From Paracyclopina nana (taxonomy: Eukaryota; Arthropoda; Copepoda; Cyclopoida; Cyclopettidae), in NCBI GenBank assembly GCA_019096065.1, contig JAGUCH010000007.1, forward strand, positions 4,610,501 to 4,674,500: 64,000 nt of DNA. Reading direction: 5' to 3'. How positions within the stretch are numbered: position 1 is the stretch's first letter; every line of letters starts with the position of its first letter. The notes beneath the pieces were generated by a model. It was not told the DNA's origin. It made no database searches and worked only from the letters and a program-made list of their open reading frames with translations. The translations under genes and the position numbers were made by a program. Shown here one piece after another: positions 1 through 64,000 of the stretch.

Positions 1-122
1 GTCAACTGCGAATGGCTGAAATAAAGGTTGTGTGTGAAAAATTCACAAATGCTATAAATAAAGTAATGTTATTTTACTTTCTGTATTTTGGGAGAGCAAT
101 AGCACCTGTGCTATACAGCATT

Positions 123-1126
123 ATGTGGTACAGCAGAGTTTTCATGTTCATAATCAGTGCATTTTTAGTTGCAATTTACTCGTGGAATTATGAAGTGGTT
201 CTCTATGATTTCTCACCTCCTAAACCAGTTCCAATTCCTCAAAAAAGTAAGTTTTGTATCCTCACATTTTTTTGAAAGTAAGCTTTTTATTCAATTTTAT
301 AGGAACTGATGTAACCAACAAATCCCTACCTTTTCCTTTGCTATTCTATAATCGCATTCCAAAAGCTGCTTCAACTACTGTGCTGCATTACATCAATCAG
401 TTGAAGGCAAAAAATAAATTTGTCCATCATGTAGGCACTTTCAGTGAATATTCCAGGACAAGAAAGCAAGAAACTTTCTTTGTGAAACAGCTACTTTTCA
501 ATGCATCTCATTCCAAAGAGAAGGCTTTGGTGTATAGTGCTCACATGTTCTTTGTCAATGCTCATGAACTCAAATTGAGAAGACCAAATTACATCAATGT
601 AGTGAGAGATCCAATGGAGAGGGAAATATCAAGGATTTATTATGCATTGAAGCAGCATCAAAGCAATGAGACTTTTAGCCTTGAGAAATGCCTTGAAAAT
701 CAAGTGAATAATTCCATTTGCCCTTTGCATCCACATAGTGGGCAAATCTGCTTTTTTGTGGGCAGCCTGTCCCCTTGTGCATCTCCCATTCAGTTCATTA
801 ATCAAGAACATCATCCAAAAATGCTCCAAATGGCAAAAAGCAACATTGAACAATTTTACTCAGTTGTGGGCATAGCTGAGGACTTGGAAAACTCGTTTAA
901 GCTGTTTGAAGTAATGCTGCCTAGATTCTTTAAAGGCCTTAGTAAGATGCACAAACGAAGCATAATACTCAACAAAAATTCTAGCAGGCCAAAATTAACC
1001 AACAAGCACAGGCAGCTGATGTTTAACCGGTTTGACATTCAACTTGACTTGGAAATCTATCAATTTGTCAAGCAGAGATTTGGCATGCAGCAGGAGTTGT
1101 ATAAAAATGAGCTTAAATCACTTTGA
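123..1126 (+). CDS. Heparan-sulfate/uronyl 2-O-sulfotransferase-like
   Basis: Type II Golgi sulfotransferase that should move sulfate from PAPS to the 2-O position of a uronic acid in glycosaminoglycans. Two exons are visible, 123-246 and 303-1126 (phase 1, GTAAG donor, TTATAG acceptor), giving 315 aa. A short N-terminal tail and one membrane segment (about residues 4-22) are followed by a 5'-PAPS loop RIPKAASTT, a 3'-phosphate-binding stretch INVVRDPMER, and the family-typical GIAEDLENSF...LPRFF region. The spaced Cys residues (CFFVGSLSPC) also fit 2-O-sulfotransferases. An in-frame ATG at 12 exists, but 123 places the anchor at the N-terminus as usual for this family; the first exon could also extend left of the window. 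The usual PKTGST of the 5' loop reads PKAAST here. Its stop lies only 39 bp from the stop of the convergent SLC22 gene, so the 3' UTRs probably overlap. Confidence 0.85.
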
Positions 1127-1165
1127 CTGTATTCGAATACATTTTATTATGTTCTATACATGCAA

Positions 1166-2806
1166 TTATTGCTTTTCTTGACCAATACTTAGAGCATCTT
1201 CTACTGTCTCTGGCAGCTTCTGGCCCAAAGTTTCAGGCACTAAAGTTATCAAGGCTGCGCTCACAATACACGAACTGCCGATGATGAGTGTTGGCAATGG
1301 ACTCCAAAAAAGGCCAAGGCTGTCAATTAGGAACCCGAAGATGGCTCCAAAGCCTCCAAAAATGGATCCAATACCAACTGCTGTATTTCTGATGGAAGTT
1401 GGGAACAGCTCAGCTGTCACAAGATATGCAAGCTTCACAGGCACTCCTGACACAATCCTGCCTATGATTGACAAGGCCACTTGAAGGCCCAATAGGGCAT
1501 CATTGTTGATGAGGAATCCTCCAACCAGGCAACTGATTCCAAGCACCAATTCAACACTGATCAAGGCCAATTTCCTGCCAAATTTTTGGGGTAAGATCAG
1601 GTACAAAAAGTTGCCAGGAATCCCTGCAAGCATAGCCAGGATGAAATTCATGTGAGGATTCCCACTTAAACTAGTTGAAAAGTAGAGTGTTCCATAATAG
1701 GCAAATAGTGCATTAAACCATTGAAAACTGACAATTAGGCTCCTCTTGACCAAAATTGGACTTTGTAAAATGGCCTTTAGGGACTGCTTGAAATCCAGGC
1801 TGTTTTTCAGGTTTTTCTCGACTACCTGCCACATTTCTTCAGGAATTGGCTTGCTATTGTTGAATTTGGCTCTTTTTTCAAGGATGGCTCTAGCTTCTTC
1901 ATTTTTGCCCTTTGATATGAGCCACCTGGTGGACTCGGGTACAACTAGCCAAACCAAAATAAGACCACAAATAGGAATGTAAGCTGCCAATTGTAATTGA
2001 GTCCAATCCCTGATGAAGTATGCTTCTACAGCATAGAGAAATTCACCAACCTGGTGACCAATACCAGCTATAAACATGATCAGAACCTTGTGTGAAGGTA
2101 AGGTACTTTCAGAGGCCATTACATAAGGTATCATAATACACCCTTTTGTTCCCATGCCAGTCAAGACTCTTAAGATGCCAAATATGGCCTTATCCTTGAC
2201 AAAGGCTGCAGCAAGGCCAGACAGCCCATTGAAAATGATGGCCAAGATCATGGCCTTGGATCTCCCAAGAGTGTCGCTTATTACACCAAGGACCAATGAG
2301 GAGACCAGGTTGCCAACCATCAAAAGTGATCTGAACCAAGACACCTCAAAAGAGCTTTCACAAACCATGTCAAAATCTTCAGTGATGGAGGACTCCACAA
2401 TGGATCTGTCAAAGACAAGTTCTTGCCTTGAGCACCTTTCAAGGACTTTAGGCACAGAATCATCATTCAAGTTGGAAATGTACTCCTGGCATGTCAGGTC
2501 TTTGCTCAGTTCTGGCACCCATCTTTCGCAGCTTTTTCCAATCACGGATGAATTCATCAGATCCAAGCCCACTTGAACAAAGTCATGGTGAGTTCCATTG
2601 GGCGTAGAAAAAGTCGTGGCATTGGCTGATTCACACTGGGGAATGACACATCTGTGGTTCGAGCTGAAGGCAGTGAAGGCAAAAATGACACCACTGATGC
2701 CACCAGACATGGTGACAAGTAGGTATAAAAAACTCTGCAAGTATTGCCATTTTCCAAGAGGACCAATATGTCCCACAATTCTATCGAAATCCAAATGCTC
2801 CGTCAT
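1166..2806 (-). CDS. SLC22-family organic ion transporter (MFS)
   Basis: A 546-aa plasma-membrane carrier for organic cations, anions or carnitine-like zwitterions; the substrate cannot be told from sequence. It opens with a cytoplasmic MTEHLDFDRIVGHIGPLGKW leader typical of SLC22, then TM1, then the large extracellular loop (about residues 50-150) with several Cys and N-glycosylation sites. The MFS loop signature GVISDTLGRSKAM follows TM2; PESTRWLISKGKNEEA follows TM6; TAELFPTSIRNTAVG and VPETLGQKLPETVEDA near the C-terminus are family hallmarks. The length matches the usual 540-560 aa. The gene is a single exon, unlike most neighbours, which may point to origin by retroposition or to intron loss. 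It is convergent with the 2-O-sulfotransferase. Confidence 0.93.
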   Translation of the reverse strand: MTEHLDFDRIVGHIGPLGKWQYLQSFLYLLVTMSGGISGVIFAFTAFSSNHRCVIPQCESANATTFSTPNGTHHDFVQVGLDLMNSSVIGKSCERWVPELSKDLTCQEYISNLNDDSVPKVLERCSRQELVFDRSIVESSITEDFDMVCESSFEVSWFRSLLMVGNLVSSLVLGVISDTLGRSKAMILAIIFNGLSGLAAAFVKDKAIFGILRVLTGMGTKGCIMIPYVMASESTLPSHKVLIMFIAGIGHQVGEFLYAVEAYFIRDWTQLQLAAYIPICGLILVWLVVPESTRWLISKGKNEEARAILEKRAKFNNSKPIPEEMWQVVEKNLKNSLDFKQSLKAILQSPILVKRSLIVSFQWFNALFAYYGTLYFSTSLSGNPHMNFILAMLAGIPGNFLYLILPQKFGRKLALISVELVLGISCLVGGFLINNDALLGLQVALSIIGRIVSGVPVKLAYLVTAELFPTSIRNTAVGIGSIFGGFGAIFGFLIDSLGLFWSPLPTLIIGSSCIVSAALITLVPETLGQKLPETVEDALSIGQEKQ

Positions 2807-3607
2807 AGTGGAGGCTCAAATTTACAATGAAGCGAAAAAGTAGCTTCATTGACGAGTAAATTGGTATCACTAAAGCTCATCTCACTATATATTTTTTTAC
2901 GTAAAATTCTGTTTACATAACTGAGCAAGTCTCAGATCTCATTAAATCTTCTCACGACAGGCCCAAAATAGAGCTGAAAAATAAGTGCCAACAAGACTGA
3001 AAATTGCCAAGTCAACTTTAAAGTACTATAAGAAGTATTTTAGGGTTTTGAAAAAATAATCATATTTTACAAGCGAACAATGCTCTCAAATTATCCGTGA
3101 CTGTAATGTACAACTCTCCGCCTCGGCATAATTCTGCATAATTTTTTACTTTGTACACTTTCAGATAATTTAAGAATAATATGTAGAGCTTTCGTTAATT
3201 CGACATAGTTTTTCGATTGCTTCCTTGTAAAATTGCAGAAATTCAAATTAATTAAGCGCAAAACGCGCAAAAAGTTATTTTATTCAAATTGAAAAAGGCT
3301 AACATTTTTAAGACGCAGCTTTTTGTTGTCACTATCTATCTAAGCGCTAATAGAACAACTATCAAGTTTTCTCCGATTTGTTATTTAGCCAAATCAACAA
3401 AACTTGTTATTACATGGTTACTTGATTAGCCCCCTAAAATAATGACACTTGCATTAGGAAATTCTGGCATCAGGTATGAAAAGGATTTTGAATAAAATAT
3501 TTTTCAAGTGTATCTTGGTCATAAAAACTAGATCTACTGTAGTGTTGAGTGGAACAAAAGAAAGAAAGCGGGTAAGTTGGCACGTCTATTAGCAATGTGG
3601 ATACTTA
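2807..3607. other. Intergenic region, no gene seen
   Basis: AT-rich sequence between the start of the SLC22 gene and the promoter motif of the secreted-protein pair. No ORF with codon-like character, RNA gene or clear repeat was found. It should contain the SLC22 promoter and its 5' UTR. Confidence 0.6.
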
Positions 3608-3627
3608 GAAGTTGACCTGGATTTTCT
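3608..3627 (+). promoter_or_regulatory. Shared upstream 20-mer, copy 1
   Basis: GAAGTTGACCTGGATTTTCT stands about 165 bp before the ATG of the first secreted-protein paralog and recurs exactly at 5596-5615 before the second. The surrounding bases diverge, so conservation of the 20-mer suggests a regulatory site. It holds TGACCT, which is a nuclear-receptor half-site in reverse orientation; this reading is inference. Confidence 0.5.
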
Positions 3628-3789
3628 TAAAATCTTGATTATGACTTGCTCGCACTTCAACTTCAAGTGAATTTCAAAAGCAATTTTAGTTGCAATTTGA
3701 ACCACAACCTGTTGGTAAATAGAGAAGAAAAAGTAACTTTAAAATTAACCAAGTTAGTTGGTGGCAAATATTTTTTTATTGGTTTCAAT

Positions 3790-4602
3790 ATGACAATTAG
3801 CTGTCTCTTAATTGGTGTTCTTATATTTGTTACCAGTCTCTCTGACGCTTCAGGTGAGAGATTAGATTAAAAAAATAATAGCAGTCAAAAATTGCAAATT
3901 ATTTTTCAGAACCTTGGGTGAATGACCCACTCGCTCATTTAGACCACTTGATTGATCACTTATTGTACAAAGTACCCCAATTAATTGATGAGTCAGTGAT
4001 TGTCAGTGAAAATAAGCTCAGAGGAACTGTTGGCAAACGAGTGACACAGGTGATACAATATAAATATTTTACAAAACTAGCATGTGATGCTCATCAAATA
4101 ATTGGTCAAGGGATGGGCCATTGTCATTGCCTCTTTTTATGACATTTTCTCAGACTACGTTCTGAATGAGCGATCACTCTTCAATATCAAAGGAGACATG
4201 AGAGTTGTTTACAATTACATGTACCTGTTCTCATATGGAATTGGTTTCGGCTTTCCGCTTTTGCTTGGCCTTCCGGATGATACCAAAGATTGTGGATCGC
4301 AAGAATTAGTGAATCTGCTTGATGACTACCAATTGAATCAAGGCTTGACACCTTTGCTGGCAAGGGGAGCTCAAGTGGATGATTTGCGTTCTGTCATCAA
4401 TGAGTTTCAGGCTGTCATTGGGACCGAACTAAACTGCATCGATGAAAGTGAAAATATTGAGTCACAACGGGCTCTAAATGGGATTAATAATTTGATAGCT
4501 GCCATGAAAGCAAGGTTGGATGTTGAAGAGCGTTTCCTCTCCGGTGCCAATCGAAGAGCTTTTGTAAGAAAATTGGACAGCAATTTCACAGCTTCAGAGT
4601 AA
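3790..4602 (+). CDS. Unrecognised secreted protein, tandem paralog A
   Basis: Three exons (3790-3853, 3910-4049, 4111-4602) give 231 aa. Residues 1-20 form a signal peptide (MTISCLLIGVLIFVTSLSDA). The mature part has a short helical N-terminal segment with ESVIVSENKLRG, then GWAIVIASFYDIFSDYVL after the second intron, a hydrophobic YGIGFGFPLLLGLPDD stretch, two conserved Cys (KDCGS and LNCID) and a long polar C-terminal helix region. Intron positions and phases are the same as in the paralog at 5761-6606, so the pair arose by tandem duplication. I do not recognise the family. The GFGFPLLLGLP block might be a membrane-interacting segment, so a secreted membrane-active protein is conceivable, but nothing proves it. 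Shares an upstream 20-mer with its twin. Confidence 0.75.
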
Positions 4603-5595
4603 TAATTCATATTTTTTAGTCAAATGCTTTAAGAGTCTCAGTAATAATTCTCCAGTTTTTCATTTTCGAATTGTTCAGTACTTAAAATCTTGAATCCTGA
4701 ATAAATCACCCTATAATTCATTGCTATTGAGTTGCTGCTGTTGACAATGCTCGTAACAAAGCAATCTTGCAAACATCAGTATTTGCTTTAATTCCCATTG
4801 TAACGCAATGATTACATTTCCCAATAAGATGCAGGATTTTCTAAAATGAAATTCGACGCTGTTTGGTCAGCTCCTACAGTAAGATTTCTCTACTGCCAGT
4901 AGATTTTGACCGTTACTGATAAAGGTCCTTGCGTTGCAGACATTCCTTGAATTCTCCCCAAAGTCTATGAAGTGAGTATTTTTACATCATTATAGAAAAC
5001 CACCTTAAAATCAGAATAATAATTTTACTGTATTCTTAACAAAACTCTAGCAAATATTTATTTGATATATCAATCCAAATTTAAGTAATGAGCTAATTAA
5101 TTCCAAAAAATAAATGTGAAGTAATTTCTGAATCAGATTTGCAATTTCCTCAGGCTACAACATCATAAGAACTTTGGGACACTCAGGTCAATAATGGGTA
5201 ATGCAGAAAGTGAGAGTGCCAACTAGCTCAGCTTGCAAGTCTGATATGAATCAGGGGTCATTGTTAAAAGGCATGAAGCACTTTACAGGCAAGTGGGCCC
5301 TCATTTGTACGAGTGTTTTAAAAACTCTTGAGTCCATTAAAAAGATGGCTTTTAATGTAATAAACCTAGATCCCACACATTTTCATCAGAATAAGAGCAA
5401 ACTCATAATTTTGCGGGCTCATCTTAGCAATATTACATTTTCAACTCACTTTTGAAATAATCACAAAACACAGCTTCTATCTACTTTTTCTATGCTGTGA
5501 ATTGATTTGGGTAATCTTAAGTTACGAAAGACCTTATTTATAGGTATCTAAAGATGTTTGAGTGGATGTGTGGTGCACCAAATTGAAAGTTTGTG
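4603..5595. other. Intergenic region between the paralogs
   Basis: No convincing gene. An 84-codon open frame at 5201-5455 has no recognisable features and no counterpart upstream of paralog A. Probably 3' UTR of paralog A and promoter of paralog B. Confidence 0.5.
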
Positions 5596-5615
5596 GAAGT
5601 TGACCTGGATTTTCT
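5596..5615 (+). promoter_or_regulatory. Shared upstream 20-mer, copy 2
   Basis: Exact second copy of the 20-mer at 3608-3627, about 145 bp before the ATG of the second paralog. Same orientation and nearly the same distance to the start codon in both genes. Confidence 0.5.
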
Positions 5616-5760
5616 CTGATCTGGTTAAACAACTTTAGTTCCAGTTCGGTCTAGTTAGGAGCTAGATATAGCGAATCTATCAATTTCCCCAGCAGGTTAG
5701 TCCTTTCAAATTGACCATTGCTATGATAAACCTTGTCAGTTTGTTGCATTACTTTACAGC

Positions 5761-6606
5761 ATGATTTTGCGATTACATTGCTTCCTGGCCATTCTTGCCA
5801 TAATGGCATCATCTGCAGTTAGTGATGTCCTAGGTATGAATTTTTTTTTCATAATCTAATGATTTTACAGGTATAGTAAGGCTTTTAAAAACGTTTTACA
5901 GAGTCTAGAGTGAAGAGAGACTACATTGATCCCATACCTCATTTAGATCAACTGATTAATCACTTAATTCATCAAGTATCTCAATCAATTGATGAATCAG
6001 TTTTAGTAAGTGAAAGCAAGCTCAGAGGAACTGTAGCCAAAAGAGTGACTCAGGTAATGATCATTTTTTAATGCGTAAATGTAAGTGTTTCCTTTATCCC
6101 TTTTTAAGGGTTGGTCAATTGTTGCTGCTTCCTGGTTTGATGTGATATCAGACTACATTCTTGAAGAAAGAACATTGGGCAACCTAAAAGGAGACATGAC
6201 TGTTATTTACAAATACATGTTCCTCCTCAACTATGGCGTTGGTTTTGGTTTTCCACTTTTGCTTGGGCTTCCGGATGACACCAAGGACTGTGGCTCTGAT
6301 GACTTTTTCAATTCCCTGAGGCGATACCAGTTAGACCAAGGGCTAGCGCCTTTGCTACAAAGGGGAGCTGAGGTGGATGATTTGCGTTCTGTCATTAGCG
6401 AATTCCAGACTGTCATTGGAACGCAGCTGTATTGCCTTGACAGCAGTGAAAATATTGAGTCACAAAAGGCAGTCAACTCCATTAGTAATTTGATTGCTGC
6501 CATGGCAACCAGATTGGATGCTGAGGAGCGTTTACAATCCGAGTCCAATAGAAGAGCTTTCGTGACAAAAATGGAAGTCAACTCAACAGCCATAGCTAAT
6601 TTCTGA
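5761..6606 (+). CDS. Unrecognised secreted protein, tandem paralog B
   Basis: Three exons (5761-5833, 5902-6053, 6109-6606) give 240 aa. Residues 1-24 form a signal peptide (MILRLHCFLAILAIMASSAV). A dibasic SRVKRDY just after it could be a propeptide cleavage site, absent from paralog A. The rest follows paralog A closely: ESVLVSESKLRG, GWSIVAASWFDVISDYIL, YGVGFGFPLLLGLPDDTKDC, RGAEVDDLRSVISEFQ, YCLDSSENIESQ. Identity is highest in the third exon, which suggests that exon 3 carries the function. The family is unknown to me. Confidence 0.75.
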
Positions 6607-7076
6607 CTTAATTGATACAAAAATACCACTAGATTTGACCATTAGTGCTAGTAAAAAACCACTCAATATCAAATATCCATGCCGTTACTCAAATTACAGT
6701 AACTTTTTACATCTCTTTTTTTTTAAAGTAATGGAGTGATGTTTTTTATGCTTAGTTCAACCACAATTATAGCTGCACGAGTTTAACTATGTACATTTTT
6801 ATGCATCAATTGAGAAGTACAAGTACATTGGCCGATGCTGTAAATGGAAGTAACGGGTTTCATGCCATTGCTCAAATTTGGCTATTTCACCCATTGCAAA
6901 ACAATTTCACATCCTATCAATTTTAAGTAAGAATACTATGCAATAAAGAAGCTGCTTCAAGTTTATTTATATAGAGTTACGTAGTATGTGCGGATGAGCC
7001 TGACGCGCGAGTGGTTCTCTTCCTGCTTCTCAATAGCCAAAGTCATATAGCTCCCATTTGCCAGAGAGTAAAAGCC
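6607..7076. other. Intergenic region, no gene seen
   Basis: AT-rich spacer; contains the 3' end of paralog B and presumably the promoter of the receptor-like gene. The open frame continues upstream of 7077 without an ATG, so a 5' exon of the receptor gene could also lie here. Confidence 0.5.
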
Positions 7077-8168
7077 ATGAAAGGAGGTAACATTCAGGTG
7101 GTCTTCGCTCTAGGTAACTCAACCTTGGAAGCAGGGCCAAGTGTCACTGATCACTTTCAAAATGACACTTCAGGCCTAGGTGATGAAGGAGTTGTTACTT
7201 TTGGAAGCAATCCCGTGATATTCATTCTTGTACCTCTCACCTTCATTCTTTTGCAAGTAATAGGCAATTTCTTGCTGCTAGCGCTAGTCCAGTTTGAAAA
7301 GTATGGCATGGATTCTCAGAAGAGAACTGCCATTAACCAGTTGCTGTCAGCTGCATGCATCACTCTCGTGGCTGGAAATGCTGCAATCATCCCATTTTTG
7401 GCCTGGAGACTCTTGATTGGTCCTCTAGGTAAATTTTAGCAAAGCTTCTTTTTAAGGCAGAATCTAATGTTCTTTTTGAAATATCAAGGCTATTGGGCTG
7501 CATGGGTTTGCAATTATTCAGCAATTCAAATAATTGCCATGATGTGCTGGTACATAGCAGAAATATCTGTTATGAAGAATATGTACCAACTCAAGTGGTC
7601 CAAGATGTCAATGGTTGAAGACTACTTTCTGTCCACATTTTTGAGTAGATTTAATGTCATTTATGGCCTTTGCATTTGTGGCATCAATATTTACCTAGGA
7701 TCTTGCCATTCAAGCAAATACTTCTTCTTCTATACAAATCAGCATCAAGAGATCCAGAAGTTGGAGTTGGAAGTAACCTTTTGGACGCAAAATGTTCCAG
7801 CTGTAATGCTGCTGCTTGTGATTGTAGCAGCAGGAGTTGTGAATCTTGCCACAAAACTGAAAAATTGCCTAAAACAAACTGGCAGCATTTCAACGACAAA
7901 CAATAGCATATTGATGTTACCTCAAGTCAATAACCAAATTCATAATCAAAGCCTTCTCACAAACACTTCATCAACTGTTATGTTGGCTTTTTTGGTCATT
8001 CTGTTGGCGCTTATTTTTGCCCAAAGAGTGATCAATATAACTTCAGAAAAGAACATCATCATATCTTGCTACTTTACTTATTCATCAGCCTGTCTCATCC
8101 TCCCAACCATCTATTTTGTAAAAAAGCCTACTAATCTTAAAAAGGCAATAGCCGAAACACTTACCTAA
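7077..8168 (+). CDS. Seven-pass GPCR-like membrane protein
   Basis: Two exons, 7077-7428 and 7489-8168 (phase 1), give 343 aa. The N-terminus is extracellular-like with NST and NDT glycosylation sites. About seven hydrophobic segments follow: TM1 with QVIGNFLLLAL (G-N pair as in class A GPCRs), TM2 near AINQLLSAACITLVAG, then segments around GYWAAWVC, FNVIYGLCICGINIYLG, FWTQNVPAVMLLLVIVAAGVV, STVMLAFLVILLALIFAQ and ISCYFTYSSACLILPTIYF. No DRY or NPxxY motif is present. It looks like a divergent rhodopsin-class receptor, perhaps chemosensory; ligand and family are unknown. Confidence 0.6.
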
Positions 8169-8319
8169 AAACCGTTTGTAAATAAAAACACTCATTTTGA
8201 AGATAATTTGATTTAGTTCAAAGGCTTGTTTCCTTATAATAAACTGGTTCCTGGAAATAACTCTTTGTGTTTCTGTTGATAGCATAACAAAGTTGCTAGA
8301 TATAGCAAAGACTAATTGG

Positions 8320-10275
8320 TTATAAGCACTTCGCTTCAAAATCACTGTAATGTACCATTAAATTGTGGTTCTGACAAAACTTGACTAGACTTTTCAGCTT
8401 GGGTTGAAGTGTAGAAGCATCCCCAATAACAATGCAGCATCTCTTGGCTCTGGTGATGCTGACATTGATTCTCCTCAGTTCTTCCAGAAATCCAATCACT
8501 TTTTGAGGGTTTGACCTCACAAAGGAGATAAGAATGATTTCCTTCTCACAGCCTTGGAATCCATCCACTGTGGAAATATCTGTTTGCTCCTCGTCTATGA
8601 GTTGCCTCAAAAGAGCAACTTGACTCCAGTAGGGTGTAATGATCCCAATGTCATTTGGCTTGATTCCCATTTCTACCAGCTTTTCTACTAGCTTATCAAC
8701 AATGAGAGCCTCATGCTCATTGAAAATGGATCCATCTTCATCATTTTGCTCCGAGAAATTAAGGCCCTCAGTGTTGACAAATAAAAATGGAAAACCAAAT
8801 GGATCAGAAGAGCCAGAAGCAAGCAAATCCTTAATAGTGATGTTTTTGACACTTGGGTGAGCTTGAAGCTTGTTCTTGTAGAATCTAGCATTGCTCCAAG
8901 CTGGAATCAATTCATTGCTTCTGAATTGCATGTTCAAGGTTGCAGTTGGCACCTTTTCAACAATCCTTTCCATAATGGAGACACTTCTTGTGTTGGCATC
9001 ATCAGAAACCATAATGGGTGGTAATTGGTAATGATCTCCACTCATGATGGTCCTAGGGACTCCTGACAATATGAGAGGCAAACTGAGCCAATCCGGAGCA
9101 AAAGCAGCTTCATCAATGCAAATGACATCAAACTTTCTCTTCACTTTGCTTGGCATTTGGAGAGCACTGAGACAAGTACTCACTACAACTTGAGCTTGGT
9201 CAGCTTCATTGAAACTCTGAGTCATCAAAGCATGCTTGATTTCATTTGTCAACCTAAGCTCTCGCTCGATCAAATCTTTCCTTCCTCGAGATTTCTGGAG
9301 CAATTCTAGCCTCAGGTGAACCAGCTGTTCACTTAACCCTTCGACATTTGTCTTGGGCAACCAATCGGCCACCATTGGATTTTTCAATCTTAAGACATTG
9401 CCAATCCGGACTAGCCTACGGTTTGAATCTAGTTGAGTCAAGATGGCAATAGTTAAAGCATCCACAGCCGCATGACTTGGAGCTGTGGCCAAGACTCGAG
9501 AGCCATTTGCTAAAGCTGACACAATCACTGATGCCAAAGCTGTAGTTTTTCCTGTTCCAGGGGGACCATGAATGACTGTAATTGGGAAGCCTTGGGAGCA
9601 AAGGTGAACAGTCTGGACTTTATCTGGATCAAGGTCGAATTTCTTAGAAAAGAAGGGAGTTTCTTGCTCGAAATTGGCACTTTGAACGGGTTCTTCCATC
9701 AGACAAGCAGCTATGCTAAAGTTGGTCTTGTCAATTTTAAGGTTCTTTAGAGCTTTTGCAGACTTCTCCAGAATGGCTGAAGATGATCTTTGATACAGAT
9801 TAACCTCAGAATTATCTATGGGACCAGCGAAGGAAGGCAAGAGAAAATTATTGCCCAGATGTGAAACCTGAACCAGGATTGCTGATGACTGAACTTCACT
9901 GATGATTCCTTGAACACTAGACCAATTCGTGTCTTTTTCTCCAGATTTTGAAGGTAGCACAACATCCACTAATTTTCCTCTTCTGAAAGCTCTTGCAATG
10001 CTGGCATTTGGATAGGTGTGATGCAATTTAATTTCGAAATCTCCATTGGAATCAACATGCTTGAAATAAGAGGTGTCAAGCCTCAAATCTGTCAGTTTGA
10101 CTCCACGAAGCCTTCCTTGGTGAACATTGAGGAGTTTTCTCCAGGATGACTCTTGTTTCAATGTTGCATCCCATTCTTTGAGAGTCTTTTTCAGCGTTTC
10201 TTGAATTAAAACTCGTGTTTTTAAGGGGACTGACATAACCCACAATTTCAAGATGCGATTTCGCGAATTCTTCAA
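8320..10275 (-). CDS. IGHMBP2/SMUBP-2-like UPF1-family helicase
   Basis: Single-exon SF1B DNA/RNA helicase of 651 aa. Order of parts: an N-terminal OB/stalk-type region (about 1-190) and a RecA1 domain with Walker A GPPGTGKTTAL, motif II CIDEAAF and motif III MSGDHYQLPP. The RecA2 domain has QFRSNELI (motif IV), VDGFQGCEKEIILISFVRSN (motif V) and NVSITRAKRCCIVIGD (motif VI). The DEAA box and the layout match IGHMBP2, which unwinds RNA/DNA with 5'-3' polarity and associates with ribosomes and tRNA. The usual C-terminal R3H and AN1 zinc-finger domains of animal IGHMBP2 (about 990 aa) are absent, so this is a core-only version. It may be a lineage-specific paralog. Confidence 0.88.
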   Translation of the reverse strand: MKNSRNRILKLWVMSVPLKTRVLIQETLKKTLKEWDATLKQESSWRKLLNVHQGRLRGVKLTDLRLDTSYFKHVDSNGDFEIKLHHTYPNASIARAFRRGKLVDVVLPSKSGEKDTNWSSVQGIISEVQSSAILVQVSHLGNNFLLPSFAGPIDNSEVNLYQRSSSAILEKSAKALKNLKIDKTNFSIAACLMEEPVQSANFEQETPFFSKKFDLDPDKVQTVHLCSQGFPITVIHGPPGTGKTTALASVIVSALANGSRVLATAPSHAAVDALTIAILTQLDSNRRLVRIGNVLRLKNPMVADWLPKTNVEGLSEQLVHLRLELLQKSRGRKDLIERELRLTNEIKHALMTQSFNEADQAQVVVSTCLSALQMPSKVKRKFDVICIDEAAFAPDWLSLPLILSGVPRTIMSGDHYQLPPIMVSDDANTRSVSIMERIVEKVPTATLNMQFRSNELIPAWSNARFYKNKLQAHPSVKNITIKDLLASGSSDPFGFPFLFVNTEGLNFSEQNDEDGSIFNEHEALIVDKLVEKLVEMGIKPNDIGIITPYWSQVALLRQLIDEEQTDISTVDGFQGCEKEIILISFVRSNPQKVIGFLEELRRINVSITRAKRCCIVIGDASTLQPKLKSLVKFCQNHNLMVHYSDFEAKCL

Positions 10276-10564
10276 AATGTAAATAAACAGAGGTCGAGCT
10301 GGATTTTGGAAGGCAAAAATATATCCTTGAAAGTTTGCTCATTTGCTTATTACTCAAAAAATCTTAGAAACGACCTTCATACCATCCTAACAATAACAGA
10401 TAAAGAAGTTATAATGCAAAAGTGTTACTTAGTATTTACTTTTTATTGGCTTAGTAAAATTAAAGTGTGATGAAAGAGCTTAAAATGGTCTGTCAATTGG
10501 AATGTGAGAATCAAAACAATGAAAATATGATCGTATCTATGCAAGGGACATTTTTCCAAGAATC

Positions 10565-11692
10565 ATGCCTTGTTGTGCTGCGTTCAATTGTAAATCTGGA
10601 AGGTCGAAGGAGTTTCCGGCTCAAATGTTCAAGTTTCCAAGCGGCCATAGGCGTTTGCGAACTTGGCTTGAAAAAATGCGAGTGAAAAATTGGAAACCTT
10701 CGGAATCATCTCGCTTATGCATTAAACATTTCCATGAGAGGCATTTGGTGCCAGTGCATGAAGATCTCGATGCTACTGGGATGCCAAAAAAGAAGAGAAG
10801 TTTGAAACCTCACGCATTCCCAACCATTTTTGAATTCAAACGAAAAAAGAAAATAAGGTAAAATATTTGATTTGCAAGTCCAACATATAATCTACATCAT
10901 TGGATTTCTTTTCGCAGAAAGCCACCGTCCAAGAGAGACTCGAGGATTCGTAGAAAATCTTACCTCCGACCTGTGGTTGTCGATGAATCTTCCCTAGTTG
11001 AATTGGACCATTGTTATGCAGACGTTAGACATCAGACTACCCATGATGCTACATTCACAATAGTTGACACCGTGGTAAGCGTGGAATCTCAAAATGGCAA
11101 AATTGACCATCATGACAGCAAGAATGAGAACTCTGTTGAGACTGAAACTTATTCTGAAACAAACCAAGAAGAAACAGTATCCAAAACTCATCAAGCCATC
11201 ATAAACAAGAAAAACCCTTCTGTGATCAAAGAGCTTGTAGAGCTTAGTGCTTTGAAAAAATCCCTTATGGAAAATGAGGCTTTGAAGCTTGCTCTTGCTA
11301 GGAGTGAAGCTGAAAAAAGAGCCCTTCTAAATAATGAGACATTGAAAGGTGTTATGAAGGAGAATGAAGATTTGAGATCAGCATTGAAAAAAGTCTTTCA
11401 TGAGGACCAAATCAGAGTACTTGTAGAAGACATAGCAAGGCCAAAAAAGTGGACTAATTTCACCCTCAACAGAAGTATTCAAATCAGACATGTAATTGGA
11501 GCTGCAGGTGATTTTTTTCATAATATTAAGCAAAAAAAGCTTCCCTTATTTGATAATCTTTGTTACTTCTAAGGTTATGAGATGCTGCGTGAAATGGGTC
11601 AACCTCTTCCTAGCCAGTCAACATTGAATAATTTCCATAAAGGGGACAATTTTGAGGCAGGGATTCTTGAAGAGATCCTACAATTTATCTGA
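10565..11692 (+). CDS. THAP protein derived from P-element transposase, copy 1
   Basis: Three exons (10565-10857, 10918-11507, 11574-11692) give 333 aa. Residues 1-85 form a THAP zinc finger: MPCCAAFNCKSG supplies the first Cys pair, then KNWKPSESSRLCIKHF and PHAFPTIF (the closing P-x-x-F type motif). A polar linker leads to a coiled coil (about 205-270). Then comes FHEDQIRVLVEDIARPKKWTN...GYEMLREMGQPLPSQSTL, which matches the helix-turn-helix of THAP9/P-element transposases. The protein ends just past GDNFEAGILEEI, where the RNase H catalytic domain of the transposase would start. It therefore keeps DNA binding and dimerisation and lacks the nuclease. A host transcription factor or repressor is the likely role. 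Confidence 0.78.
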
Positions 11693-12156
11693 GTTTTGTC
11701 AGTGGTTCTAAATAAATATGTTTAATTTGTCAATTAAACTTTTTGATAGCAACAACCATATGTTTAAGTTTTTCTAAAATTCAGAATAGATATTTCTTAT
11801 TTGATTTAGATTTTTTTTAAATCTCTTTTTTTGACTGATAAATCAGATGAAGATGAACTAACATTATGGCAAATTGTTGCCTTTTTATTTAAATTTTTTA
11901 GCCCTTATTTTTGAAAAACGCCTAAAAAAACTTTAAGTCTGAGATAAATAAAAATACAAAGCTCCATAATCATCTACTGGTTTTACTGCGATTGCTTTGA
12001 AAATTATTTTGACATAAAAACTTCATACTCGAGGTAAATTCTGATCTGTCAAAAAAAATGGAAAAAACCAAAACAAGCTCGAAACTTGGATGAGTTTGAT
12101 CTTACTAAGTCCTACTTCACAACAGAAAAACTCTGTCAAGTCAATTTCTGTAAAAT
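11693..12156. other. Spacer between the THAP twins
   Basis: AT-rich; contains a 3' UTR and the second promoter. No remnant of a transposase catalytic domain or terminal repeats was recognised here. Confidence 0.5.
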
Positions 12157-13340
12157 ATGCCTTGTTCAGCTTTCTTTTGCAAGTCTGGACGATCAAAAGA
12201 AACTTCATTTCAAATGTTTAGTTTCCCGAGAGAACTCTCTCAAAGACGAAAATGGGTCCAAAGAATGAGAGCGAAAAACTGGGAACCTTTACCTTCATCA
12301 CGCCTTTGCATCAAACATTTCGAAGAAAACCAATTGATACCAATGCACGAAAATCTTGATTCAAAAGGAAAGCCACTAAGAAAGCGATACTTACAGCCTC
12401 ATGCAATTCCGTCAATTTTTGACTTCAGGAAACCTGTCAAATCTGCGTAAGTTTTTATAGCATTAAAGTTCCATTCTGAGAATGTGATTCAAGTTGAAAG
12501 TTTCTAGTTATAGAAAAACACCTTCAAAGCGAAACCCACAGATTCAAAGAAAATCATATGACCAGCCAAAGGTTGAAGATAAGGTGTCTAAAATTATAAT
12601 AGACCATGCTTATGCAACCGGTGTCAACTTTGAGGATCAGCCTGTCAATACCAAAGTGGAAGAAGACATAACTGACTCACTGCCAACGGATTTATGCCAA
12701 GAAATAGACACCAACAAGGAAGACATCAATGTACTTTGTGATGCCAAGAATGAAAGTGCTCAAGTGACCGAAAACAGCAGCTCACTATTCAGCGAAACTC
12801 AATCTGAGGACAAATTGATTTTCGCGACTATTTGTGATAAAACTGAGCAAAAATCTCAGCATAAAAAGATCTCAGCAAAAAATGAGAGTTGGGAGGATGC
12901 ACTTTTGAAAAAGGCCATGAGTGAGATCGAAACCTTGAAAAGGGCTCTTAAAAAATGTGAGGCCGAGAAAAAAGCTCTCGTTGAGAATGAAGTGTTGCAG
13001 CGAGTCATCAAGGAAAATGATACATTCAGAGGAGCCCTAAGAAAAGTATTCCATGAAGACCAAATCAAAGTTCTAATCGAAGATGTTGAGCGTCCTCAGC
13101 GATGGACTGATTTCACCTTGAACAAAAGTCTTCAAATCAAACATGTCGTAGGATCTGCAGGTATTTCTTGCTCCTCATTTTCTAGACCTGTGCAAAATGT
13201 TCTCTTTTTTGTATTTTAAAGGCTATGAAATGCTTCGAGACATTGGATATCCTCTTCCTTGCCAATCATCACTCACCAAATTTCAGAAGGGAGATAATTT
13301 TGAACCGGGAATTCTTGAAGAAGTAATGAAGCTAATCTGA
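12157..13340 (+). CDS. THAP protein derived from P-element transposase, copy 2
   Basis: Three exons (12157-12446, 12508-13160, 13222-13340) give 353 aa. The layout is as in copy 1, with identical intron phases: THAP finger (MPCSAFFCKSG, NWEPLPSSRLCIKHF, PHAIPSIF), acidic linker, coiled coil with KKAMSEIETLKRALKKCEAE, then the P-element-type helix-turn-helix FHEDQIKVLIEDVERPQRW...GYEMLRDIGYPLPCQSSL, and an end at PGILEEVMKLI. The THAP and C-terminal parts are well conserved between the copies while the linker is not, which argues for selection on both ends. The last exon has the same length (119 bp) in both genes. Confidence 0.78.
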
Positions 13341-16300
13341 GGCTCATAAATCTTCTCTTTTTTTGAAAAATTGTGATATTTCAAATTGTACTTCTGTAAA
13401 AATACAGGAGGAGAAAGCATATTTGGTTACCTTCTGTTCGAGAATAATTGGCAATTCCCAGAAATGTCAAATGCCTTTTAAAGTAAACAAACATTCTGGT
13501 GAATAATTAAATTAGTCAGAATTGATTCTAGCAAAACGATCGGCTCTTATTTCATATTTGTTTCGTATTTGGTTAACGTACCAATTTATTCATGCAATAT
13601 ACAATTAAAAAAGGTACAAATCACAAAATGTCTTTGAGGTGATTTGAGCTTTAAAGTACCTTCCTACGATGCATCTCAATTTTCTGGTAAAAAGTTACAA
13701 GGCCATATGAAAGAAATTGTTATTGAGTTGTCTGCTAGAATTTTGGAGACTTTTCAATAGAATTGTAGTCGTCCAAGTTTTTTTGCTTTCTTGGATGTGT
13801 GGTTAAGTTGCCAGGAGGCGAAATACAGGATTTGTGGTGACATTCTATTGCCAAAATGTGGCTTTTGCCTAATATTTGCCTGAATTGTAGCTGCTATAGG
13901 TTGACAGCAAAAACCTTCTTTGATAATTGTGATATTCTGTTCACGACTCTCAGCATACACATGCATATGTTCTGTGGTTTCTTATTTACCTTCATTACTC
14001 TCTTTGGGGATTTTCCCAAGCAATATTGAGTCTTTTGCTTGGTACCTACTGGCAAGCAAAATTGGGCAGATCACATAAATACCTAAAAGTTTTTTTAAAA
14101 AATGCTGCAACTAACTGAATCACTTGTATTTTATGCACTTCTTTGATCTTATGGCTTAGAAATCAGCATAAATGTTGTGACCTGGGCAAATCCCTTGGTG
14201 GCTTGATTTAACATGCCTTTCACATTACTCAATTGAAAAGCCATTGTTTGAAAGGCCAAGGGGGCAAGGGCAACATCTATTCAGCTTTGAACCCTCCTTT
14301 GACATCTTCTCTCGAGGGCCGAATTTACTCTGAATTATGCGATTACTATCATTCGAGGTAAAACAATGGGGGGTGTGGACACCAAAGCAGACAAGAGGAC
14401 ATTTTTGGCAAATGTCAGCGCAGAGTTGTAGCCCAGTAAAAAGTCTGGTCATTTAATTCAGTGTTTTTTGGCAATGTCTCCTTGGAGGAGGAAAGCCTTG
14501 ATGGGAGCTGCTAAAGAAGGACAAAATTGCAGTGAGAAAATGAAGGAAACTTTGCTCAGTGTTAAGTACAGCTGTTGTATCTCCAGCAGGTGACAAGTGG
14601 CTTTTTTGCCGACTTTTGGCCATTTTCAGACTGCTTTCATCAACTGCATCCAATCTTGACCAAAACAAAACAAATTGATAATCGATTATGAAAAATGATG
14701 TAACTAAGTAAAATAATAAGACACATTTGGTCCATTGCAGCCAATTTTGCAACCTCATTCAACCAAAATAAGCGTATTATTATTTCTTTTACTATCAATC
14801 AAGTGGTTATAATGCTCTCATGTGAGTATTCAGGTTCCATTTAAAAGCAGTGGATTTTTTAGAAGATTGGCTCTGAAAAGCTTTCATTCTTGTGCACAGT
14901 GCAAATAGAATTGCGGTGACAAGTACTGCAAATTTTGATCAAATTGCAACTTCCTTTTTAGTGAAATCTCTCTAGTGATGCCAACTTCAATAAAACCACT
15001 GAACCAAAATTGGTTTCCAATTTTCGGAGCATTGACTTTGTTAATAATTCAGAACTGACATTTTCCACCATTCGCCTAAAAATATTTTTCTATTCAATCC
15101 AATTAAATGCTGATGAAGACATATCATTTTGCATTGACAAAATGCCTGGAAATTTCCATCTTGAAAGAAAAATTGAAGCACTTAGCAGATCAAAAAGGAG
15201 CTTTAGCAGTAATTTTCCATTTCGTATATTATCATCTATAAAAAGAAGTAGGCACTTGAGAGACCGGATTTTTCACATGAAGATTTGTTTCTATGAATTC
15301 TTGGGTTATACTCTATTTTAAAAATAACATCAGTTTACTCACATTCGGTAACCTTCCTCCTAATTGAACAGCCTTGAGTGGTAGACTTTGCGCAAACATC
15401 GACAATCAACAGACACAATCACAAATTGCAAAAACATTGCCTCACATTGCAAAAAAATCCAAGTGCTATTTTTAAGGTTTTTCAAGCTCAGAAAAGTAAA
15501 TGTTTTCAATGTATTTTCAAGGCCCCTCCAAAAAGTGTATTATAAGACCTCAAAAAGCTAATAAAAGTGGGAGCAGTGACTGTATTGCATTAATTAGATT
15601 TTCTCGATATATGTACAGCTTTATTACTGCTCTGATGGTCGTTTCGCATTAGGCAAAATTGATATCAGACCAGTGTGCGATAGTGGTGGTTGTGGCATTA
15701 CCGTGAAAGCAGCGGTTCCAACATATCCAAGGTCCCCGATGCATTAGTAACCTCAGGAAAACGACCCAAGAAAGATCCTTTCTATTTGGCTAAAAGGCCA
15801 AATTACTTCGCGAGTACACCAATGGACTTTTTTGGCCATTATGCCTTGACATCATCTGCGTCATAGGTCTACAAAAAATTCTTCTGAATTGTAAGCATTC
15901 AAAAGTTTTGCTTGCTTTACGAAAAGTTTTACCAGCATCAGAAACTTGCATAAAATTATTCAATTTACATTTCTACATGTCTCCACTTTCTTTGGCAAAA
16001 ACTTTATTATATTAATTTTATTCATTAAATGTACGTTTTTCTTCTAAAAGAAAGGTACAAAAATAATCTACTCTACCTTTAAAACCTTTAAATCAGAAAT
16101 GGATTCTCTTTAAAAACAAAGCGACCACTCAAAAACACTGGGAGAAAAATAATATTATCAGAAATCCTTGGCTACTCAGTCATTTTTTTTGTGTGTGTGT
16201 AACGTAGTATCTAAGGGAAACAATGACTTTTCCCCCTATTTTCATTATCTGTTTCCGCTATACTTACTTAATACTGCACTGACTTCTTTAGCCATCTTTT

Positions 16301-18706
16301 TTGCCAAGAATATATTATGTAGAATCTGATCTGAAAATGAGGGCAAAGTGAACGAAAATTAATACTATATATCTGTCTCTTTCTATATTTTTGGGTGCAT
16401 GACTGGCTGTTTTTTGAGGATCTAGCTAGGCAAATGTCATGGTAAATGACGCGATTCGAAAAGATAGCGGAAAGACAACTACTAAGATATTCTGACAACA
16501 ATTACTTGTCTTCTTTGTCCATGCCCACGAAAAAGGCCAAAATGTCTTCTTGAGTTTCCCATTTTAGCCAGCATTTTGTATAAGCATATTTTTTGCTAAA
16601 TGTGTAATAAATCCAATATACCTCACCACCAAGCAAGGGTCATATGATTTATATTGGCCTCGAGTTCCCAATCTATAAAATGAACTCTCGTATGTTGTTG
16701 GTACATATGCTACAGAAAGTCAATTTTAGAGGCCGACATAAAAAAACTTGCCATTCCCCAAGACTGCTGAATAGGCACGTTTCTGGCAGATTCAATTTAG
16801 ACATCATTTCACTGGAAAAAAAACCCACAGACATCTGTAATGACTTAAGTATCAATTCAGAATGAGCGAATACATCTGTTATATGCACATAGGAATGTAG
16901 TAGTACACTTAGCCACGACTTGCTTGCGCAAGCTTATCCTTAAGCCCCTAAAGTACGTAATATCGCATATAGACGTGCCATACACACACCGAACTAATAA
17001 AGTGTGCTTTTGGGGGGCGTGCTCCCATATCAAGGAGCTTTCTAGCCTTGTCTCAGATTTGTTGACAAAAGCTACCCATAATAGGAAATGAAGTCAGGCG
17101 GAAAAAGCTTTGGAAAATATACTAGTATACTCACTCTGCACTCTAGGCATAGGATGCTTTTTATGGCTCGCTTCATTTGCCTTTGCCTCTCAGCTCTCTC
17201 TCTCTTTTTCTCCAAGAAAACAAGAGCTTTTTAATTTCGCAAAAAAGTTTCCCCTCTCAGCAAAATCGATTTCTTGCTTTTTTCAGCTAAAAAGCTTTTT
17301 TTGTGAGCTGAGAAGTATGTTTTGATATGCGTATGGTACATCTTGATGAACTATATGTAGGATACATTGATCTGTACATATGAATACAAGCAATAAAAGG
17401 TGAAAGCAAATGTAAGCTCTGTGAGGCAGATTATCAAACAAATCTCTTTTGTGCCACATTAGCTACTAGCTGGCATATATGAGATTTTCATAGCTTCCTA
17501 TATTTAGACACTTACTGCCTACATTCATTATGATAATCTGTACACTCTACTATTTGTGCAACGAGAGATAGAATTTTCTGATACTAAATGACGTGAGTTG
17601 AATATGACAGTTTTGGAGATAATTCTAATTGATAAGCAACAGTACTTAGATGCTTAGGAAAAGTCTCCTAACCTTGATTATGTAGTAAAGTATGAAAACG
17701 GAAGAGCTTCATGAAATCTGCGCAAATTAACGCATGAAACTCAAGAATTCTTGAAACCTATCAAATTGAAGGCATAGCCCCCTTTTGACTATTTCTGAGA
17801 GCCAATTTTCTTGGCAGTCATGAACATCGAAAAAACCATAAAGCAAGTGACTGTTGAGGCTGAATATGTAACGCTTGTCAAGTGCATTTAACCTAATTAC
17901 GATCGCCGTCATTTAGCGCTAAAAGTTACAAAAAATGCAAAATAGAGGGCGTATCAACCCTCGTGCAAACTCACGGCAACATTTTCGCGCAAAAATTAAG
18001 AGGGCGGAGCTTAACATTGGATCCAGATGTGGCAATTTGAATAAGGTGTCAAACTGGCATTTTTGTCAATTAATCAACAGAATCGTACTGCAGCACTGAT
18101 CAAATTGAGAGCTTCCTTACAAAAGTTTGGGCAATTTTAAGAGCAAGTTCGAGCTCAAAAGTTGTTCTTTAGTTCCAAATGGCATTTTTTCAGTGTTTTC
18201 TGACCCAGAGGCTTGAATTTTGGGTGTTTTGTTTCATTGACTTTTCAAATAGAGCTATGACTCCAACAGAATCTACCCAAATGCCTATTAAGTGGGCTCC
18301 ATAAATCCCAGATCGAGGTCATTTTCGATCCGTCTATTCTACTCAGTGCAAGCTGCTGGGAAGAAACTGCCCCTTAAAATGAGCGCGATGCTCAAGATCA
18401 TCACTGATATGAAGCTTGTATCCGCCAATTGGCCTCAACTATGACCAATTTTTAAGAAAATCATACCAAAATAATCACTGTAAATCAAGGATCTTTTTTA
18501 TCAAACTGAATATCTTTGAATTAAGAGAATTCTCAAAATTATTTTCAAGCTTTTTTGTTTATGTTTGATGACGTCACATCTGCAAATGCTTTTACCGCCA
18601 TCTGTTGCAGGCCTTTTAACTAAAATGTTGAGTTTGACGGCGATCGTAATTGAGCCGCTTTTGCTACTAAAATTGCTGTTTTTTTCTTGCAGGACACATA
18701 TTCAAG
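13341..18706. other. 5.4-kb gene-poor region
   Basis: No exon-like frame with recognisable features was found on either strand. Short ORFs (for example 15010-15321 and 14453-14758) look random in composition. No familiar conserved microRNA sequence was spotted by eye. A TTGCAG acceptor-like site near 18692 sits just before the small ORF at 18707, so part of this stretch may be its intron or a 5' UTR. Confidence 0.45.
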
Positions 18707-18928
18707 ATGGCCGCCATTATTGCCCAGTTGGCAGCTGCCAACCGGAAAAGGAAGATGCGCGTGAAAACGACGCTGCCTCCGGACAAATCAAACCGAGTTT
18801 TGCCTCCATTTGACCCATGCTTTGACCCACACAAACACAATCGTTACCTGAGGCTGAAAGCTGTCGTGGAGCATCGACAAATTATCATGGCTAAGGCAAA
18901 AGGTCTCAAAATTCAAGCAAAGAGTTGA
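18707..18928 (+). CDS. Small basic ORF, unrecognised
   Basis: A 73-codon frame begins with a good start context (AAGATGGCC) right after a TTTTTTTCTTGCAG acceptor at 18692. The protein starts MAAIIAQLAAANRKRKMRVK and continues with a Pro- and His-containing middle (FDPCFDPHKHNRYLRL) and a basic C-terminus. Codon use looks coding, but the family is not recognised and no AATAAA signal lies between its stop and the mobile element. It may be the first coding exon of a gene whose last exon is at about 41420, with the Polinton-like dimer in the intron. A weak GTCTC donor inside the ORF (after 18901) is phase-compatible with that exon. Confidence 0.4.
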   Translation: MAAIIAQLAAANRKRKMRVKTTLPPDKSNRVLPPFDPCFDPHKHNRYLRLKAVVEHRQIIMAKAKGLKIQAKS

Positions 18929-19168
18929 GTTTAATTGTGTTGAAAAATCAATCATGCCATGTGATTTTGACCCTATTTTGATGTTTCATGACGGGTTCTT
19001 TTTGGCAAAATTGTTTGCCTAGGCGAACTTTTTGTTTCCCCTGTAGATACATTATAGGTAGTACATTTCAAAGTGAAGAGGTACAGTCGTGTAAAATGAT
19101 ACGCATGTCGTTTTTTTATCTAAGAAACCTTAATTCTGATATTTGAGAGAGTTATTGATATTTCAAGT
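18929..19168. other. Left flank of the palindrome
   Basis: Host sequence with no gene seen, unrelated to the right flank except for the 7-bp ACACATT repeat at the junction. Confidence 0.5.
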
Positions 19169-19175
19169 ACACATT
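19169..19175 (+). repeat. Candidate target-site duplication, left
   Basis: ACACATT stands directly outside the left end of the palindrome, apart from one base, and recurs in direct orientation outside the right end (40982-40988). Polintons usually duplicate 6 bp on insertion, so 6-7 bp is in keeping with integration of the whole palindrome as one unit. Confidence 0.55.
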
Positions 19176-19254
19176 TGTTGTATAGTACCTACACCACTCT
19201 GACACAATTGCGGTAATTAGAAAGCCCCATAGTAGTGCGTGGGAACCAAAATGC

Positions 19255-19375
19255 ACTCAGGGGTAAGTGCAATTTGCACCCTTGTGGGGGTGCAAAGGTG
19301 CAATTGCACCAAGGTGCAAAACAGGTGCTTTCTCAGGGTTGCACCATAGTTTTTAGTGCATTGCACTTTTGGTGA
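19255..19375 (+). repeat. GGTGCAA-type short repeats at the outer end
   Basis: A run of TGCAC/GTGCAA units in both orientations (for example GGTGCAAAGGTGCAATTGCACC) fills the space between the element end and the first BIR-RING gene; it is mirrored at about 40783-40903. It could act as a promoter or as a terminal binding site for integrase or replication proteins. Confidence 0.6.
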
Positions 19376-19417
19376 GGGTCAGTCACCTTGAGTTGCTACG
19401 GGGATAAAGAGCTCAAA

Positions 19418-20011
19418 ATGGAGGAAATAGTCAAATTTGTTGCACCCATGAATCACAAGTATGCTACTTTGGAAAGTAGACTCAACTCATTTGTCACCTG
19501 GCCCAAATACTTAATCCAAACCCCACTTGAGATGGCCAGGGCAGGATTTTTTTACTCTGGGGTTGGTCATATTGTTTTTTGCTATTATTGTCATCATAAA
19601 TGGGAAGAATGGATCAGGATGTTTGATCCTTGGGAGGAACATATTCTGTGGTCTCCCAATTGCCCCTATGTCCAATTGATGAAGGGAAAGTGTTATGTAG
19701 AGACTGTCACAGAGAGAGCAGAGAATGACGACGACTTTTCAATACTTGAATGCATAACATGCATGATTTGCTCAAAGAATCCACGAACGAAGGAGAAGGA
19801 TAAAAAACCCTATTTTGCAATGAAAGAAGAAGAAGAATGTAACACCTCAACAATACAAAATGAGTGCAAAATATGTTACAAAAGAGAGATCAACATGATG
19901 TTTTTACCTTGTAACCATGTGGTGTCTTGCCTAGTTTGTGGAACCTCAGTCAACAGATGCCCTATCTGTAGGATTCAGTTGACTGGCGGAGCAAGAGCTT
20001 TTTTGTCTTAA
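19418..20011 (+). CDS. BIR-RING inhibitor-of-apoptosis-like protein 1 (element)
   Basis: 197 aa. Residues 10-90 hold one BIR zinc domain (RLNSFVTWP, ARAGFFYSG, then the C-x2-C...H-x6-C ligands in FCYYCHHKW...WEEHILWSPNC). The C-terminus holds a RING-HC finger (ECKICYKREINMMFLPCNHV...CPICR) as found in viral and cellular IAPs. Such proteins block caspases or ubiquitinate cell-death factors, so a role in keeping the host cell alive is likely. The ATG at 19418 follows GAGCTCAAA; upstream codons in frame lack a better start. Captured from a host is the simplest origin. Confidence 0.88.
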   Translation: MEEIVKFVAPMNHKYATLESRLNSFVTWPKYLIQTPLEMARAGFFYSGVGHIVFCYYCHHKWEEWIRMFDPWEEHILWSPNCPYVQLMKGKCYVETVTERAENDDDFSILECITCMICSKNPRTKEKDKKPYFAMKEEEECNTSTIQNECKICYKREINMMFLPCNHVVSCLVCGTSVNRCPICRIQLTGGARAFLS

Positions 20012-20234
20012 TTCTTTTTAATGTGCTCATTAGGTTTTCTCAGAAAATAAAGTCTCAATTTCATCCCAGAACCAAAATGAGGTAAAAAAAATAGAATTGG
20101 TAGTTTTATGCACACAGGTACAAAAGTAGTGCATAACAAGTGCTTTCTCATGAACAAAAGCACAGGTCCAGTGCAATGCACTTTTTGTGTGGTCAGTCAC
20201 CTCTTGATGACTGGAGGAGAGAGAGCTAAAAAAA

Positions 20235-20774
20235 ATGGATCATATAATTATATTTAGAGAAACCATGAACAAAAAGTATGCTACTCTGGAAAGTAGACTC
20301 AAATCATTTGCAACTTGGCCTATTGGCTTAACCCAACGCCCTATTAAAATGGCAAAGGCAGGATTTTTTTACTCTGGGTGTGGAGATAGTGTCTACTGCT
20401 ACTATTGCCATGGTGGCATACATAGATGGTTGCCTAATGAGGATCCTTGGGTTGAGCATACATTATGGTTCCCCACCTGCCCCTATGTCCGTTTGATGAA
20501 AGGGGATCGGTTCATAAGACAAGTATGGCTAACTGGATCAACAGCGAGCAGGATCCTCAGTGAACAGAAAAAGGATGAAGGAGATGATGAAATAGAAGAA
20601 GCTAGGAGGTCAACGTTGAAAAATGAGTGCAAAATATGCTACCACAGAGAAATTGGCATGCTATTTTTGCCATGTCACCATGTGGTGTCATGTTTAGTTT
20701 GTGGAACCTCAGTCTACACCTGCCCTGTCTGTAGAACTCAGTTGATTGGTGCTGTAAGAGCTTTTTTGTCGTAA
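20235..20774 (+). CDS. BIR-RING inhibitor-of-apoptosis-like protein 2 (element)
   Basis: 179 aa; tandem duplicate of the gene before it. BIR: ARLKSFATWP-like start (RLKSFATWP), AKAGFFYSGCGDSVYCYYCH, HTLWFPTCPYV; RING: ECKICYHREIGMLFLPCHHV...CPVCRTQL. The linker between the domains is shorter and unrelated to that of copy 1. The upstream region is duplicated too (TGCTTTCTCA, GTGCAATGCACTTTT, GTCAGTCACC), so the duplication unit covered promoter plus gene. Confidence 0.87.
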   Translation: MDHIIIFRETMNKKYATLESRLKSFATWPIGLTQRPIKMAKAGFFYSGCGDSVYCYYCHGGIHRWLPNEDPWVEHTLWFPTCPYVRLMKGDRFIRQVWLTGSTASRILSEQKKDEGDDEIEEARRSTLKNECKICYHREIGMLFLPCHHVVSCLVCGTSVYTCPVCRTQLIGAVRAFLS

Positions 20775-20821
20775 ATAAATAAAAATTTCTTACATGTATC
20801 ATACAAGTTTATTCGGAAAGC

Positions 20822-21217
20822 TTAGTTCCACATTTTGTAGTCATTGGACTCTGTTTTTCTCACTTTGTTTGTTGCATGATTATCTAATGCACGACGATCA
20901 TACCAATCTGGCATAATGCGAGTCTTTGGGTCTCTGGCTGAGGCAACTTTTCGTTTCTGAGCTTCCCCAAGGGCATGAATATTTTTTAAATGCCGCTTTA
21001 GTGAATTACCACGGGTAAATTCAGAGCCACAGAGGGAGCAAGCAAAGCGTGGTGCCTCTTCTATCTCCATGGGTGGTTCTTGCATGGGGTCAATGATAGT
21101 GTTTGATTCTGGCATCATTTGCGGCTCTGGGGCAACTTGCCCTGAGGTGGTAGCAAGAACCTGCGGGATTTCAAGGGAAGCAATATCCAGGTTTTCGCAA
21201 AAGCATGATTTGGACAT
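20822..21217 (-). CDS. Single C2H2 zinc-finger protein (element)
   Basis: 131 aa, start chosen at the first ATG (MSKSCFCENLD). One classical C2H2 finger, FACSLCGSEFTRGNSLKRHLKNIH, follows an acidic/Pro-rich stretch; a basic tail ends the protein. It is divergent from the integrase gene with 126 bp between start codons, so the two probably share a promoter. It may be a DNA-binding regulator of the element. Confidence 0.65.
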   Translation of the reverse strand: MSKSCFCENLDIASLEIPQVLATTSGQVAPEPQMMPESNTIIDPMQEPPMEIEEAPRFACSLCGSEFTRGNSLKRHLKNIHALGEAQKRKVASARDPKTRIMPDWYDRRALDNHATNKVRKTESNDYKMWN

Positions 21218-21343
21218 TTCAGCCTTGTGCAAGCGCAAGCGAAGAAGAGAAAGAATCACCCCTCCAACCTCAGGCACCAAAAGAGCCTCAAAAACCAAAA
21301 AGGGAAAAGAGAAAACGAATGAGCGAAGATCCCATCATTCATC

Positions 21344-22423
21344 ATGCCGAGGCTAAAAAGAGCCGTCAAACTGCTTAGAGATAAATATACGATCCCTGGA
21401 CATCCAATTGCTTTTGCGGGCGTTGAAAAGATTCATCAGTTCTTCAAGGGGCAGCTGTCCCGTGAAGAAATTGAAGAGTACTTGAAATCTGTAGATGTCT
21501 TCACAGTCCATCGTCAGCCCAAGCCTAGTAAAATCTACAACCCTATTTATGTATACCACAAACGCGACCAAATTCAAGCGGACTTGTGCTCATTTTTTCA
21601 GCAAGAGAAGTACAATCAGGGGTTCAAGTATCAATTAGTGATCATTGATTCTTTCACCAGATTCGCTTGGGTGGTACCATTAAAGAACAAACGTGGACCA
21701 ACTGTGCTAGCCGCCTTCTCCAAGGTGTTTGACGAAGAAATTCACCAGGCTAGGAAACTGATAGTTGATGCGGGAACCGAGTTCCTCAATAGGCCATTTA
21801 GGTCGTGGCTTGATTCCAAAGGCATCAAGCTTCATGTTCCAAGAACCCTAGGGAAGGCTAGCTTTGCTGAAGCCTTCATCAAAACTCTAAAATCGCTCAT
21901 TTCAAGATACTGCACTGAATACAGCACCAGCTCCTTTGTTGAGGTGCTCCCAAAACTTGTGAAAAGTTACAACTTTCGGGTACATCGGGCCATAGGAACA
22001 AGCCCTGTAAAAGCGGAACGTGATCACAAAGAGCAGCTGCGAATCCGTGAGGCAAATTTGTTGCGCTATGCATCGATAACAAAGCGCAAGCCTAAGTATG
22101 AAGTGGGACAGCTTGTCAGGATCTCAAGGGACCTTGGCAAATTTGGTCGATCCTTCAATGCCCACTTTACCAACGAACTTTTTATTGTGAAGGAAATCGT
22201 CGACACAATGCCTATTCCCTTGTACACTCTCACTGACTTAAAGGGCCAGGACACATTGGAGGGGAGGTTTCGCAATGAAGAGCTCACTGGGGTCAAGCTT
22301 TCACTTCAATTGCATGTGGGCAAAATCCTAAGCAAAGAAGGTGACTATTGGACCATCAACTTTCAAGGGGCTCCACCATCATTAAGAGTAAAGTTGCATC
22401 GTAAAAATTTCAAGAAACAATAA
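21344..22423 (+). CDS. Polinton-type DDE integrase
   Basis: 359 aa, retroviral-type integrase of Polintons (relative of C. elegans F54H12.3). N-terminal helical region, then the rve core with first Asp in IQADLCSF, second Asp in VDAGTEFLNRP and the Glu in KASFAEAFIKTLK. A C-terminal SH3/chromo-like domain is marked by YEVGQLVRISRDLGKFGRSF, YTLTDLKGQDTLEGRFRNEEL. The enzyme would insert the linear element into host DNA. Its stop lies 4 nt before the ATG of the next gene, suggesting a shared transcript. Confidence 0.92.
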   Translation: MPRLKRAVKLLRDKYTIPGHPIAFAGVEKIHQFFKGQLSREEIEEYLKSVDVFTVHRQPKPSKIYNPIYVYHKRDQIQADLCSFFQQEKYNQGFKYQLVIIDSFTRFAWVVPLKNKRGPTVLAAFSKVFDEEIHQARKLIVDAGTEFLNRPFRSWLDSKGIKLHVPRTLGKASFAEAFIKTLKSLISRYCTEYSTSSFVEVLPKLVKSYNFRVHRAIGTSPVKAERDHKEQLRIREANLLRYASITKRKPKYEVGQLVRISRDLGKFGRSFNAHFTNELFIVKEIVDTMPIPLYTLTDLKGQDTLEGRFRNEELTGVKLSLQLHVGKILSKEGDYWTINFQGAPPSLRVKLHRKNFKKQ

Positions 22424-22427
22424 AAAG

Positions 22428-24023
22428 ATGCTTCTCCACTTAACTTCTAAACCGGAAACACCTCATTTAGCTAGCGTGAAGTTGCCCAAGAGCGGGGGCC
22501 TAGAATGTGGGGTGCTTTCAGTTTGCTTTTCATCTAGTTTCATCAACGAATCTATGCCTATCAATCCTGATCTGCCGGCCATGGCACTACTTGATACTGG
22601 CTTGGATGTTTCAAAAGAGTCATTGCTCAATTCAGCCGGTATTTATCTGCAACATGTACCCCTGTCCTTGTTTCACTTAACATTTTTACTCTCAAAAGAG
22701 CACACTAATCAAACACACCTAAAAGTAACTTATGATCCTGCCAGAGATGCTGTCTACCTGCTCTATCCCACTCTGCAAATCCCTTTCCCATACTTGTGGG
22801 TGCATGAAGGTTTGTTCAAGTTCTTGTGGAGAAATACAGAGCCAAGCCAGGTTGCATCATTCAACGGAAAGCACCAAGTTGATGGTGAAACATACTTCTC
22901 ATTGAGCATTCGTCACTGGAAGGTCAAGTCTCAACACTATGTTTTTTTGTCAAGGAATGGTAACCTTTCAGATTCACTGCCGACACTGTACAAGCCTATT
23001 GTGCACCTGACCTGTCCCCAACTTTTGCACCCACCATTTGTTGGACCACCCATCATTGCATCCATGGAAGTTGCATCGCCTCAGCAACATGTGTATGTTG
23101 AAAAGCAATTTAGAAATGCCCACTTTTTTGCTCTTTCCAAAGATTTCGAATCTGAGTTTGTTATTCAGTTATCTGACTCTGAAGGAAACCCACTGAGACT
23201 TCTACCAAACACAAAGCCTACAATTATCAGACTGTTAGCAAGACCGATGGGAGAAAAGAGAGAACACACATTCTTTGCCACTGCAACATCAAGAGGAGGC
23301 AAGAAGAATTGCCTCTCTCTCTCTTTTGGATCTCAATTGAGTGTAGGGCAATGGAGCCTAGCCCTTGCAACAGTCATGTTCAGCCCTCGGTTTTCAAACA
23401 ACCTCTCGGTTGAAGAAAGGCGAATTCATATTCTCAAAGAGTATGCCCCTAGTGCAAATAAGATGGCTGAGGAATTTGACATCATTATGCCATCAGGCAT
23501 ACTCTCTGTGGGTGAGCTCAAGCAATCTGTAACATCGCAAAGCAATTATAGAGTCAAGTTGGACTTGGAGCCCATCCACCAGTGCGTCATTTTCCACCCA
23601 CCAGAGAGCAATGCAAGGCTTACCCTCTCTATGAGCGCAAAATTGGCCCAGTTTTTGGGTGCCCAAATTCAAAAAGAGCAAATGAGCGCTAAATATCATG
23701 GCCACAAGATTGAATTTCCTCGGCCTGTTCAGCGAAGCAGTATTTCGCCCAATTGCATAGTTGTGTCTTGCAATGCTGTCCCAATTCAACCCATTGGAAA
23801 GCTTACGCTCCCAGCCCTTGGAATTGTACCAATTGAAACAACTAATTTAGAGGGTTTCATTTCATATGAGCCACCATCGCATCACTTTTTACCCATCTTA
23901 GTTTCAAGCGTAAGAAGAATTGAGTTTGAGCTCAGAACTCTGGAAGGCGCGCTCGTAAACTTTGATGAGGAGCATCCTGAAGAAGAAGTTGTGCTCAATC
24001 TAATTTTCAAGAGGAGTCATTAG
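22428..24023 (+). CDS. F54H12.2-like Polinton virus protein (capsid candidate)
   Basis: 531 aa. It lies directly behind the integrase, as the F54H12.2-like gene does in many invertebrate Polinton relatives. The C-terminal block RRIEFELRTLEGALVNFDEE followed by VVLNLIFKR resembles the conserved IEIxLRxxxGxxVxFxxGxxxVxLHFRR end of that protein, as I remember it. Beta-rich composition with few Cys is in keeping with a virion protein, and a jelly-roll capsid role is possible but not shown. No membrane segment is evident. Confidence 0.6.
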   Translation: MLLHLTSKPETPHLASVKLPKSGGLECGVLSVCFSSSFINESMPINPDLPAMALLDTGLDVSKESLLNSAGIYLQHVPLSLFHLTFLLSKEHTNQTHLKVTYDPARDAVYLLYPTLQIPFPYLWVHEGLFKFLWRNTEPSQVASFNGKHQVDGETYFSLSIRHWKVKSQHYVFLSRNGNLSDSLPTLYKPIVHLTCPQLLHPPFVGPPIIASMEVASPQQHVYVEKQFRNAHFFALSKDFESEFVIQLSDSEGNPLRLLPNTKPTIIRLLARPMGEKREHTFFATATSRGGKKNCLSLSFGSQLSVGQWSLALATVMFSPRFSNNLSVEERRIHILKEYAPSANKMAEEFDIIMPSGILSVGELKQSVTSQSNYRVKLDLEPIHQCVIFHPPESNARLTLSMSAKLAQFLGAQIQKEQMSAKYHGHKIEFPRPVQRSSISPNCIVVSCNAVPIQPIGKLTLPALGIVPIETTNLEGFISYEPPSHHFLPILVSSVRRIEFELRTLEGALVNFDEEHPEEEVVLNLIFKRSH

Positions 24024-24156
24024 TTATGTGTACTTGGAATTTTTTTATTATGATCTGATATTGAAATAAAAAACCAAAAAAAACCGAATAAAAAAAAATG
24101 GGTTGTTGTAGTAAATAAACACGACAATAAGAAAGGGAAAAAAAAGTCCTCATTCA

Positions 24157-27100
24157 TTATTTGCATTCATCCACTCCCCTCAGCATGGTTTCTTGCTCCA
24201 CTCGGGATAGCCCCAAACATCTTCTGCATTTGCCCTTGAAAATGACAATTTCAGGTGAGCCAAGCGGACAACTGTGGTTGGAACAATCAAACCAATGACG
24301 CTTGAGGTCAGTGATGGTGAGGCATTTTTTTTTGAATCCATATGTCCCAAGCAAAAAAGTTTTCATGCGAATGCCGTAAAAAGTGGCGTATTTTCTCTTT
24401 TTTTCAATGTAGGTTTGAAAGTAGTCCTCGAATGTAAACTCTTTTTCTACTAGTCTTGAGGGGACACCTTTGCACCGCTTGTGCACCAAAGTTGCACCTT
24501 GCTTTGCTATCTTGAGCGCATAAGACTTGGGTCGAAGTGCAACACACTCCAAAATTTCTTCGTCACCATTCACTTCAAGCTTCCAAAGATGCGGGTGATT
24601 TTTACGTGAATCATCATGCATTTCATGCTCTCTTGGAAAGTTTGAAGTATCTAAGAGATGCTTGAGACGGTGCAAATCTTTATCGGCATTCTTCTTGTCC
24701 ACTTTGATGATGTATGAATCTGTGTCATGGTACTGAACTGAGAGACTGTCTGGCCAAACAGCGGCAAATTCAAAGTACAAATCATTATAAACTTTGTTTT
24801 TGGCCAACTCGAGAATGGCAAAAGCAAGGTAAATTGGCTTATTCAGGTGAACACGCTTTGGTTGCATGTAAACAAATGTCAATCCTGAGCCCAGCTCTTT
24901 GAACCCCTTGAAGTTTGATGAGTTAACACACTTTTGGATGTCAACGGGTCTTTTAGATACTTTCAGCTCAATGTAGCTGCGTACCTGCTCATTAGTTTTT
25001 CCATAAATGGAGTTGGGGATAGACTTCAGCATGTTGCCTTCAAACTTTGTCTTTGCCCTGGCTCTGCGTTTGAGAAAATCCATCATAAAGTCTTGGCCAA
25101 AGGGGCGCTGATCAAATTCCAAAATTGAGTGGATTTTGTCCAATCGCATGCCTATCCTAAGATAAGTTTGCAGCGTTGCCAAGTGGGTCATGTAATTCTT
25201 GCGTGGGAAATATGTTGCTGTGAGCAGTTTTTGTTGAAACTTATCCCGTCCCTCAATGTCCTTCATGAGGCGCCTAGTGAAGGCGGATACCATGTCTTGA
25301 TCCACCGTCAGTGATTCAGGGCAGAGTGGAAAGTCACTTGTCTTCAAACAGATACTTGCGGGGTAGTGCAAATCAACAAGAACAAAGTACCCTTTCCCCT
25401 CTGCCAAGGGGTTGATATCCATCAGGGGGAAATGCTCCACCTCTGCCGGTGAGAGCCACCGAAAACCACCAACTGGCAAGCTTAGCATAAAGCAAGAGCA
25501 ATAAAGGCTATTTGCATCAATGTAATACACTGAGGCATCATCGGTTTTAGTGGTGTGATGCATGGAGGCAGAGCAAAGCCCTCCTCTGATTTGGGACTCA
25601 AACAGCTTGTAAGTGTCCAAATCGGTCAACAGTTCTAGCTCAACCTTGGTGAGCTTGAGAAATGAATCAAACCCCATCGATGGAAGAGTCATGTACCTCA
25701 GACTTTCAAGGCCCAGCGTCTCCATCATTTGCGATCGGTACACTTGCATGACCTCTGCCAATAGCAGGGTATCCAGATGCATGTACACCACCATGTAGTC
25801 TAGCATGGTCTGACATTCCAGCATTCTAAAGAGTTCCTTGCCTTTAGCATGTTCCTCTTTGGTAGCTGAGAAGTCTTGAATCAAGTCGCTGTAAAAGTGA
25901 TCCCGAGCGGGAAACTCATGCCATACCTTGAGAGACTCAACACTGGTCACCAACTGGTAGGGAAACGGTGCTTTAGTCAAAAGTTTTTCTTTTCGACTCA
26001 AATCAAAGGTTCCTTGCTTGTTCTTGCAAAGATCCGATTGGGCAAGAATCGGATATTTGTGGTTGCTGGCTTCCAGTGTCTTGGCTAAAGTGGCTAGGCT
26101 TGAGTTCAAATGATGCATACTGTCAATGCAAATGAAGCTGTTGAACTGCAGGCACCTCAGCTTTTCCATGTTTTTTGGCAAAGCTTTGATGCTTCGAACG
26201 TGGTTATTTTCAATGCCTTTCAGAATGAAGGAAACATCATAGTGAAAAAGGTTGTGCATGACCACCACAATTTTCTGAGCTGAATCAGCCGCTTTCATGT
26301 TGCAAACATGGTGAGCGGCACCAATAAAGGCCCCTGAATTGTGGTTATGATGGGCCACAATGCGCTGGTATCCATCAGGGAGTTGATGCTGGGAACCATA
26401 CCTCACGTCATAAACAGGATCAAAAGGCTCCAGACACAAGCAGCATCTTGGAGCGTCAAAAAAGCTATCCCATTCCCTGGCTCCCAAGGCAGCTGGGACA
26501 GAGGCCGAAATTTTTTTCAGCAGCAAAGGCTCCAGGTCTAGCAAGGCTCGGACAAATTTGGTGCCAGCACATCGAGCATCGCAAGTATCCCAAGCTTCAT
26601 GAAGAAGGCGGCTTTCATGGTCAACAACCACAAATGAATATGAAATGGCTTCATGAGAGTGAGTTTGCTCTGTGTATGGTGAATCCGAGTGTGAGTTGCA
26701 TTTGCATTTTGCACCTATAGCAGTTTTTTCCAGGACGCACTTTTGGCAGGGCTGTTGCGTTGGCAAAAGAGCAGACTCAAAGTCACCATAGATGACGATT
26801 GGAGCTTGTATTTGACGATTTGTATTCTTAAATTGTAGAATGGGAGGCAAACCGTCATCAGTTCTTCGTGGCATGATTTCCTCGGGACCAAAAACAGGAA
26901 ACGTGCCATCGATGTAATGGGAATACACGCAACACTTGTTTTGATGCTCTTCCAGTTTGGTAAATGAATAAAAGGTGTTTAAGCATCTTTCGCAAAATTT
27001 GCGACGTGTGTTCCTTGATTCCTGAGCTCCATGCTTGTAGGGAGCTAAAAACTTGTTGATGTTTTCAATCAGCAAGTATCTCCATTGTGTTTGGCCATCT

Positions 27101-27402
27101 GCTGATGGAATTCTCAAGAGGGGAACCAAGTACTTAGGCCTGTAGTTTTCAGGGGCTTGCAATGCTGTAACAATTGGCTGAACGCTGTTGTCATTTTCCA
27201 AGGAGAAGAGATGGATTGCAAAATTAAAGGTTCTTCCGTTTTGATGAACAAATTTTTCCACAAACTCAATTTCATCCTCGGTGAAAGGAGGTTGATTAAA
27301 ATCTTGGGGTGAGCAATCAATGGCGTGAGCCAGAGCGTAGTAAAAAGAGGCGCGCTCATTGACGTCAAAATGTCTCAAGTGTTGCACTCTAGGAATGCTC
27401 AT
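24157..27402 (-). CDS. Protein-primed family-B DNA polymerase
   Basis: 1081 aa from the ATG MSIPRVQ. Exonuclease motifs: VIYGDFESALL (Exo I), VMHNLFHYDVSFIL (Exo II) and DYMVVYMHLDTLLLAEV (Exo III). Polymerase motifs: YYIDANSLYCSCF (A), KSIPNSIYGKTNEQ (B) and VQYHDTDSYIIKV (C), then a Lys-x-Tyr-type KSYAL. The N-terminal part carries Cys/His clusters (CERCLNTFYSFTKLEEHQNKC; CCLCLEPF) and the C-terminus ends in a Cys-rich knuckle (CSNHSCPLG...CRRC). This is the pPolB of Polintons and adenovirus-like elements, replicating linear DNA from protein-bound ends. Convergent with the preceding gene. Confidence 0.95.
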   Translation of the reverse strand: MSIPRVQHLRHFDVNERASFYYALAHAIDCSPQDFNQPPFTEDEIEFVEKFVHQNGRTFNFAIHLFSLENDNSVQPIVTALQAPENYRPKYLVPLLRIPSADGQTQWRYLLIENINKFLAPYKHGAQESRNTRRKFCERCLNTFYSFTKLEEHQNKCCVYSHYIDGTFPVFGPEEIMPRRTDDGLPPILQFKNTNRQIQAPIVIYGDFESALLPTQQPCQKCVLEKTAIGAKCKCNSHSDSPYTEQTHSHEAISYSFVVVDHESRLLHEAWDTCDARCAGTKFVRALLDLEPLLLKKISASVPAALGAREWDSFFDAPRCCLCLEPFDPVYDVRYGSQHQLPDGYQRIVAHHNHNSGAFIGAAHHVCNMKAADSAQKIVVVMHNLFHYDVSFILKGIENNHVRSIKALPKNMEKLRCLQFNSFICIDSMHHLNSSLATLAKTLEASNHKYPILAQSDLCKNKQGTFDLSRKEKLLTKAPFPYQLVTSVESLKVWHEFPARDHFYSDLIQDFSATKEEHAKGKELFRMLECQTMLDYMVVYMHLDTLLLAEVMQVYRSQMMETLGLESLRYMTLPSMGFDSFLKLTKVELELLTDLDTYKLFESQIRGGLCSASMHHTTKTDDASVYYIDANSLYCSCFMLSLPVGGFRWLSPAEVEHFPLMDINPLAEGKGYFVLVDLHYPASICLKTSDFPLCPESLTVDQDMVSAFTRRLMKDIEGRDKFQQKLLTATYFPRKNYMTHLATLQTYLRIGMRLDKIHSILEFDQRPFGQDFMMDFLKRRARAKTKFEGNMLKSIPNSIYGKTNEQVRSYIELKVSKRPVDIQKCVNSSNFKGFKELGSGLTFVYMQPKRVHLNKPIYLAFAILELAKNKVYNDLYFEFAAVWPDSLSVQYHDTDSYIIKVDKKNADKDLHRLKHLLDTSNFPREHEMHDDSRKNHPHLWKLEVNGDEEILECVALRPKSYALKIAKQGATLVHKRCKGVPSRLVEKEFTFEDYFQTYIEKKRKYATFYGIRMKTFLLGTYGFKKKCLTITDLKRHWFDCSNHSCPLGSPEIVIFKGKCRRCLGLSRVEQETMLRGVDECK

Positions 27403-27672
27403 GGCGACTAAAGAACATGAGTGAGTCAACTGTGGGAATTCTATGCACGGGAGAAAGACTGAGAAAGCCTACCTGTCCCGCAAAACAGACATGTCTAAAT
27501 GAAGAGTAATTTGACCGAGAAGTGGAATGTGCTTTTATTTACGTGTGATGAATAAATCATTGTGCACCATGATTGGTGGACTAGTTGATATGGACTAGTG
27601 GAGGTATTGGGGAAAAAAAAAATGGTATCAGAAAATAATATGAGATCATGGACACGCATGCAATAAAAAAAG

Positions 27673-28349
27673 CTATTCAATTAACTCATTGAAACCTTCA
27701 TCCTCATCAGCCACTTCTCTTATGCGAACCCCGATGTCAATGCGTACGCTCTTTGCTCCCTCGATTTGACCACTAGGAATTAGAGCCTCCAGCTTGGTCA
27801 CAGTTTCTTGCGCAGTGCGCATGTTCCTCGTAATGAGTCTCGAGGTGCGCTTGAGTGCATCATCATCCAATGTGCCGAAGCAAAAGATTGCTGCAATGGC
27901 AATGTTGACAATCTTGAGTGGCATTGCTGACACCCTCGCGAATGCAAATGGCGACAGCATGGTGCGTCTTTGAATGTGCGCCTCAACATGAGAGACATAG
28001 GGTGAGGTCATCATGCTGGAGGGATCATGAAGTGCCATAAAATCCTTGACAATCCTCTTCATTGCATGGATGTGAGCTTTGAGCTCATAACATTGAAAGA
28101 TGCCACGATGTATTGCCTAGAGTAAAAAAAAAATGCATGTAAGGTGAAGCTATTGCATAACCTATATCACACCTGACTGCATTCAAAACCATCAAGCCCC
28201 TCAAGGCCGGTGAGAGCAATGGTACCCGATTCAGCGCTGTCCTTTGCTGCTTGGAGATGGAATTCAATGCACCAAAAGAAGCGATCGACATCGATTGGAC
28301 GGAGCACACCAAATTGAATCTCCATGTTCATGTTGTCGTCAAACAAAAT
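27673..28349 (-). CDS. Two-exon-looking unknown protein (element)
   Basis: Two open segments, 28173-28349 and 27673-28116, are separated by a 56-bp stretch with GT...TTTTTTTACTCTAG splice signals and are in frame across it. An acceptor-like TTTTTTGTTACAG stands before 28349, so a further upstream exon is likely. The second part has a hydrophobic stretch (LKIVNIAIAAIFCFG) and an acidic end. No family recognised. Order and strand suggest co-expression with the polymerase side of the element. Confidence 0.45.
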
Positions 28350-28535
28350 CTGTAACAAAAAACCAGTGTCGGTGAGAAAAAAGAGTGTTTTGTGTGCTGG
28401 GAGGGGTGCAAAATGGGGCAAGAACCATACTTTAATTCTTTATGCATTTTTTTTGTCAGTTTTATGCCTTTTTTTTTCCTTTGCCTCTGAGGATAATTTT
28501 TTTCACTTTTAATGTTTTTTTTGGTCTTTTTTTCA

Positions 28536-29216
28536 TCACTTTTTTCTCCCTTGTGGGAGCACATACACCAATGATGGCCAAATGTCCAGCACAATTTTTA
28601 TGATGCCAAGATTGCACCAACCGCTCCCTTCCAACGACTCGAGGCTGTCAGCTCTTGCTTTAGCCTCTGAGACGGATTGCTTGAGAATAGATGATTGGGG
28701 GAGGGCGGTTGAAGTGCGTCTCCTGGCTAGTCTTATTGGCATGTCGAGGGTAGTCTCTTCCCTAGACATGCGTAATATGAAAACGATACTGAAGGTTGTG
28801 TCCCGGCCCAAAGGAACACTGTGCAAATGTTGGGACAAAAACTCATCGAAAGAAATCAGATTGAAATTGGCGGCAAAGCTCCTTTTTTGGGAGGCAGCGG
28901 GTGTTGTTTCCATCCATTGGGTGGGAGCACGCTCACTGACGCTACAATGATGCTGATGAGCAAATAAGGCAACGAATGGCCGAAAAACGCGTCTGCAAGT
29001 GGGGCAGAAGTAATGGCGTTTCGGAACGTGGACTTTAGCGTGATGTCTAAGCGTAGCCTGCCTGGTAAATGATGCTGGACATTGTGGGCATTGATACAAG
29101 GATGGGGTCGCCTCTCTGCGAGGGCGAAATGGACATTGTTCAAGATGGTTCCGTAGAAGAGCGTAGGTAGAAGCACGAAAGCTTCGGCAACGTGGGCAAA
29201 GTATGACTTTAGGCAT
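28536..29216 (-). CDS. C2H2-type multi-finger protein (element)
   Basis: Open frame of 226 codons. Residues 1-100 carry three Cys-Cys...His units: CPRCRSFRASTYALLRNH, CPQCPASFTRQATLRHHAKVH and CPTCRRVFRPFVALFAHQHH. The remainder has no recognised domain, and a splice donor near its end may link it to the exons downstream. A DNA-binding role is likely. Confidence 0.55.
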   Translation of the reverse strand: MPKVILCPRCRSFRASTYALLRNHLEQCPFRPRREATPSLYQCPQCPASFTRQATLRHHAKVHVPKRHYFCPTCRRVFRPFVALFAHQHHCSVSERAPTQWMETTPAASQKRSFAANFNLISFDEFLSQHLHSVPLGRDTTFSIVFILRMSREETTLDMPIRLARRRTSTALPQSSILKQSVSEAKARADSLESLEGSGWCNLGIIKIVLDIWPSLVYVLPQGRKK

Positions 29217-29394
29217 GACCTAAGAAGCCAAAATTGGTGGGGATAAGAGAAAAAGTGTAAGAATCGCAATGGTAGCATGAGGATCGAAGAGACGCTTCAT
29301 TGGGCTGAAGCCAATGCAGTCAGCGAGTCTGAAAGAAAAGAAAACAATGAGCCAGTGATTGTGAGGTGTATGCGACACAAGATTAAATGCCTCA

Positions 29395-29955
29395 TCATCT
29401 ATGGGCTTTTAGCCCTCTCCACGTTAGAGTTGATATTTTTATTGCTGAAGAACTATCAGCTTGTATAATAATAATAACGTTTCTAATGAGCATAATAAAC
29501 GCTGTATGTGCAGTACCTTCGATTTCGTTTAAGGCTTCCTTGAACTCACGTAGCTCAGTGAGCGGCATTGTGTAGGTGAAACTATTGGCTTTCTGGCCCA
29601 GCACCACAAAGTGCTGCACGCGGGGCTCACCATCCGCCATCAGAAACAAATGCTCTTCTTTTGCAATGTAGCGCCACTCGGAAAAGCCAAAGGAAAGGTA
29701 CTTTGGGCGAAGAATGAGTCGATGATAGGCAGGTCGGCAGTACAATGTGCCCTCTGCCATATAGTGGTCAGCAAGCTCAGGGGTCGGTAGAGGGTGCGGG
29801 CAATCAGGGGTGATGGGGCATTGGAGATAAGGGCGACATAACAAGATGCCTAGGCCTTTCGATGACCTGGGGCCGGCCTTCCTTGAGCCGCTGCTCGGTG
29901 GGACGGGAAAGAGGGCCACTCGTCCCCCATCCTCATCGCGCGCCGCCTTCTTCAT
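29395..29955 (-). CDS. Unknown 186-aa protein at the inner end (element)
   Basis: Starts MKKAARDEDGGRVALFPVPP, then a Pro/Cys segment and a folded-looking part with RLILRPKYLSFGFSEWRYIA and LTELREFKEALNEIE. The last part loosely recalls PC4-type single-strand DNA-binding folds, but this is a guess. The frame begins 145 bp from the palindrome centre, so the gene and its mirror copy fire outward from the same central sequence. Confidence 0.45.
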   Translation of the reverse strand: MKKAARDEDGGRVALFPVPPSSGSRKAGPRSSKGLGILLCRPYLQCPITPDCPHPLPTPELADHYMAEGTLYCRPAYHRLILRPKYLSFGFSEWRYIAKEEHLFLMADGEPRVQHFVVLGQKANSFTYTMPLTELREFKEALNEIEGTAHTAFIMLIRNVIIIIQADSSSAIKISTLTWRGLKAHR

Positions 29956-30065
29956 TATAGATGGCCCTCGAGGCGAAGCCTCGCCAAAACTTGGCTCAGG
30001 ACATTGTCTGAGAAGCTGGCGGATGCCTTCTTCGTCAATTTCCCGCGCCGCCGCCGTCGCCGCCG

Positions 30066-30135
30066 CTGGGATGCCCGCCTCAGCAGCTGCGCGCGCCGGC
30101 GCGGAGGCGGCGCCCGGCCTCGGCGGGCATCCCAG
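30066..30135. repeat. Palindrome centre with GC-rich loop
   Basis: CTGGGATGCCCGCC (30066-30079) meets its reverse complement at 30122-30135; the 42 nt between are not symmetric. The surrounding 300 bp are very GC-rich with GGC-type runs, in contrast to the AT-rich remainder. This may be the former hairpin end or origin through which the two arms were joined, and it may serve as a bidirectional promoter. Confidence 0.75.
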
Positions 30136-30257
30136 CGACGGCGGCGACGGCGGCGACGGCGGCGGCGCGGGAAATTGACGAAGAAGGCATCCGCCAGCTT
30201 CTCAGACAATGTCCTGAGCCAAGTTTTGGCGAGGCTTCGCCTCGAGGGCCATCTATA

Positions 30258-30818
30258 ATGAAGAAGGCGGCGCGCGATGAGGATGGGGGACGAGTGGCCC
30301 TCTTTCCCGTCCCACCGAGCAGCGGCTCAAGGAAGGCCGGCCCCAGGTCATCGAAAGGCCTAGGCATCTTGTTATGTCGCCCTTATCTCCAATGCCCCAT
30401 CACCCCTGATTGCCCGCACCCTCTACCGACCCCTGAGCTTGCTGACCACTATATGGCAGAGGGCACATTGTACTGCCGACCTGCCTATCATCGACTCATT
30501 CTTCGCCCAAAGTACCTTTCCTTTGGCTTTTCCGAGTGGCGCTACATTGCAAAAGAAGAGCATTTGTTTCTGATGGCGGATGGTGAGCCCCGCGTGCAGC
30601 ACTTTGTGGTGCTGGGCCAGAAAGCCAATAGTTTCACCTACACAATGCCGCTCACTGAGCTACGTGAGTTCAAGGAAGCCTTAAACGAAATCGAAGGTAC
30701 TGCACATACAGCGTTTATTATGCTCATTAGAAACGTTATTATTATTATACAAGCTGATAGTTCTTCAGCAATAAAAATATCAACTCTAACGTGGAGAGGG
30801 CTAAAAGCCCATAGATGA
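30258..30818 (+). CDS. Mirror copy of the 186-aa unknown (right arm)
   Basis: Reverse-complement copy of the gene at 29395-29955, uninterrupted and with the same predicted protein. It reads outward from the palindrome centre. Confidence 0.45.
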   Translation: MKKAARDEDGGRVALFPVPPSSGSRKAGPRSSKGLGILLCRPYLQCPITPDCPHPLPTPELADHYMAEGTLYCRPAYHRLILRPKYLSFGFSEWRYIAKEEHLFLMADGEPRVQHFVVLGQKANSFTYTMPLTELREFKEALNEIEGTAHTAFIMLIRNVIIIIQADSSSAIKISTLTWRGLKAHR

Positions 30819-30996
30819 TGAGGCATTTAATCTTGTGTCGCATACACCTCACAATCACTGGCTCATTGTTTTCTTTTCTTTCAGACTCGCTGACTGCATT
30901 GGCTTCAGCCCAATGAAGCGTCTCTTCGATCCTCATGCTACCATTGCGATTCTTACACTTTTTCTCTTATCCCCACCAATTTTGGCTTCTTAGGTC

Positions 30997-31680
30997 ATGC
31001 CTAAAGTCATACTTTGCCCACGTTGCCGAAGCTTTCGTGCTTCTACCTACGCTCTTCTACGGAACCATCTTGAACAATGTCCATTTCGCCCTCGCAGAGA
31101 GGCGACCCCATCCTTGTATCAATGCCCACAATGTCCAGCATCATTTACCAGGCAGGCTACGCTTAGACATCACGCTAAAGTCCACGTTCCGAAACGCCAT
31201 TACTTCTGCCCCACTTGCAGACGCTGCGCCATTCGTTGCCTTATTTGCTCATCAGCATCATTAGCTGGCCAGTGAGCGTGCTCCCACCCAATGGATGGAA
31301 ACAACACCCGCTGCCTCCCAAAAAGGAGCTTTGCCGCCAATTTCAATCTGATTTCTTTCGATGAGTTTTTGTCCCAACATTTGCACAGTGTTCCTTTGGG
31401 CCGGGACACAACCTTCAGTATCGTTTTCATTACGCATGTCTAGGGAAGAGACTACCCTCGACATGCCAATAAGACTAGCCAGGAGACGCACTTCAACCGC
31501 CCTCCCCCAATCATCTATTCTCAAGCAATCCGTCTCAGAGGCTAAAGCAAGAGCTGACAGCCTCGAGTCGTTGGAAGGGAGCGGTTGGTGCAATCTTGGC
31601 ATCATAAAAATTGTGCTGGACATTTGGCCATCATTGGTGTATGTGCTCCCACAAGGGAGAAAAAGTGATGAAAAAAGACC
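30997..31680 (+). pseudogene. Mirror copy of the multi-finger gene (right arm), broken
   Basis: Reverse-complement copy of 28536-29216. The zinc-finger part is recognisable; the copy has a few breaks. Confidence 0.6.
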
Positions 31681-31849
31681 AAAAACATTAAAAGTGAAAA
31701 ATTATCCTCAGAGGCAAAGGAAAAAAAGGCATAAAACTGACAAAAAAATGCATAAAGAATTAAAGTATGGTTCTTGCCCCATTTTGCACCCTCCCAGCAC
31801 ACAAAACACTCTTTTTTCTCACCGACACTGGTTTTTTGTTACAGATTTT

Positions 31850-32515
31850 GTTTGACGACAACATGAACATGGAGATTCAATTTGGTGTGCTCCGTCCAAT
31901 CGATGTCGATCGCTTCTTTTGGTGCATTGAATTCCATCTCCAAGCAGCAAAGGACAGCGCTGAATCGGGTACCATTGCTCTCACCGGCCTTGAGGCTTGA
32001 TGGTTTTGAATGCAGTCAGGTGTGATATAGGTTATGCAATAGCTTCACCTTACATGCATTTTTTTTTACTCTAGGCAATACATCGTGGCATCTTTTCAAT
32101 GTTATGAGCTCAAAGCTCACATCCATGCAATGAAGAGGATTGTCAAGGATTTTATGGCACTTCATGATCCCTCCAGCATGATGACCTCACCCTATGTCTC
32201 TCATGTTGAGGCGCACATTCAAAGACGCACCATGCTGTCGCCATTTGCATTCGCGAGGGTGTCAGCAATGCCACTCAAGATTGTCAACATTGCCATTGCA
32301 GCAATCTTTTGCTTCGCACATTGGATGATGATGCACTCAAGCGCACCTCGAGACTCATTACGAGGAACATGCGCACTGCGCAAGAAACTGTGACCAAGCT
32401 GGAGGCTCTAATTCCTAGTGGTCAAATCGAGGAGCAAAGAGCGTACGCATTGACATCGGGGTTCGCATAAGAGAAGTGGCTGATGAGGATGAAGGTTTCA
32501 ATGAGTTAATTGAAT
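31850..32515 (+). pseudogene. Mirror copy of the two-exon unknown (right arm), broken
   Basis: Reverse-complement copy of 27673-28349 with a few breaks; the intron-like spacer is kept. Confidence 0.55.
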
Positions 32516-32787
32516 AGCTTTTTTTATTGCATGCGTGTCCATGATCTCATATTATTTTCTGATACCATTTTTTTTTTCCCCAATACCTCCACTAGTCCAT
32601 ATCAACTAGTCCACCAATCATGGTGCACAATGATTTATTCATCACACGTAAATAAAAGCACATTCCACTTCTCGGTCAAATTACTCTTCATTTAGACATG
32701 TCTGTTTTGCGGGACAGGTAGGCTTTCTCAGTCTTTCTCCCGTGCATAGAATTCCCACAGTTGACTCACTCATGTTCTTTAGTCGCC

Positions 32788-35700
32788 ATGAGCATTCCTA
32801 GAGTGCAACACTTGAGACATTTTGACGTCAATGAGCGCGCCTCTTTTTACTACGCTCTGGCTCACGCCATTGATTGCTCACCCCAAGATTTTAATCAACC
32901 TCCTTTCACCGAGGATGAAATTGAGTTTGTGGAAAAATTTGTTCATCAAAACGGAAGAACCTTTAATTTTGCAATCCATCTCTTCTCCTTGGAAAATGAC
33001 AACAGCGTTCAGCCAATTGTTACAGCATTGCAAGCCCCTGAAAACTACAGGCCTAAGTACTTGGTTCCTCTTGAGAATTCCATCAGCAGATGGCCAAACA
33101 CAATGGAGATACTTGCTGATTGAAAACATCAACAAGTTTTTAGCTCCCTACAAGCATGGAGCTCAGGAATCAAGGAACACACGTCGCAAATTTTGCGAAA
33201 GATGCTTAAACACCTTTTATTCATTTACCAAACTGGAAGAGCATCAAAACAAGTGTTGCGTGTATTCCCATTACATCGATGGCACGTTTCCTGTTTTTGG
33301 TCCCGAGGAAATCATGCCACGAAGAACTGATGACGGTTTGCCTCCCATTCTACAATTTAAGAATACAAATCGTCAAATACAAGCTCCAATCGTCATCTAT
33401 GGTGACTTTGAGTCTGCTCTTTTGCCAACGCAACAGCCCTGCCAAAAGTGCGTCCTGGAAAAGCTGCTATAGGTGCAAAATGCAAATGCAACTCACACTC
33501 GGATTCACCATACACAGAGCAAACTCACTCTCATGAAGCCATTTCATATTCATTTGTGGTTGTTGACCATGAAAGCCGCCTTCTTCATGAAGCTTGGGAT
33601 ACTTGCGATGCTCGATGTGCTGGCACCAAATTTGTCCGAGCCTTGCTAGACCTGGAGCCTTTGCTGCTGAAAAAAATTTCGGCCTCTGTCCCAGCTGCCT
33701 TGGGAGCCAGGGAATGGGATAGCTTTTGACGCTCCAAGATGCTGCTTGTGTCTGGAGCCTTTGATCCTGTTTATGACGTGAGGTATGGTTCCCAGCATCA
33801 ACTCCCTGATGGATACCAGCGCATTGTGGCCCATCATAACCTCAATTCAGGGGCGCTTTATTGGTGCCGCTCACCATGTTTGCAACATGAAAGCGGCTGA
33901 TTCAGCTCAGAAAATTGTGGTGGTCATGCACAACCTTTTTCACTATGATGTTTCCTTCATTCTGAAAGGCATTGAAAATAACCACGTTCAAGCATCAAAG
34001 CTTTGCCAAAAAACATGGAAAAGCTGAGGTGCCTGCAGTTCAACAGCTTCATTTGCATTGACAGTATGCATCATTTGAACTCAAGCCTAGCCACTTTAGC
34101 CAAGACACTGGAAGCCAGCAACCACAAATATCCGATTCTTGCCCAATCGGATCTTTGCAAGAACAAGCAAGGAACCTTTGATTTGAGTCGAAAAGAAAAA
34201 CTTTGACTAAAGCACAGTTTCCCTACCAGTTGGTGACCAGTGTTGAGTCTCTCAAGGTATGGCATGAGTTTCCGCTCGGGATCACTTTTACAGCGACTTG
34301 ATTCAAGACTTCTCAGCTACCAAAGAGGAACATGCTAAAGGCAAGGAACTCTTTAGAATGCTGGAATGTCAGACCATGCTAGACTACATGGTGGTGTACA
34401 TGCATCTGGATACCCTGCTATTGGCAGAGGTCATGCAAGTGTACCGATCGCAAATGATGGAGACGCTGGGCCTTGAAAGTCTGAGGTACATGACTCTTCC
34501 ATCGATGGGGTTTGATTCATTTCTCAAGCTCACCAAGGTTGAGCTAGAACTGTTGACCGATTTGGACACTTACAAGCTGTTTGAGTCCCAAATCAGAGGA
34601 GGGCTTTGCTCTGCCTCCATGCATCACACCACTAAAACCGATGATGCCTCAGTGTATTACATTGATGCAAATAGCCTTTATTGCTCTTGCTTTATGCTAA
34701 GCTTGCCAGTTGGTGGTTTTCGGTGGCTCTCACCGGCAGAGGTGGAGCATTTCCCCCTGATGGATATCAACCCCTTGGCAGAGGGAAAGGGTACTTTGTT
34801 CTTGTTGATTTGCACTACCCCGCAAGTATCTGTTTGAAGACAAGTGACTTTCCACTCTGCCCTGAATCACTGACGGTGGATCAAGACATGGTATCCGCCT
34901 TCACTAGGCGCCTCATGAAGGACATTGAGGGACGGGATAAGTTTCAACAAAAACTGCTCACAGCAACATATTTCCCACGCAAGAATTACATGACCCACTT
35001 GGCAACGCTGCAAACTTATCTTAGGATAGGCATGCGATTGGACAAAATCCACTCAATTTTGGAATTTGATCAGCGCCCCTTTGGCCAAGACATGATGGAT
35101 TTTCTCAAACGCAGAGCCAGGGCAAAGACAAAGTTTGAAGGCAACATGCTGAAGTCTATCCCCAACTCCATTTATGGAAAAACTAATGAGCAGGTACGCA
35201 GCTACATTGAGCTGAAAGTATCTAAAAGACCCGTTGACATCCAAAAGTGTGTTAACTCATCAAACTTCAAGGGGTTCAAAGAGCTGGGCTCAGGATTGAC
35301 ATTTGTTTACATGCAACCAAAGCGTGTTCACCTGAATAAGCCAATTTACCTTGCTTTTGCCATTCTCGAGTTGGCCAAAAACAAAGTTTATAATGATTTG
35401 TACTTTGAATTTGCCGCTGTTTGGCCAGACAGTCTCTCAGTTCAGTACCATGACACAGATTCATACATCATCAAAGTGGACAAGAAGAATGCCGATAAAG
35501 ATTTGCACCGTCTCAAGCATCTCTTAGATACTTCAAACTTTCAGAGAGCATGAAATGCATGATGATTCACGTAAAAATCACCCGCATCTTTGGAAGCTTG
35601 AAGTGAATGGTGACGAAGAAATTTTGGAGTGTGTTGCACTTCGACCCAAGTCTTATGCGCTCAAGATAGCAAAGCAAGGTGCAACTTTGGTGCACAAGCG

Positions 35701-36016
35701 GTGCAAAGGTGTCCCCTCAAGACTAGTAGAAAAAGAGTTTACATTCGAGGACTACTTTCAAACCTACATTGAAAAAAAGAGAAAATACGCCACTTTTTAC
35801 GGCATTCGCATGAAAACTTTGCTTGGGACATATGGATTCAAAAAAAAATGCCTCACCATCACTGACCTCAAGCGTCATTGGTTTGATTGTTCCAACCACA
35901 GTTGTCCGCTTGGCTCACCTGAAATTGTCATTTTCAAGGGCAAATGCAGAAGATGTTTGGGGCTATCCCGAAGTGAGCAAGAAACCATGCTGAGGGGAGT
36001 GGATGAATGCAAATAA
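32788..36016 (+). pseudogene. Mirror copy of DNA polymerase B (right arm), broken
   Basis: Reverse-complement copy of the polymerase gene at 24157-27402. All regions are recognisable, with about eight breaks. The two copies are otherwise nearly identical, so this is a very young fossil or a region of poor consensus quality. Confidence 0.8.
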
Positions 36017-36147
36017 TGAATGAGGACTTTTTTTTCCTTTCTTATTGTCTTGTTTATTTACTACAACAACCCATTTTTTTTATTCGGTTTTTTTTTGGTT
36101 TTTATTTCAATCTCAGATCATAATAAAAAAATTCCAAGTACACATAA

Positions 36148-37739
36148 CTAATGACTCCTCTTGAAAATTAGATTGAGCACAACTTCTTCTTCAGGATGCT
36201 CCTCATCAAAGTTTACGAGCGCGCCTTCCAGAGTTCTGAGCTCAAACTCAATTCTTCTTACGCTGAAACTAAGATGAGTAAAAAGTGATGCGATGGTGGC
36301 TCATATGAAATGAAACCCTCTAAATTAGTTGTTTCAATTGGTACAATTCCAAGGGCTGGGAGCGTAAGCTTTCCAATGGGTTGAATTGGGACAGCATTGC
36401 AAGACACAACTATGCAATTGGGCGAAATACTGCTTCGCTGAACAGGCCGAGGAAATTCAATCTTGTGGCCATGATATTTAGCGCTCATTTGCTCTTTTTG
36501 AATTTGGGCACCCAAAAACTGGGCCAATTTTGCGCTCATAGAGAGAGGGTAAGCCTTGCATTGCTCTCTGGTGGGTGGAAAATGACGCACTGGTGGATGG
36601 GCTCAAGTCCAACTTGACTCTATAATTGCTTTGCGATGTTACAGATTGCTTGAGCTCACCCACAGAGAGTATGCCTGATGGCATAATGATGTCAAATTCC
36701 TCAGCCATCTTATTTGCACTAGGGGCATACTCTTTGAGAATATGAATTCGCCTTTCTTCAACCGAGAGGTTGTTTGAAAACCGAGGGCTGAACATGACTG
36801 TTGCAAGGGCTAGGCTCCATTGCCCTACACTCAATTGAGATCCAAAAGAGAGAGAGGCAATTCTTCTTGCCTCCTCTTGATGTTGCAGTGGCAAAGAATG
36901 TGTGTTCTCTCTTTTCTCCCATCGGTCTTGCTAACAGTCTGATAATTGTAGGCTTTGTGTTTGGTAGAAGTCTCAGTGGGTTTCCTTCAGAGTCAGATAA
37001 CTGAATAACAAACTCAGATTCGAAATCTTTGGAAAGAGCAAAAGTGGGCCTTTCTAAATTGCTTTTCAACATACACATGTTGCTGATGCGATGCAACTTC
37101 CATGGATGCAATGATGGGTGGTCCAACAAATGGTGGGTGCAAAAGTTGGGGACAGGTCAGGTGCACAATAGGCTTGTACAGTGTCGGCAGTGAATCTGAA
37201 AGGTTACCATTCCTTGACAAAAAAACATAGTGTTGAGACTTGACCTTCCAGTGACGAATGCTCAATGAGAAGTATGTTTCACCATCAACTTGGTGCTTTC
37301 CGTTGAATGATGCAACCTGGCTTGGCTCTGTATTTCTCCACAAGAACTTGAACAAACCTTCATGCACCCACAAGTATGGGAAAGGGATTTGCAGAGTGGG
37401 ATAGAGCAGGTAGACAGCATCTCTGGCAGGATCATAAGTTACTTTTAGGTGTGTTTGATTAGTGTGCTCTTTTGAGAGTAAAAATGTTAAGTGAAACAAG
37501 GACAGGGGTACATGTTGCAGATAAATACCGGCTGAATTGAGCAATGACTCTTTGGTTACATCCAAGCCAGTATCAAGTAGTGCCATGGCCGGCAGATCAG
37601 GATTGATAGGCATAGATTCGTTGATGAAACTAGATGAAAAGCAAACTGAAAGCACCCCACATTCTAGGCCCCCGCTCTTGGGCAACTTCACGCTAGCTAA
37701 ATGAGGTGTTTCCGGTTTAGAAGTTAAGTGGAGAAGCAT
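36148..37739 (-). pseudogene. Mirror copy of the F54H12.2-like gene (right arm), broken
   Basis: Reverse-complement copy of 22428-24023 with about four breaks, directly behind the mirror integrase as in the left arm. Confidence 0.75.
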
Positions 37740-37743
37740 CTTT

Positions 37744-38823
37744 TTATTGTTTCTTGAAATTTTTACGATGCAACTTTACTCTTAATGATGGTGGAGCCCC
37801 TTGAAAGTTGATGGTCCAATAGTCACCTTCTTTGCTTAGGATTTTGCCCACATGCAATTGAAGTGAAAGCTTGACCCCAGTGAGCTCTTCATTGCGAAAC
37901 CTCCCCTCCAATGTGTCCTGGCCCTTTAAGTCAGTGAGAGTGTACAAGGGAATAGGCATTGTGTCGACGATTTCCTTCACAATAAAAAGTTCGTTGGTAA
38001 AGTGGGCATTGAAGGATCGACCAAATTTGCCAAGGTCCCTTGAGATCCTGACAAGCTGTCCCACTTCATACTTAGGCTTGCGCTTTGTTATCGATGCATA
38101 GCGCAACAAATTTGCCTCACGGATTCGCAGCTGCTCTTTGTGATCACGTTCCGCTTTTACAGGGCTTGTTCCTATGGCCCGATGTACCCGAAAGTTGTAA
38201 CTTTTCACAAGTTTTGGGAGCACCTCAACAAAGGAGCTGGTGCTGTATTCAGTGCAGTATCTTGAAATGAGCGATTTTAGAGTTTTGATGAAGGCTTCAG
38301 CAAAGCTAGCCTTCCCTAGGGTTCTTGGAACATGAAGCTTGATGCCTTTGGAATCAAGCCACGACCTAAATGGCCTATTGAGGAACTCGGTTCCCGCATC
38401 AACTATCAGTTTCCTAGCCTGGTGAATTTCTTCGTCAAACACCTTGGAGAAGGCGGCTAGCACAGTTGGTCCACGTTTGTTCTTTAATGGTACCACCCAA
38501 GCGAATCTGGTGAAAGAATCAATGATCACTAATTGATACTTGAACCCCTGATTGTACTTCTCTTGCTGAAAAAATGAGCACAAGTCCGCTTGAATTTGGT
38601 CGCGTTTGTGGTATACATAAATAGGGTTGTAGATTTTACTAGGCTTGGGCTGACGATGGACTGTGAAGACATCTACAGATTTCAAGTACTCTTCAATTTC
38701 TTCACGGGACAGCTGCCCCTTGAAGAACTGATGAATCTTTTCAACGCCCGCAAAAGCAATTGGATGTCCAGGGATCGTATATTTATCTCTAAGCAGTTTG
38801 ACGGCTCTTTTTAGCCTCGGCAT
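37744..38823 (-). CDS. Mirror copy of the integrase (right arm)
   Basis: Uninterrupted reverse-complement copy of 21344-22423, with the same 359-aa predicted protein. Confidence 0.85.
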   Translation of the reverse strand: MPRLKRAVKLLRDKYTIPGHPIAFAGVEKIHQFFKGQLSREEIEEYLKSVDVFTVHRQPKPSKIYNPIYVYHKRDQIQADLCSFFQQEKYNQGFKYQLVIIDSFTRFAWVVPLKNKRGPTVLAAFSKVFDEEIHQARKLIVDAGTEFLNRPFRSWLDSKGIKLHVPRTLGKASFAEAFIKTLKSLISRYCTEYSTSSFVEVLPKLVKSYNFRVHRAIGTSPVKAERDHKEQLRIREANLLRYASITKRKPKYEVGQLVRISRDLGKFGRSFNAHFTNELFIVKEIVDTMPIPLYTLTDLKGQDTLEGRFRNEELTGVKLSLQLHVGKILSKEGDYWTINFQGAPPSLRVKLHRKNFKKQ

Positions 38824-38947
38824 GATGAATGATGGGATCTTCGCTCATTCGTTTTCTCTTTTCCCTTTTTGGTTTTTGAGGCTCTTCTGGTGCCTGAGGT
38901 TGGAGGTGATTCTTTCTCTTCTTCGCTTGCGCTTGCACAAGGCTGAA

Positions 38948-39343
38948 ATGTCCAAATCATGCTTTTGCGAAAACCTGGATATTGCTTCCCTTGAAATCCC
39001 GCAGGTTCTTGCTACCACCTCAGGGCAAGTTGCCCCAGAGCCGCAAATGATGCCAGAATCAAACACTATCATTGACCCCATGCAAGAACCACCCATGGAG
39101 ATAGAAGAGGCACCACGCTTTGCTTGCTCCCTCTGTGGCTCTGAATTTACCCGTGGTAATTCACTAAAGCGGCATTTAAAAAATATTCATGCCCTTGGGG
39201 AAGCTCAGAAACGAAAAGTTGCCTCAGCCAGAGACCCAAAGACTCGCATTATGCCAGATTGGTATGATCGTCGTGCATTAGATAATCATGCAACAAACAA
39301 AGTGAGAAAAACAGATTCCAATGACTACAAAATTTGGAACTAA
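38948..39343 (+). CDS. Mirror copy of the single C2H2 protein (right arm)
   Basis: Uninterrupted reverse-complement copy of 20822-21217, divergent from the mirror integrase; it differs from the left copy by only a couple of residues near the C-terminus. Confidence 0.6.
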   Translation: MSKSCFCENLDIASLEIPQVLATTSGQVAPEPQMMPESNTIIDPMQEPPMEIEEAPRFACSLCGSEFTRGNSLKRHLKNIHALGEAQKRKVASARDPKTRIMPDWYDRRALDNHATNKVRKTDSNDYKIWN

Positions 39344-39386
39344 GCTTTCCGAATAAACTAGTATGATACATGTAAGAAATTTTTAT

Positions 39387-39927
39387 TTATTTACGACAAA
39401 AAGCTCTTACAGCACCAGTCAACTGAGTTCTACAGACAGGGCAGGTGTAGACTGAGGTTCCACAAACTAAACATGACACCACATGGTGACATGGCAAAAA
39501 TAGCATGCCAATTTCTCTGTGGTAGCATATTTTGCACTCATTTTTCAACGGTGACCTCCTAGCTTCTTCTTTTTCATCATCTCCTTCATCCTTTCTGTTC
39601 ACTGAGGATCCTGCTCGCTGTTGATCCAGTTAGCCATACTTGTCTTATGAACCGATCCCCTTTCATCAAACGGACATAGGGGCAGGTGGGGAACCATAAT
39701 GTATGCTCAACCCAAGGATCCTCATTAGGCAACCATCTATGTATGCCACCATGGCAATAGTAGCAGTAGACACTATCTCCACACCCAGAGTAAAAAAATC
39801 CTGCCTTTGCCATTTTAATAGGGCGTTGGGTTAAGCCAATAGGCCAAGTTGCAAATGATTTGAGTCTACTTTCCAGAGTAGCATACTTTTAGTTCATGGT
39901 TTCTCTAAATATAATTATATGATCCAT
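39387..39927 (-). pseudogene. Mirror copy of BIR-RING protein 2 (right arm), broken
   Basis: Reverse-complement copy of 20235-20774; both BIR and RING parts are recognisable, with a few breaks. Confidence 0.7.
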
Positions 39928-40146
39928 TTTTTTAGCTCTCTCCTCCAGTCATCAAGAGGTGACTGACCACACTAAAAGTGCATTGCACTGGACCTGTGCT
40001 TTTGTTCATGAGAAAGCACTTGTTATGCACTACTTTTGTACCTGTGTGCATAAAACTACCAATTCTATTTTTTTTACCTCATTTTGGTTCTGGGATGAAA
40101 TTGAGACTTTATTTTCTGAGAAAACCTAATGAGCACATTAAAAGAA

Positions 40147-40740
40147 TTAAGACAAAAAAGCTCTTGCTCCGCCAGTCAACTGAATCCTACAGATAGGGCA
40201 TCTGTTGACTGAGGTTCCACAAACTAGGCAAGACACCACATGGTTACAAGGTAAAAACATCATGTTGATCTCTCTTTTGTAACATATTTTGCACTCATTT
40301 TGTATTGTTGAGGTGTTACATTCTTCTTCTTCTTTCATTGCAAAATAGGGTTTTTTATCCTTCTCCTTCGTTCGTGGATTCTTTGAGCAAATCATGCATG
40401 TTATGCATTCAAGTATTGAAAAGTCGTCGTCATTCTCTGCTCTCTCTGTGACAGTCTCTACATAACACTTTCCCTTCATCAATTGGACATAGGGGCAATT
40501 GGGAGACCACAGAATATGTTCCTCCCAAGGATCAAACATCCTGATCCATTCTTCCCATTTATGATGACAATAATAGCAAAAAACAATATGACCAACCCCA
40601 GAGTAAAAAAATCCTGCCCTGGCCATCTCAAGTGGGGTTTGGATTAAGTATTTGGGCCAGGTGACAAATGAGTTGAGTCTACTTTCCAAAGTAGCATACT
40701 TGTGATTCATGGGTGCAACAAATTTGACTATTTCCTCCAT
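40147..40740 (-). CDS. Mirror copy of BIR-RING protein 1 (right arm)
   Basis: Uninterrupted reverse-complement copy of 19418-20011 with the same predicted protein. It lies next to the outer right end with its short-repeat promoter region mirrored. Confidence 0.8.
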   Translation of the reverse strand: MEEIVKFVAPMNHKYATLESRLNSFVTWPKYLIQTPLEMARAGFFYSGVGHIVFCYYCHHKWEEWIRMFDPWEEHILWSPNCPYVQLMKGKCYVETVTERAENDDDFSILECITCMICSKNPRTKEKDKKPYFAMKEEEECNTSTIQNECKICYKREINMMFLPCNHVVSCLVCGTSVNRCPICRIQLTGGARAFLS

Positions 40741-40981
40741 TTTGAGCTCTTTATCCCCGTAGCAACTCAAGGTGACTGACCCTCACCAAAAGTGCAATGC
40801 ACTAAAAACTATGGTGCAACCCTGAGAAAGCACCTGTTTTGCACCTTGGTGCAATTGCACCTTTGCACCCCCACAAGGGTGCAAATTGCACTTACCCCTG
40901 AGTGCATTTTGGTTCCCACGCACTACTATGGGGCTTTCTAATTACCGCAATTGTGTCAGAGTGGTGTAGGTACTATACAAC

Positions 40982-40988
40982 ACACATT
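40982..40988 (+). repeat. Candidate target-site duplication, right
   Basis: ACACATT directly outside the right end of the palindrome, matching 19169-19175 in direct orientation. Confidence 0.55.
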
Positions 40989-40989
40989 G

Positions 40990-41408
40990 AAGTAGTTCTT
41001 CACCAGCCATTTTTGAAAAAAGTCTGAAAAATACGTATATTGAGAAAAATCTATCAATTACTAATTGTCACAAGTCACACAAAAGTCATCAATTCTACAT
41101 GGTTGTTATGGCCAAAACACCCCAAAAGAGTAGCTCCTTTCATAATGAAGCTTGTCGGCGCACATTCGATCCATCCGCTTAATCCTGGCCTTTTTTCACG
41201 GTAGAAAGAGGTTAATTACCAGAAGTGGATTTCTTCACTATTTCAGCTTTTTGGCGTTTATGAAGAGGGAGTGACCAAAATAGCTGAGTGAAACCTTGCT
41301 GCAAAAGCAATTTCCGCTGTAATCAAGGGCTTTTCCTCTTTTATTTTTAGGCACAATTGTGCAATTTGGAGCAATTCACTAGTAAAATGCTTTTAAGACA
41401 CTTTGCAT
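40990..41408. other. Right flank of the palindrome
   Basis: Host sequence with no ORF of note. Two acceptor-like tracts (CTTTTATTTTTAG near 41350 and ATGTTTTCAG ending near 41419) suggest it is the 3' part of an intron. Confidence 0.45.
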
Positions 41409-41735
41409 ATGTTTTCAGAGTTGTGCCAAGAATTGCAGCAAGATGATGAGGAATGGTGCTATTTTATGAGGTATGGAAGGCCTCGGAAGAACCAGCAGCA
41501 GCCGGGTCTCCCTTCGAGCATATCAAATCGAGAAAAGCTTAAAAAACGAGCAGAAATCTGGAAGTTTGTCAACGCCACGCTCAGCTTGCTCAGCCTTTGC
41601 GTTTTCATAGCCATTTTCGTGTTTCTCTTCCTAATTTTCCATAACATTGACAACCGCCCATGGATATCGATTTTTTCCCGTTTTAATGATTCATCTTCTC
41701 AATTATGGCCAAACACACTTATTCCGTACGGCTAA
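41409..41735 (+). CDS. Small single-pass membrane protein or last coding exon
   Basis: Open frame of 108 codons from the ATG at 41409 (MFSELCQELQQDDEEWCYFM). A basic segment (REKLKKRAEIWK) is followed by one strong membrane helix (about residues 56-77, LSLLSLCVFIAIFVFLFLIF) and a short Ser/Asn-rich tail. An AATAAA signal at 41782 fits a true 3' end. An AG acceptor overlaps the start, so this could instead be the last exon of a gene whose earlier exons lie beyond the Polinton-like insertion, for example at 18707. No family recognised. Confidence 0.5.
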   Translation: MFSELCQELQQDDEEWCYFMRYGRPRKNQQQPGLPSSISNREKLKKRAEIWKFVNATLSLLSLCVFIAIFVFLFLIFHNIDNRPWISIFSRFNDSSSQLWPNTLIPYG

Positions 41736-42174
41736 AAAAGTCTATTCAATGCGGAAAAAGAAAGATGCTTTAAAATCATTAAATAAACTCCACAAACGTA
41801 CTTTTTTGGTTTAGAAATGTAGATCAAAGGAGATTTTTGCTGCCTTATTCCATTAGCTATAGATGTAGCATGCCAAAAGTCCCCTTTTTGTTCTCCAGTC
41901 AAGGAAAAGTATTTACAGAAATATCGGATTTCGTTTTATATCATAAATTACAGAAAAGCTGTTGAAATCCGATCGAATTTTGACGTCTTCTTACTGACCC
42001 GGAAAACTTGATGAAATTCAATCAAGCCAAATTGCAAAAACACTTCAAATATCAAAGTATTTCTCGGAACATTTATTTGGCCAATTAAATATCAAATACA
42101 TAAGTTAGAGAGTACTGACAATCTTTGGCTATAACGCGGATTTATCATTTTGAAGATCCGGAAAGGATGTATTT
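41736..42174. other. Convergent 3' region
   Basis: 3' UTRs of the small membrane protein and of the GPCR; AATAAA at 41782. No gene seen otherwise. Confidence 0.5.
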
Positions 42175-44164
42175 TCACACGTACGCTGGCTTTCTTGAAG
42201 CGATGAAATTGCAGTAGCAACTTTTGATTTTTCCCATCACCTTGACGAACTCTTCGCGATATCGCGTGCTCATGAAACAGTAAATGTACATATTCATGGT
42301 CGCATTGAGTGCCAAGCAGAAATGGCTGACATTGATGGCCACATAGGACCAAGCTGGAAAGGTGTTGGGCATGTGGGCAGCCTTACACTTGTTGTAATGC
42401 TCAAGGGTGAAAATTTCGTGAGCATCCAAGGCCACACGTGGAAGGTGGCAAAAAATGAAGCCCAAAATGATGACCAAAAAGATGACTGCCAATTTGTCCT
42501 CGGCTTTCCGACGATTCTCATTGGTGAGAGCTGGTTCATAAAGCGGAGAATCACCTCCCTCCAAATTCGATTTTCTAAAAAAAAGGGGAAAAAACCTTGT
42601 AAAAAAAATTGAATTTCTAAAAAGGAAGCTCTCCTCTTTCAAGTTACCTTGATGGGCGATCACTCTCAATTTCATTGTTTCTGGCCTCAATTTCGAGGGG
42701 TCTCAATTCGATGCACGCCTTGGACACCAATTCCGTTTCCTCCTGGAATGTAAAGGGATTTTTTATGCATCGAAAAGCCAAAGTGCACCAGCTGACATCC
42801 GCAAAAATGCCGTTACATAAGAAAGGTCACGAATTATAATCCCTTGAGGTTATGAAGCTCATATTTCCCAGGAGATTTCAAGTACGCCAATCTGCCATGA
42901 ATAGAGTAAAAGCAAATTTCGCACTGCAATGCAGCGTAATTTGAGCTGAAAAAATGAATCCTATTCTCTATTAAATCAGCTTTTTAGACAATATATGCAT
43001 ATGTTTAGCCAAATAGCTCAACTCCCAACTAAAATCGACCTCAAGGAACAAAGCTCTCAAAAATCCTTTGTGTAGCTAAAATGCTCTACTTAGCTTTGAC
43101 AAAATATTTTTTTCTTCACAAAAATCCCTTTTAGTAGCTCTTATTCAATTAGTAGCTCAATTTGATGTGGTATTTAAATCGTTTCGGTTTGCTTCCGTGA
43201 TTACCTTGAGCTCTTTTGACACTCTGATGGTGGAAATCCTGACAGCTCGTTTATTAAAGACTCTTTGGCTGCGTTCTTGTACGTCTCTGTACACTTTGAT
43301 ATTGAAGAAGAAAATGATGACCAAAGGAAGGAACGAGACCAGGATCAACCTCATCCAATTGGTGACCGCCGAATACGTCATGTTCCTTCTCAAGGGTGAG
43401 ATTTCAAAGCTGTATTCACCGTCCTCATTTTTGACCACATACGCCTCAAAGAACTTGGAAAAGTTGATTGCCACGGAAATGAGCAGGACTGGGCCCAAGT
43501 ATCGCCACATTCGTCGTTTCATCAAGGCTGGCTCATTTGTGGCCTACAAAAGACATAATACAAATAATAGATACAAGCTCATTACAATTACATTCAGTGT
43601 ATTTTTACCTGTCTGTAATCTAGCGGGTAGTGAACTGCACAATACCTTTCCAAGGTGATTGCGACTATCAGGTAAATCGAGGCCGTAAGCGAAATGTGAC
43701 TGAGTGGATACAGCAGTTGTGGATACAGTATGACCTGTATCGAAGAAAAAGCTCCGAACCTACAATAAAAATTACACAATTCAATACATCGCAGCTGAAA
43801 TACTCTAAAACTGAGCATCCATCAGTATTGTATGTATTTGGATACAGTTGAAATGTATTTTCAAGTACCTTCTTTTGATACTTTCAAGCATGGATACAAT
43901 CAGGTAGATTGTATCGATCCAGGCCAAAGCTACCAGGCAAAGGTTGAACGAGTTCCTCATTTTGGGCCGATACAAGATGTATCCAGCCATGATGTTCGAG
44001 ATGATTCCAATGGCTGCCAAAATCGTCTTGGCCACTCCGTCAATCCAGAATGCTGCCATTTGGACCATCATCTCCTCATTGGGAGTGTACAGGGGACACA
44101 GAGCCAACATTGTCTCGTTGTACTCGGTCAAATTCATCACAGAGCTGTTGGTGGTGTTGGCCAT
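42175..44164 (-). CDS. FMRFamide-receptor-like neuropeptide GPCR
   Basis: Five exons (44164-43869, 43759-43609, 43543-43205, 42742-42648, 42574-42175) with matching phases give 426 aa. The N-terminus has four N-glycosylation sites (NTT, NSS, NLT, NET). TM1 has GIISNIMAGYIL; TM2 ends in LAWIDTIYLIV; TM3 closes with ITLERYCAVHYPLDYR (ERY in place of DRY). TM5 is followed by a basic loop with RVSKELK; TM6 reads KLAVIFLVIILGFIFCHLPR; TM7 holds ALNATMNMYIYCFMS, the NPxxY variant typical of the FMRFamide receptor group. The fourth exon adds a short acidic piece to the third intracellular loop and could be optional. Neuromodulation through G proteins is the expected role. Confidence 0.88.
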
Positions 44165-44702
44165 TTGGAACGGATACAGGGAGAAGAAGACCTTCCTTGA
44201 CCGAAGTTTGAGGGAGAGTGAGAAATGGTTACCAAGGCGAGATCCTCATAGAGAAATTTCTGTCCGTAGTAAAAGCGCTGTTGCAGTTTTGCTCTGGGAT
44301 TTCGTTATACAGGCGGAGTCGCGAGCTTCTCACCCACGCATTAATGGGGTGTTCATCTATGCCTCGTTTCCTTAAAATCTTACGACAGCCTTAAATGAAA
44401 TGCCTAAGTTTTCGTTCTTCTGATTAATCAAAACACTTCAAACTCACATAACCAAAAGAGATGGGAAAAGTGGTTTACTTAAAGCTATCAAAAGTGAATA
44501 AAAATGATCAGTACTAAAATAGGAGGCTTGAGTAAAACGCAATTTAACGGAAAGAAAAAATTTCCTTTATAGATGAACACTGCATTAAGTATTGTAAAAA
44601 AATACAGTAGCATGTAATTTTAGTAATTTTTTGGGTGGGGATGCCACGAAGAAGTGATGTATTTATTGCCTGTATCACCTAGCTACACCCATGATCTTAT
44701 TG
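44165..44702. other. GPCR upstream region
   Basis: No gene seen. Probably holds the promoter and 5' UTR of the GPCR. An open frame at 43944-44375 on the + strand overlaps the first exon and is a shadow. Confidence 0.5.
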
Positions 44703-45116
44703 TAAGCTTCGTCCCAACCAGATTTTTGCCAAAAATTTCGATAAAGAATCGGGTACTAATCGATGTCATTTACCCCCTTTGAAAAGTTCTCGAATCGAGA
44801 ATTATTGCGTGACGGAAATCGATGCTGAGAAATTGATTTGCTCATGAAAAGTAACTGAAGTTCAAAGTTGATTACTTCCTGATTATTTCATATTCTTGGC
44901 CACTTTCAGCAGAGCATTCAGGAACTTTTCAGAAACTTTTCAGGAATAGATTTCATTTAATATTCAAGGCCTTGATTTCAGTTGTTATTCAAGGACCTTT
45001 CAAAAATTAAATTTTTGGAGAGCTTTCTAGCTTTTTGATTAAGCTTTCTTTTTCTTGAGACAATGATGGATTTTAAGTGAAAGAAAGAAAGTTTGAAAAG
45101 CTGGAAAGAAAGTTTA

Positions 45117-45187
45117 CCCAAGGTGGATTCGAACCCATGACCCTCAGTTTTGGAGTCCAGTGCCTTGCCTCTAGACCACAGATGTCC
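45117..45187 (-). repeat. tRNA-like sequence, SINE head or tRNA pseudogene
   Basis: On the minus strand, an A-box-like TGGTCTAGAGG and a perfect B-box-like GGTTCGAATCC stand at the tRNA spacing, with a CTCCAAA loop that would give a CCA (Trp) anticodon. The acceptor, anticodon and T stems pair poorly, so it is not a working tRNA. A CTTTCTTTC-rich tail follows. A tRNA-derived SINE is the best reading. Confidence 0.55.
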
Positions 45188-45239
45188 CACTCTAATTTAG
45201 ACTTTTTTGGCTATAATATTGTGCAGAACATACTCTAGA

Positions 45240-46000
45240 TGGAGCTAGCTTCAATTTTTAGAGTACTTGGAAATGTCTTTTAAGCCCAGTTGTCACTGAA
45301 TAGTTCTTGAAGTATGAAAAAATGATCATTCTTGAAAAGTTATTGACATGAACATTCCTGAATACTAATTGAATTTTCAAATTTTATTCATTATTGAAAA
45401 GCTACTGAACATGAGCTCTTGCATAGTTATTGAATTGTCAAGAAGCTTTTGCTGTTGAAAAGTTGCTGAAATCAACATTACTGAATAGTTCTTGAAAACT
45501 TAATCCTAATTTATTGTTGAAAAGTTGATGATTGAAAGTTATTGAATAGTTATTGAATTATCAAAAAGTATTCATTATTGAAAAGTTGTTGAAATCAAAG
45601 TTTCTGAATAGTTATTGAAAACTTAATCCTAATTTATTGTTGAAAAGTTGATGATTGAAAGTTATTGAATAGTTATTGAATTATCAAAAAGTATTCATTA
45701 TTGATAAGTTGTTGAATTGAACATCACTGAATAGTTATTGAATAGTCAAGAAGTATTCATTGCTGAAAAGTTGCTGAAATCAAAGTTTCTGAATAGTTCT
45801 TGAACAGTCAAGTAATATTCATTATTGAAAAGTTACAGAGCTAAACCTATTGAATAGTTCCCAAATAGTCAATAGCTTTTCACACAGAGAAGTTGCTGAA
45901 AAGTTATTGATCTTAAAGTTCCTGATTTGTTCCCGAGCACTCGAGAAGTTTTCATCAATGAAAAGCTCCCGAAAAGCTCATTTTGCCAATTCGGGAACTA
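45240..46000. repeat. Degenerate minisatellite of GAATAGTTATTGAA / GAAAAGTTGCTGAA units
   Basis: Short AT-rich units alternate for about 750 bp. A higher-order copy of 123 bp is seen twice (45483 and 45606), almost identical. No coding potential. Confidence 0.75.
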
Positions 46001-46043
46001 TTCAGACCCGAATCGGTTACTAAAATTCTGGTTGGGGTAAGCT

Positions 46044-46977
46044 AGTAAACAAAAGTCGCTTTGAATGCAAGAAGAAACCCATAATAGTCAAACTTGGCTT
46101 AAAATAAAATAGGGCATCTTTTTTCATTTCCTGAAAGAATGCTTTGAAAGGTACAGCTTTCGAATTCAATTTCGAAATGAATTTTTTGCTTGGAAACTTC
46201 CCATTTTGTCAAAATACATTTTTAATTTTGCCTTTGCCATATGGAAAGTTCATCTTGTAATGAATTTTAGAACCATTTGACTGTCGACTTGCTAGAAGAA
46301 AGCTAAGTACATCTTGTACGAAAGGGAAAATTGTATGGCAAAATGTTAATATTTGAAGAGTACACTGACTCAAAATGAATTTTACATACCTAATTTTTGA
46401 AAGTTAAGTGAAATTGCTGGCTAAGCTAATTTTCAAGGGCTGCTTTGCATCAAAGTAGATAGAAACATGCTAAAGCATATTCATGACCACAGAATGTTCG
46501 CGAGCCAAGCTGAATCCATTTTTAATAATTAGCAGTGTGTGTACCTTACGGCAATTATGAATTATTTGCTTATACTATAAGTTTTTGTAAGGTACAAAAC
46601 ATTCACATTCATAATAATTCAAAGTGGATAAGCATTCTAATTTTTCTCCCCTGATGACCATTGTCATGATTTTTTTTTCTGCAAAAATGTTCCTATTAAA
46701 CTTTCAAGCCACTTTTTTTGAATCAACATTTAACCGAAATGATAAGAGCATTGAACAGCTTTAATGCTTACCTAAGTTGCTTCCAAATCTTCAAATGACG
46801 TGTCAGATGCAAGAACTCTAGTGTCTTATGTGATTATACTATTATAAGCTTGTCTGATGGGAGACGTGTACCAATCAGGCTTATTGTTTTTAGCTGAGAC
46901 ATTATGAGAGTAATCTTGTTGTGCAACACTTCTGGAGCTCATGCTCCCACCATTGATCTGAGGAAGATCAACTCTAA
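46044..46977. other. Intergenic region, no gene seen
   Basis: AT-rich; a + strand frame at 46904-47089 overlaps the last exon of the next gene and looks like a shadow. Confidence 0.45.
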
Positions 46978-49900
46978 TTACTTCATGTTCAGAATGCCAA
47001 TTAAATGTCTCATAATTACCCTTAATTTATCTACATGCGCAGTATGCGAGGGAACAGCAGTCACTTGCGAATGTAGTAATCCTGAATAATCATCCTCATA
47101 ACTCTTTCTAGCCACCATTGGAGCCTTTGAAAGCTGAATAAGGCAATTAAATAGAAGAAAAATTGCATAACAAAAGGAAATGGTAGTTCTGTGAATTCTT
47201 TTCTCCGCTAGAAAAAGCTAAGTGAGAATGTAAGTCTTGATTTCAGCCAAAATTAATGTAATGAAAAGTTACACAAGCCACCAAGTAAAGCTCAGTTTTA
47301 AGCTTACTTTTACCTGCAGAGAATCTCGTGGTGATGTCATTTTTACTCTTGGGCTGTTTGGTGTTGACCATGAAAAGTCAGAATTGGACATTGAAGTGTA
47401 GTGGCTCATTTCTGGTTGCTCCAACAAGTCAAGCTGCAGAGCAGAAATGCTTCTTACTCTTGAAGGACTTGCTTTGCTTACTGAAGTTGCCTCCCAAATT
47501 TTAAAGTCTTCTTGAGATGTTGAAGATTTTACCATTTTAGCACTTTGTGGCAGCGCCAAATTGTCTGCTCGTATATTTTTCCTTTCTCTCAGACTTGTTA
47601 AGGATTTAGCTAAAATATCACGAAATTTGGAGTTGGCTTTAAACGTTGAACTAGGTAAAGGAATATTACTAAGAGTTTCATAACAGCAGTATTTATGAGC
47701 AAAGGCAATGGAATACAACATGTGATAAATCATGGCGGCAGTGCTATGTAAATATTTTTTTTCGGACAATACAGCTGAATAGTACATTGATTTGAAGAAG
47801 ACAACTGTTGCTCTAGTATGTTGTTGCATAATCATGATTATGTTTTGTAGTCAACTGAAGAAAGCTTCTTGACATCTTTTAAATCTTCTAAATACAAATA
47901 CCTATTTCTTAGGTATTTCTGAATAAAGAAAAAGGAGTAGCAAAAAGGACTCGTGGTACACCTAGCTATTGATTCAATTTGTTATGTAACGTACTAGACC
48001 TTAATTCGAAATACTGCTTTACTCACCAGATACAGATCTGTATGTATCCCTGTGTTTTCGATCCATTATCAGCTGGCCTTCTGGTTTGAGAGAGCCTTCA
48101 TGCAAAGGCGTATTGACACTTGACCTTTGCACATTTTTGGGCACCAAGTAATCACATCTTGAGCTCGTTTTAAACTTGGCTTTGCCAGAGAGTCTCAGTG
48201 TGCTTTTTGGAGTTTGTTTTTCCACCTTGCTACCAGGCTGATATTCCTCACTATTCGTTTTCCTGAGCAATTCCATTTCACCAAAGAGCCCTAAAGAGTC
48301 CTTGGGGATCACTTTTGCTCCTCTCTCAGCAATTACTGGACTTTGGAAGTTGATGTTGTCTGACCTGTCAAAAAGAGAGTCTCCAAAAAGGCTCAGAGTG
48401 TCAGTTGGAGCTATTTTTGTAGTTCTACTCGATGATACAGCTCTGGATACATCTTGTCTATTGATGCTGTCAGTTTGAGAAAACTGCATTTCTCCCTCTG
48501 GACTCAGATTGTTTTTTGGAATCACTTTTGCTGGCCTTCTGATAGGTGTGCTACTTGGGCTTTTGTTGATTTTGTGGGTTTGAGTCATGTCAAGGATTCC
48601 TTCCAGTTCTAGCGTATTTTTGGGCTTGATTTTCTGCACTCTTCCTTCAGGCAAATCGAAGACTGAGGACATTTCTCGTTTTTGCATGTCAAATTGCCCA
48701 TGAAGGACCAGTGAGTCTTTTGGCCTTGTTAATTGTACTCGCTTTCCAGCTGTAGCTTGCATGGTATTTTGAGCATTGAAACTGCGTGGCCTAGATAAGT
48801 CATGTTGACCTTCCAAGGCCAAAGTGTCTCTTTGAGCAATTTTTGTGGCCTTTTTTAAAGCCAGCTCAGGAGGTGTTAACTTGTCAGGAAAAGTTATTTC
48901 GCCATCCAAGACTATATTATCTATTGGCATCACTTTACCAGTTCTTCTGCCTGCAAAAGAAAATATTTATTTTCAAATTTAGGCTGTGTTGAGCTCCATA
49001 TTGTTATGGTCTATATTTTAGCAAAATTGTTATAAGAAAAACCACAAAATGGTGCTACAACTTTGGTCCAAACAAATTGTGAGAAAAATGAGCACAAACC
49101 AGCTTGAATTTGCTACTTTTGCGCAACAGTTTGCCAAAAGAACGAGCCAAAGGTTTTTTGTTGTTTGTTTCAAGCTACAAAACCTTCCGAGCCATTTAAG
49201 CAGCCGTAATTTATTGGAATTGTATTTGCTTAGCAACAAGTTGTTGCTACTGAGTGAAGCCGACAGTTTCTTCGAAGCAGCTCGAGATGCTAAATGAAGG
49301 ACGGCTTTATTGGACCAATCAATATCTGGCGCAATTTTGTGAGGACCAATCAGAATCTTGAATTTTGTTGATGTTTTTCGGTTTCACTCAACGAGCCAAT
49401 TATTTTAAGGCTAATATTTTACTTAGCTCGACTGATCTAAATAAAAAAATTTCCTCTTGCAGTGCGACATTTTGCGATAATAAGTTTTAAAAATACCATT
49501 TAAAGCCAGCAAAATGATGAGTCAATAAGCCAACAAAATCGTCCATCCAGCTGTTCGTACATTGGTAGCAAGAAAAGTCATGCCACTGTTACTTCATTCA
49601 GTGCCTTTGAAGGCAACTGACAGCCAAACAAATTAATTCCATCACAGTTATTAGAGTTGTGTCTTTTATGATTGCAATATACAGGTAATACATTAGGTAA
49701 GAAGGTAAACTAAAACCACATCCAGTAATTACACAAGAAGCTTTTTATGCAAGATATGCACAAAAACATAAGCTCTTTTACGTCACAAAAGGCCCTGTAT
49801 ATAATCGTAAGGAAAAATAACTGCAGCAGAAACGTGAACGCAGCTACTTAGATATAGATTATCGTCTGAAAACTATGTGGTATATATAGTGTCAAATAAG

Positions 49901-51602
49901 TGTCCAAAAGATCAACTAACTAAACCACTCTCGTGACACACAAAAAAGTGGAATGTGACTCAGAAAAAAGCAGAATTGAAAGTCTACTTCGTGATATAGC
50001 ATAATTTGAGCTTGGATGCTTTCAAGTCAATTTTTACTGAAACTTGACAACCAAAGCTTGCGTTTTTGAGAGTCAGACTTTAGTACTTTACTACTCACCA
50101 AGTTGCGACAAAACTGGCTGTTGATTGATGGTGCCATCAAGATTTGCTTCAAGAAGAAGAAATGAATTTTTTGACCTCAATGAAGGCTCAGTGGCGGGCT
50201 TTAATGAAGCATAATTGCTATTTTGTTGGCTTGACTCTGCTCTGAAGTTGTTGCTGCTTCTAGGGCTTTGTTGTTCCCTTGTTAGAAAGCCTTGATCAGT
50301 CAAGCTAGTTTGTAAGTTGTGATCTGAAGTGCTTCTTCTCTTCTTCAATGTTGCAGTACTTTCCAATTGACTCCCAATATCCTGTAGATATATCAAATAT
50401 GATTTATATCCACTAATTGGGCTTGAGTTACCATTTTCAGTGGTTTAACTTACGACATTGTTAGGCTGATGCAGGCCAAGTTTTCTTTCAAAGTCAAAAG
50501 AAGTGTCCAAACTTAAATATGTCGTTTGGACGTAATCAGGATCCTTTTGAGCCAAATAAGCATCCAAACCGGGATCCATAAGAGGCAAATGGAAATCTTT
50601 GCTTCCATATCCTAAAATTGTAAAAAGTACGTAAAATACACTCTAGATTCCATAATCGGCAAATTAACAAAATTGTCCAAAATATGGTGGAGCAATTTTC
50701 AGCCATTATTATCCAAGCAAATAGGAACTAGCTAATACATAGAATTTTGCATTTATATCCCGTTCATGTGCAAAGTTGATTTTCGGAAAGTAAAAAATTG
50801 TCATAAGGCAATGGAGTTTTGTTATCAAACCACTTAAGAAGGGCTTCTCAACTAGTTGAACCAGGAATCGAGCTAACAAATTTAGGGCAAAATTCCGAAA
50901 AACATTGATTATTTCAGCTGTATCTTTTATGTATTAACTCTGCAATTTTTAGTTGGTTCATGTGAATTTGTGTTTTATACATATTGACTCAGAAGTAACC
51001 AGTTTGGCACTGAAATTGAAATAAACTTTGAGTGTTTACTTTTCAATAGTCTTAAAATTGACCCGTTTTTTTCCAAAGTGTTAGCATCAGCAGAAGTTTA
51101 CTTTAGTGTTTGTCGTAAGACAATTTTTCTCCTTTTCGTAAGGCGTTCGACGTGCATTATCGTAAGGAATTTGGGGGCACATGAACGGGATATTAGAAGA
51201 CCCAAACAGGTATCACCGAAAAAATGCAAAAGAAAGGCAATGTAATGCTTCCTAAAAAGAATGATTTTTTAGGTAATATAAAAACGAGATCTACAGATAT
51301 GACATTTTTTGGGAGCACTTTGTGAAGATTGTTCACCAACAAAAATAAGATCCTGCTAGAAAAGCTGACATATAATCATTGACTTTTCATTCCTTATTAC
51401 CCTAAAGCAAAATATTTCTTTTAGACTGATGAAGCAAACAGAAAAAGTTGAATGTTTCTCTTAGCAATTTAGTTCTTTTTCAACTGAAAAAAAATCCCAC
51501 AATCTAAAGATGCTCACCATAATCTTCCGGTTGTGTATCTGGCCTTGCCAAATACATCGAGCTGTTGTAATAGTAAGGTGAGCTGTCGTATGTGAAAGCC
51601 AT
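46978..51602 (-). CDS. Repeat protein with D-x-L-x-L-x-G units, SAXO/MAP6-like
   Basis: Six exons (51602-51518, 50611-50454, 50381-50099, 48950-48027, 47609-47314, 47133-46978) join in phase to 633 aa. It opens MAFTYDSSPYYYNSSMYLA. The fourth exon carries about eight units near 33 residues apart with a core of [KR]-x-x-P-[KR]-[DN]-[ST]-L-x-L-x-G-x-M/F, for example KVIPKDSLGLFGEM, KIKPKNTLELEGIL, QLTRPKDSLVLHGQF; the fifth exon adds IRADNLALPQSAKM and ends in MTSPRDSLQ. Similar D-N-L-x-x-E-G repeats occur in SAXO/MAP6-related microtubule-binding proteins of arthropods, so a microtubule-associated role is plausible. The last two exons are supported mainly by phase and by the repeat running on. 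Intron 4 is 1148 bp and intron 1 holds a small transposon. Confidence 0.6.
50756..51192. mobile_element. 437-bp MITE with TTA target duplication (Harbinger-like)
   Basis: TATCCCGTTCATGTGC at 50756-50771 is exactly mirrored at 51177-51192, and TTA flanks both ends (50753-50755, 51193-51195). A 3-bp TWA duplication is typical of PIF/Harbinger. Sub-terminal AAAATTGTC/GACAATTTT and CGTAAGG motifs repeat inside. It lies in the first intron of the repeat-protein gene. No ORF. Confidence 0.75.
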
Positions 51603-51946
51603 TTTTGGGGTCGAGCAGCTCAGTTTACCACAAAGGCATTTCCCTTCGGATACATGAGCAGATTCCGTAAAAATCCGAGGGTTTTTCTTTGCCTTACTTC
51701 AAATTCTGAGCTGAGGACTCTCGACAGAAGATTTTTGGCATTCCACAAAACAATTTTTGAGCTACTACAGCCAAAAAAGGTAACCACAGCCAATGATAAA
51801 AGAGAAAGCTAGTAAGTAGAAAAGGTCACCATAACAGCAACTCGATTTAGAGTCAATAAAGTGCTTTATTAATGCAACTACGGTTTGTGTCAAAGTTAAT
51901 AATAATATCACATTGGGAAATATTGCAAAAAACTGGCCTCGATAAA
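51603..51946. other. Spacer between two minus-strand genes
   Basis: 5' UTR/promoter of the repeat-protein gene and 3' UTR of the sphingomyelinase. No gene seen; a 65-codon frame at 51765-51962 overlaps the next gene's end and is not convincing. Confidence 0.5.
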
Positions 51947-54231
51947 TTATATGTATGGCCAATGGTCAGAGAATTTCTTGATGTAAATTGTTGAGATGAC
52001 TGGCTCATGGTCAGAGAGAGTAATAAAGACTTCTTTTTGCTCAGCAGTTATGTTGGTTTGCAAAAATGGCAATTCAAACCAATTGGTCCAAGTCACAGTT
52101 TGTGGATTATTTCTGCAACATAAGCAAAAGCTGTATCTATGAAACTAAGGCAAAATTATGCCAAGTAACATGATTGGAACAGAACAAAATTAGATTAACT
52201 TGGTGACAAAAGACCACCAAAACCTTTATAAATAAGGCTTTCTTGAGGAGAGGACAAATTAGGACTTTTTTCGCAAATACAATTTTATGTGTACAATGCT
52301 TTTAAGCAACGAAAAAAAGAGGATGCTTTTTCTCAATTTAAAGTTGCCTCTTCTTAGTTCAATTTACTTTTTTAGCGTAATTGCTGCTTTCTCCTCTGCA
52401 AAAGCAGGATGAAAAAAGTAATGAAATACGTACCCTTTATGAAATATGTAGTCGTAAGTGATGGGTTCATACATGTATGAAAATGAATTGCGTTGATTGC
52501 CATAAGTGGCAAATTTGGGCAATAGCCACTCTTTGAGCTGGGAGAAAATCTCCTCAGCGGAATTTTTCATGAACTTTTGAATGATTTCATATGGCTCCCC
52601 AGGGTCCATACGCGGTGGGGTATTAAAATCCCCACCAAGGATGATGGCATCGGCCTTGGACTTTTTCACATAGCTTTCCATGAGCTCTTCCACTTGTTTC
52701 ACTCTGTACCAAGTGTTGTTAGCCATTTTGGTACCAGAATCAGCTATAGTATGTGTGACAAAAATATCCACCAAAGTTCCTTCTTGTGGCTCAATTTGAA
52801 CTCTGCCAACTCCTTTTCCTAAAAATGAAATTGAAAATAGCCATTTTGGGTCAGAAAACATAAAAAGCAGGCAATTACCAGCCAAGTCTTCTCCATCCCA
52901 AATTGTACCTTTCCAGTAATACTCATGGAATTCAAACTCTTTGATGGGGTATGCAGAAATGACTGCCAATCCACTGCATCCAGTGACAAGCACCCTTCCA
53001 TCACAAAGGCTGAAAAAACAAGAGGATTTCCTTATTTATGTCTGAAAATTTTACCAACAACATCCAATGGAATTTTGAGGAGTGTACTTAGTCTTTAAAT
53101 AATTCCTTAAAACTAAGCTAGGCCATTAATCTTGGGTAAAAGTTGCTCAAGTTCATATATCTTTTCTAGTGGTAATTGGAATGCCCCAGGGGGGTCTCGT
53201 AAGTGAGTTCTTGACGCAAGTTTTGCATGCTAAAATCACCAAATCTGTTTGTCTTAGCCTAGGTGGCGCTAGTAGTTCTTACTACATAGCGCGTGAGCTT
53301 AAGTGATGTGTCAGTCATGGAAGCAAGCGGGCTAATCTCACGCGTCTTCAAAAGAGCTCCTAGATAAGTTCTGTATTTTTTAAAAAAGTATGCAATTTGG
53401 GCACTTTTTGATAATTTAAGGCAGGTTATGGAAATTTTTGGAAGTGAAATCCACAGAATTATATTTAAATTTTGTCTTGAAGCCTACCACAGCTCAGTCA
53501 GACTGTGTGCTATAGTACAGCAGCGACAAGAACTCACCTTATTACTATAGATCATCTTGGAATGCCCATTGAATCATTCATTGCACCTCTTTTTTGGACT
53601 TGTGCCACAAATGATTAAAATGGTGCCAAGACCAGACGAAACAACTTTTATTTTTAAACTTTTCAAGTCACATAAAGAGTTGTGGCCAAAGTGCACTCAA
53701 GTTTTGAATAATTTATGTTTCCATTAAGAGTAGTAATATCCTATGTTTTTACCTGCTTGAAAGCTGTCTGAAATCAGTGGCATACAGGCCTACAGATTTG
53801 GCTGCTTGCTCTAAACGGTTGTGGTCAGCTTCCATCCAGAGCTCTTCAAAGAGGAAAATGTCAAAATATGGACTTCGATTTTGGATGAGCTGAGCCAAAG
53901 CGTCCATTCTTTCCTGCTTGTACTTGCAGCCTCCCAAGCCACCAGGCATGCCCCACACATTAAAAGCAAAAACTTTCAACTTCAGCCTCCCATGAAAGTA
54001 AATGAAGTATGTGGCAATTGCTAATAGAATGGCAACAATTGTGATGATTGACAATGACAGGACACATTTTTTGTGCCTTCTAACGAAGCAAGTAGATTTT
54101 GTGGACTGCTGTCCACTTCTCAAGAGGCAAGTGGTTTCATCAGGAAATTCTTGGGGATTTTCCTCTTCTTGATCCATTTCATCTTCTTCAACTTCTCTTA
54201 ACTGAGCATTGATGCCAATTCTGTCCTCCAT
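51947..54231 (-). CDS. Neutral sphingomyelinase-like phosphodiesterase (SMPD2-type)
   Basis: Four exons (54231-53753, 53009-52879, 52818-52434, 52112-51947) join in phase to 386 aa. Residues 1-55 are acidic and cytosolic-like, then one membrane helix (about 56-80, LSLSIITIVAILLAIATYFIYF), then a DNase-I-like Mg-dependent phosphodiesterase fold: LKVFAFNVWGMPGG, FLFEELWME (metal Glu), GGDFNTPP, ITYDYIFHKG and the catalytic His in LSDHEPV. These match neutral sphingomyelinases, which cut sphingomyelin to ceramide and phosphocholine. Human SMPD2 has its membrane helices at the C-terminus, so the N-terminal anchor is unusual. An AG acceptor just before the start indicates a non-coding first exon. 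Confidence 0.82.
53176..53567. repeat. Inverted repeat nested in a direct repeat (intron of the sphingomyelinase)
   Basis: GTGAGTTCTTGACGC (53203-53217) is mirrored with one mismatch at 53523-53537, and TTGGAATGCCC occurs in direct orientation outside both (53176-53186, 53557-53567). It looks like a small transposon with eroded ends, but the direct repeats stand about 20 bp away from the inverted ones. Confidence 0.4.
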
Positions 54232-56502
54232 TAGAATGATTTGTGCTGCAAAGAGAGGGAAAAACTGCATTCAATCAAACATTTTTTTTCTATATTTGGA
54301 ACTTTTTTCCACCGTCTCATTTAGCTGCAGGCAAAACCTCAAAAATATTCCATTTTTTGAGTTGACTTTGTGTGACTTTGTTCACATATCATCATCTAAG
54401 CACAGTGGGAAAAAAGTGGAATAAAAAAGGTTTACTTCCTACTAGTATTATAGTAGGTTGTCACATGTCACCAGCTTGATTAAGTAGTGCTATCCTGTAA
54501 ACTGTAATTGCAGTTTGAACTTCCTTTTTAGCAAAAAAAAAGAGATAAAATATACTGGATGACTGACATTTCAGCTAGATTCATCTGAAAAGGACATTTA
54601 CAGTCTATTGTAAAAATAAATATAAAGAAAGAAATTGGAGGAATCTAATTTTAGCAGAATCTGATTCAGAAACCTTGATGTGCGTCATACTTCATGGCTC
54701 ATTATCTTCCGCGTCTTTGATCGTGGCGTGGTTACGGTTGTTGTCGCTTCTTATTTACTGACATCGCAACCTCGTCAGTAAATAAGAACCGATAACAACC
54801 ATGCTACGATCAAAGACGCGGAAGATAATGAGCCCAAGTCTTATAATCTTCTTTACAGCTTCGAATTGAAAATCAAAAGGGAAAACAATTTTAAGCTTCA
54901 TCTTTCACATGAAGAAGATCAAAAAAAGGAAAACAAGCAATTAGAGCAAAAATTGGGATGACAAAGTCGTGATGCGTAAGGCAGAAAATTGCTCTCAGAC
55001 CTCACATCAATTTGGCAAAATAATAATAGCGAAGCTCACGTGTTGTGACAGTTGTTGTAGTAGTGGGTGAAATTTTCTCCAACAAAAGAAAAGTATGAGA
55101 AATGTACACCCCTAAGGGCACACAGCTTGAAAACAATATCGTAGCAAAACACCAGCAATATAACAAGTAGCAAAGCAAAGGCATCCACATGAGACCACAT
55201 GGACAGCTGAAGCAACCCTTCAAAAGTTCAAAATAACCACAACATTATGGCACATTCATGTTAAGACAGATATTCCTCCTGCTGATGCCTTTAAAATTAC
55301 CTCAGCCAATTTGGCAAATTAGTTTAGCCACGTTGGCAGCATTGCATTTTTAGCAATTAGAGGAAAACAACAATTAGTTTCCTGTCTGCTGGTTTTTATC
55401 ATTACTTTTTGAAATTGAAAAATGAGAGCTAGACTAGGCATAGCCAATGCTATTTTAAAGGGCTAAGAATTCAACTATACTAGTATATTACCCAGGCACA
55501 GTAGGCACACAAGGGTTCTCACGGAACTCTCGATTGGCTTCAGAAAGTACAGTGGCAGAAAATAAAGCAATGTTTTCCAGCAGTAAACTTAACTTCAAAA
55601 AAAAATATGAGGCCTCAAGAGCTACCTTTTTCTTGACAAGTACTAGACATACGTATTTGGCTTACATCAACATGTAAGTCTAGCCTATAAGCTCCAAGTT
55701 CCAAAAAAGGGAAATAAGAACCTGCCAACTTGTTGGAGAGCAGCTATATCATATTTTTAAGGCAGGATGCAGATTGTCCCTCCTTTTTCGAAGTAAACCA
55801 GCATTCATAAAAATCGAGCCAATGTTTCTTGGGCACATAATCATGCTTAACACAATGAGCTCGACTTGGATCCCGATCTAATTTTTCACTCTGAAAATAA
55901 TGGGACAATCTGCAGAAAGGTCCTTGATGTAACCAGGATAATTCATCAAAAGTCAGTCTAAATGAAGAGACATTTTTTCCTCTTTGGGAGCTTGCATAAC
56001 TCTCACCTTAATTAGGCTTGGTGCTCACACTGTAGGTGTTATTTTTGAGTTCAATGTGAGGAACTCGGAAACTTTGAAAGGAAGCAAAGTAAAAAAACTC
56101 ACCCTAATCCTACCATCATCAAAGCTTTCAAGTTTGGTATTAGGCGCCAAGATACCTCAAAGTAAGGACTGCTTGAAATTGGTAAAAGGTTGCCAAAAAA
56201 AGGGAAGTGCATCAAGATTTTTTCAAATGCAATATTTCTGTCATCATACCTGCTATGTATGTAACTGAGTATTTCTGGCTTGAATAGAAGCAAAAAGAAA
56301 CGTTCCTTTCATGAAACTGGCCAGTTATCAAATCAAGTCCATTTTTTCTAATCATAATATAATGTGGCCTTTTGGATGTGGTTTGCCCCAGTGTGCACCG
56401 ATGGCAAATCACTGGAGCGTTGAAGCCACCGCGACGAGCTGGTATCCGCACTTTTTCTTCAGTTACTTTTTGTCTGTGTGCCACAATTGATCCATCAGTA
56501 AA
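54232..56502. other. 2.3-kb intergenic region with a foldback repeat
   Basis: Contains the promoter of the sphingomyelinase and of the coiled-coil gene and the hairpin at 54696-54834. Short minus-strand frames at 55002-55223 and 56212-56484 show no family features. Confidence 0.45.
54696..54834. repeat. 139-bp foldback hairpin
   Basis: Arms 54696-54762 and 54774-54834 are near-perfect reverse complements (GGCTCATTATCTTCCGCG... against ...CGCGGAAGATAATGAGCC) around an 11-nt loop. No target duplication is obvious. It may be a foldback MITE or, if transcribed, a source of hairpin RNA. Confidence 0.75.
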
Positions 56503-58720
56503 ATGCCAAGTAGCAGCAGTTCATCAGAACTGATCAGAATGCATCAGCCAAATGGCGGAAACAGAAGCAGCAGTAAATTGCCACTACCCATCATTGAGTC
56601 AACCACATCAAAAATCAAATCCACGCTGAAAAATTTGGTGAGCTCAAACAGCTCAAATCCGCCTGAGCCTCGAATGACTCGTTCTAGCAGTCTAAGAAGG
56701 GCCAATTCAATGAAGAAAGGAGGTGGCAGCAAAAATGAGGCGAATCTTTCAAATTTCACCAGATCTGGCACAGGGGGATCACTCGAGAGGAAAACGTCCT
56801 CAGTGAGACGAAGCAATTCCACGCGAAGATTTCGTGATCCAGACATTGCAATTTCAAGAGCAGTGCAAACAACTCTTACTAAAAATCCTGCACAAGATGG
56901 GCAAAGTAACAACTTGGAAATCAAGTAATTACTCGACCAATTTTCCACCATTAGAAAAGAGATAGTTTTATATAAGCAAAAAGTACTTTGATAATCACTT
57001 AAAATTAAGGATTCCAAGTTGATTGACTTTTTTCGCCAAAAGTTTGCAAAATTAAGCCTTTCTTGCTGAAAAACGAAGGTTTGATCAAACTTGTGTAAAA
57101 CACGTGACTTGAATTCAATTAAGAAGAGCGTTTGCTTGTTACTGTAAAAACTGCAAAACAATCCTTTCAAATTTTGCAGGCAAACATTTGTTGCTTACAT
57201 GCCAACCACTATGACTTCAGATGACCAAATGATAGAAACCCGAGTCAATGAAGCATTGGAGTCTAATGATGTCCGAAAAGCCAGGCAATTAACTCTGGAG
57301 AACATGAAGCTTCACAGAGAATTGGAAAAAGTGAAGCAAGGTACAAAATAACAACTATTGGATAATACTTAAAGGTGATAAAGAACAAACCAATTATTCC
57401 CTCTCTCTCTATAGGTGCTTTTGAGCAAGAAAGCATCAAAAAAGAGCTAAGAACAACAAAAGTGAGGCTAGAAGAAGAAAGGAAATTGCGACAAAAACTT
57501 GAAGAAACTTTGCAAGGCCATAATGCCAAAGTAAGCAACTTCAACTTACATAAATTTAAAAGCATGAGAGGAGGAGAAATGTACTCTTCTCAAGAGAGTA
57601 TGGAAAAAAGGCTCAAATTAAAATTGCCAAACTTTTGGGCACCTTTGACAGCCTAACCTTACTTCTTTTTTTCAAATAAGAAAACATTGGTTCTATTCAT
57701 TCTTCTTACAGATTCGTCAAATAGCTTTAAGCATGGAAGCTGTGGAGCAAGAGTTTCAAGTCAGGGATGACACAATCAGAAAATATGACAGTAAGCTGCA
57801 AGATGCCAAGAGCCTCATCAACCAGCTCTCCAGAAAAATTAGAGAAGGTGAAATTAGCATGGCTGAGAAAAGCAACAAAATTTGGCAGCTACAAAAACAG
57901 CTCAAAAGGCAGCAGAATTTGCAAGATGCTCTTGAGCTAAAGGACTTTTTGCATGCTGAAAATTTGGCTCTTAATGAAACCTTGGCTGACACAGAGCTGG
58001 AAAATGACAGGCTCAAAGAAATCATAGAGAAGAAAGATGAGGAACTGTCTAAAAGTGAGGAGCAATGCAGACATTTGGTCAGGCTAAACCAGCACAAGCA
58101 CCAGCAAGGCCTTTACTTGGCCACAAAGCTTAAAACTGTGGAGAAGCAAGCCAAATTTGTGATTCTTGAACAGGTAAGAAATTCATTCCCATAGCAAGCA
58201 TTTAGCTAATATTTATATAAGTAAAAGCACTCTTGCTACAGTAGTCAACAATTTACTCCAAGCCATTAATTTCAATTAGGGGGCCCAATGATCTAGAAAG
58301 TAAGGTTAGCCAAGAGCAAGCAGTGGTTGTTCAAAGCTTTCTAAAGCATGCATTGTCTGCGTTTCCGCAGATTCCCTTCATTGAAATTTCAACACCTCTT
58401 TGCAGGCTTTGGCTATAGAGAAAACCATGAGGAAATTGAGGCAAGAGGAGCTCCTGGACAAGGAAGATGAAGAGATCATTGCCACTCAAATTTCAGCTCA
58501 AGTGGAAGCAACCTTAGGAGCCTTCAAAAGCCATGAATATGAAGGTCAAGAAATAACCTGTGAAAACTCCCTAGAACATTTATCAGTTTCCATCCAAAAC
58601 AGACTCAAAATTGAGGAAACTGAAGATTCACTCGCCAAAATGTCAGCACAATTTTTCACTGATCAACTTGCTAAACTCCATCAAATTGTCGAGCAATGGA
58701 CACAGAAAAATGAGGAATAA
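56503..58720 (+). CDS. Ser/Arg-rich coiled-coil protein, unrecognised
   Basis: Five exons (56503-56924, 57180-57340, 57415-57530, 57712-58173, 58406-58720) join in phase to 491 aa. Residues 1-135 are Ser/Arg-rich with many R-x-x-S sites (SSSLRRANSMKKG, RKTSSVRRSNSTRRF), as in kinase-regulated cytoskeletal proteins. From about residue 150 on it is largely coiled coil (LENMKLHRELEKVKQ, KKELRTTKVRLEEERKLRQ, EKSNKIWQLQKQLKRQQ, LENDRLKEIIEKKDEELSK). It ends with a helical segment QFFTDQLAKLHQIVEQW. A centrosomal or microtubule-linked function is likely but unproven. The ORF frame joins at exon 1 through a GTAATT donor that overlaps the in-frame stop. Confidence 0.65.
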
Positions 58721-59457
58721 AGTGAATTCCAACTTACCTACGGTTGAAAGGTGCGAAGTTTTACTTGGACCTGATGGCGGGAAATTTCGGGATTTGACAT
58801 GCAAGGAATGTGCGCGTTCGAAGACCTTTTTCCAGTCAAAAATTGTTGCTTAGCAGCAGTTGTCAGAGGGATTGCCTTTGATCTCCTATTTAAGAAGCAA
58901 TTTATTCGAACAAAAGCCATATTTTTTGATCAAAACAAAAACACCACATCGATAACGCTGTTCACGCTTGACATTGAAACCAAAGCGTACAATTAGTTTT
59001 AGGGCATAAAATTGATTATTCGCCACGGAAACGGAGAAAAAAAGGCCATAAATATCTACTTTTGAGCTCAATTCTCTTTGAAATAAATACTACTAAGGTG
59101 ACACGATACAAAAAAAACGTTTTTTGCTAAGTATTTCCCAACTTGGTTTTTTAAAAAGATGAGATGGTGTCTACTCGCAATCCTTGTCTTCTGTGGGCCT
59201 TTTTAAAAATTCCGGGAATTCGTAGGAAGGTAAATAAGTGCAATAACCCTTTACTTTATATATGTCTGAGATTTTGCTTTCTTCGTTTATTTTGCTAAAG
59301 CTGACGAGTCACTTAGAGATGAACATATTCTGTGCATTTCTGAAATCTTAACTAGGCTAGATAATCTGCTGGTTTTTCAATATTGCAAAAGTATCCTTTA
59401 AAGCCCCCTTAAATTCCTGTTTCCGGTTTCTTTCTGGGGATTGGTTTTGGATCTGGT
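58721..59457. other. Convergent 3' region, no gene seen
   Basis: 3' sides of the coiled-coil gene and the sulfotransferase; open frames here are short and overlap one another on both strands. Confidence 0.5.
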
Positions 59458-60699
59458 TCAAGACATAAGTCTTTCATTTTGCCTGGATCTCACTTGACTG
59501 ATCAATTCAAGCTCAGGTGAAACCATTAGTAAACATTCATCCAGCTTTCTCTCAGCTAAGTATCCAATCATGCCAACTCCATAGAACCTTTTATGAGGCT
59601 GGAGCTCATAATTGGGTACTTGCCTGAAGCCACAGAGATTCTGGATTTTTTCTGTGCTTCTAGACATAATTGACAGCTCAGCTCTCATTTTGTGCTGTCC
59701 AAAAGCTTTCCTTAAGGCCATAAATTTCTCTTTGAAATAATCATAGAGTAAATAATCACCAGAGAGCCATTTTTTCATTTCTTCTCTTGCTTTGTATGAA
59801 ATAACAGACTTGGTGGTTGTGTTTTGCACGTTTAATTTCACACTTGTCAAGTCTTCATAGTTCCAAGCCACTTGAGAGAGATGCTTCAAAAATACCATGG
59901 ATTCATTGAAATATTCAAAAATGAGAATTAAGTCGAATGTCTGGTCAATTTCCATAATCTTTTGTAAAATTTTGTCCCTGTTGCCAAAGTCTTCTGGATC
60001 TAGTCCAAAGTCATGCAGCATTGAATTTTGCACGCTTACATAGGGGCCAATAAGAAAATTCCGCCTGTATTTATGGAAAATGAAGTCTTCCGGATGTGAG
60101 AGACCCAAACTGTCGCCAATGCCATAGTAATCCCACATAGATATGAATAAGTCAACAGGATCTCTTAGCATGGTGAAGTAAAATGTTTTCCCTGTGCATT
60201 ATTCATCAAGTTTCCTTTGTAATGTTAATTATTAAGACTACTCACCCTTCATTAATTTAGAGACCTCATGACCATTCCATCTATTATGTAAACAAAACAT
60301 ATCCGGACTGATCTTCTTTTTGAACCAGGTGGTAGTTGACAATTTGCTGATTCTGAACCCAGATGGTGGCCCTAGATTATTTCCCTGATTTGGCAAAGCA
60401 ACTGTCATGCTGTGCTTGATTGCAAATCTCAATAGAATGTTTTGAATTGTACTGCTTGAGCATTTGTGAGTTTTGTGGAACACAATTTTGGTTTGATTTG
60501 AAGATCTGTCTTCAAAATCGTCCACCGAGTCTTCAATATGTTCTCGTTCTTTTGTTGCCTTTATTGAAAGCCAAACTATCAAGGTTGTGAAAAATGCGAA
60601 GATTGTGTATTTGTACGAGGAAATCATTCTACTAGACAACATTTTATTTTCATAGCATTTTTTCAGCTGATGCATGAAAAAGCTGCAAAATGGTTTCAA
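59458..60699 (-). CDS. Galactose-3-O-sulfotransferase (GAL3ST family)
   Basis: Two exons (60699-60246 and 60191-59458, phase 1) give 395 aa, the usual length of the family. A short tail and one membrane anchor (about residues 30-47, YTIFAFFTTLIVWLSI) are followed by the 5'-PAPS loop FHKTHKCSSSTIQNILLRF, typical of GAL3STs, then PDMFCLHNRWNG, the 3'-phosphate site FTMLRDPVDLFISMWDYY and a C-terminal YDYFKEKFMALRKAFG. It should sulfate C3 of galactose in glycolipids or glycans in the Golgi. The start could be any of three Met before the anchor. Confidence 0.9.
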
Positions 60700-61473
60700 A
60701 ACACAAGTGTAAATTGCTGTTTGAGTCTCATAAGAATAATGATGCTTTCAAGGTATCACATTTTGTTTTTCAAATCAGTCAAGATTGTGTTCAGCCTCAA
60801 ATTGATGTTTTTTAGCCTTGGCTATAAGGAAAGTCTTTTCACAAAATCCAATATAACACTCTTTACTGAATCAACTTATCATCTCATGGCGAGAGCATAG
60901 TATTTAAATTTCTGAAACAAACCTTTACTTGCCTTTGAAGCCCTCCTAATCATGAAATGGAGCCTCTAAATATCAATAATTAAGCTAGTTTGACCTAGTT
61001 TGGTACTTACTACTGAGTGCTCTTGCAAAGTAGTGTCCAACTAATTGTACTTTTAGGTAGTTTTTTTATCTCTGCATAAAGCTTCTTGCCCAAAAATTAG
61101 GTAACAAGACGAAACAGTCCGATAGAATAAGAATATAAAATGAGCAAAAAAATACCTATCCATTAGGAAAACGAATAAAATGAGCAGAATACTAAGAAGA
61201 ACCATTCCCCACACAGCAAAACAGCTGATTTTTTGGATTTTGCTGCCTGCCGAAATCAACTTTTGAGCTTAGCGCGCAATTTGAGTGCTTTGTCGCCTTG
61301 TTGCTATACTGAGTTAGCTATCGCGCGCGCGCGCAACTTGCAGCTTCTATGGTTTCTTTCTTCTTCAGTTGCCCATGAGTTTTTGGGGAGTGTAGAGTCT
61401 CGCAACCAGAGAATCTATCCAGGAAAAATCTCAGTTTTTTCGCACAAGAAAAGGAGATTTTTCGGGAAGAAGA
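60700..61473. other. Divergent promoter region
   Basis: Lies between the diverging GAL3ST and the Ser/Arg-rich gene. Holds a (GC) run at 61322-61335 and no convincing gene; a hydrophobic minus-strand frame at 61053-61259 has no support. Confidence 0.5.
61322..61335. repeat. (CG)n dinucleotide run
   Basis: CGCGCGCGCGCGCG in an AT-rich surrounding, about 140 bp before the ATG of the next gene; possibly part of a CpG-rich promoter. Confidence 0.6.
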
Positions 61474-62555
61474 ATGCGAGTTCCTGCAAGTCCGCATAAT
61501 TTGCGCAAATTTGTCGCGCCACAGTCTGATTCGGAAAGTTCGGATTGTGAAGTCACCAAACCTCCGCCGAGGCCGAACAAAAATGAATTCATCTCAACGA
61601 GAGGCCGTGACCGAACGCGAATTTCAGCTGTTCAAAGACTGGTTGAGCGCAGAATGGCGCAAAAAGAGAAAGAGCGCGAAAAAGAGCGCGATTTGCTGTT
61701 CAGAAGAAGTTCTAGTGTTGGATCTGCTAAATTTGAGCTTGACAATGACAAGTACCATTTGACCAGATCCTTGAGCAGAGATCGATTGAACCAGGACAAC
61801 AAGACATACATTAAGATCAGTAGCAATGCTTGCATTGAAGAGAAAAAGGTGAACAAAAAGTCTGAGGAAATTCTCAAGAAATATTGCTCACCTTTGAAAT
61901 CTACTGAGCTCTTCAAAGATATCACTACTACTGCTGCTTCAAATGCCAATGAGAAAAATGAGGCTAATGAAAAGGAAGGATCTAGTGGAAGGAAAATCTC
62001 ATTCACTACTGAAAAAACAATCCTTATCAATAATAGTGCTCCTGCTGCAGAAGATGTGAAAAATGTGCCCAAAATCAGGAAAGTGTCCATTGACATCAAC
62101 TATGTGTATGAGCAACATCACTCAAGAATGAAGAGTGGTGAAATCATCCAAAATGAAAATGTGGAGCCTGCAAAGAGAAGAGCTTCTTTGGAAAAACGGT
62201 TTCAAGAGAGGCAATCTTCCACTTTGAATTCATCATCAGCTTCAGATGGTTCATCCAGCTCCAATTCCTCCACTAGCACACCTGAGCCAATGCCAAGACA
62301 GAGCAAACATAGGAAAATCAGCTCTGGCTACACTAGGAATATCAACATCATTCTTGAAGATGAGATTAGCAATGAGACAAGTGAATCATCAAGAAGATTC
62401 AACAGTTCTGGTTTGAATTTGCCTAAGCCCAAGACAAGTTTTCATAGGAGATTTTCACAAGACCATACATCCATGATGAGCAGCAATGTGCCCAGGGCAG
62501 CCAGCCCAGTGAGGAAAATCTCATTGCAAAACAACTCAACCATCAATACAGACAG
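61474..62555 (+). CDS. Ser-rich disordered protein, first coding exon
   Basis: Open frame from MRVPASPHNLRKF, ending in a GTAAGA donor at 62556 (phase 2); 360 complete codons. The product is polar and probably disordered: Arg/Glu-rich helix near QRLVERRMAQKEKEREKERD, many RKISF/RKVSI/RRASL/RKISS-type R-x-x-S sites, and a Ser tract around STLNSSSASDGSSSSNSSTS. No domain recognised. The next exon was not identified before 63444; the gene probably goes on beyond the window. Confidence 0.65.
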
Positions 62556-63443
62556 GTAAGAACTTTAAAAAATTGAGGACTTAAAAAATATGCCTGACTC
62601 AGCAGAGATTACAAGATCTGACAATCATGGACAGGTTTATTACTAGCACTATGTGCATTTCTGATAAAAATGATCTATAAAAATGTCAGTCCTGTTGCAA
62701 GATGCTAAACAATAGTGTGTTCATGCAATTACTCACATTGTCTTGTTGTTTTTAAATTGGACCAAAGCATGCTACAACTTGTTTTTGGGCCATGTTGAAA
62801 TGGCTAATTGTCAGCTTCCATTGGGTCAAGCCAAAAAAGGAATTTATTGCCTTAACATTTGGCTGTGAGAAGAAGTTTTGAAATCAGCCCTGCTAGCTCT
62901 ATTTGCAATTGAGCTACAAACAAAGGAAAATTCTCTATGTGGTTCTCCTGTGTGAGGTGAATAAAATTTACTGCCCCCCTTAAAAAAAGAACAGGTCAAG
63001 TTTTTGCTGGCTACAAAGTGCACAAGTGAATCCAACTTCCCATTTAAGGAGAAAACAGTAAATCTTAGAATAAGTTACTTTTAAAATGTTAGTGTGAAAT
63101 TTTTATAAACAAAGATTTATTTCTTTGACAAATTAGCATGACTTGAAATTCCTTTTTTAGCATGTATTGGTAGATTTTGCAATTGTCAATTTCTTGCAAT
63201 CTGCCACATGTCAGCTGAGTCATTTACAAGACACACAATTGACACCAATTGCAATTTAAAAATGTCTTTCTTCAGTGCAGCAAGAAAAGTGGGTGGGTGT
63301 GTTTTTTAAGACTTTCCTGTTTTTTTCCTTCCTTGAGTCATCTGTTCATTTTTGGATTGCTTTCTAAAGCTAAGAAGCTTGCAGCTGCGTTATCTCAGTT
63401 TTTCCAAGGATTTCTTGCTTGAGTGTTCTCAATCATAAGAAAA
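62556..63443. other. Intron or spacer
   Basis: No coding features. It follows a good donor and precedes an ATG that has an in-frame stop shortly upstream (63420-63422), so an alternative promoter may lie at its right end. Confidence 0.45.
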
Positions 63444-64000
63444 ATGTATTATCAAAGATCAAGTGGGAGAAGAAAACACAAAGTTGACCCCAATGGGCAG
63501 AGGCTTTCTGAGTCAGAAATTGAGCAAGTTTTGTCTCAAGTAAGGTCAAGGTCATCCTCAAGGCCTCCCATTCCAAAGGCTACTCCTCCCCCTTTGCCTA
63601 AAACTAATTCTGTGGAAGAGACAAATGAACAGAATATTAATGACCTACTTAACAAAATATGCATGGATCAGAATGTAGATGGCAATGCCCAAGCTGAAGA
63701 TCTCTCTAAATCACTAGATGATTTGACTACAGAAAGTTGGACTGAAAATCCTGCTTATTCAGCTCCCAAAAGGAAAATCAAAATCAACTTGAAAGTGGCG
63801 CCAAAATCTGTGCCCAACTCACCAAAGTGTCCACTGAGAAAAAAGTATAGAATCTCGGTTAAATCCAACCCTGAAGAAAGTGTTGATTTGGAAACTGCAA
63901 AAATGGTGGAAAGTCTGAAGGAAAGGCTGAAAAACATGGATGAAGATTTGTGCAGAGTCAAAGAAGCAGCCTTGAAAATTCACCAAGATTTGGGGGGGTA
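63444..64000 (+). CDS. Basic Ser/Pro-rich protein, alternative first exon or new gene (partial)
   Basis: Open from the ATG at 63444 to the window edge, 185 codons. It starts MYYQRSSGRRKHKVDPNGQR and has SRSSSRPPIPKATPPPLPK (possible SH3 ligand), a basic KRKIKINLKVAPKS segment and a helical ESLKERLKNMDEDLCRVKEA end. The in-frame stop upstream and lack of an acceptor near the ATG argue for a true start. It resembles the preceding exon in composition, so it may be an alternative first exon of the same gene. No family recognised. Confidence 0.6.
   Translation, partial: MYYQRSSGRRKHKVDPNGQRLSESEIEQVLSQVRSRSSSRPPIPKATPPPLPKTNSVEETNEQNINDLLNKICMDQNVDGNAQAEDLSKSLDDLTTESWTENPAYSAPKRKIKINLKVAPKSVPNSPKCPLRKKYRISVKSNPEESVDLETAKMVESLKERLKNMDEDLCRVKEAALKIHQDLGG

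What the first reader, a model, noticed from the sequence alone, without database searches (positions are those of the whole stretch)
19177..40981. A Polinton-like element present as a 21.8-kb head-to-head palindromic dimer
Two full copies are joined tail-inward around a 42-nt GC-rich loop, with unique host DNA and a 7-bp direct repeat outside. The inner end shows no copy of the outer terminal sequence, so the palindrome is not simply two ordinary elements with their own terminal repeats; either the inverted repeats of this element span the whole gene set or a replicative dimer was integrated as one unit. Hairpin-joined dimers are known as replication forms in parvoviruses and poxviruses, but I know of no such form for Polintons.
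Basis: partly seen in the sequence, partly recalled or inferred. Interest (0 to 1): 0.9.

Follow-up and report, generated by a model that had tools for sequence, protein, structure and literature searches.

The report
Palindromic capsid-less Maverick satellite in animal genome
A virus-like mobile element in an animal genome exists in a mirror-image form that has lost its coat-protein gene, has about the length of the complete element and has inserted at three separate places, which looks like the DNA record of a parasitic 'defective' genome that lives off the complete one.

Summary
The 21.8-kb palindrome is real (19176-40982) and is one of six copies found of a Maverick/Polinton family in this 92-Mb genome. 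[quoted passage not shown] Three are palindromes, three full-length single elements. The arms are not full copies: each lacks about 3.78 kb carrying the major capsid protein, a packaging-ATPase-like gene, a TBP-like gene and part of a TFIIB-like gene, and everything beyond the centre. All six arms share one deletion junction. The palindrome turns at a 7-bp inverted repeat still present in the full-length copies, and its loop is the sequence inside that repeat. So one snapback event made a palindromic derivative that later integrated at three sites. Its length (21.80-21.82 kb) matches the full element's (21.64-22.36 kb). Private substitutions are shared by both arms and look neutral. Best reading: a snapback, defective-interfering-type Maverick genome, helper-dependent for packaging (inferred). 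A second, older, 30-kb palindrome of another Maverick family lies in the same genome; it keeps its capsid gene, which weakens the length argument. No reads were available.

The parts
19170..19175 (+). left target-site duplication CACATT
   Evidence: perfect 6-bp TSDs in 6 of 6 copies
40983..40988 (+). right target-site duplication CACATT
19176..30079 (+). left arm of the palindrome
30122..40982 (-). right arm (mirror of the left arm, with excess small deletions)
30080..30121 (+). 42-nt GC-rich loop at the centre; a near-identical 42-43-nt sequence lies between the same 7-bp inverted repeat in the full-length copies (opposite orientation here)
30073..30079 (+). left half of the 7-bp stem GCCCGCC at the fold-back point
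30122..30128 (+). right half of the stem, GGCGGGC
19176..19628 (+). terminal sequence that matches both ends of the full-length copies (their other end at 94.3-96.7% over 454-455 columns); the outermost 219-225 bp match at 100% at all 12 ends found
19418..20011 (+). IAP-like gene 1 (BIR + RING)
   Evidence: (reading frame from 19388): BIR 5.5e-17, RING 2.7e-14
20235..20774 (+). IAP-like gene 2 (BIR + RING)
   Evidence: BIR 2.2e-20, RING 4.6e-12
21136..21139 (+). junction of the 3.78-kb deletion (2-bp overlap TT, 21137-21138); removes MCP, ATPase-like, 143-aa and TBP-like ORFs and part of the C2H2 and TFIIB-like ORFs
   Evidence: same junction in 6 of 6 palindrome arms
39026..39029 (-). the same deletion junction in the right arm (position computed from the arm alignment)
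   Evidence: sequence seen in L021
21344..22423 (+). integrase (rve), left arm
   Evidence: PF00665 2e-10
37744..38823 (-). integrase (rve), right arm
22428..24023 (+). 531-aa protein after the integrase, function unresolved (minor capsid/penton is a guess)
   Evidence: no family; model too poor
24157..27402 (-). family B DNA polymerase, left arm, open frame
   Evidence: phrog_1907 DNA polymerase 3.3e-19; homologue P0005 with PF03175
32822..36016 (+). polymerase in the right arm, frame broken into several ORFs by small indels (probably consensus errors)
28536..29216 (-). C2H2 zinc-finger ORF
   Evidence: 2.1e-6
29395..29955 (-). 186-aa ORF next to the centre; in a full-length copy its stop-to-stop frame (296 codons) runs across the fold-back point

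Best explanation
This is an integrated copy of a snapback, defective-interfering-type genome of a Maverick/Polinton. SHOWN by comparison of copies: the palindrome arms lack the capsid, ATPase-like and TBP-like genes that the full-length copies have; the DNA turns back on itself at a 7-bp inverted repeat about two thirds along the full element, giving a mirror-image molecule with two left ends; this molecule is of single origin and integrated at three loci with 6-bp target-site duplications. INFERRED: the missing genes were deleted (rather than gained by the others), which the gene content and a relative with the same gene order support; the turn happened during protein-primed strand-displacement replication, when a growing or displaced strand folded at the repeat and copied itself; the palindrome was then propagated with the help of full-length elements, which supply the capsid; and its length was selected to fit the capsid.
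For: Six copies: the 12 ends found pair as six elements (counts are lower bounds); 6 of 6 with perfect 6-bp TSDs. Three palindromes and three full-length copies. The MCP is missing from the palindromes and in this family was found only in the 3 full-length copies (3 of 15 matches at 100%, the next at 61%); the MCP identity rests on homologues and a fold match to the Sputnik, PBCV-1 and mavirus capsid proteins and adenovirus hexon (best E 2.8e-13, from a low-confidence model, pLDDT 58.6). Same deletion junction in 6 of 6 arms, and near-identical loops inside the same stem in 3 of 3 palindromes and 3 of 3 full-length copies, show one origin. A 7-bp inverted repeat with a 30-55-nt loop occurs at 0.34-0.53% of positions in four element pieces (1.8% in the GC-rich 400 bp), so its presence exactly at the turn is unlikely by chance. 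Lengths 21,807/21,817/21,804 against 21,636/21,694/22,355; without the deletion the palindrome would be about 29.4 kb. Of 48 fixed differences between the two forms, coding ones are mostly silent (30 S, 7 N, 11 noncoding), whereas the 27 substitutions private to one palindrome and shared by both its arms are 4 S, 19 N, 4 noncoding, like random change (Fisher p 2e-6): no selection on the palindromes' own genes is detected since the copies parted. The C3 plus-arm integrase matches only to residue 344 of 359.
Against: No reads, so the centre rests on the assembly. Packaging, helper dependence and interference are not shown. The palindromes keep integrase and polymerase genes and might move unaided. 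The length match was noticed after the fact, and the second palindrome in this genome (C9:805591-835548) is 30 kb and keeps its MCP, so a 22-kb limit is not general, unless that family's full-length form is longer, which could not be tested. Neutral change shared by both arms could also come from gene conversion after insertion. The 7-bp repeat lies in GC-rich sequence, where such repeats are commoner.
Confidence: 0.7

Rival explanations
1. A self-sufficient transposon: the palindrome keeps integrase and polymerase and moved within the nucleus without capsid or helper, so the length match is chance.
For: Integrase and polymerase frames are open in the left arm; the outer 225 bp match at 100% at 6 of 6 palindrome ends; the 30-kb palindrome of another family shows that palindromes need not be 22 kb.
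Against: Changes private to single palindromes look neutral (4 S, 19 N), so no selection on their own enzymes is seen; mean length within 0.4% of the full-length mean.
Confidence: 0.2
2. Assembly artefact: fold-back reads or a mis-join produced mirror-image contigs from single elements.
For: In 3 of 3 palindromes of the family the second arm carries more deletions and arm-specific substitutions than the first; lower accuracy in inverted duplicates is known for nanopore reads (PMC7229812, passages read).
Against: The same centre and deletion at three loci with different flanks and a perfect TSD on both sides; fold-back reads would repeat the same flank; private substitutions differ between loci and are shared by both arms; three full-length copies of the same family assembled as single elements; the older palindrome's arm divergence is mainly substitutions, 59% of them transitions, with 3 of 58 right-arm gaps in homopolymers.
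Confidence: 0.05
3. In-place origin: an integrated, deleted copy was turned into an inverted duplication by host replication or repair and later moved twice; the arms are kept alike by gene conversion as in Y-chromosome palindromes.
For: 27 substitutions shared by both arms with neutral pattern fit post-insertion conversion; snapback at short inverted repeats also occurs in chromosomes (recalled).
Against: At least two of the three insertions still need a palindromic molecule as substrate; the older palindrome's arms differ at 1052 of 14,181 compared columns, so conversion has not kept those arms alike.
Confidence: 0.15
4. One reading: a replicative dimer of the whole element, or a family whose inverted repeats normally span the whole gene set.
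For: The palindrome integrates as one unit; the second family's palindrome carries MCP, TBP-, TFIIB-like, integrase and polymerase genes on its arm.
Against: Full-length single copies of the window's family have two ordinary terminal repeats and 3.78 + about 7 kb that the arms lack.
Confidence: 0.05

Closest known systems
Polinton/Maverick elements (polintoviruses, adintovirus-like)
   Same: rve integrase, family B polymerase with a PF03175 relative, double-jelly-roll MCP in the full-length copies, terminal inverted repeats, 6-bp TSD
   Different: no palindromic form seen in the listings; the terminal motif TGTTGTATAG differs from the vertebrate end motifs quoted in PMC8097293 (passages read)
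AAV snapback genomes (PMC8235507: abstract and section 3.1 read)
   Same: self-complementary genome made of one end of the virus, described there as a major category of defective interfering particles
   Different: AAV has a single-stranded genome with hairpin ends and is not protein-primed (recalled); this is an integrated 22-kb form of a Maverick at three loci of an animal genome
Palindrome-hairpin derivatives of the yeast killer plasmid pGKL1, and symmetric defective adenovirus genomes (both recalled, no call retrieved them)
   Same: protein-primed linear DNA with family B polymerase that yields mirror-image deletion forms carrying two copies of one end
   Different: not integrated with TSDs; different hosts; recalled only
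Y-chromosome palindromes (recalled)
   Same: long arms with shared private substitutions
   Different: there the cause is in-place gene conversion; here the unit inserted as a palindrome

Membership tests
Polinton/Maverick (full-length copies C7b, C1, C2) | RVE-type integrase (PMC4028283 passages) | tested here: met
   PF00665 2e-10 for the window copy; integrase frame without stops at all three full-length loci, 99-100% identical
[quoted passage not shown]
   window copy: phrog_1907 3.3e-19, homologue P0005 with PF03175, but no Pfam hit at E 0.01; 99% identical piece in the full-length copies; protein priming itself not testable here
Polinton/Maverick (full-length copies C7b, C1, C2) | double-jelly-roll major capsid protein | tested here: met
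   (low-confidence model, strong fold matches)
Polinton/Maverick (full-length copies C7b, C1, C2) | FtsK/A32-type packaging ATPase | tested here: inconclusive
   Walker A fragment, Pox_A32 E 0.0012, below the gathering score; frame in two pieces in C7b
Polinton/Maverick (full-length copies C7b, C1, C2) | adenovirus-type cysteine protease and penton | tested here: inconclusive
   none recognised by Pfam among the ORFs tested; 531-aa model unusable
[quoted passage not shown]
Defective-interfering / snapback genome | mirror-image genome made from one end of a coexisting full genome | tested here: met
Defective-interfering / snapback genome | loss of a gene essential for particles | tested here: met
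   MCP absent from 3 of 3 palindromes of the family
Defective-interfering / snapback genome | propagation after formation (not a dead end) | tested here: met
   three insertions with separate TSDs from one origin
Defective-interfering / snapback genome | dependence on and interference with a helper; encapsidation | not testable with these tools
   only indirect: length match and neutral change

The most novel reading that the evidence does not exclude
A Maverick virus and its length-matched palindromic satellite travel together in an animal germline: the satellite arises by snapback in protein-primed replication, is kept mirror-perfect by repeated snapback, is packaged in the helper's capsid and integrates with the integrase. 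Since palindromes arose in at least two Maverick families of one genome, this is a recurrent part of Maverick biology and a genomic trace that these elements make size-limited particles.
Probability: 0.4. Interest if true: 0.92.

Novelty: new variant of a known kind. Interest (0 to 1): 0.82.

Why it matters
Maverick particles have not been observed (abstract of PMC8097293, listing). A capsid-less derivative that has regained the full genome length and still spread is what packaging in trans would leave behind, and it gives a testable prediction. It would also extend snapback defective genomes to integrating elements of the adenovirus-like lineage, as integrated copies, and warns that palindromic endogenous elements may be missed or 'corrected' away in assemblies.

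Tried and rejected
Two abutting elements: rejected, no outer-end sequence at the centre; for the second family the same test gave only a 25-bp, 84% match at E 0.006 near the centre, which I take as chance but cannot exclude. Single accident at one locus: rejected by three loci. Right-arm differences as evolutionary decay: rejected for the window copy (mostly small deletions, 14 of 19 in homopolymers in a 5-kb segment) and thought unlikely for the other two, where the excess is smaller. Relatives in IMG/VR: none confirmed (pattern-based, reach close relatives only), so no outside monomer/dimer comparison. Polarising the fixed differences with the 68% relative at C3:5.88 Mb gave too few sites (9 of 49 polarised, 7 of them silent; that count also admits columns with gaps, hence 49 and not 48). 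Structure of the 531-aa protein: model unusable. TSD of the second palindrome: unclear. Naming the host: only weak hints (the four best hits are unnamed ENA proteins; named hits include arthropods and other animals; only 7,999 candidates were scored). Papers: no palindromic Polinton in the listings (20 of 154 listed; 12 of 28; 12 of 15); searches did not list the adenovirus or pGKL1 cases that I recall.

Not tested: whether each copy's frames are open over their whole length; population data; reads. A genome-wide polymerase protein search did not complete.
Full report
WHAT IS THERE. The window (G000:C7:4610501-4674500) holds an inverted repeat of the whole stretch 19176-40982 (98.94%) around a 42-nt loop at 30080-30121. 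Outside it is a 6-bp duplication, CACATT. The arm carries two IAP-like genes (BIR + RING), an rve integrase, a 531-aa protein without known family, a family B polymerase and C2H2 zinc-finger ORFs.

THE FAMILY. Searches of the own genome with the outer end, integrase, a polymerase piece and the inner end agree on six elements: 12 ends in six inverted pairs, and 9 integrase, 9 polymerase and 9 inner-end copies (3 x 2 + 3), plus one 67-68% relative at C3:5.88 Mb. The tool calls such counts lower bounds. Palindromes: C7:4629676-4651482 (window), C9:2260531-2282347, C3:1716846-1738649. Full-length: C7:6955233-6976868 ('C7b'), C1:14720947-14742640, C2:2183750-2206104. All six have perfect, different 6-bp TSDs: cacatt, aacgag, ggttgc; cttaat, accgac, cgcgcc. 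No pair of their twelve 1.5-kb flanks matched at E 1e-5. So the palindrome itself was a substrate of integration at three sites.

HOW THE TWO FORMS RELATE. The full-length copy C7b follows the palindrome arm from its left end to window 21138, then has 3.78 kb that the arm lacks, resumes at 21137 and runs to the palindrome's centre and about 7 kb beyond it to a right terminal repeat; C1 and C2 show the same break at 21137 and the same continuation past the centre. The missing 3.78 kb, read in C7b, holds in order part of a C2H2 ORF, a 143-aa ORF, a packaging-ATPase-like gene (Pox_A32 0.0012, below the gathering score), the MCP, a TBP-like gene (PF00352 9.6e-7) and part of a TFIIB-like gene (PF00382 6.4e-5, just below the gathering score; 4.8e-10 in the C3:5.88 Mb relative). 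That relative has the order MCP, TBP, TFIIB, integrase, 531-aa homologue as well, which speaks for loss in the palindrome. The lost right part holds ORFs of 219, at least 224, and 137 aa (the last with an MBD, 1e-13) and a Rab/Ras-like fragment (1.3e-5). The MCP has homologues in the protein search (3 hits, 24-34% identity) and its model matches virophage, PBCV-1 and adenovirus double-jelly-roll capsid proteins (the model is weak, pLDDT 58.6). In this genome the family's MCP was found in the three full-length copies only. The deletion junction has a 2-bp overlap and is the same in 6 of 6 palindrome arms.

THE CENTRE. In all three full-length copies the place of the centre reads GCCCGCC - 42 or 43 nt - GGCGGGC; in the palindromes the same stem encloses a 40-42-nt loop of nearly the same sequence, but after GGCGGGC the palindrome continues with the mirror image. 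The window's loop lies in the opposite orientation to the other two, as expected if a mirror-image molecule inserts either way round. Such stems with 30-55-nt loops occur at 0.34-0.53% of positions in four element pieces and at 1.8% of the local GC-rich 400 bp. This is what a strand folding at a short inverted repeat and copying itself would leave.

HISTORY. I compared about 10.5 kb in four segments across all copies (the C3 minus arm was held for 8,974 positions only); 176 columns vary. 48 substitutions separate palindromes from full-length copies; in coding sequence 30 are silent and 7 not (random expectation 22% silent). Substitutions private to one palindrome but present in both its arms (as far as held) number 13 (C3), 5 (C9) and 9 (window): 4 silent, 19 not, 4 noncoding, as for random change. 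Variation among the full-length copies (34 columns) is intermediate, 12 silent to 13 not. Substitutions in a plus arm alone number 0 (window), 1 (C9) and 4 (C3, plus 4 where the other arm was not held); minus arms alone have 21 (window), 21 (C9) and 7 (C3), with extra deletions. Nine columns fitted none of these classes. So the forms diverged under purifying selection, the palindromes have one origin, and since the copies parted their genes show no detected selection while the arms stayed alike. Two mechanisms fit the last point: repeated snapback copying before insertion, or gene conversion after it. A caution: arms polished with each other's reads could also look more alike than they are.

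LENGTH. Palindromes are 21,804-21,817 bp; full-length copies 21,636, 21,694 and 22,355 bp; means differ by 0.4%. Two undeleted arms would give about 29.4 kb. For vertebrate Mavericks a spread of about 10% around a mean of about 17 kb has been read as a constrained genome size (PMC8097293, passages read). I take the match as evidence for packaging, with the caution that I noticed it after the fact and that the three palindromes, having one origin, count once.

A SECOND PALINDROME. MCP hits on opposite strands 22 kb apart led to C9:805591-835548, an old palindrome of another Maverick family: arms 75-93% identical by segment, 1052 substitutions in 14,181 compared columns, 59% of them transitions, centre near 820,809, where 0.6 kb is itself an inverted repeat. 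Its left arm carries TBP-like, TFIIB zinc-ribbon-like (below the cut-off), integrase, polymerase (PF03175 2e-12) and C2H2 ORFs, and the MCP, so unlike the window element it kept its capsid gene and is 30 kb long. Its centre also lies just beyond the polymerase and C2H2 ORFs. Its TSD is unclear. It supports recurrence of palindrome formation, argues against a universal 22-kb limit, and shows that the arms of an old insertion do diverge. Among the 100 integrase rows listed I see no further pair of Maverick-type hits in opposite orientation within 40 kb; the polymerase search that could reveal more did not complete.

IS IT AN ARTEFACT? The second arm of each of the three palindromes has more deletions and more arm-specific substitutions than the first, most strongly in the window copy. 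Nanopore reads through inverted duplicates have lower accuracy, ascribed to refolding behind the pore (PMC7229812, passages read); the sequencing method used here is not known to me. Why the same side is affected three times is not explained. A fold-back artefact would repeat the same flank; here the flanks differ and carry TSDs at three loci. I give the artefact 5%.

WHAT IT WORKS LIKE. Self-complementary snapback genomes made from one end are a major category of AAV defective interfering particles (PMC8235507, abstract and section 3.1 read). Mirror-image forms of protein-primed linear DNAs (yeast pGKL1 derivatives, defective adenoviruses) are recalled, not retrieved. The palindrome works like a snapback defective genome; whether it is packaged, depends on or interferes with the full-length element is not shown. 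The rivals are listed with their weights; these are not exclusive of each other and need not sum to one.

Noticed in passing
G000:C9:805591-835548 (L054-L057): Second, older palindromic Maverick of another family, about 30 kb, MCP kept, arms strongly diverged; by the ORF lists the right arm is more broken than the left.
   Followed up: partly
L024:201-815, L024:728-1510; L030:51-635, L030:593-1363; L055:300-2205: Elements of three Maverick families here carry adjacent TBP-like and TFIIB-like genes before the integrase; the window's palindrome has lost the first and cut the second.
   Followed up: partly
19418-20011 and 20235-20774; L019:1258-1503: Tandem pair of BIR+RING (IAP-like) genes at the left end; a BIR fragment lies in the right terminal region of a full-length copy.
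   Followed up: partly
L042:966-1376 and L042:3044-3403: The right part of a full-length copy carries a methyl-CpG-binding-domain ORF and a Rab/Ras-like fragment, probably captured from a host.
   Followed up: no
30122-40982 and the minus arms at C9 and C3: In 3 of 3 palindromes of the family the second arm has more deletions than the first (37 vs reference, 16 vs 5, 18 vs 11); the consistent side is unexplained.
   Followed up: partly
G000: About five other groups of Maverick loci by integrase score (no tree made): C3:5.88; C2:6.46/C8:1.92/C9:3.98; C1:16.40/C3:9.67; C2:14.45/C2:2.00/C1:1.07 Mb; and the C9:0.81 palindrome.
   Followed up: no
45293-45965: Overlapping, diverged tandem repeats (72-77% between copies) in host DNA.
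   Followed up: no
3934-4577 and 5938-6575; 11304-11673 and 12957-13321: Diverged direct duplications in host DNA (72% and 67%).
   Followed up: no
54696-54834: Short imperfect inverted repeat (80% over 145 columns) in host DNA.
   Followed up: no
254-1126 and 59458-60171: Sulfotransferase-family ORFs (PF03567 7.2e-6; PF06990 1.7e-24) in the host flanks.
   Followed up: no
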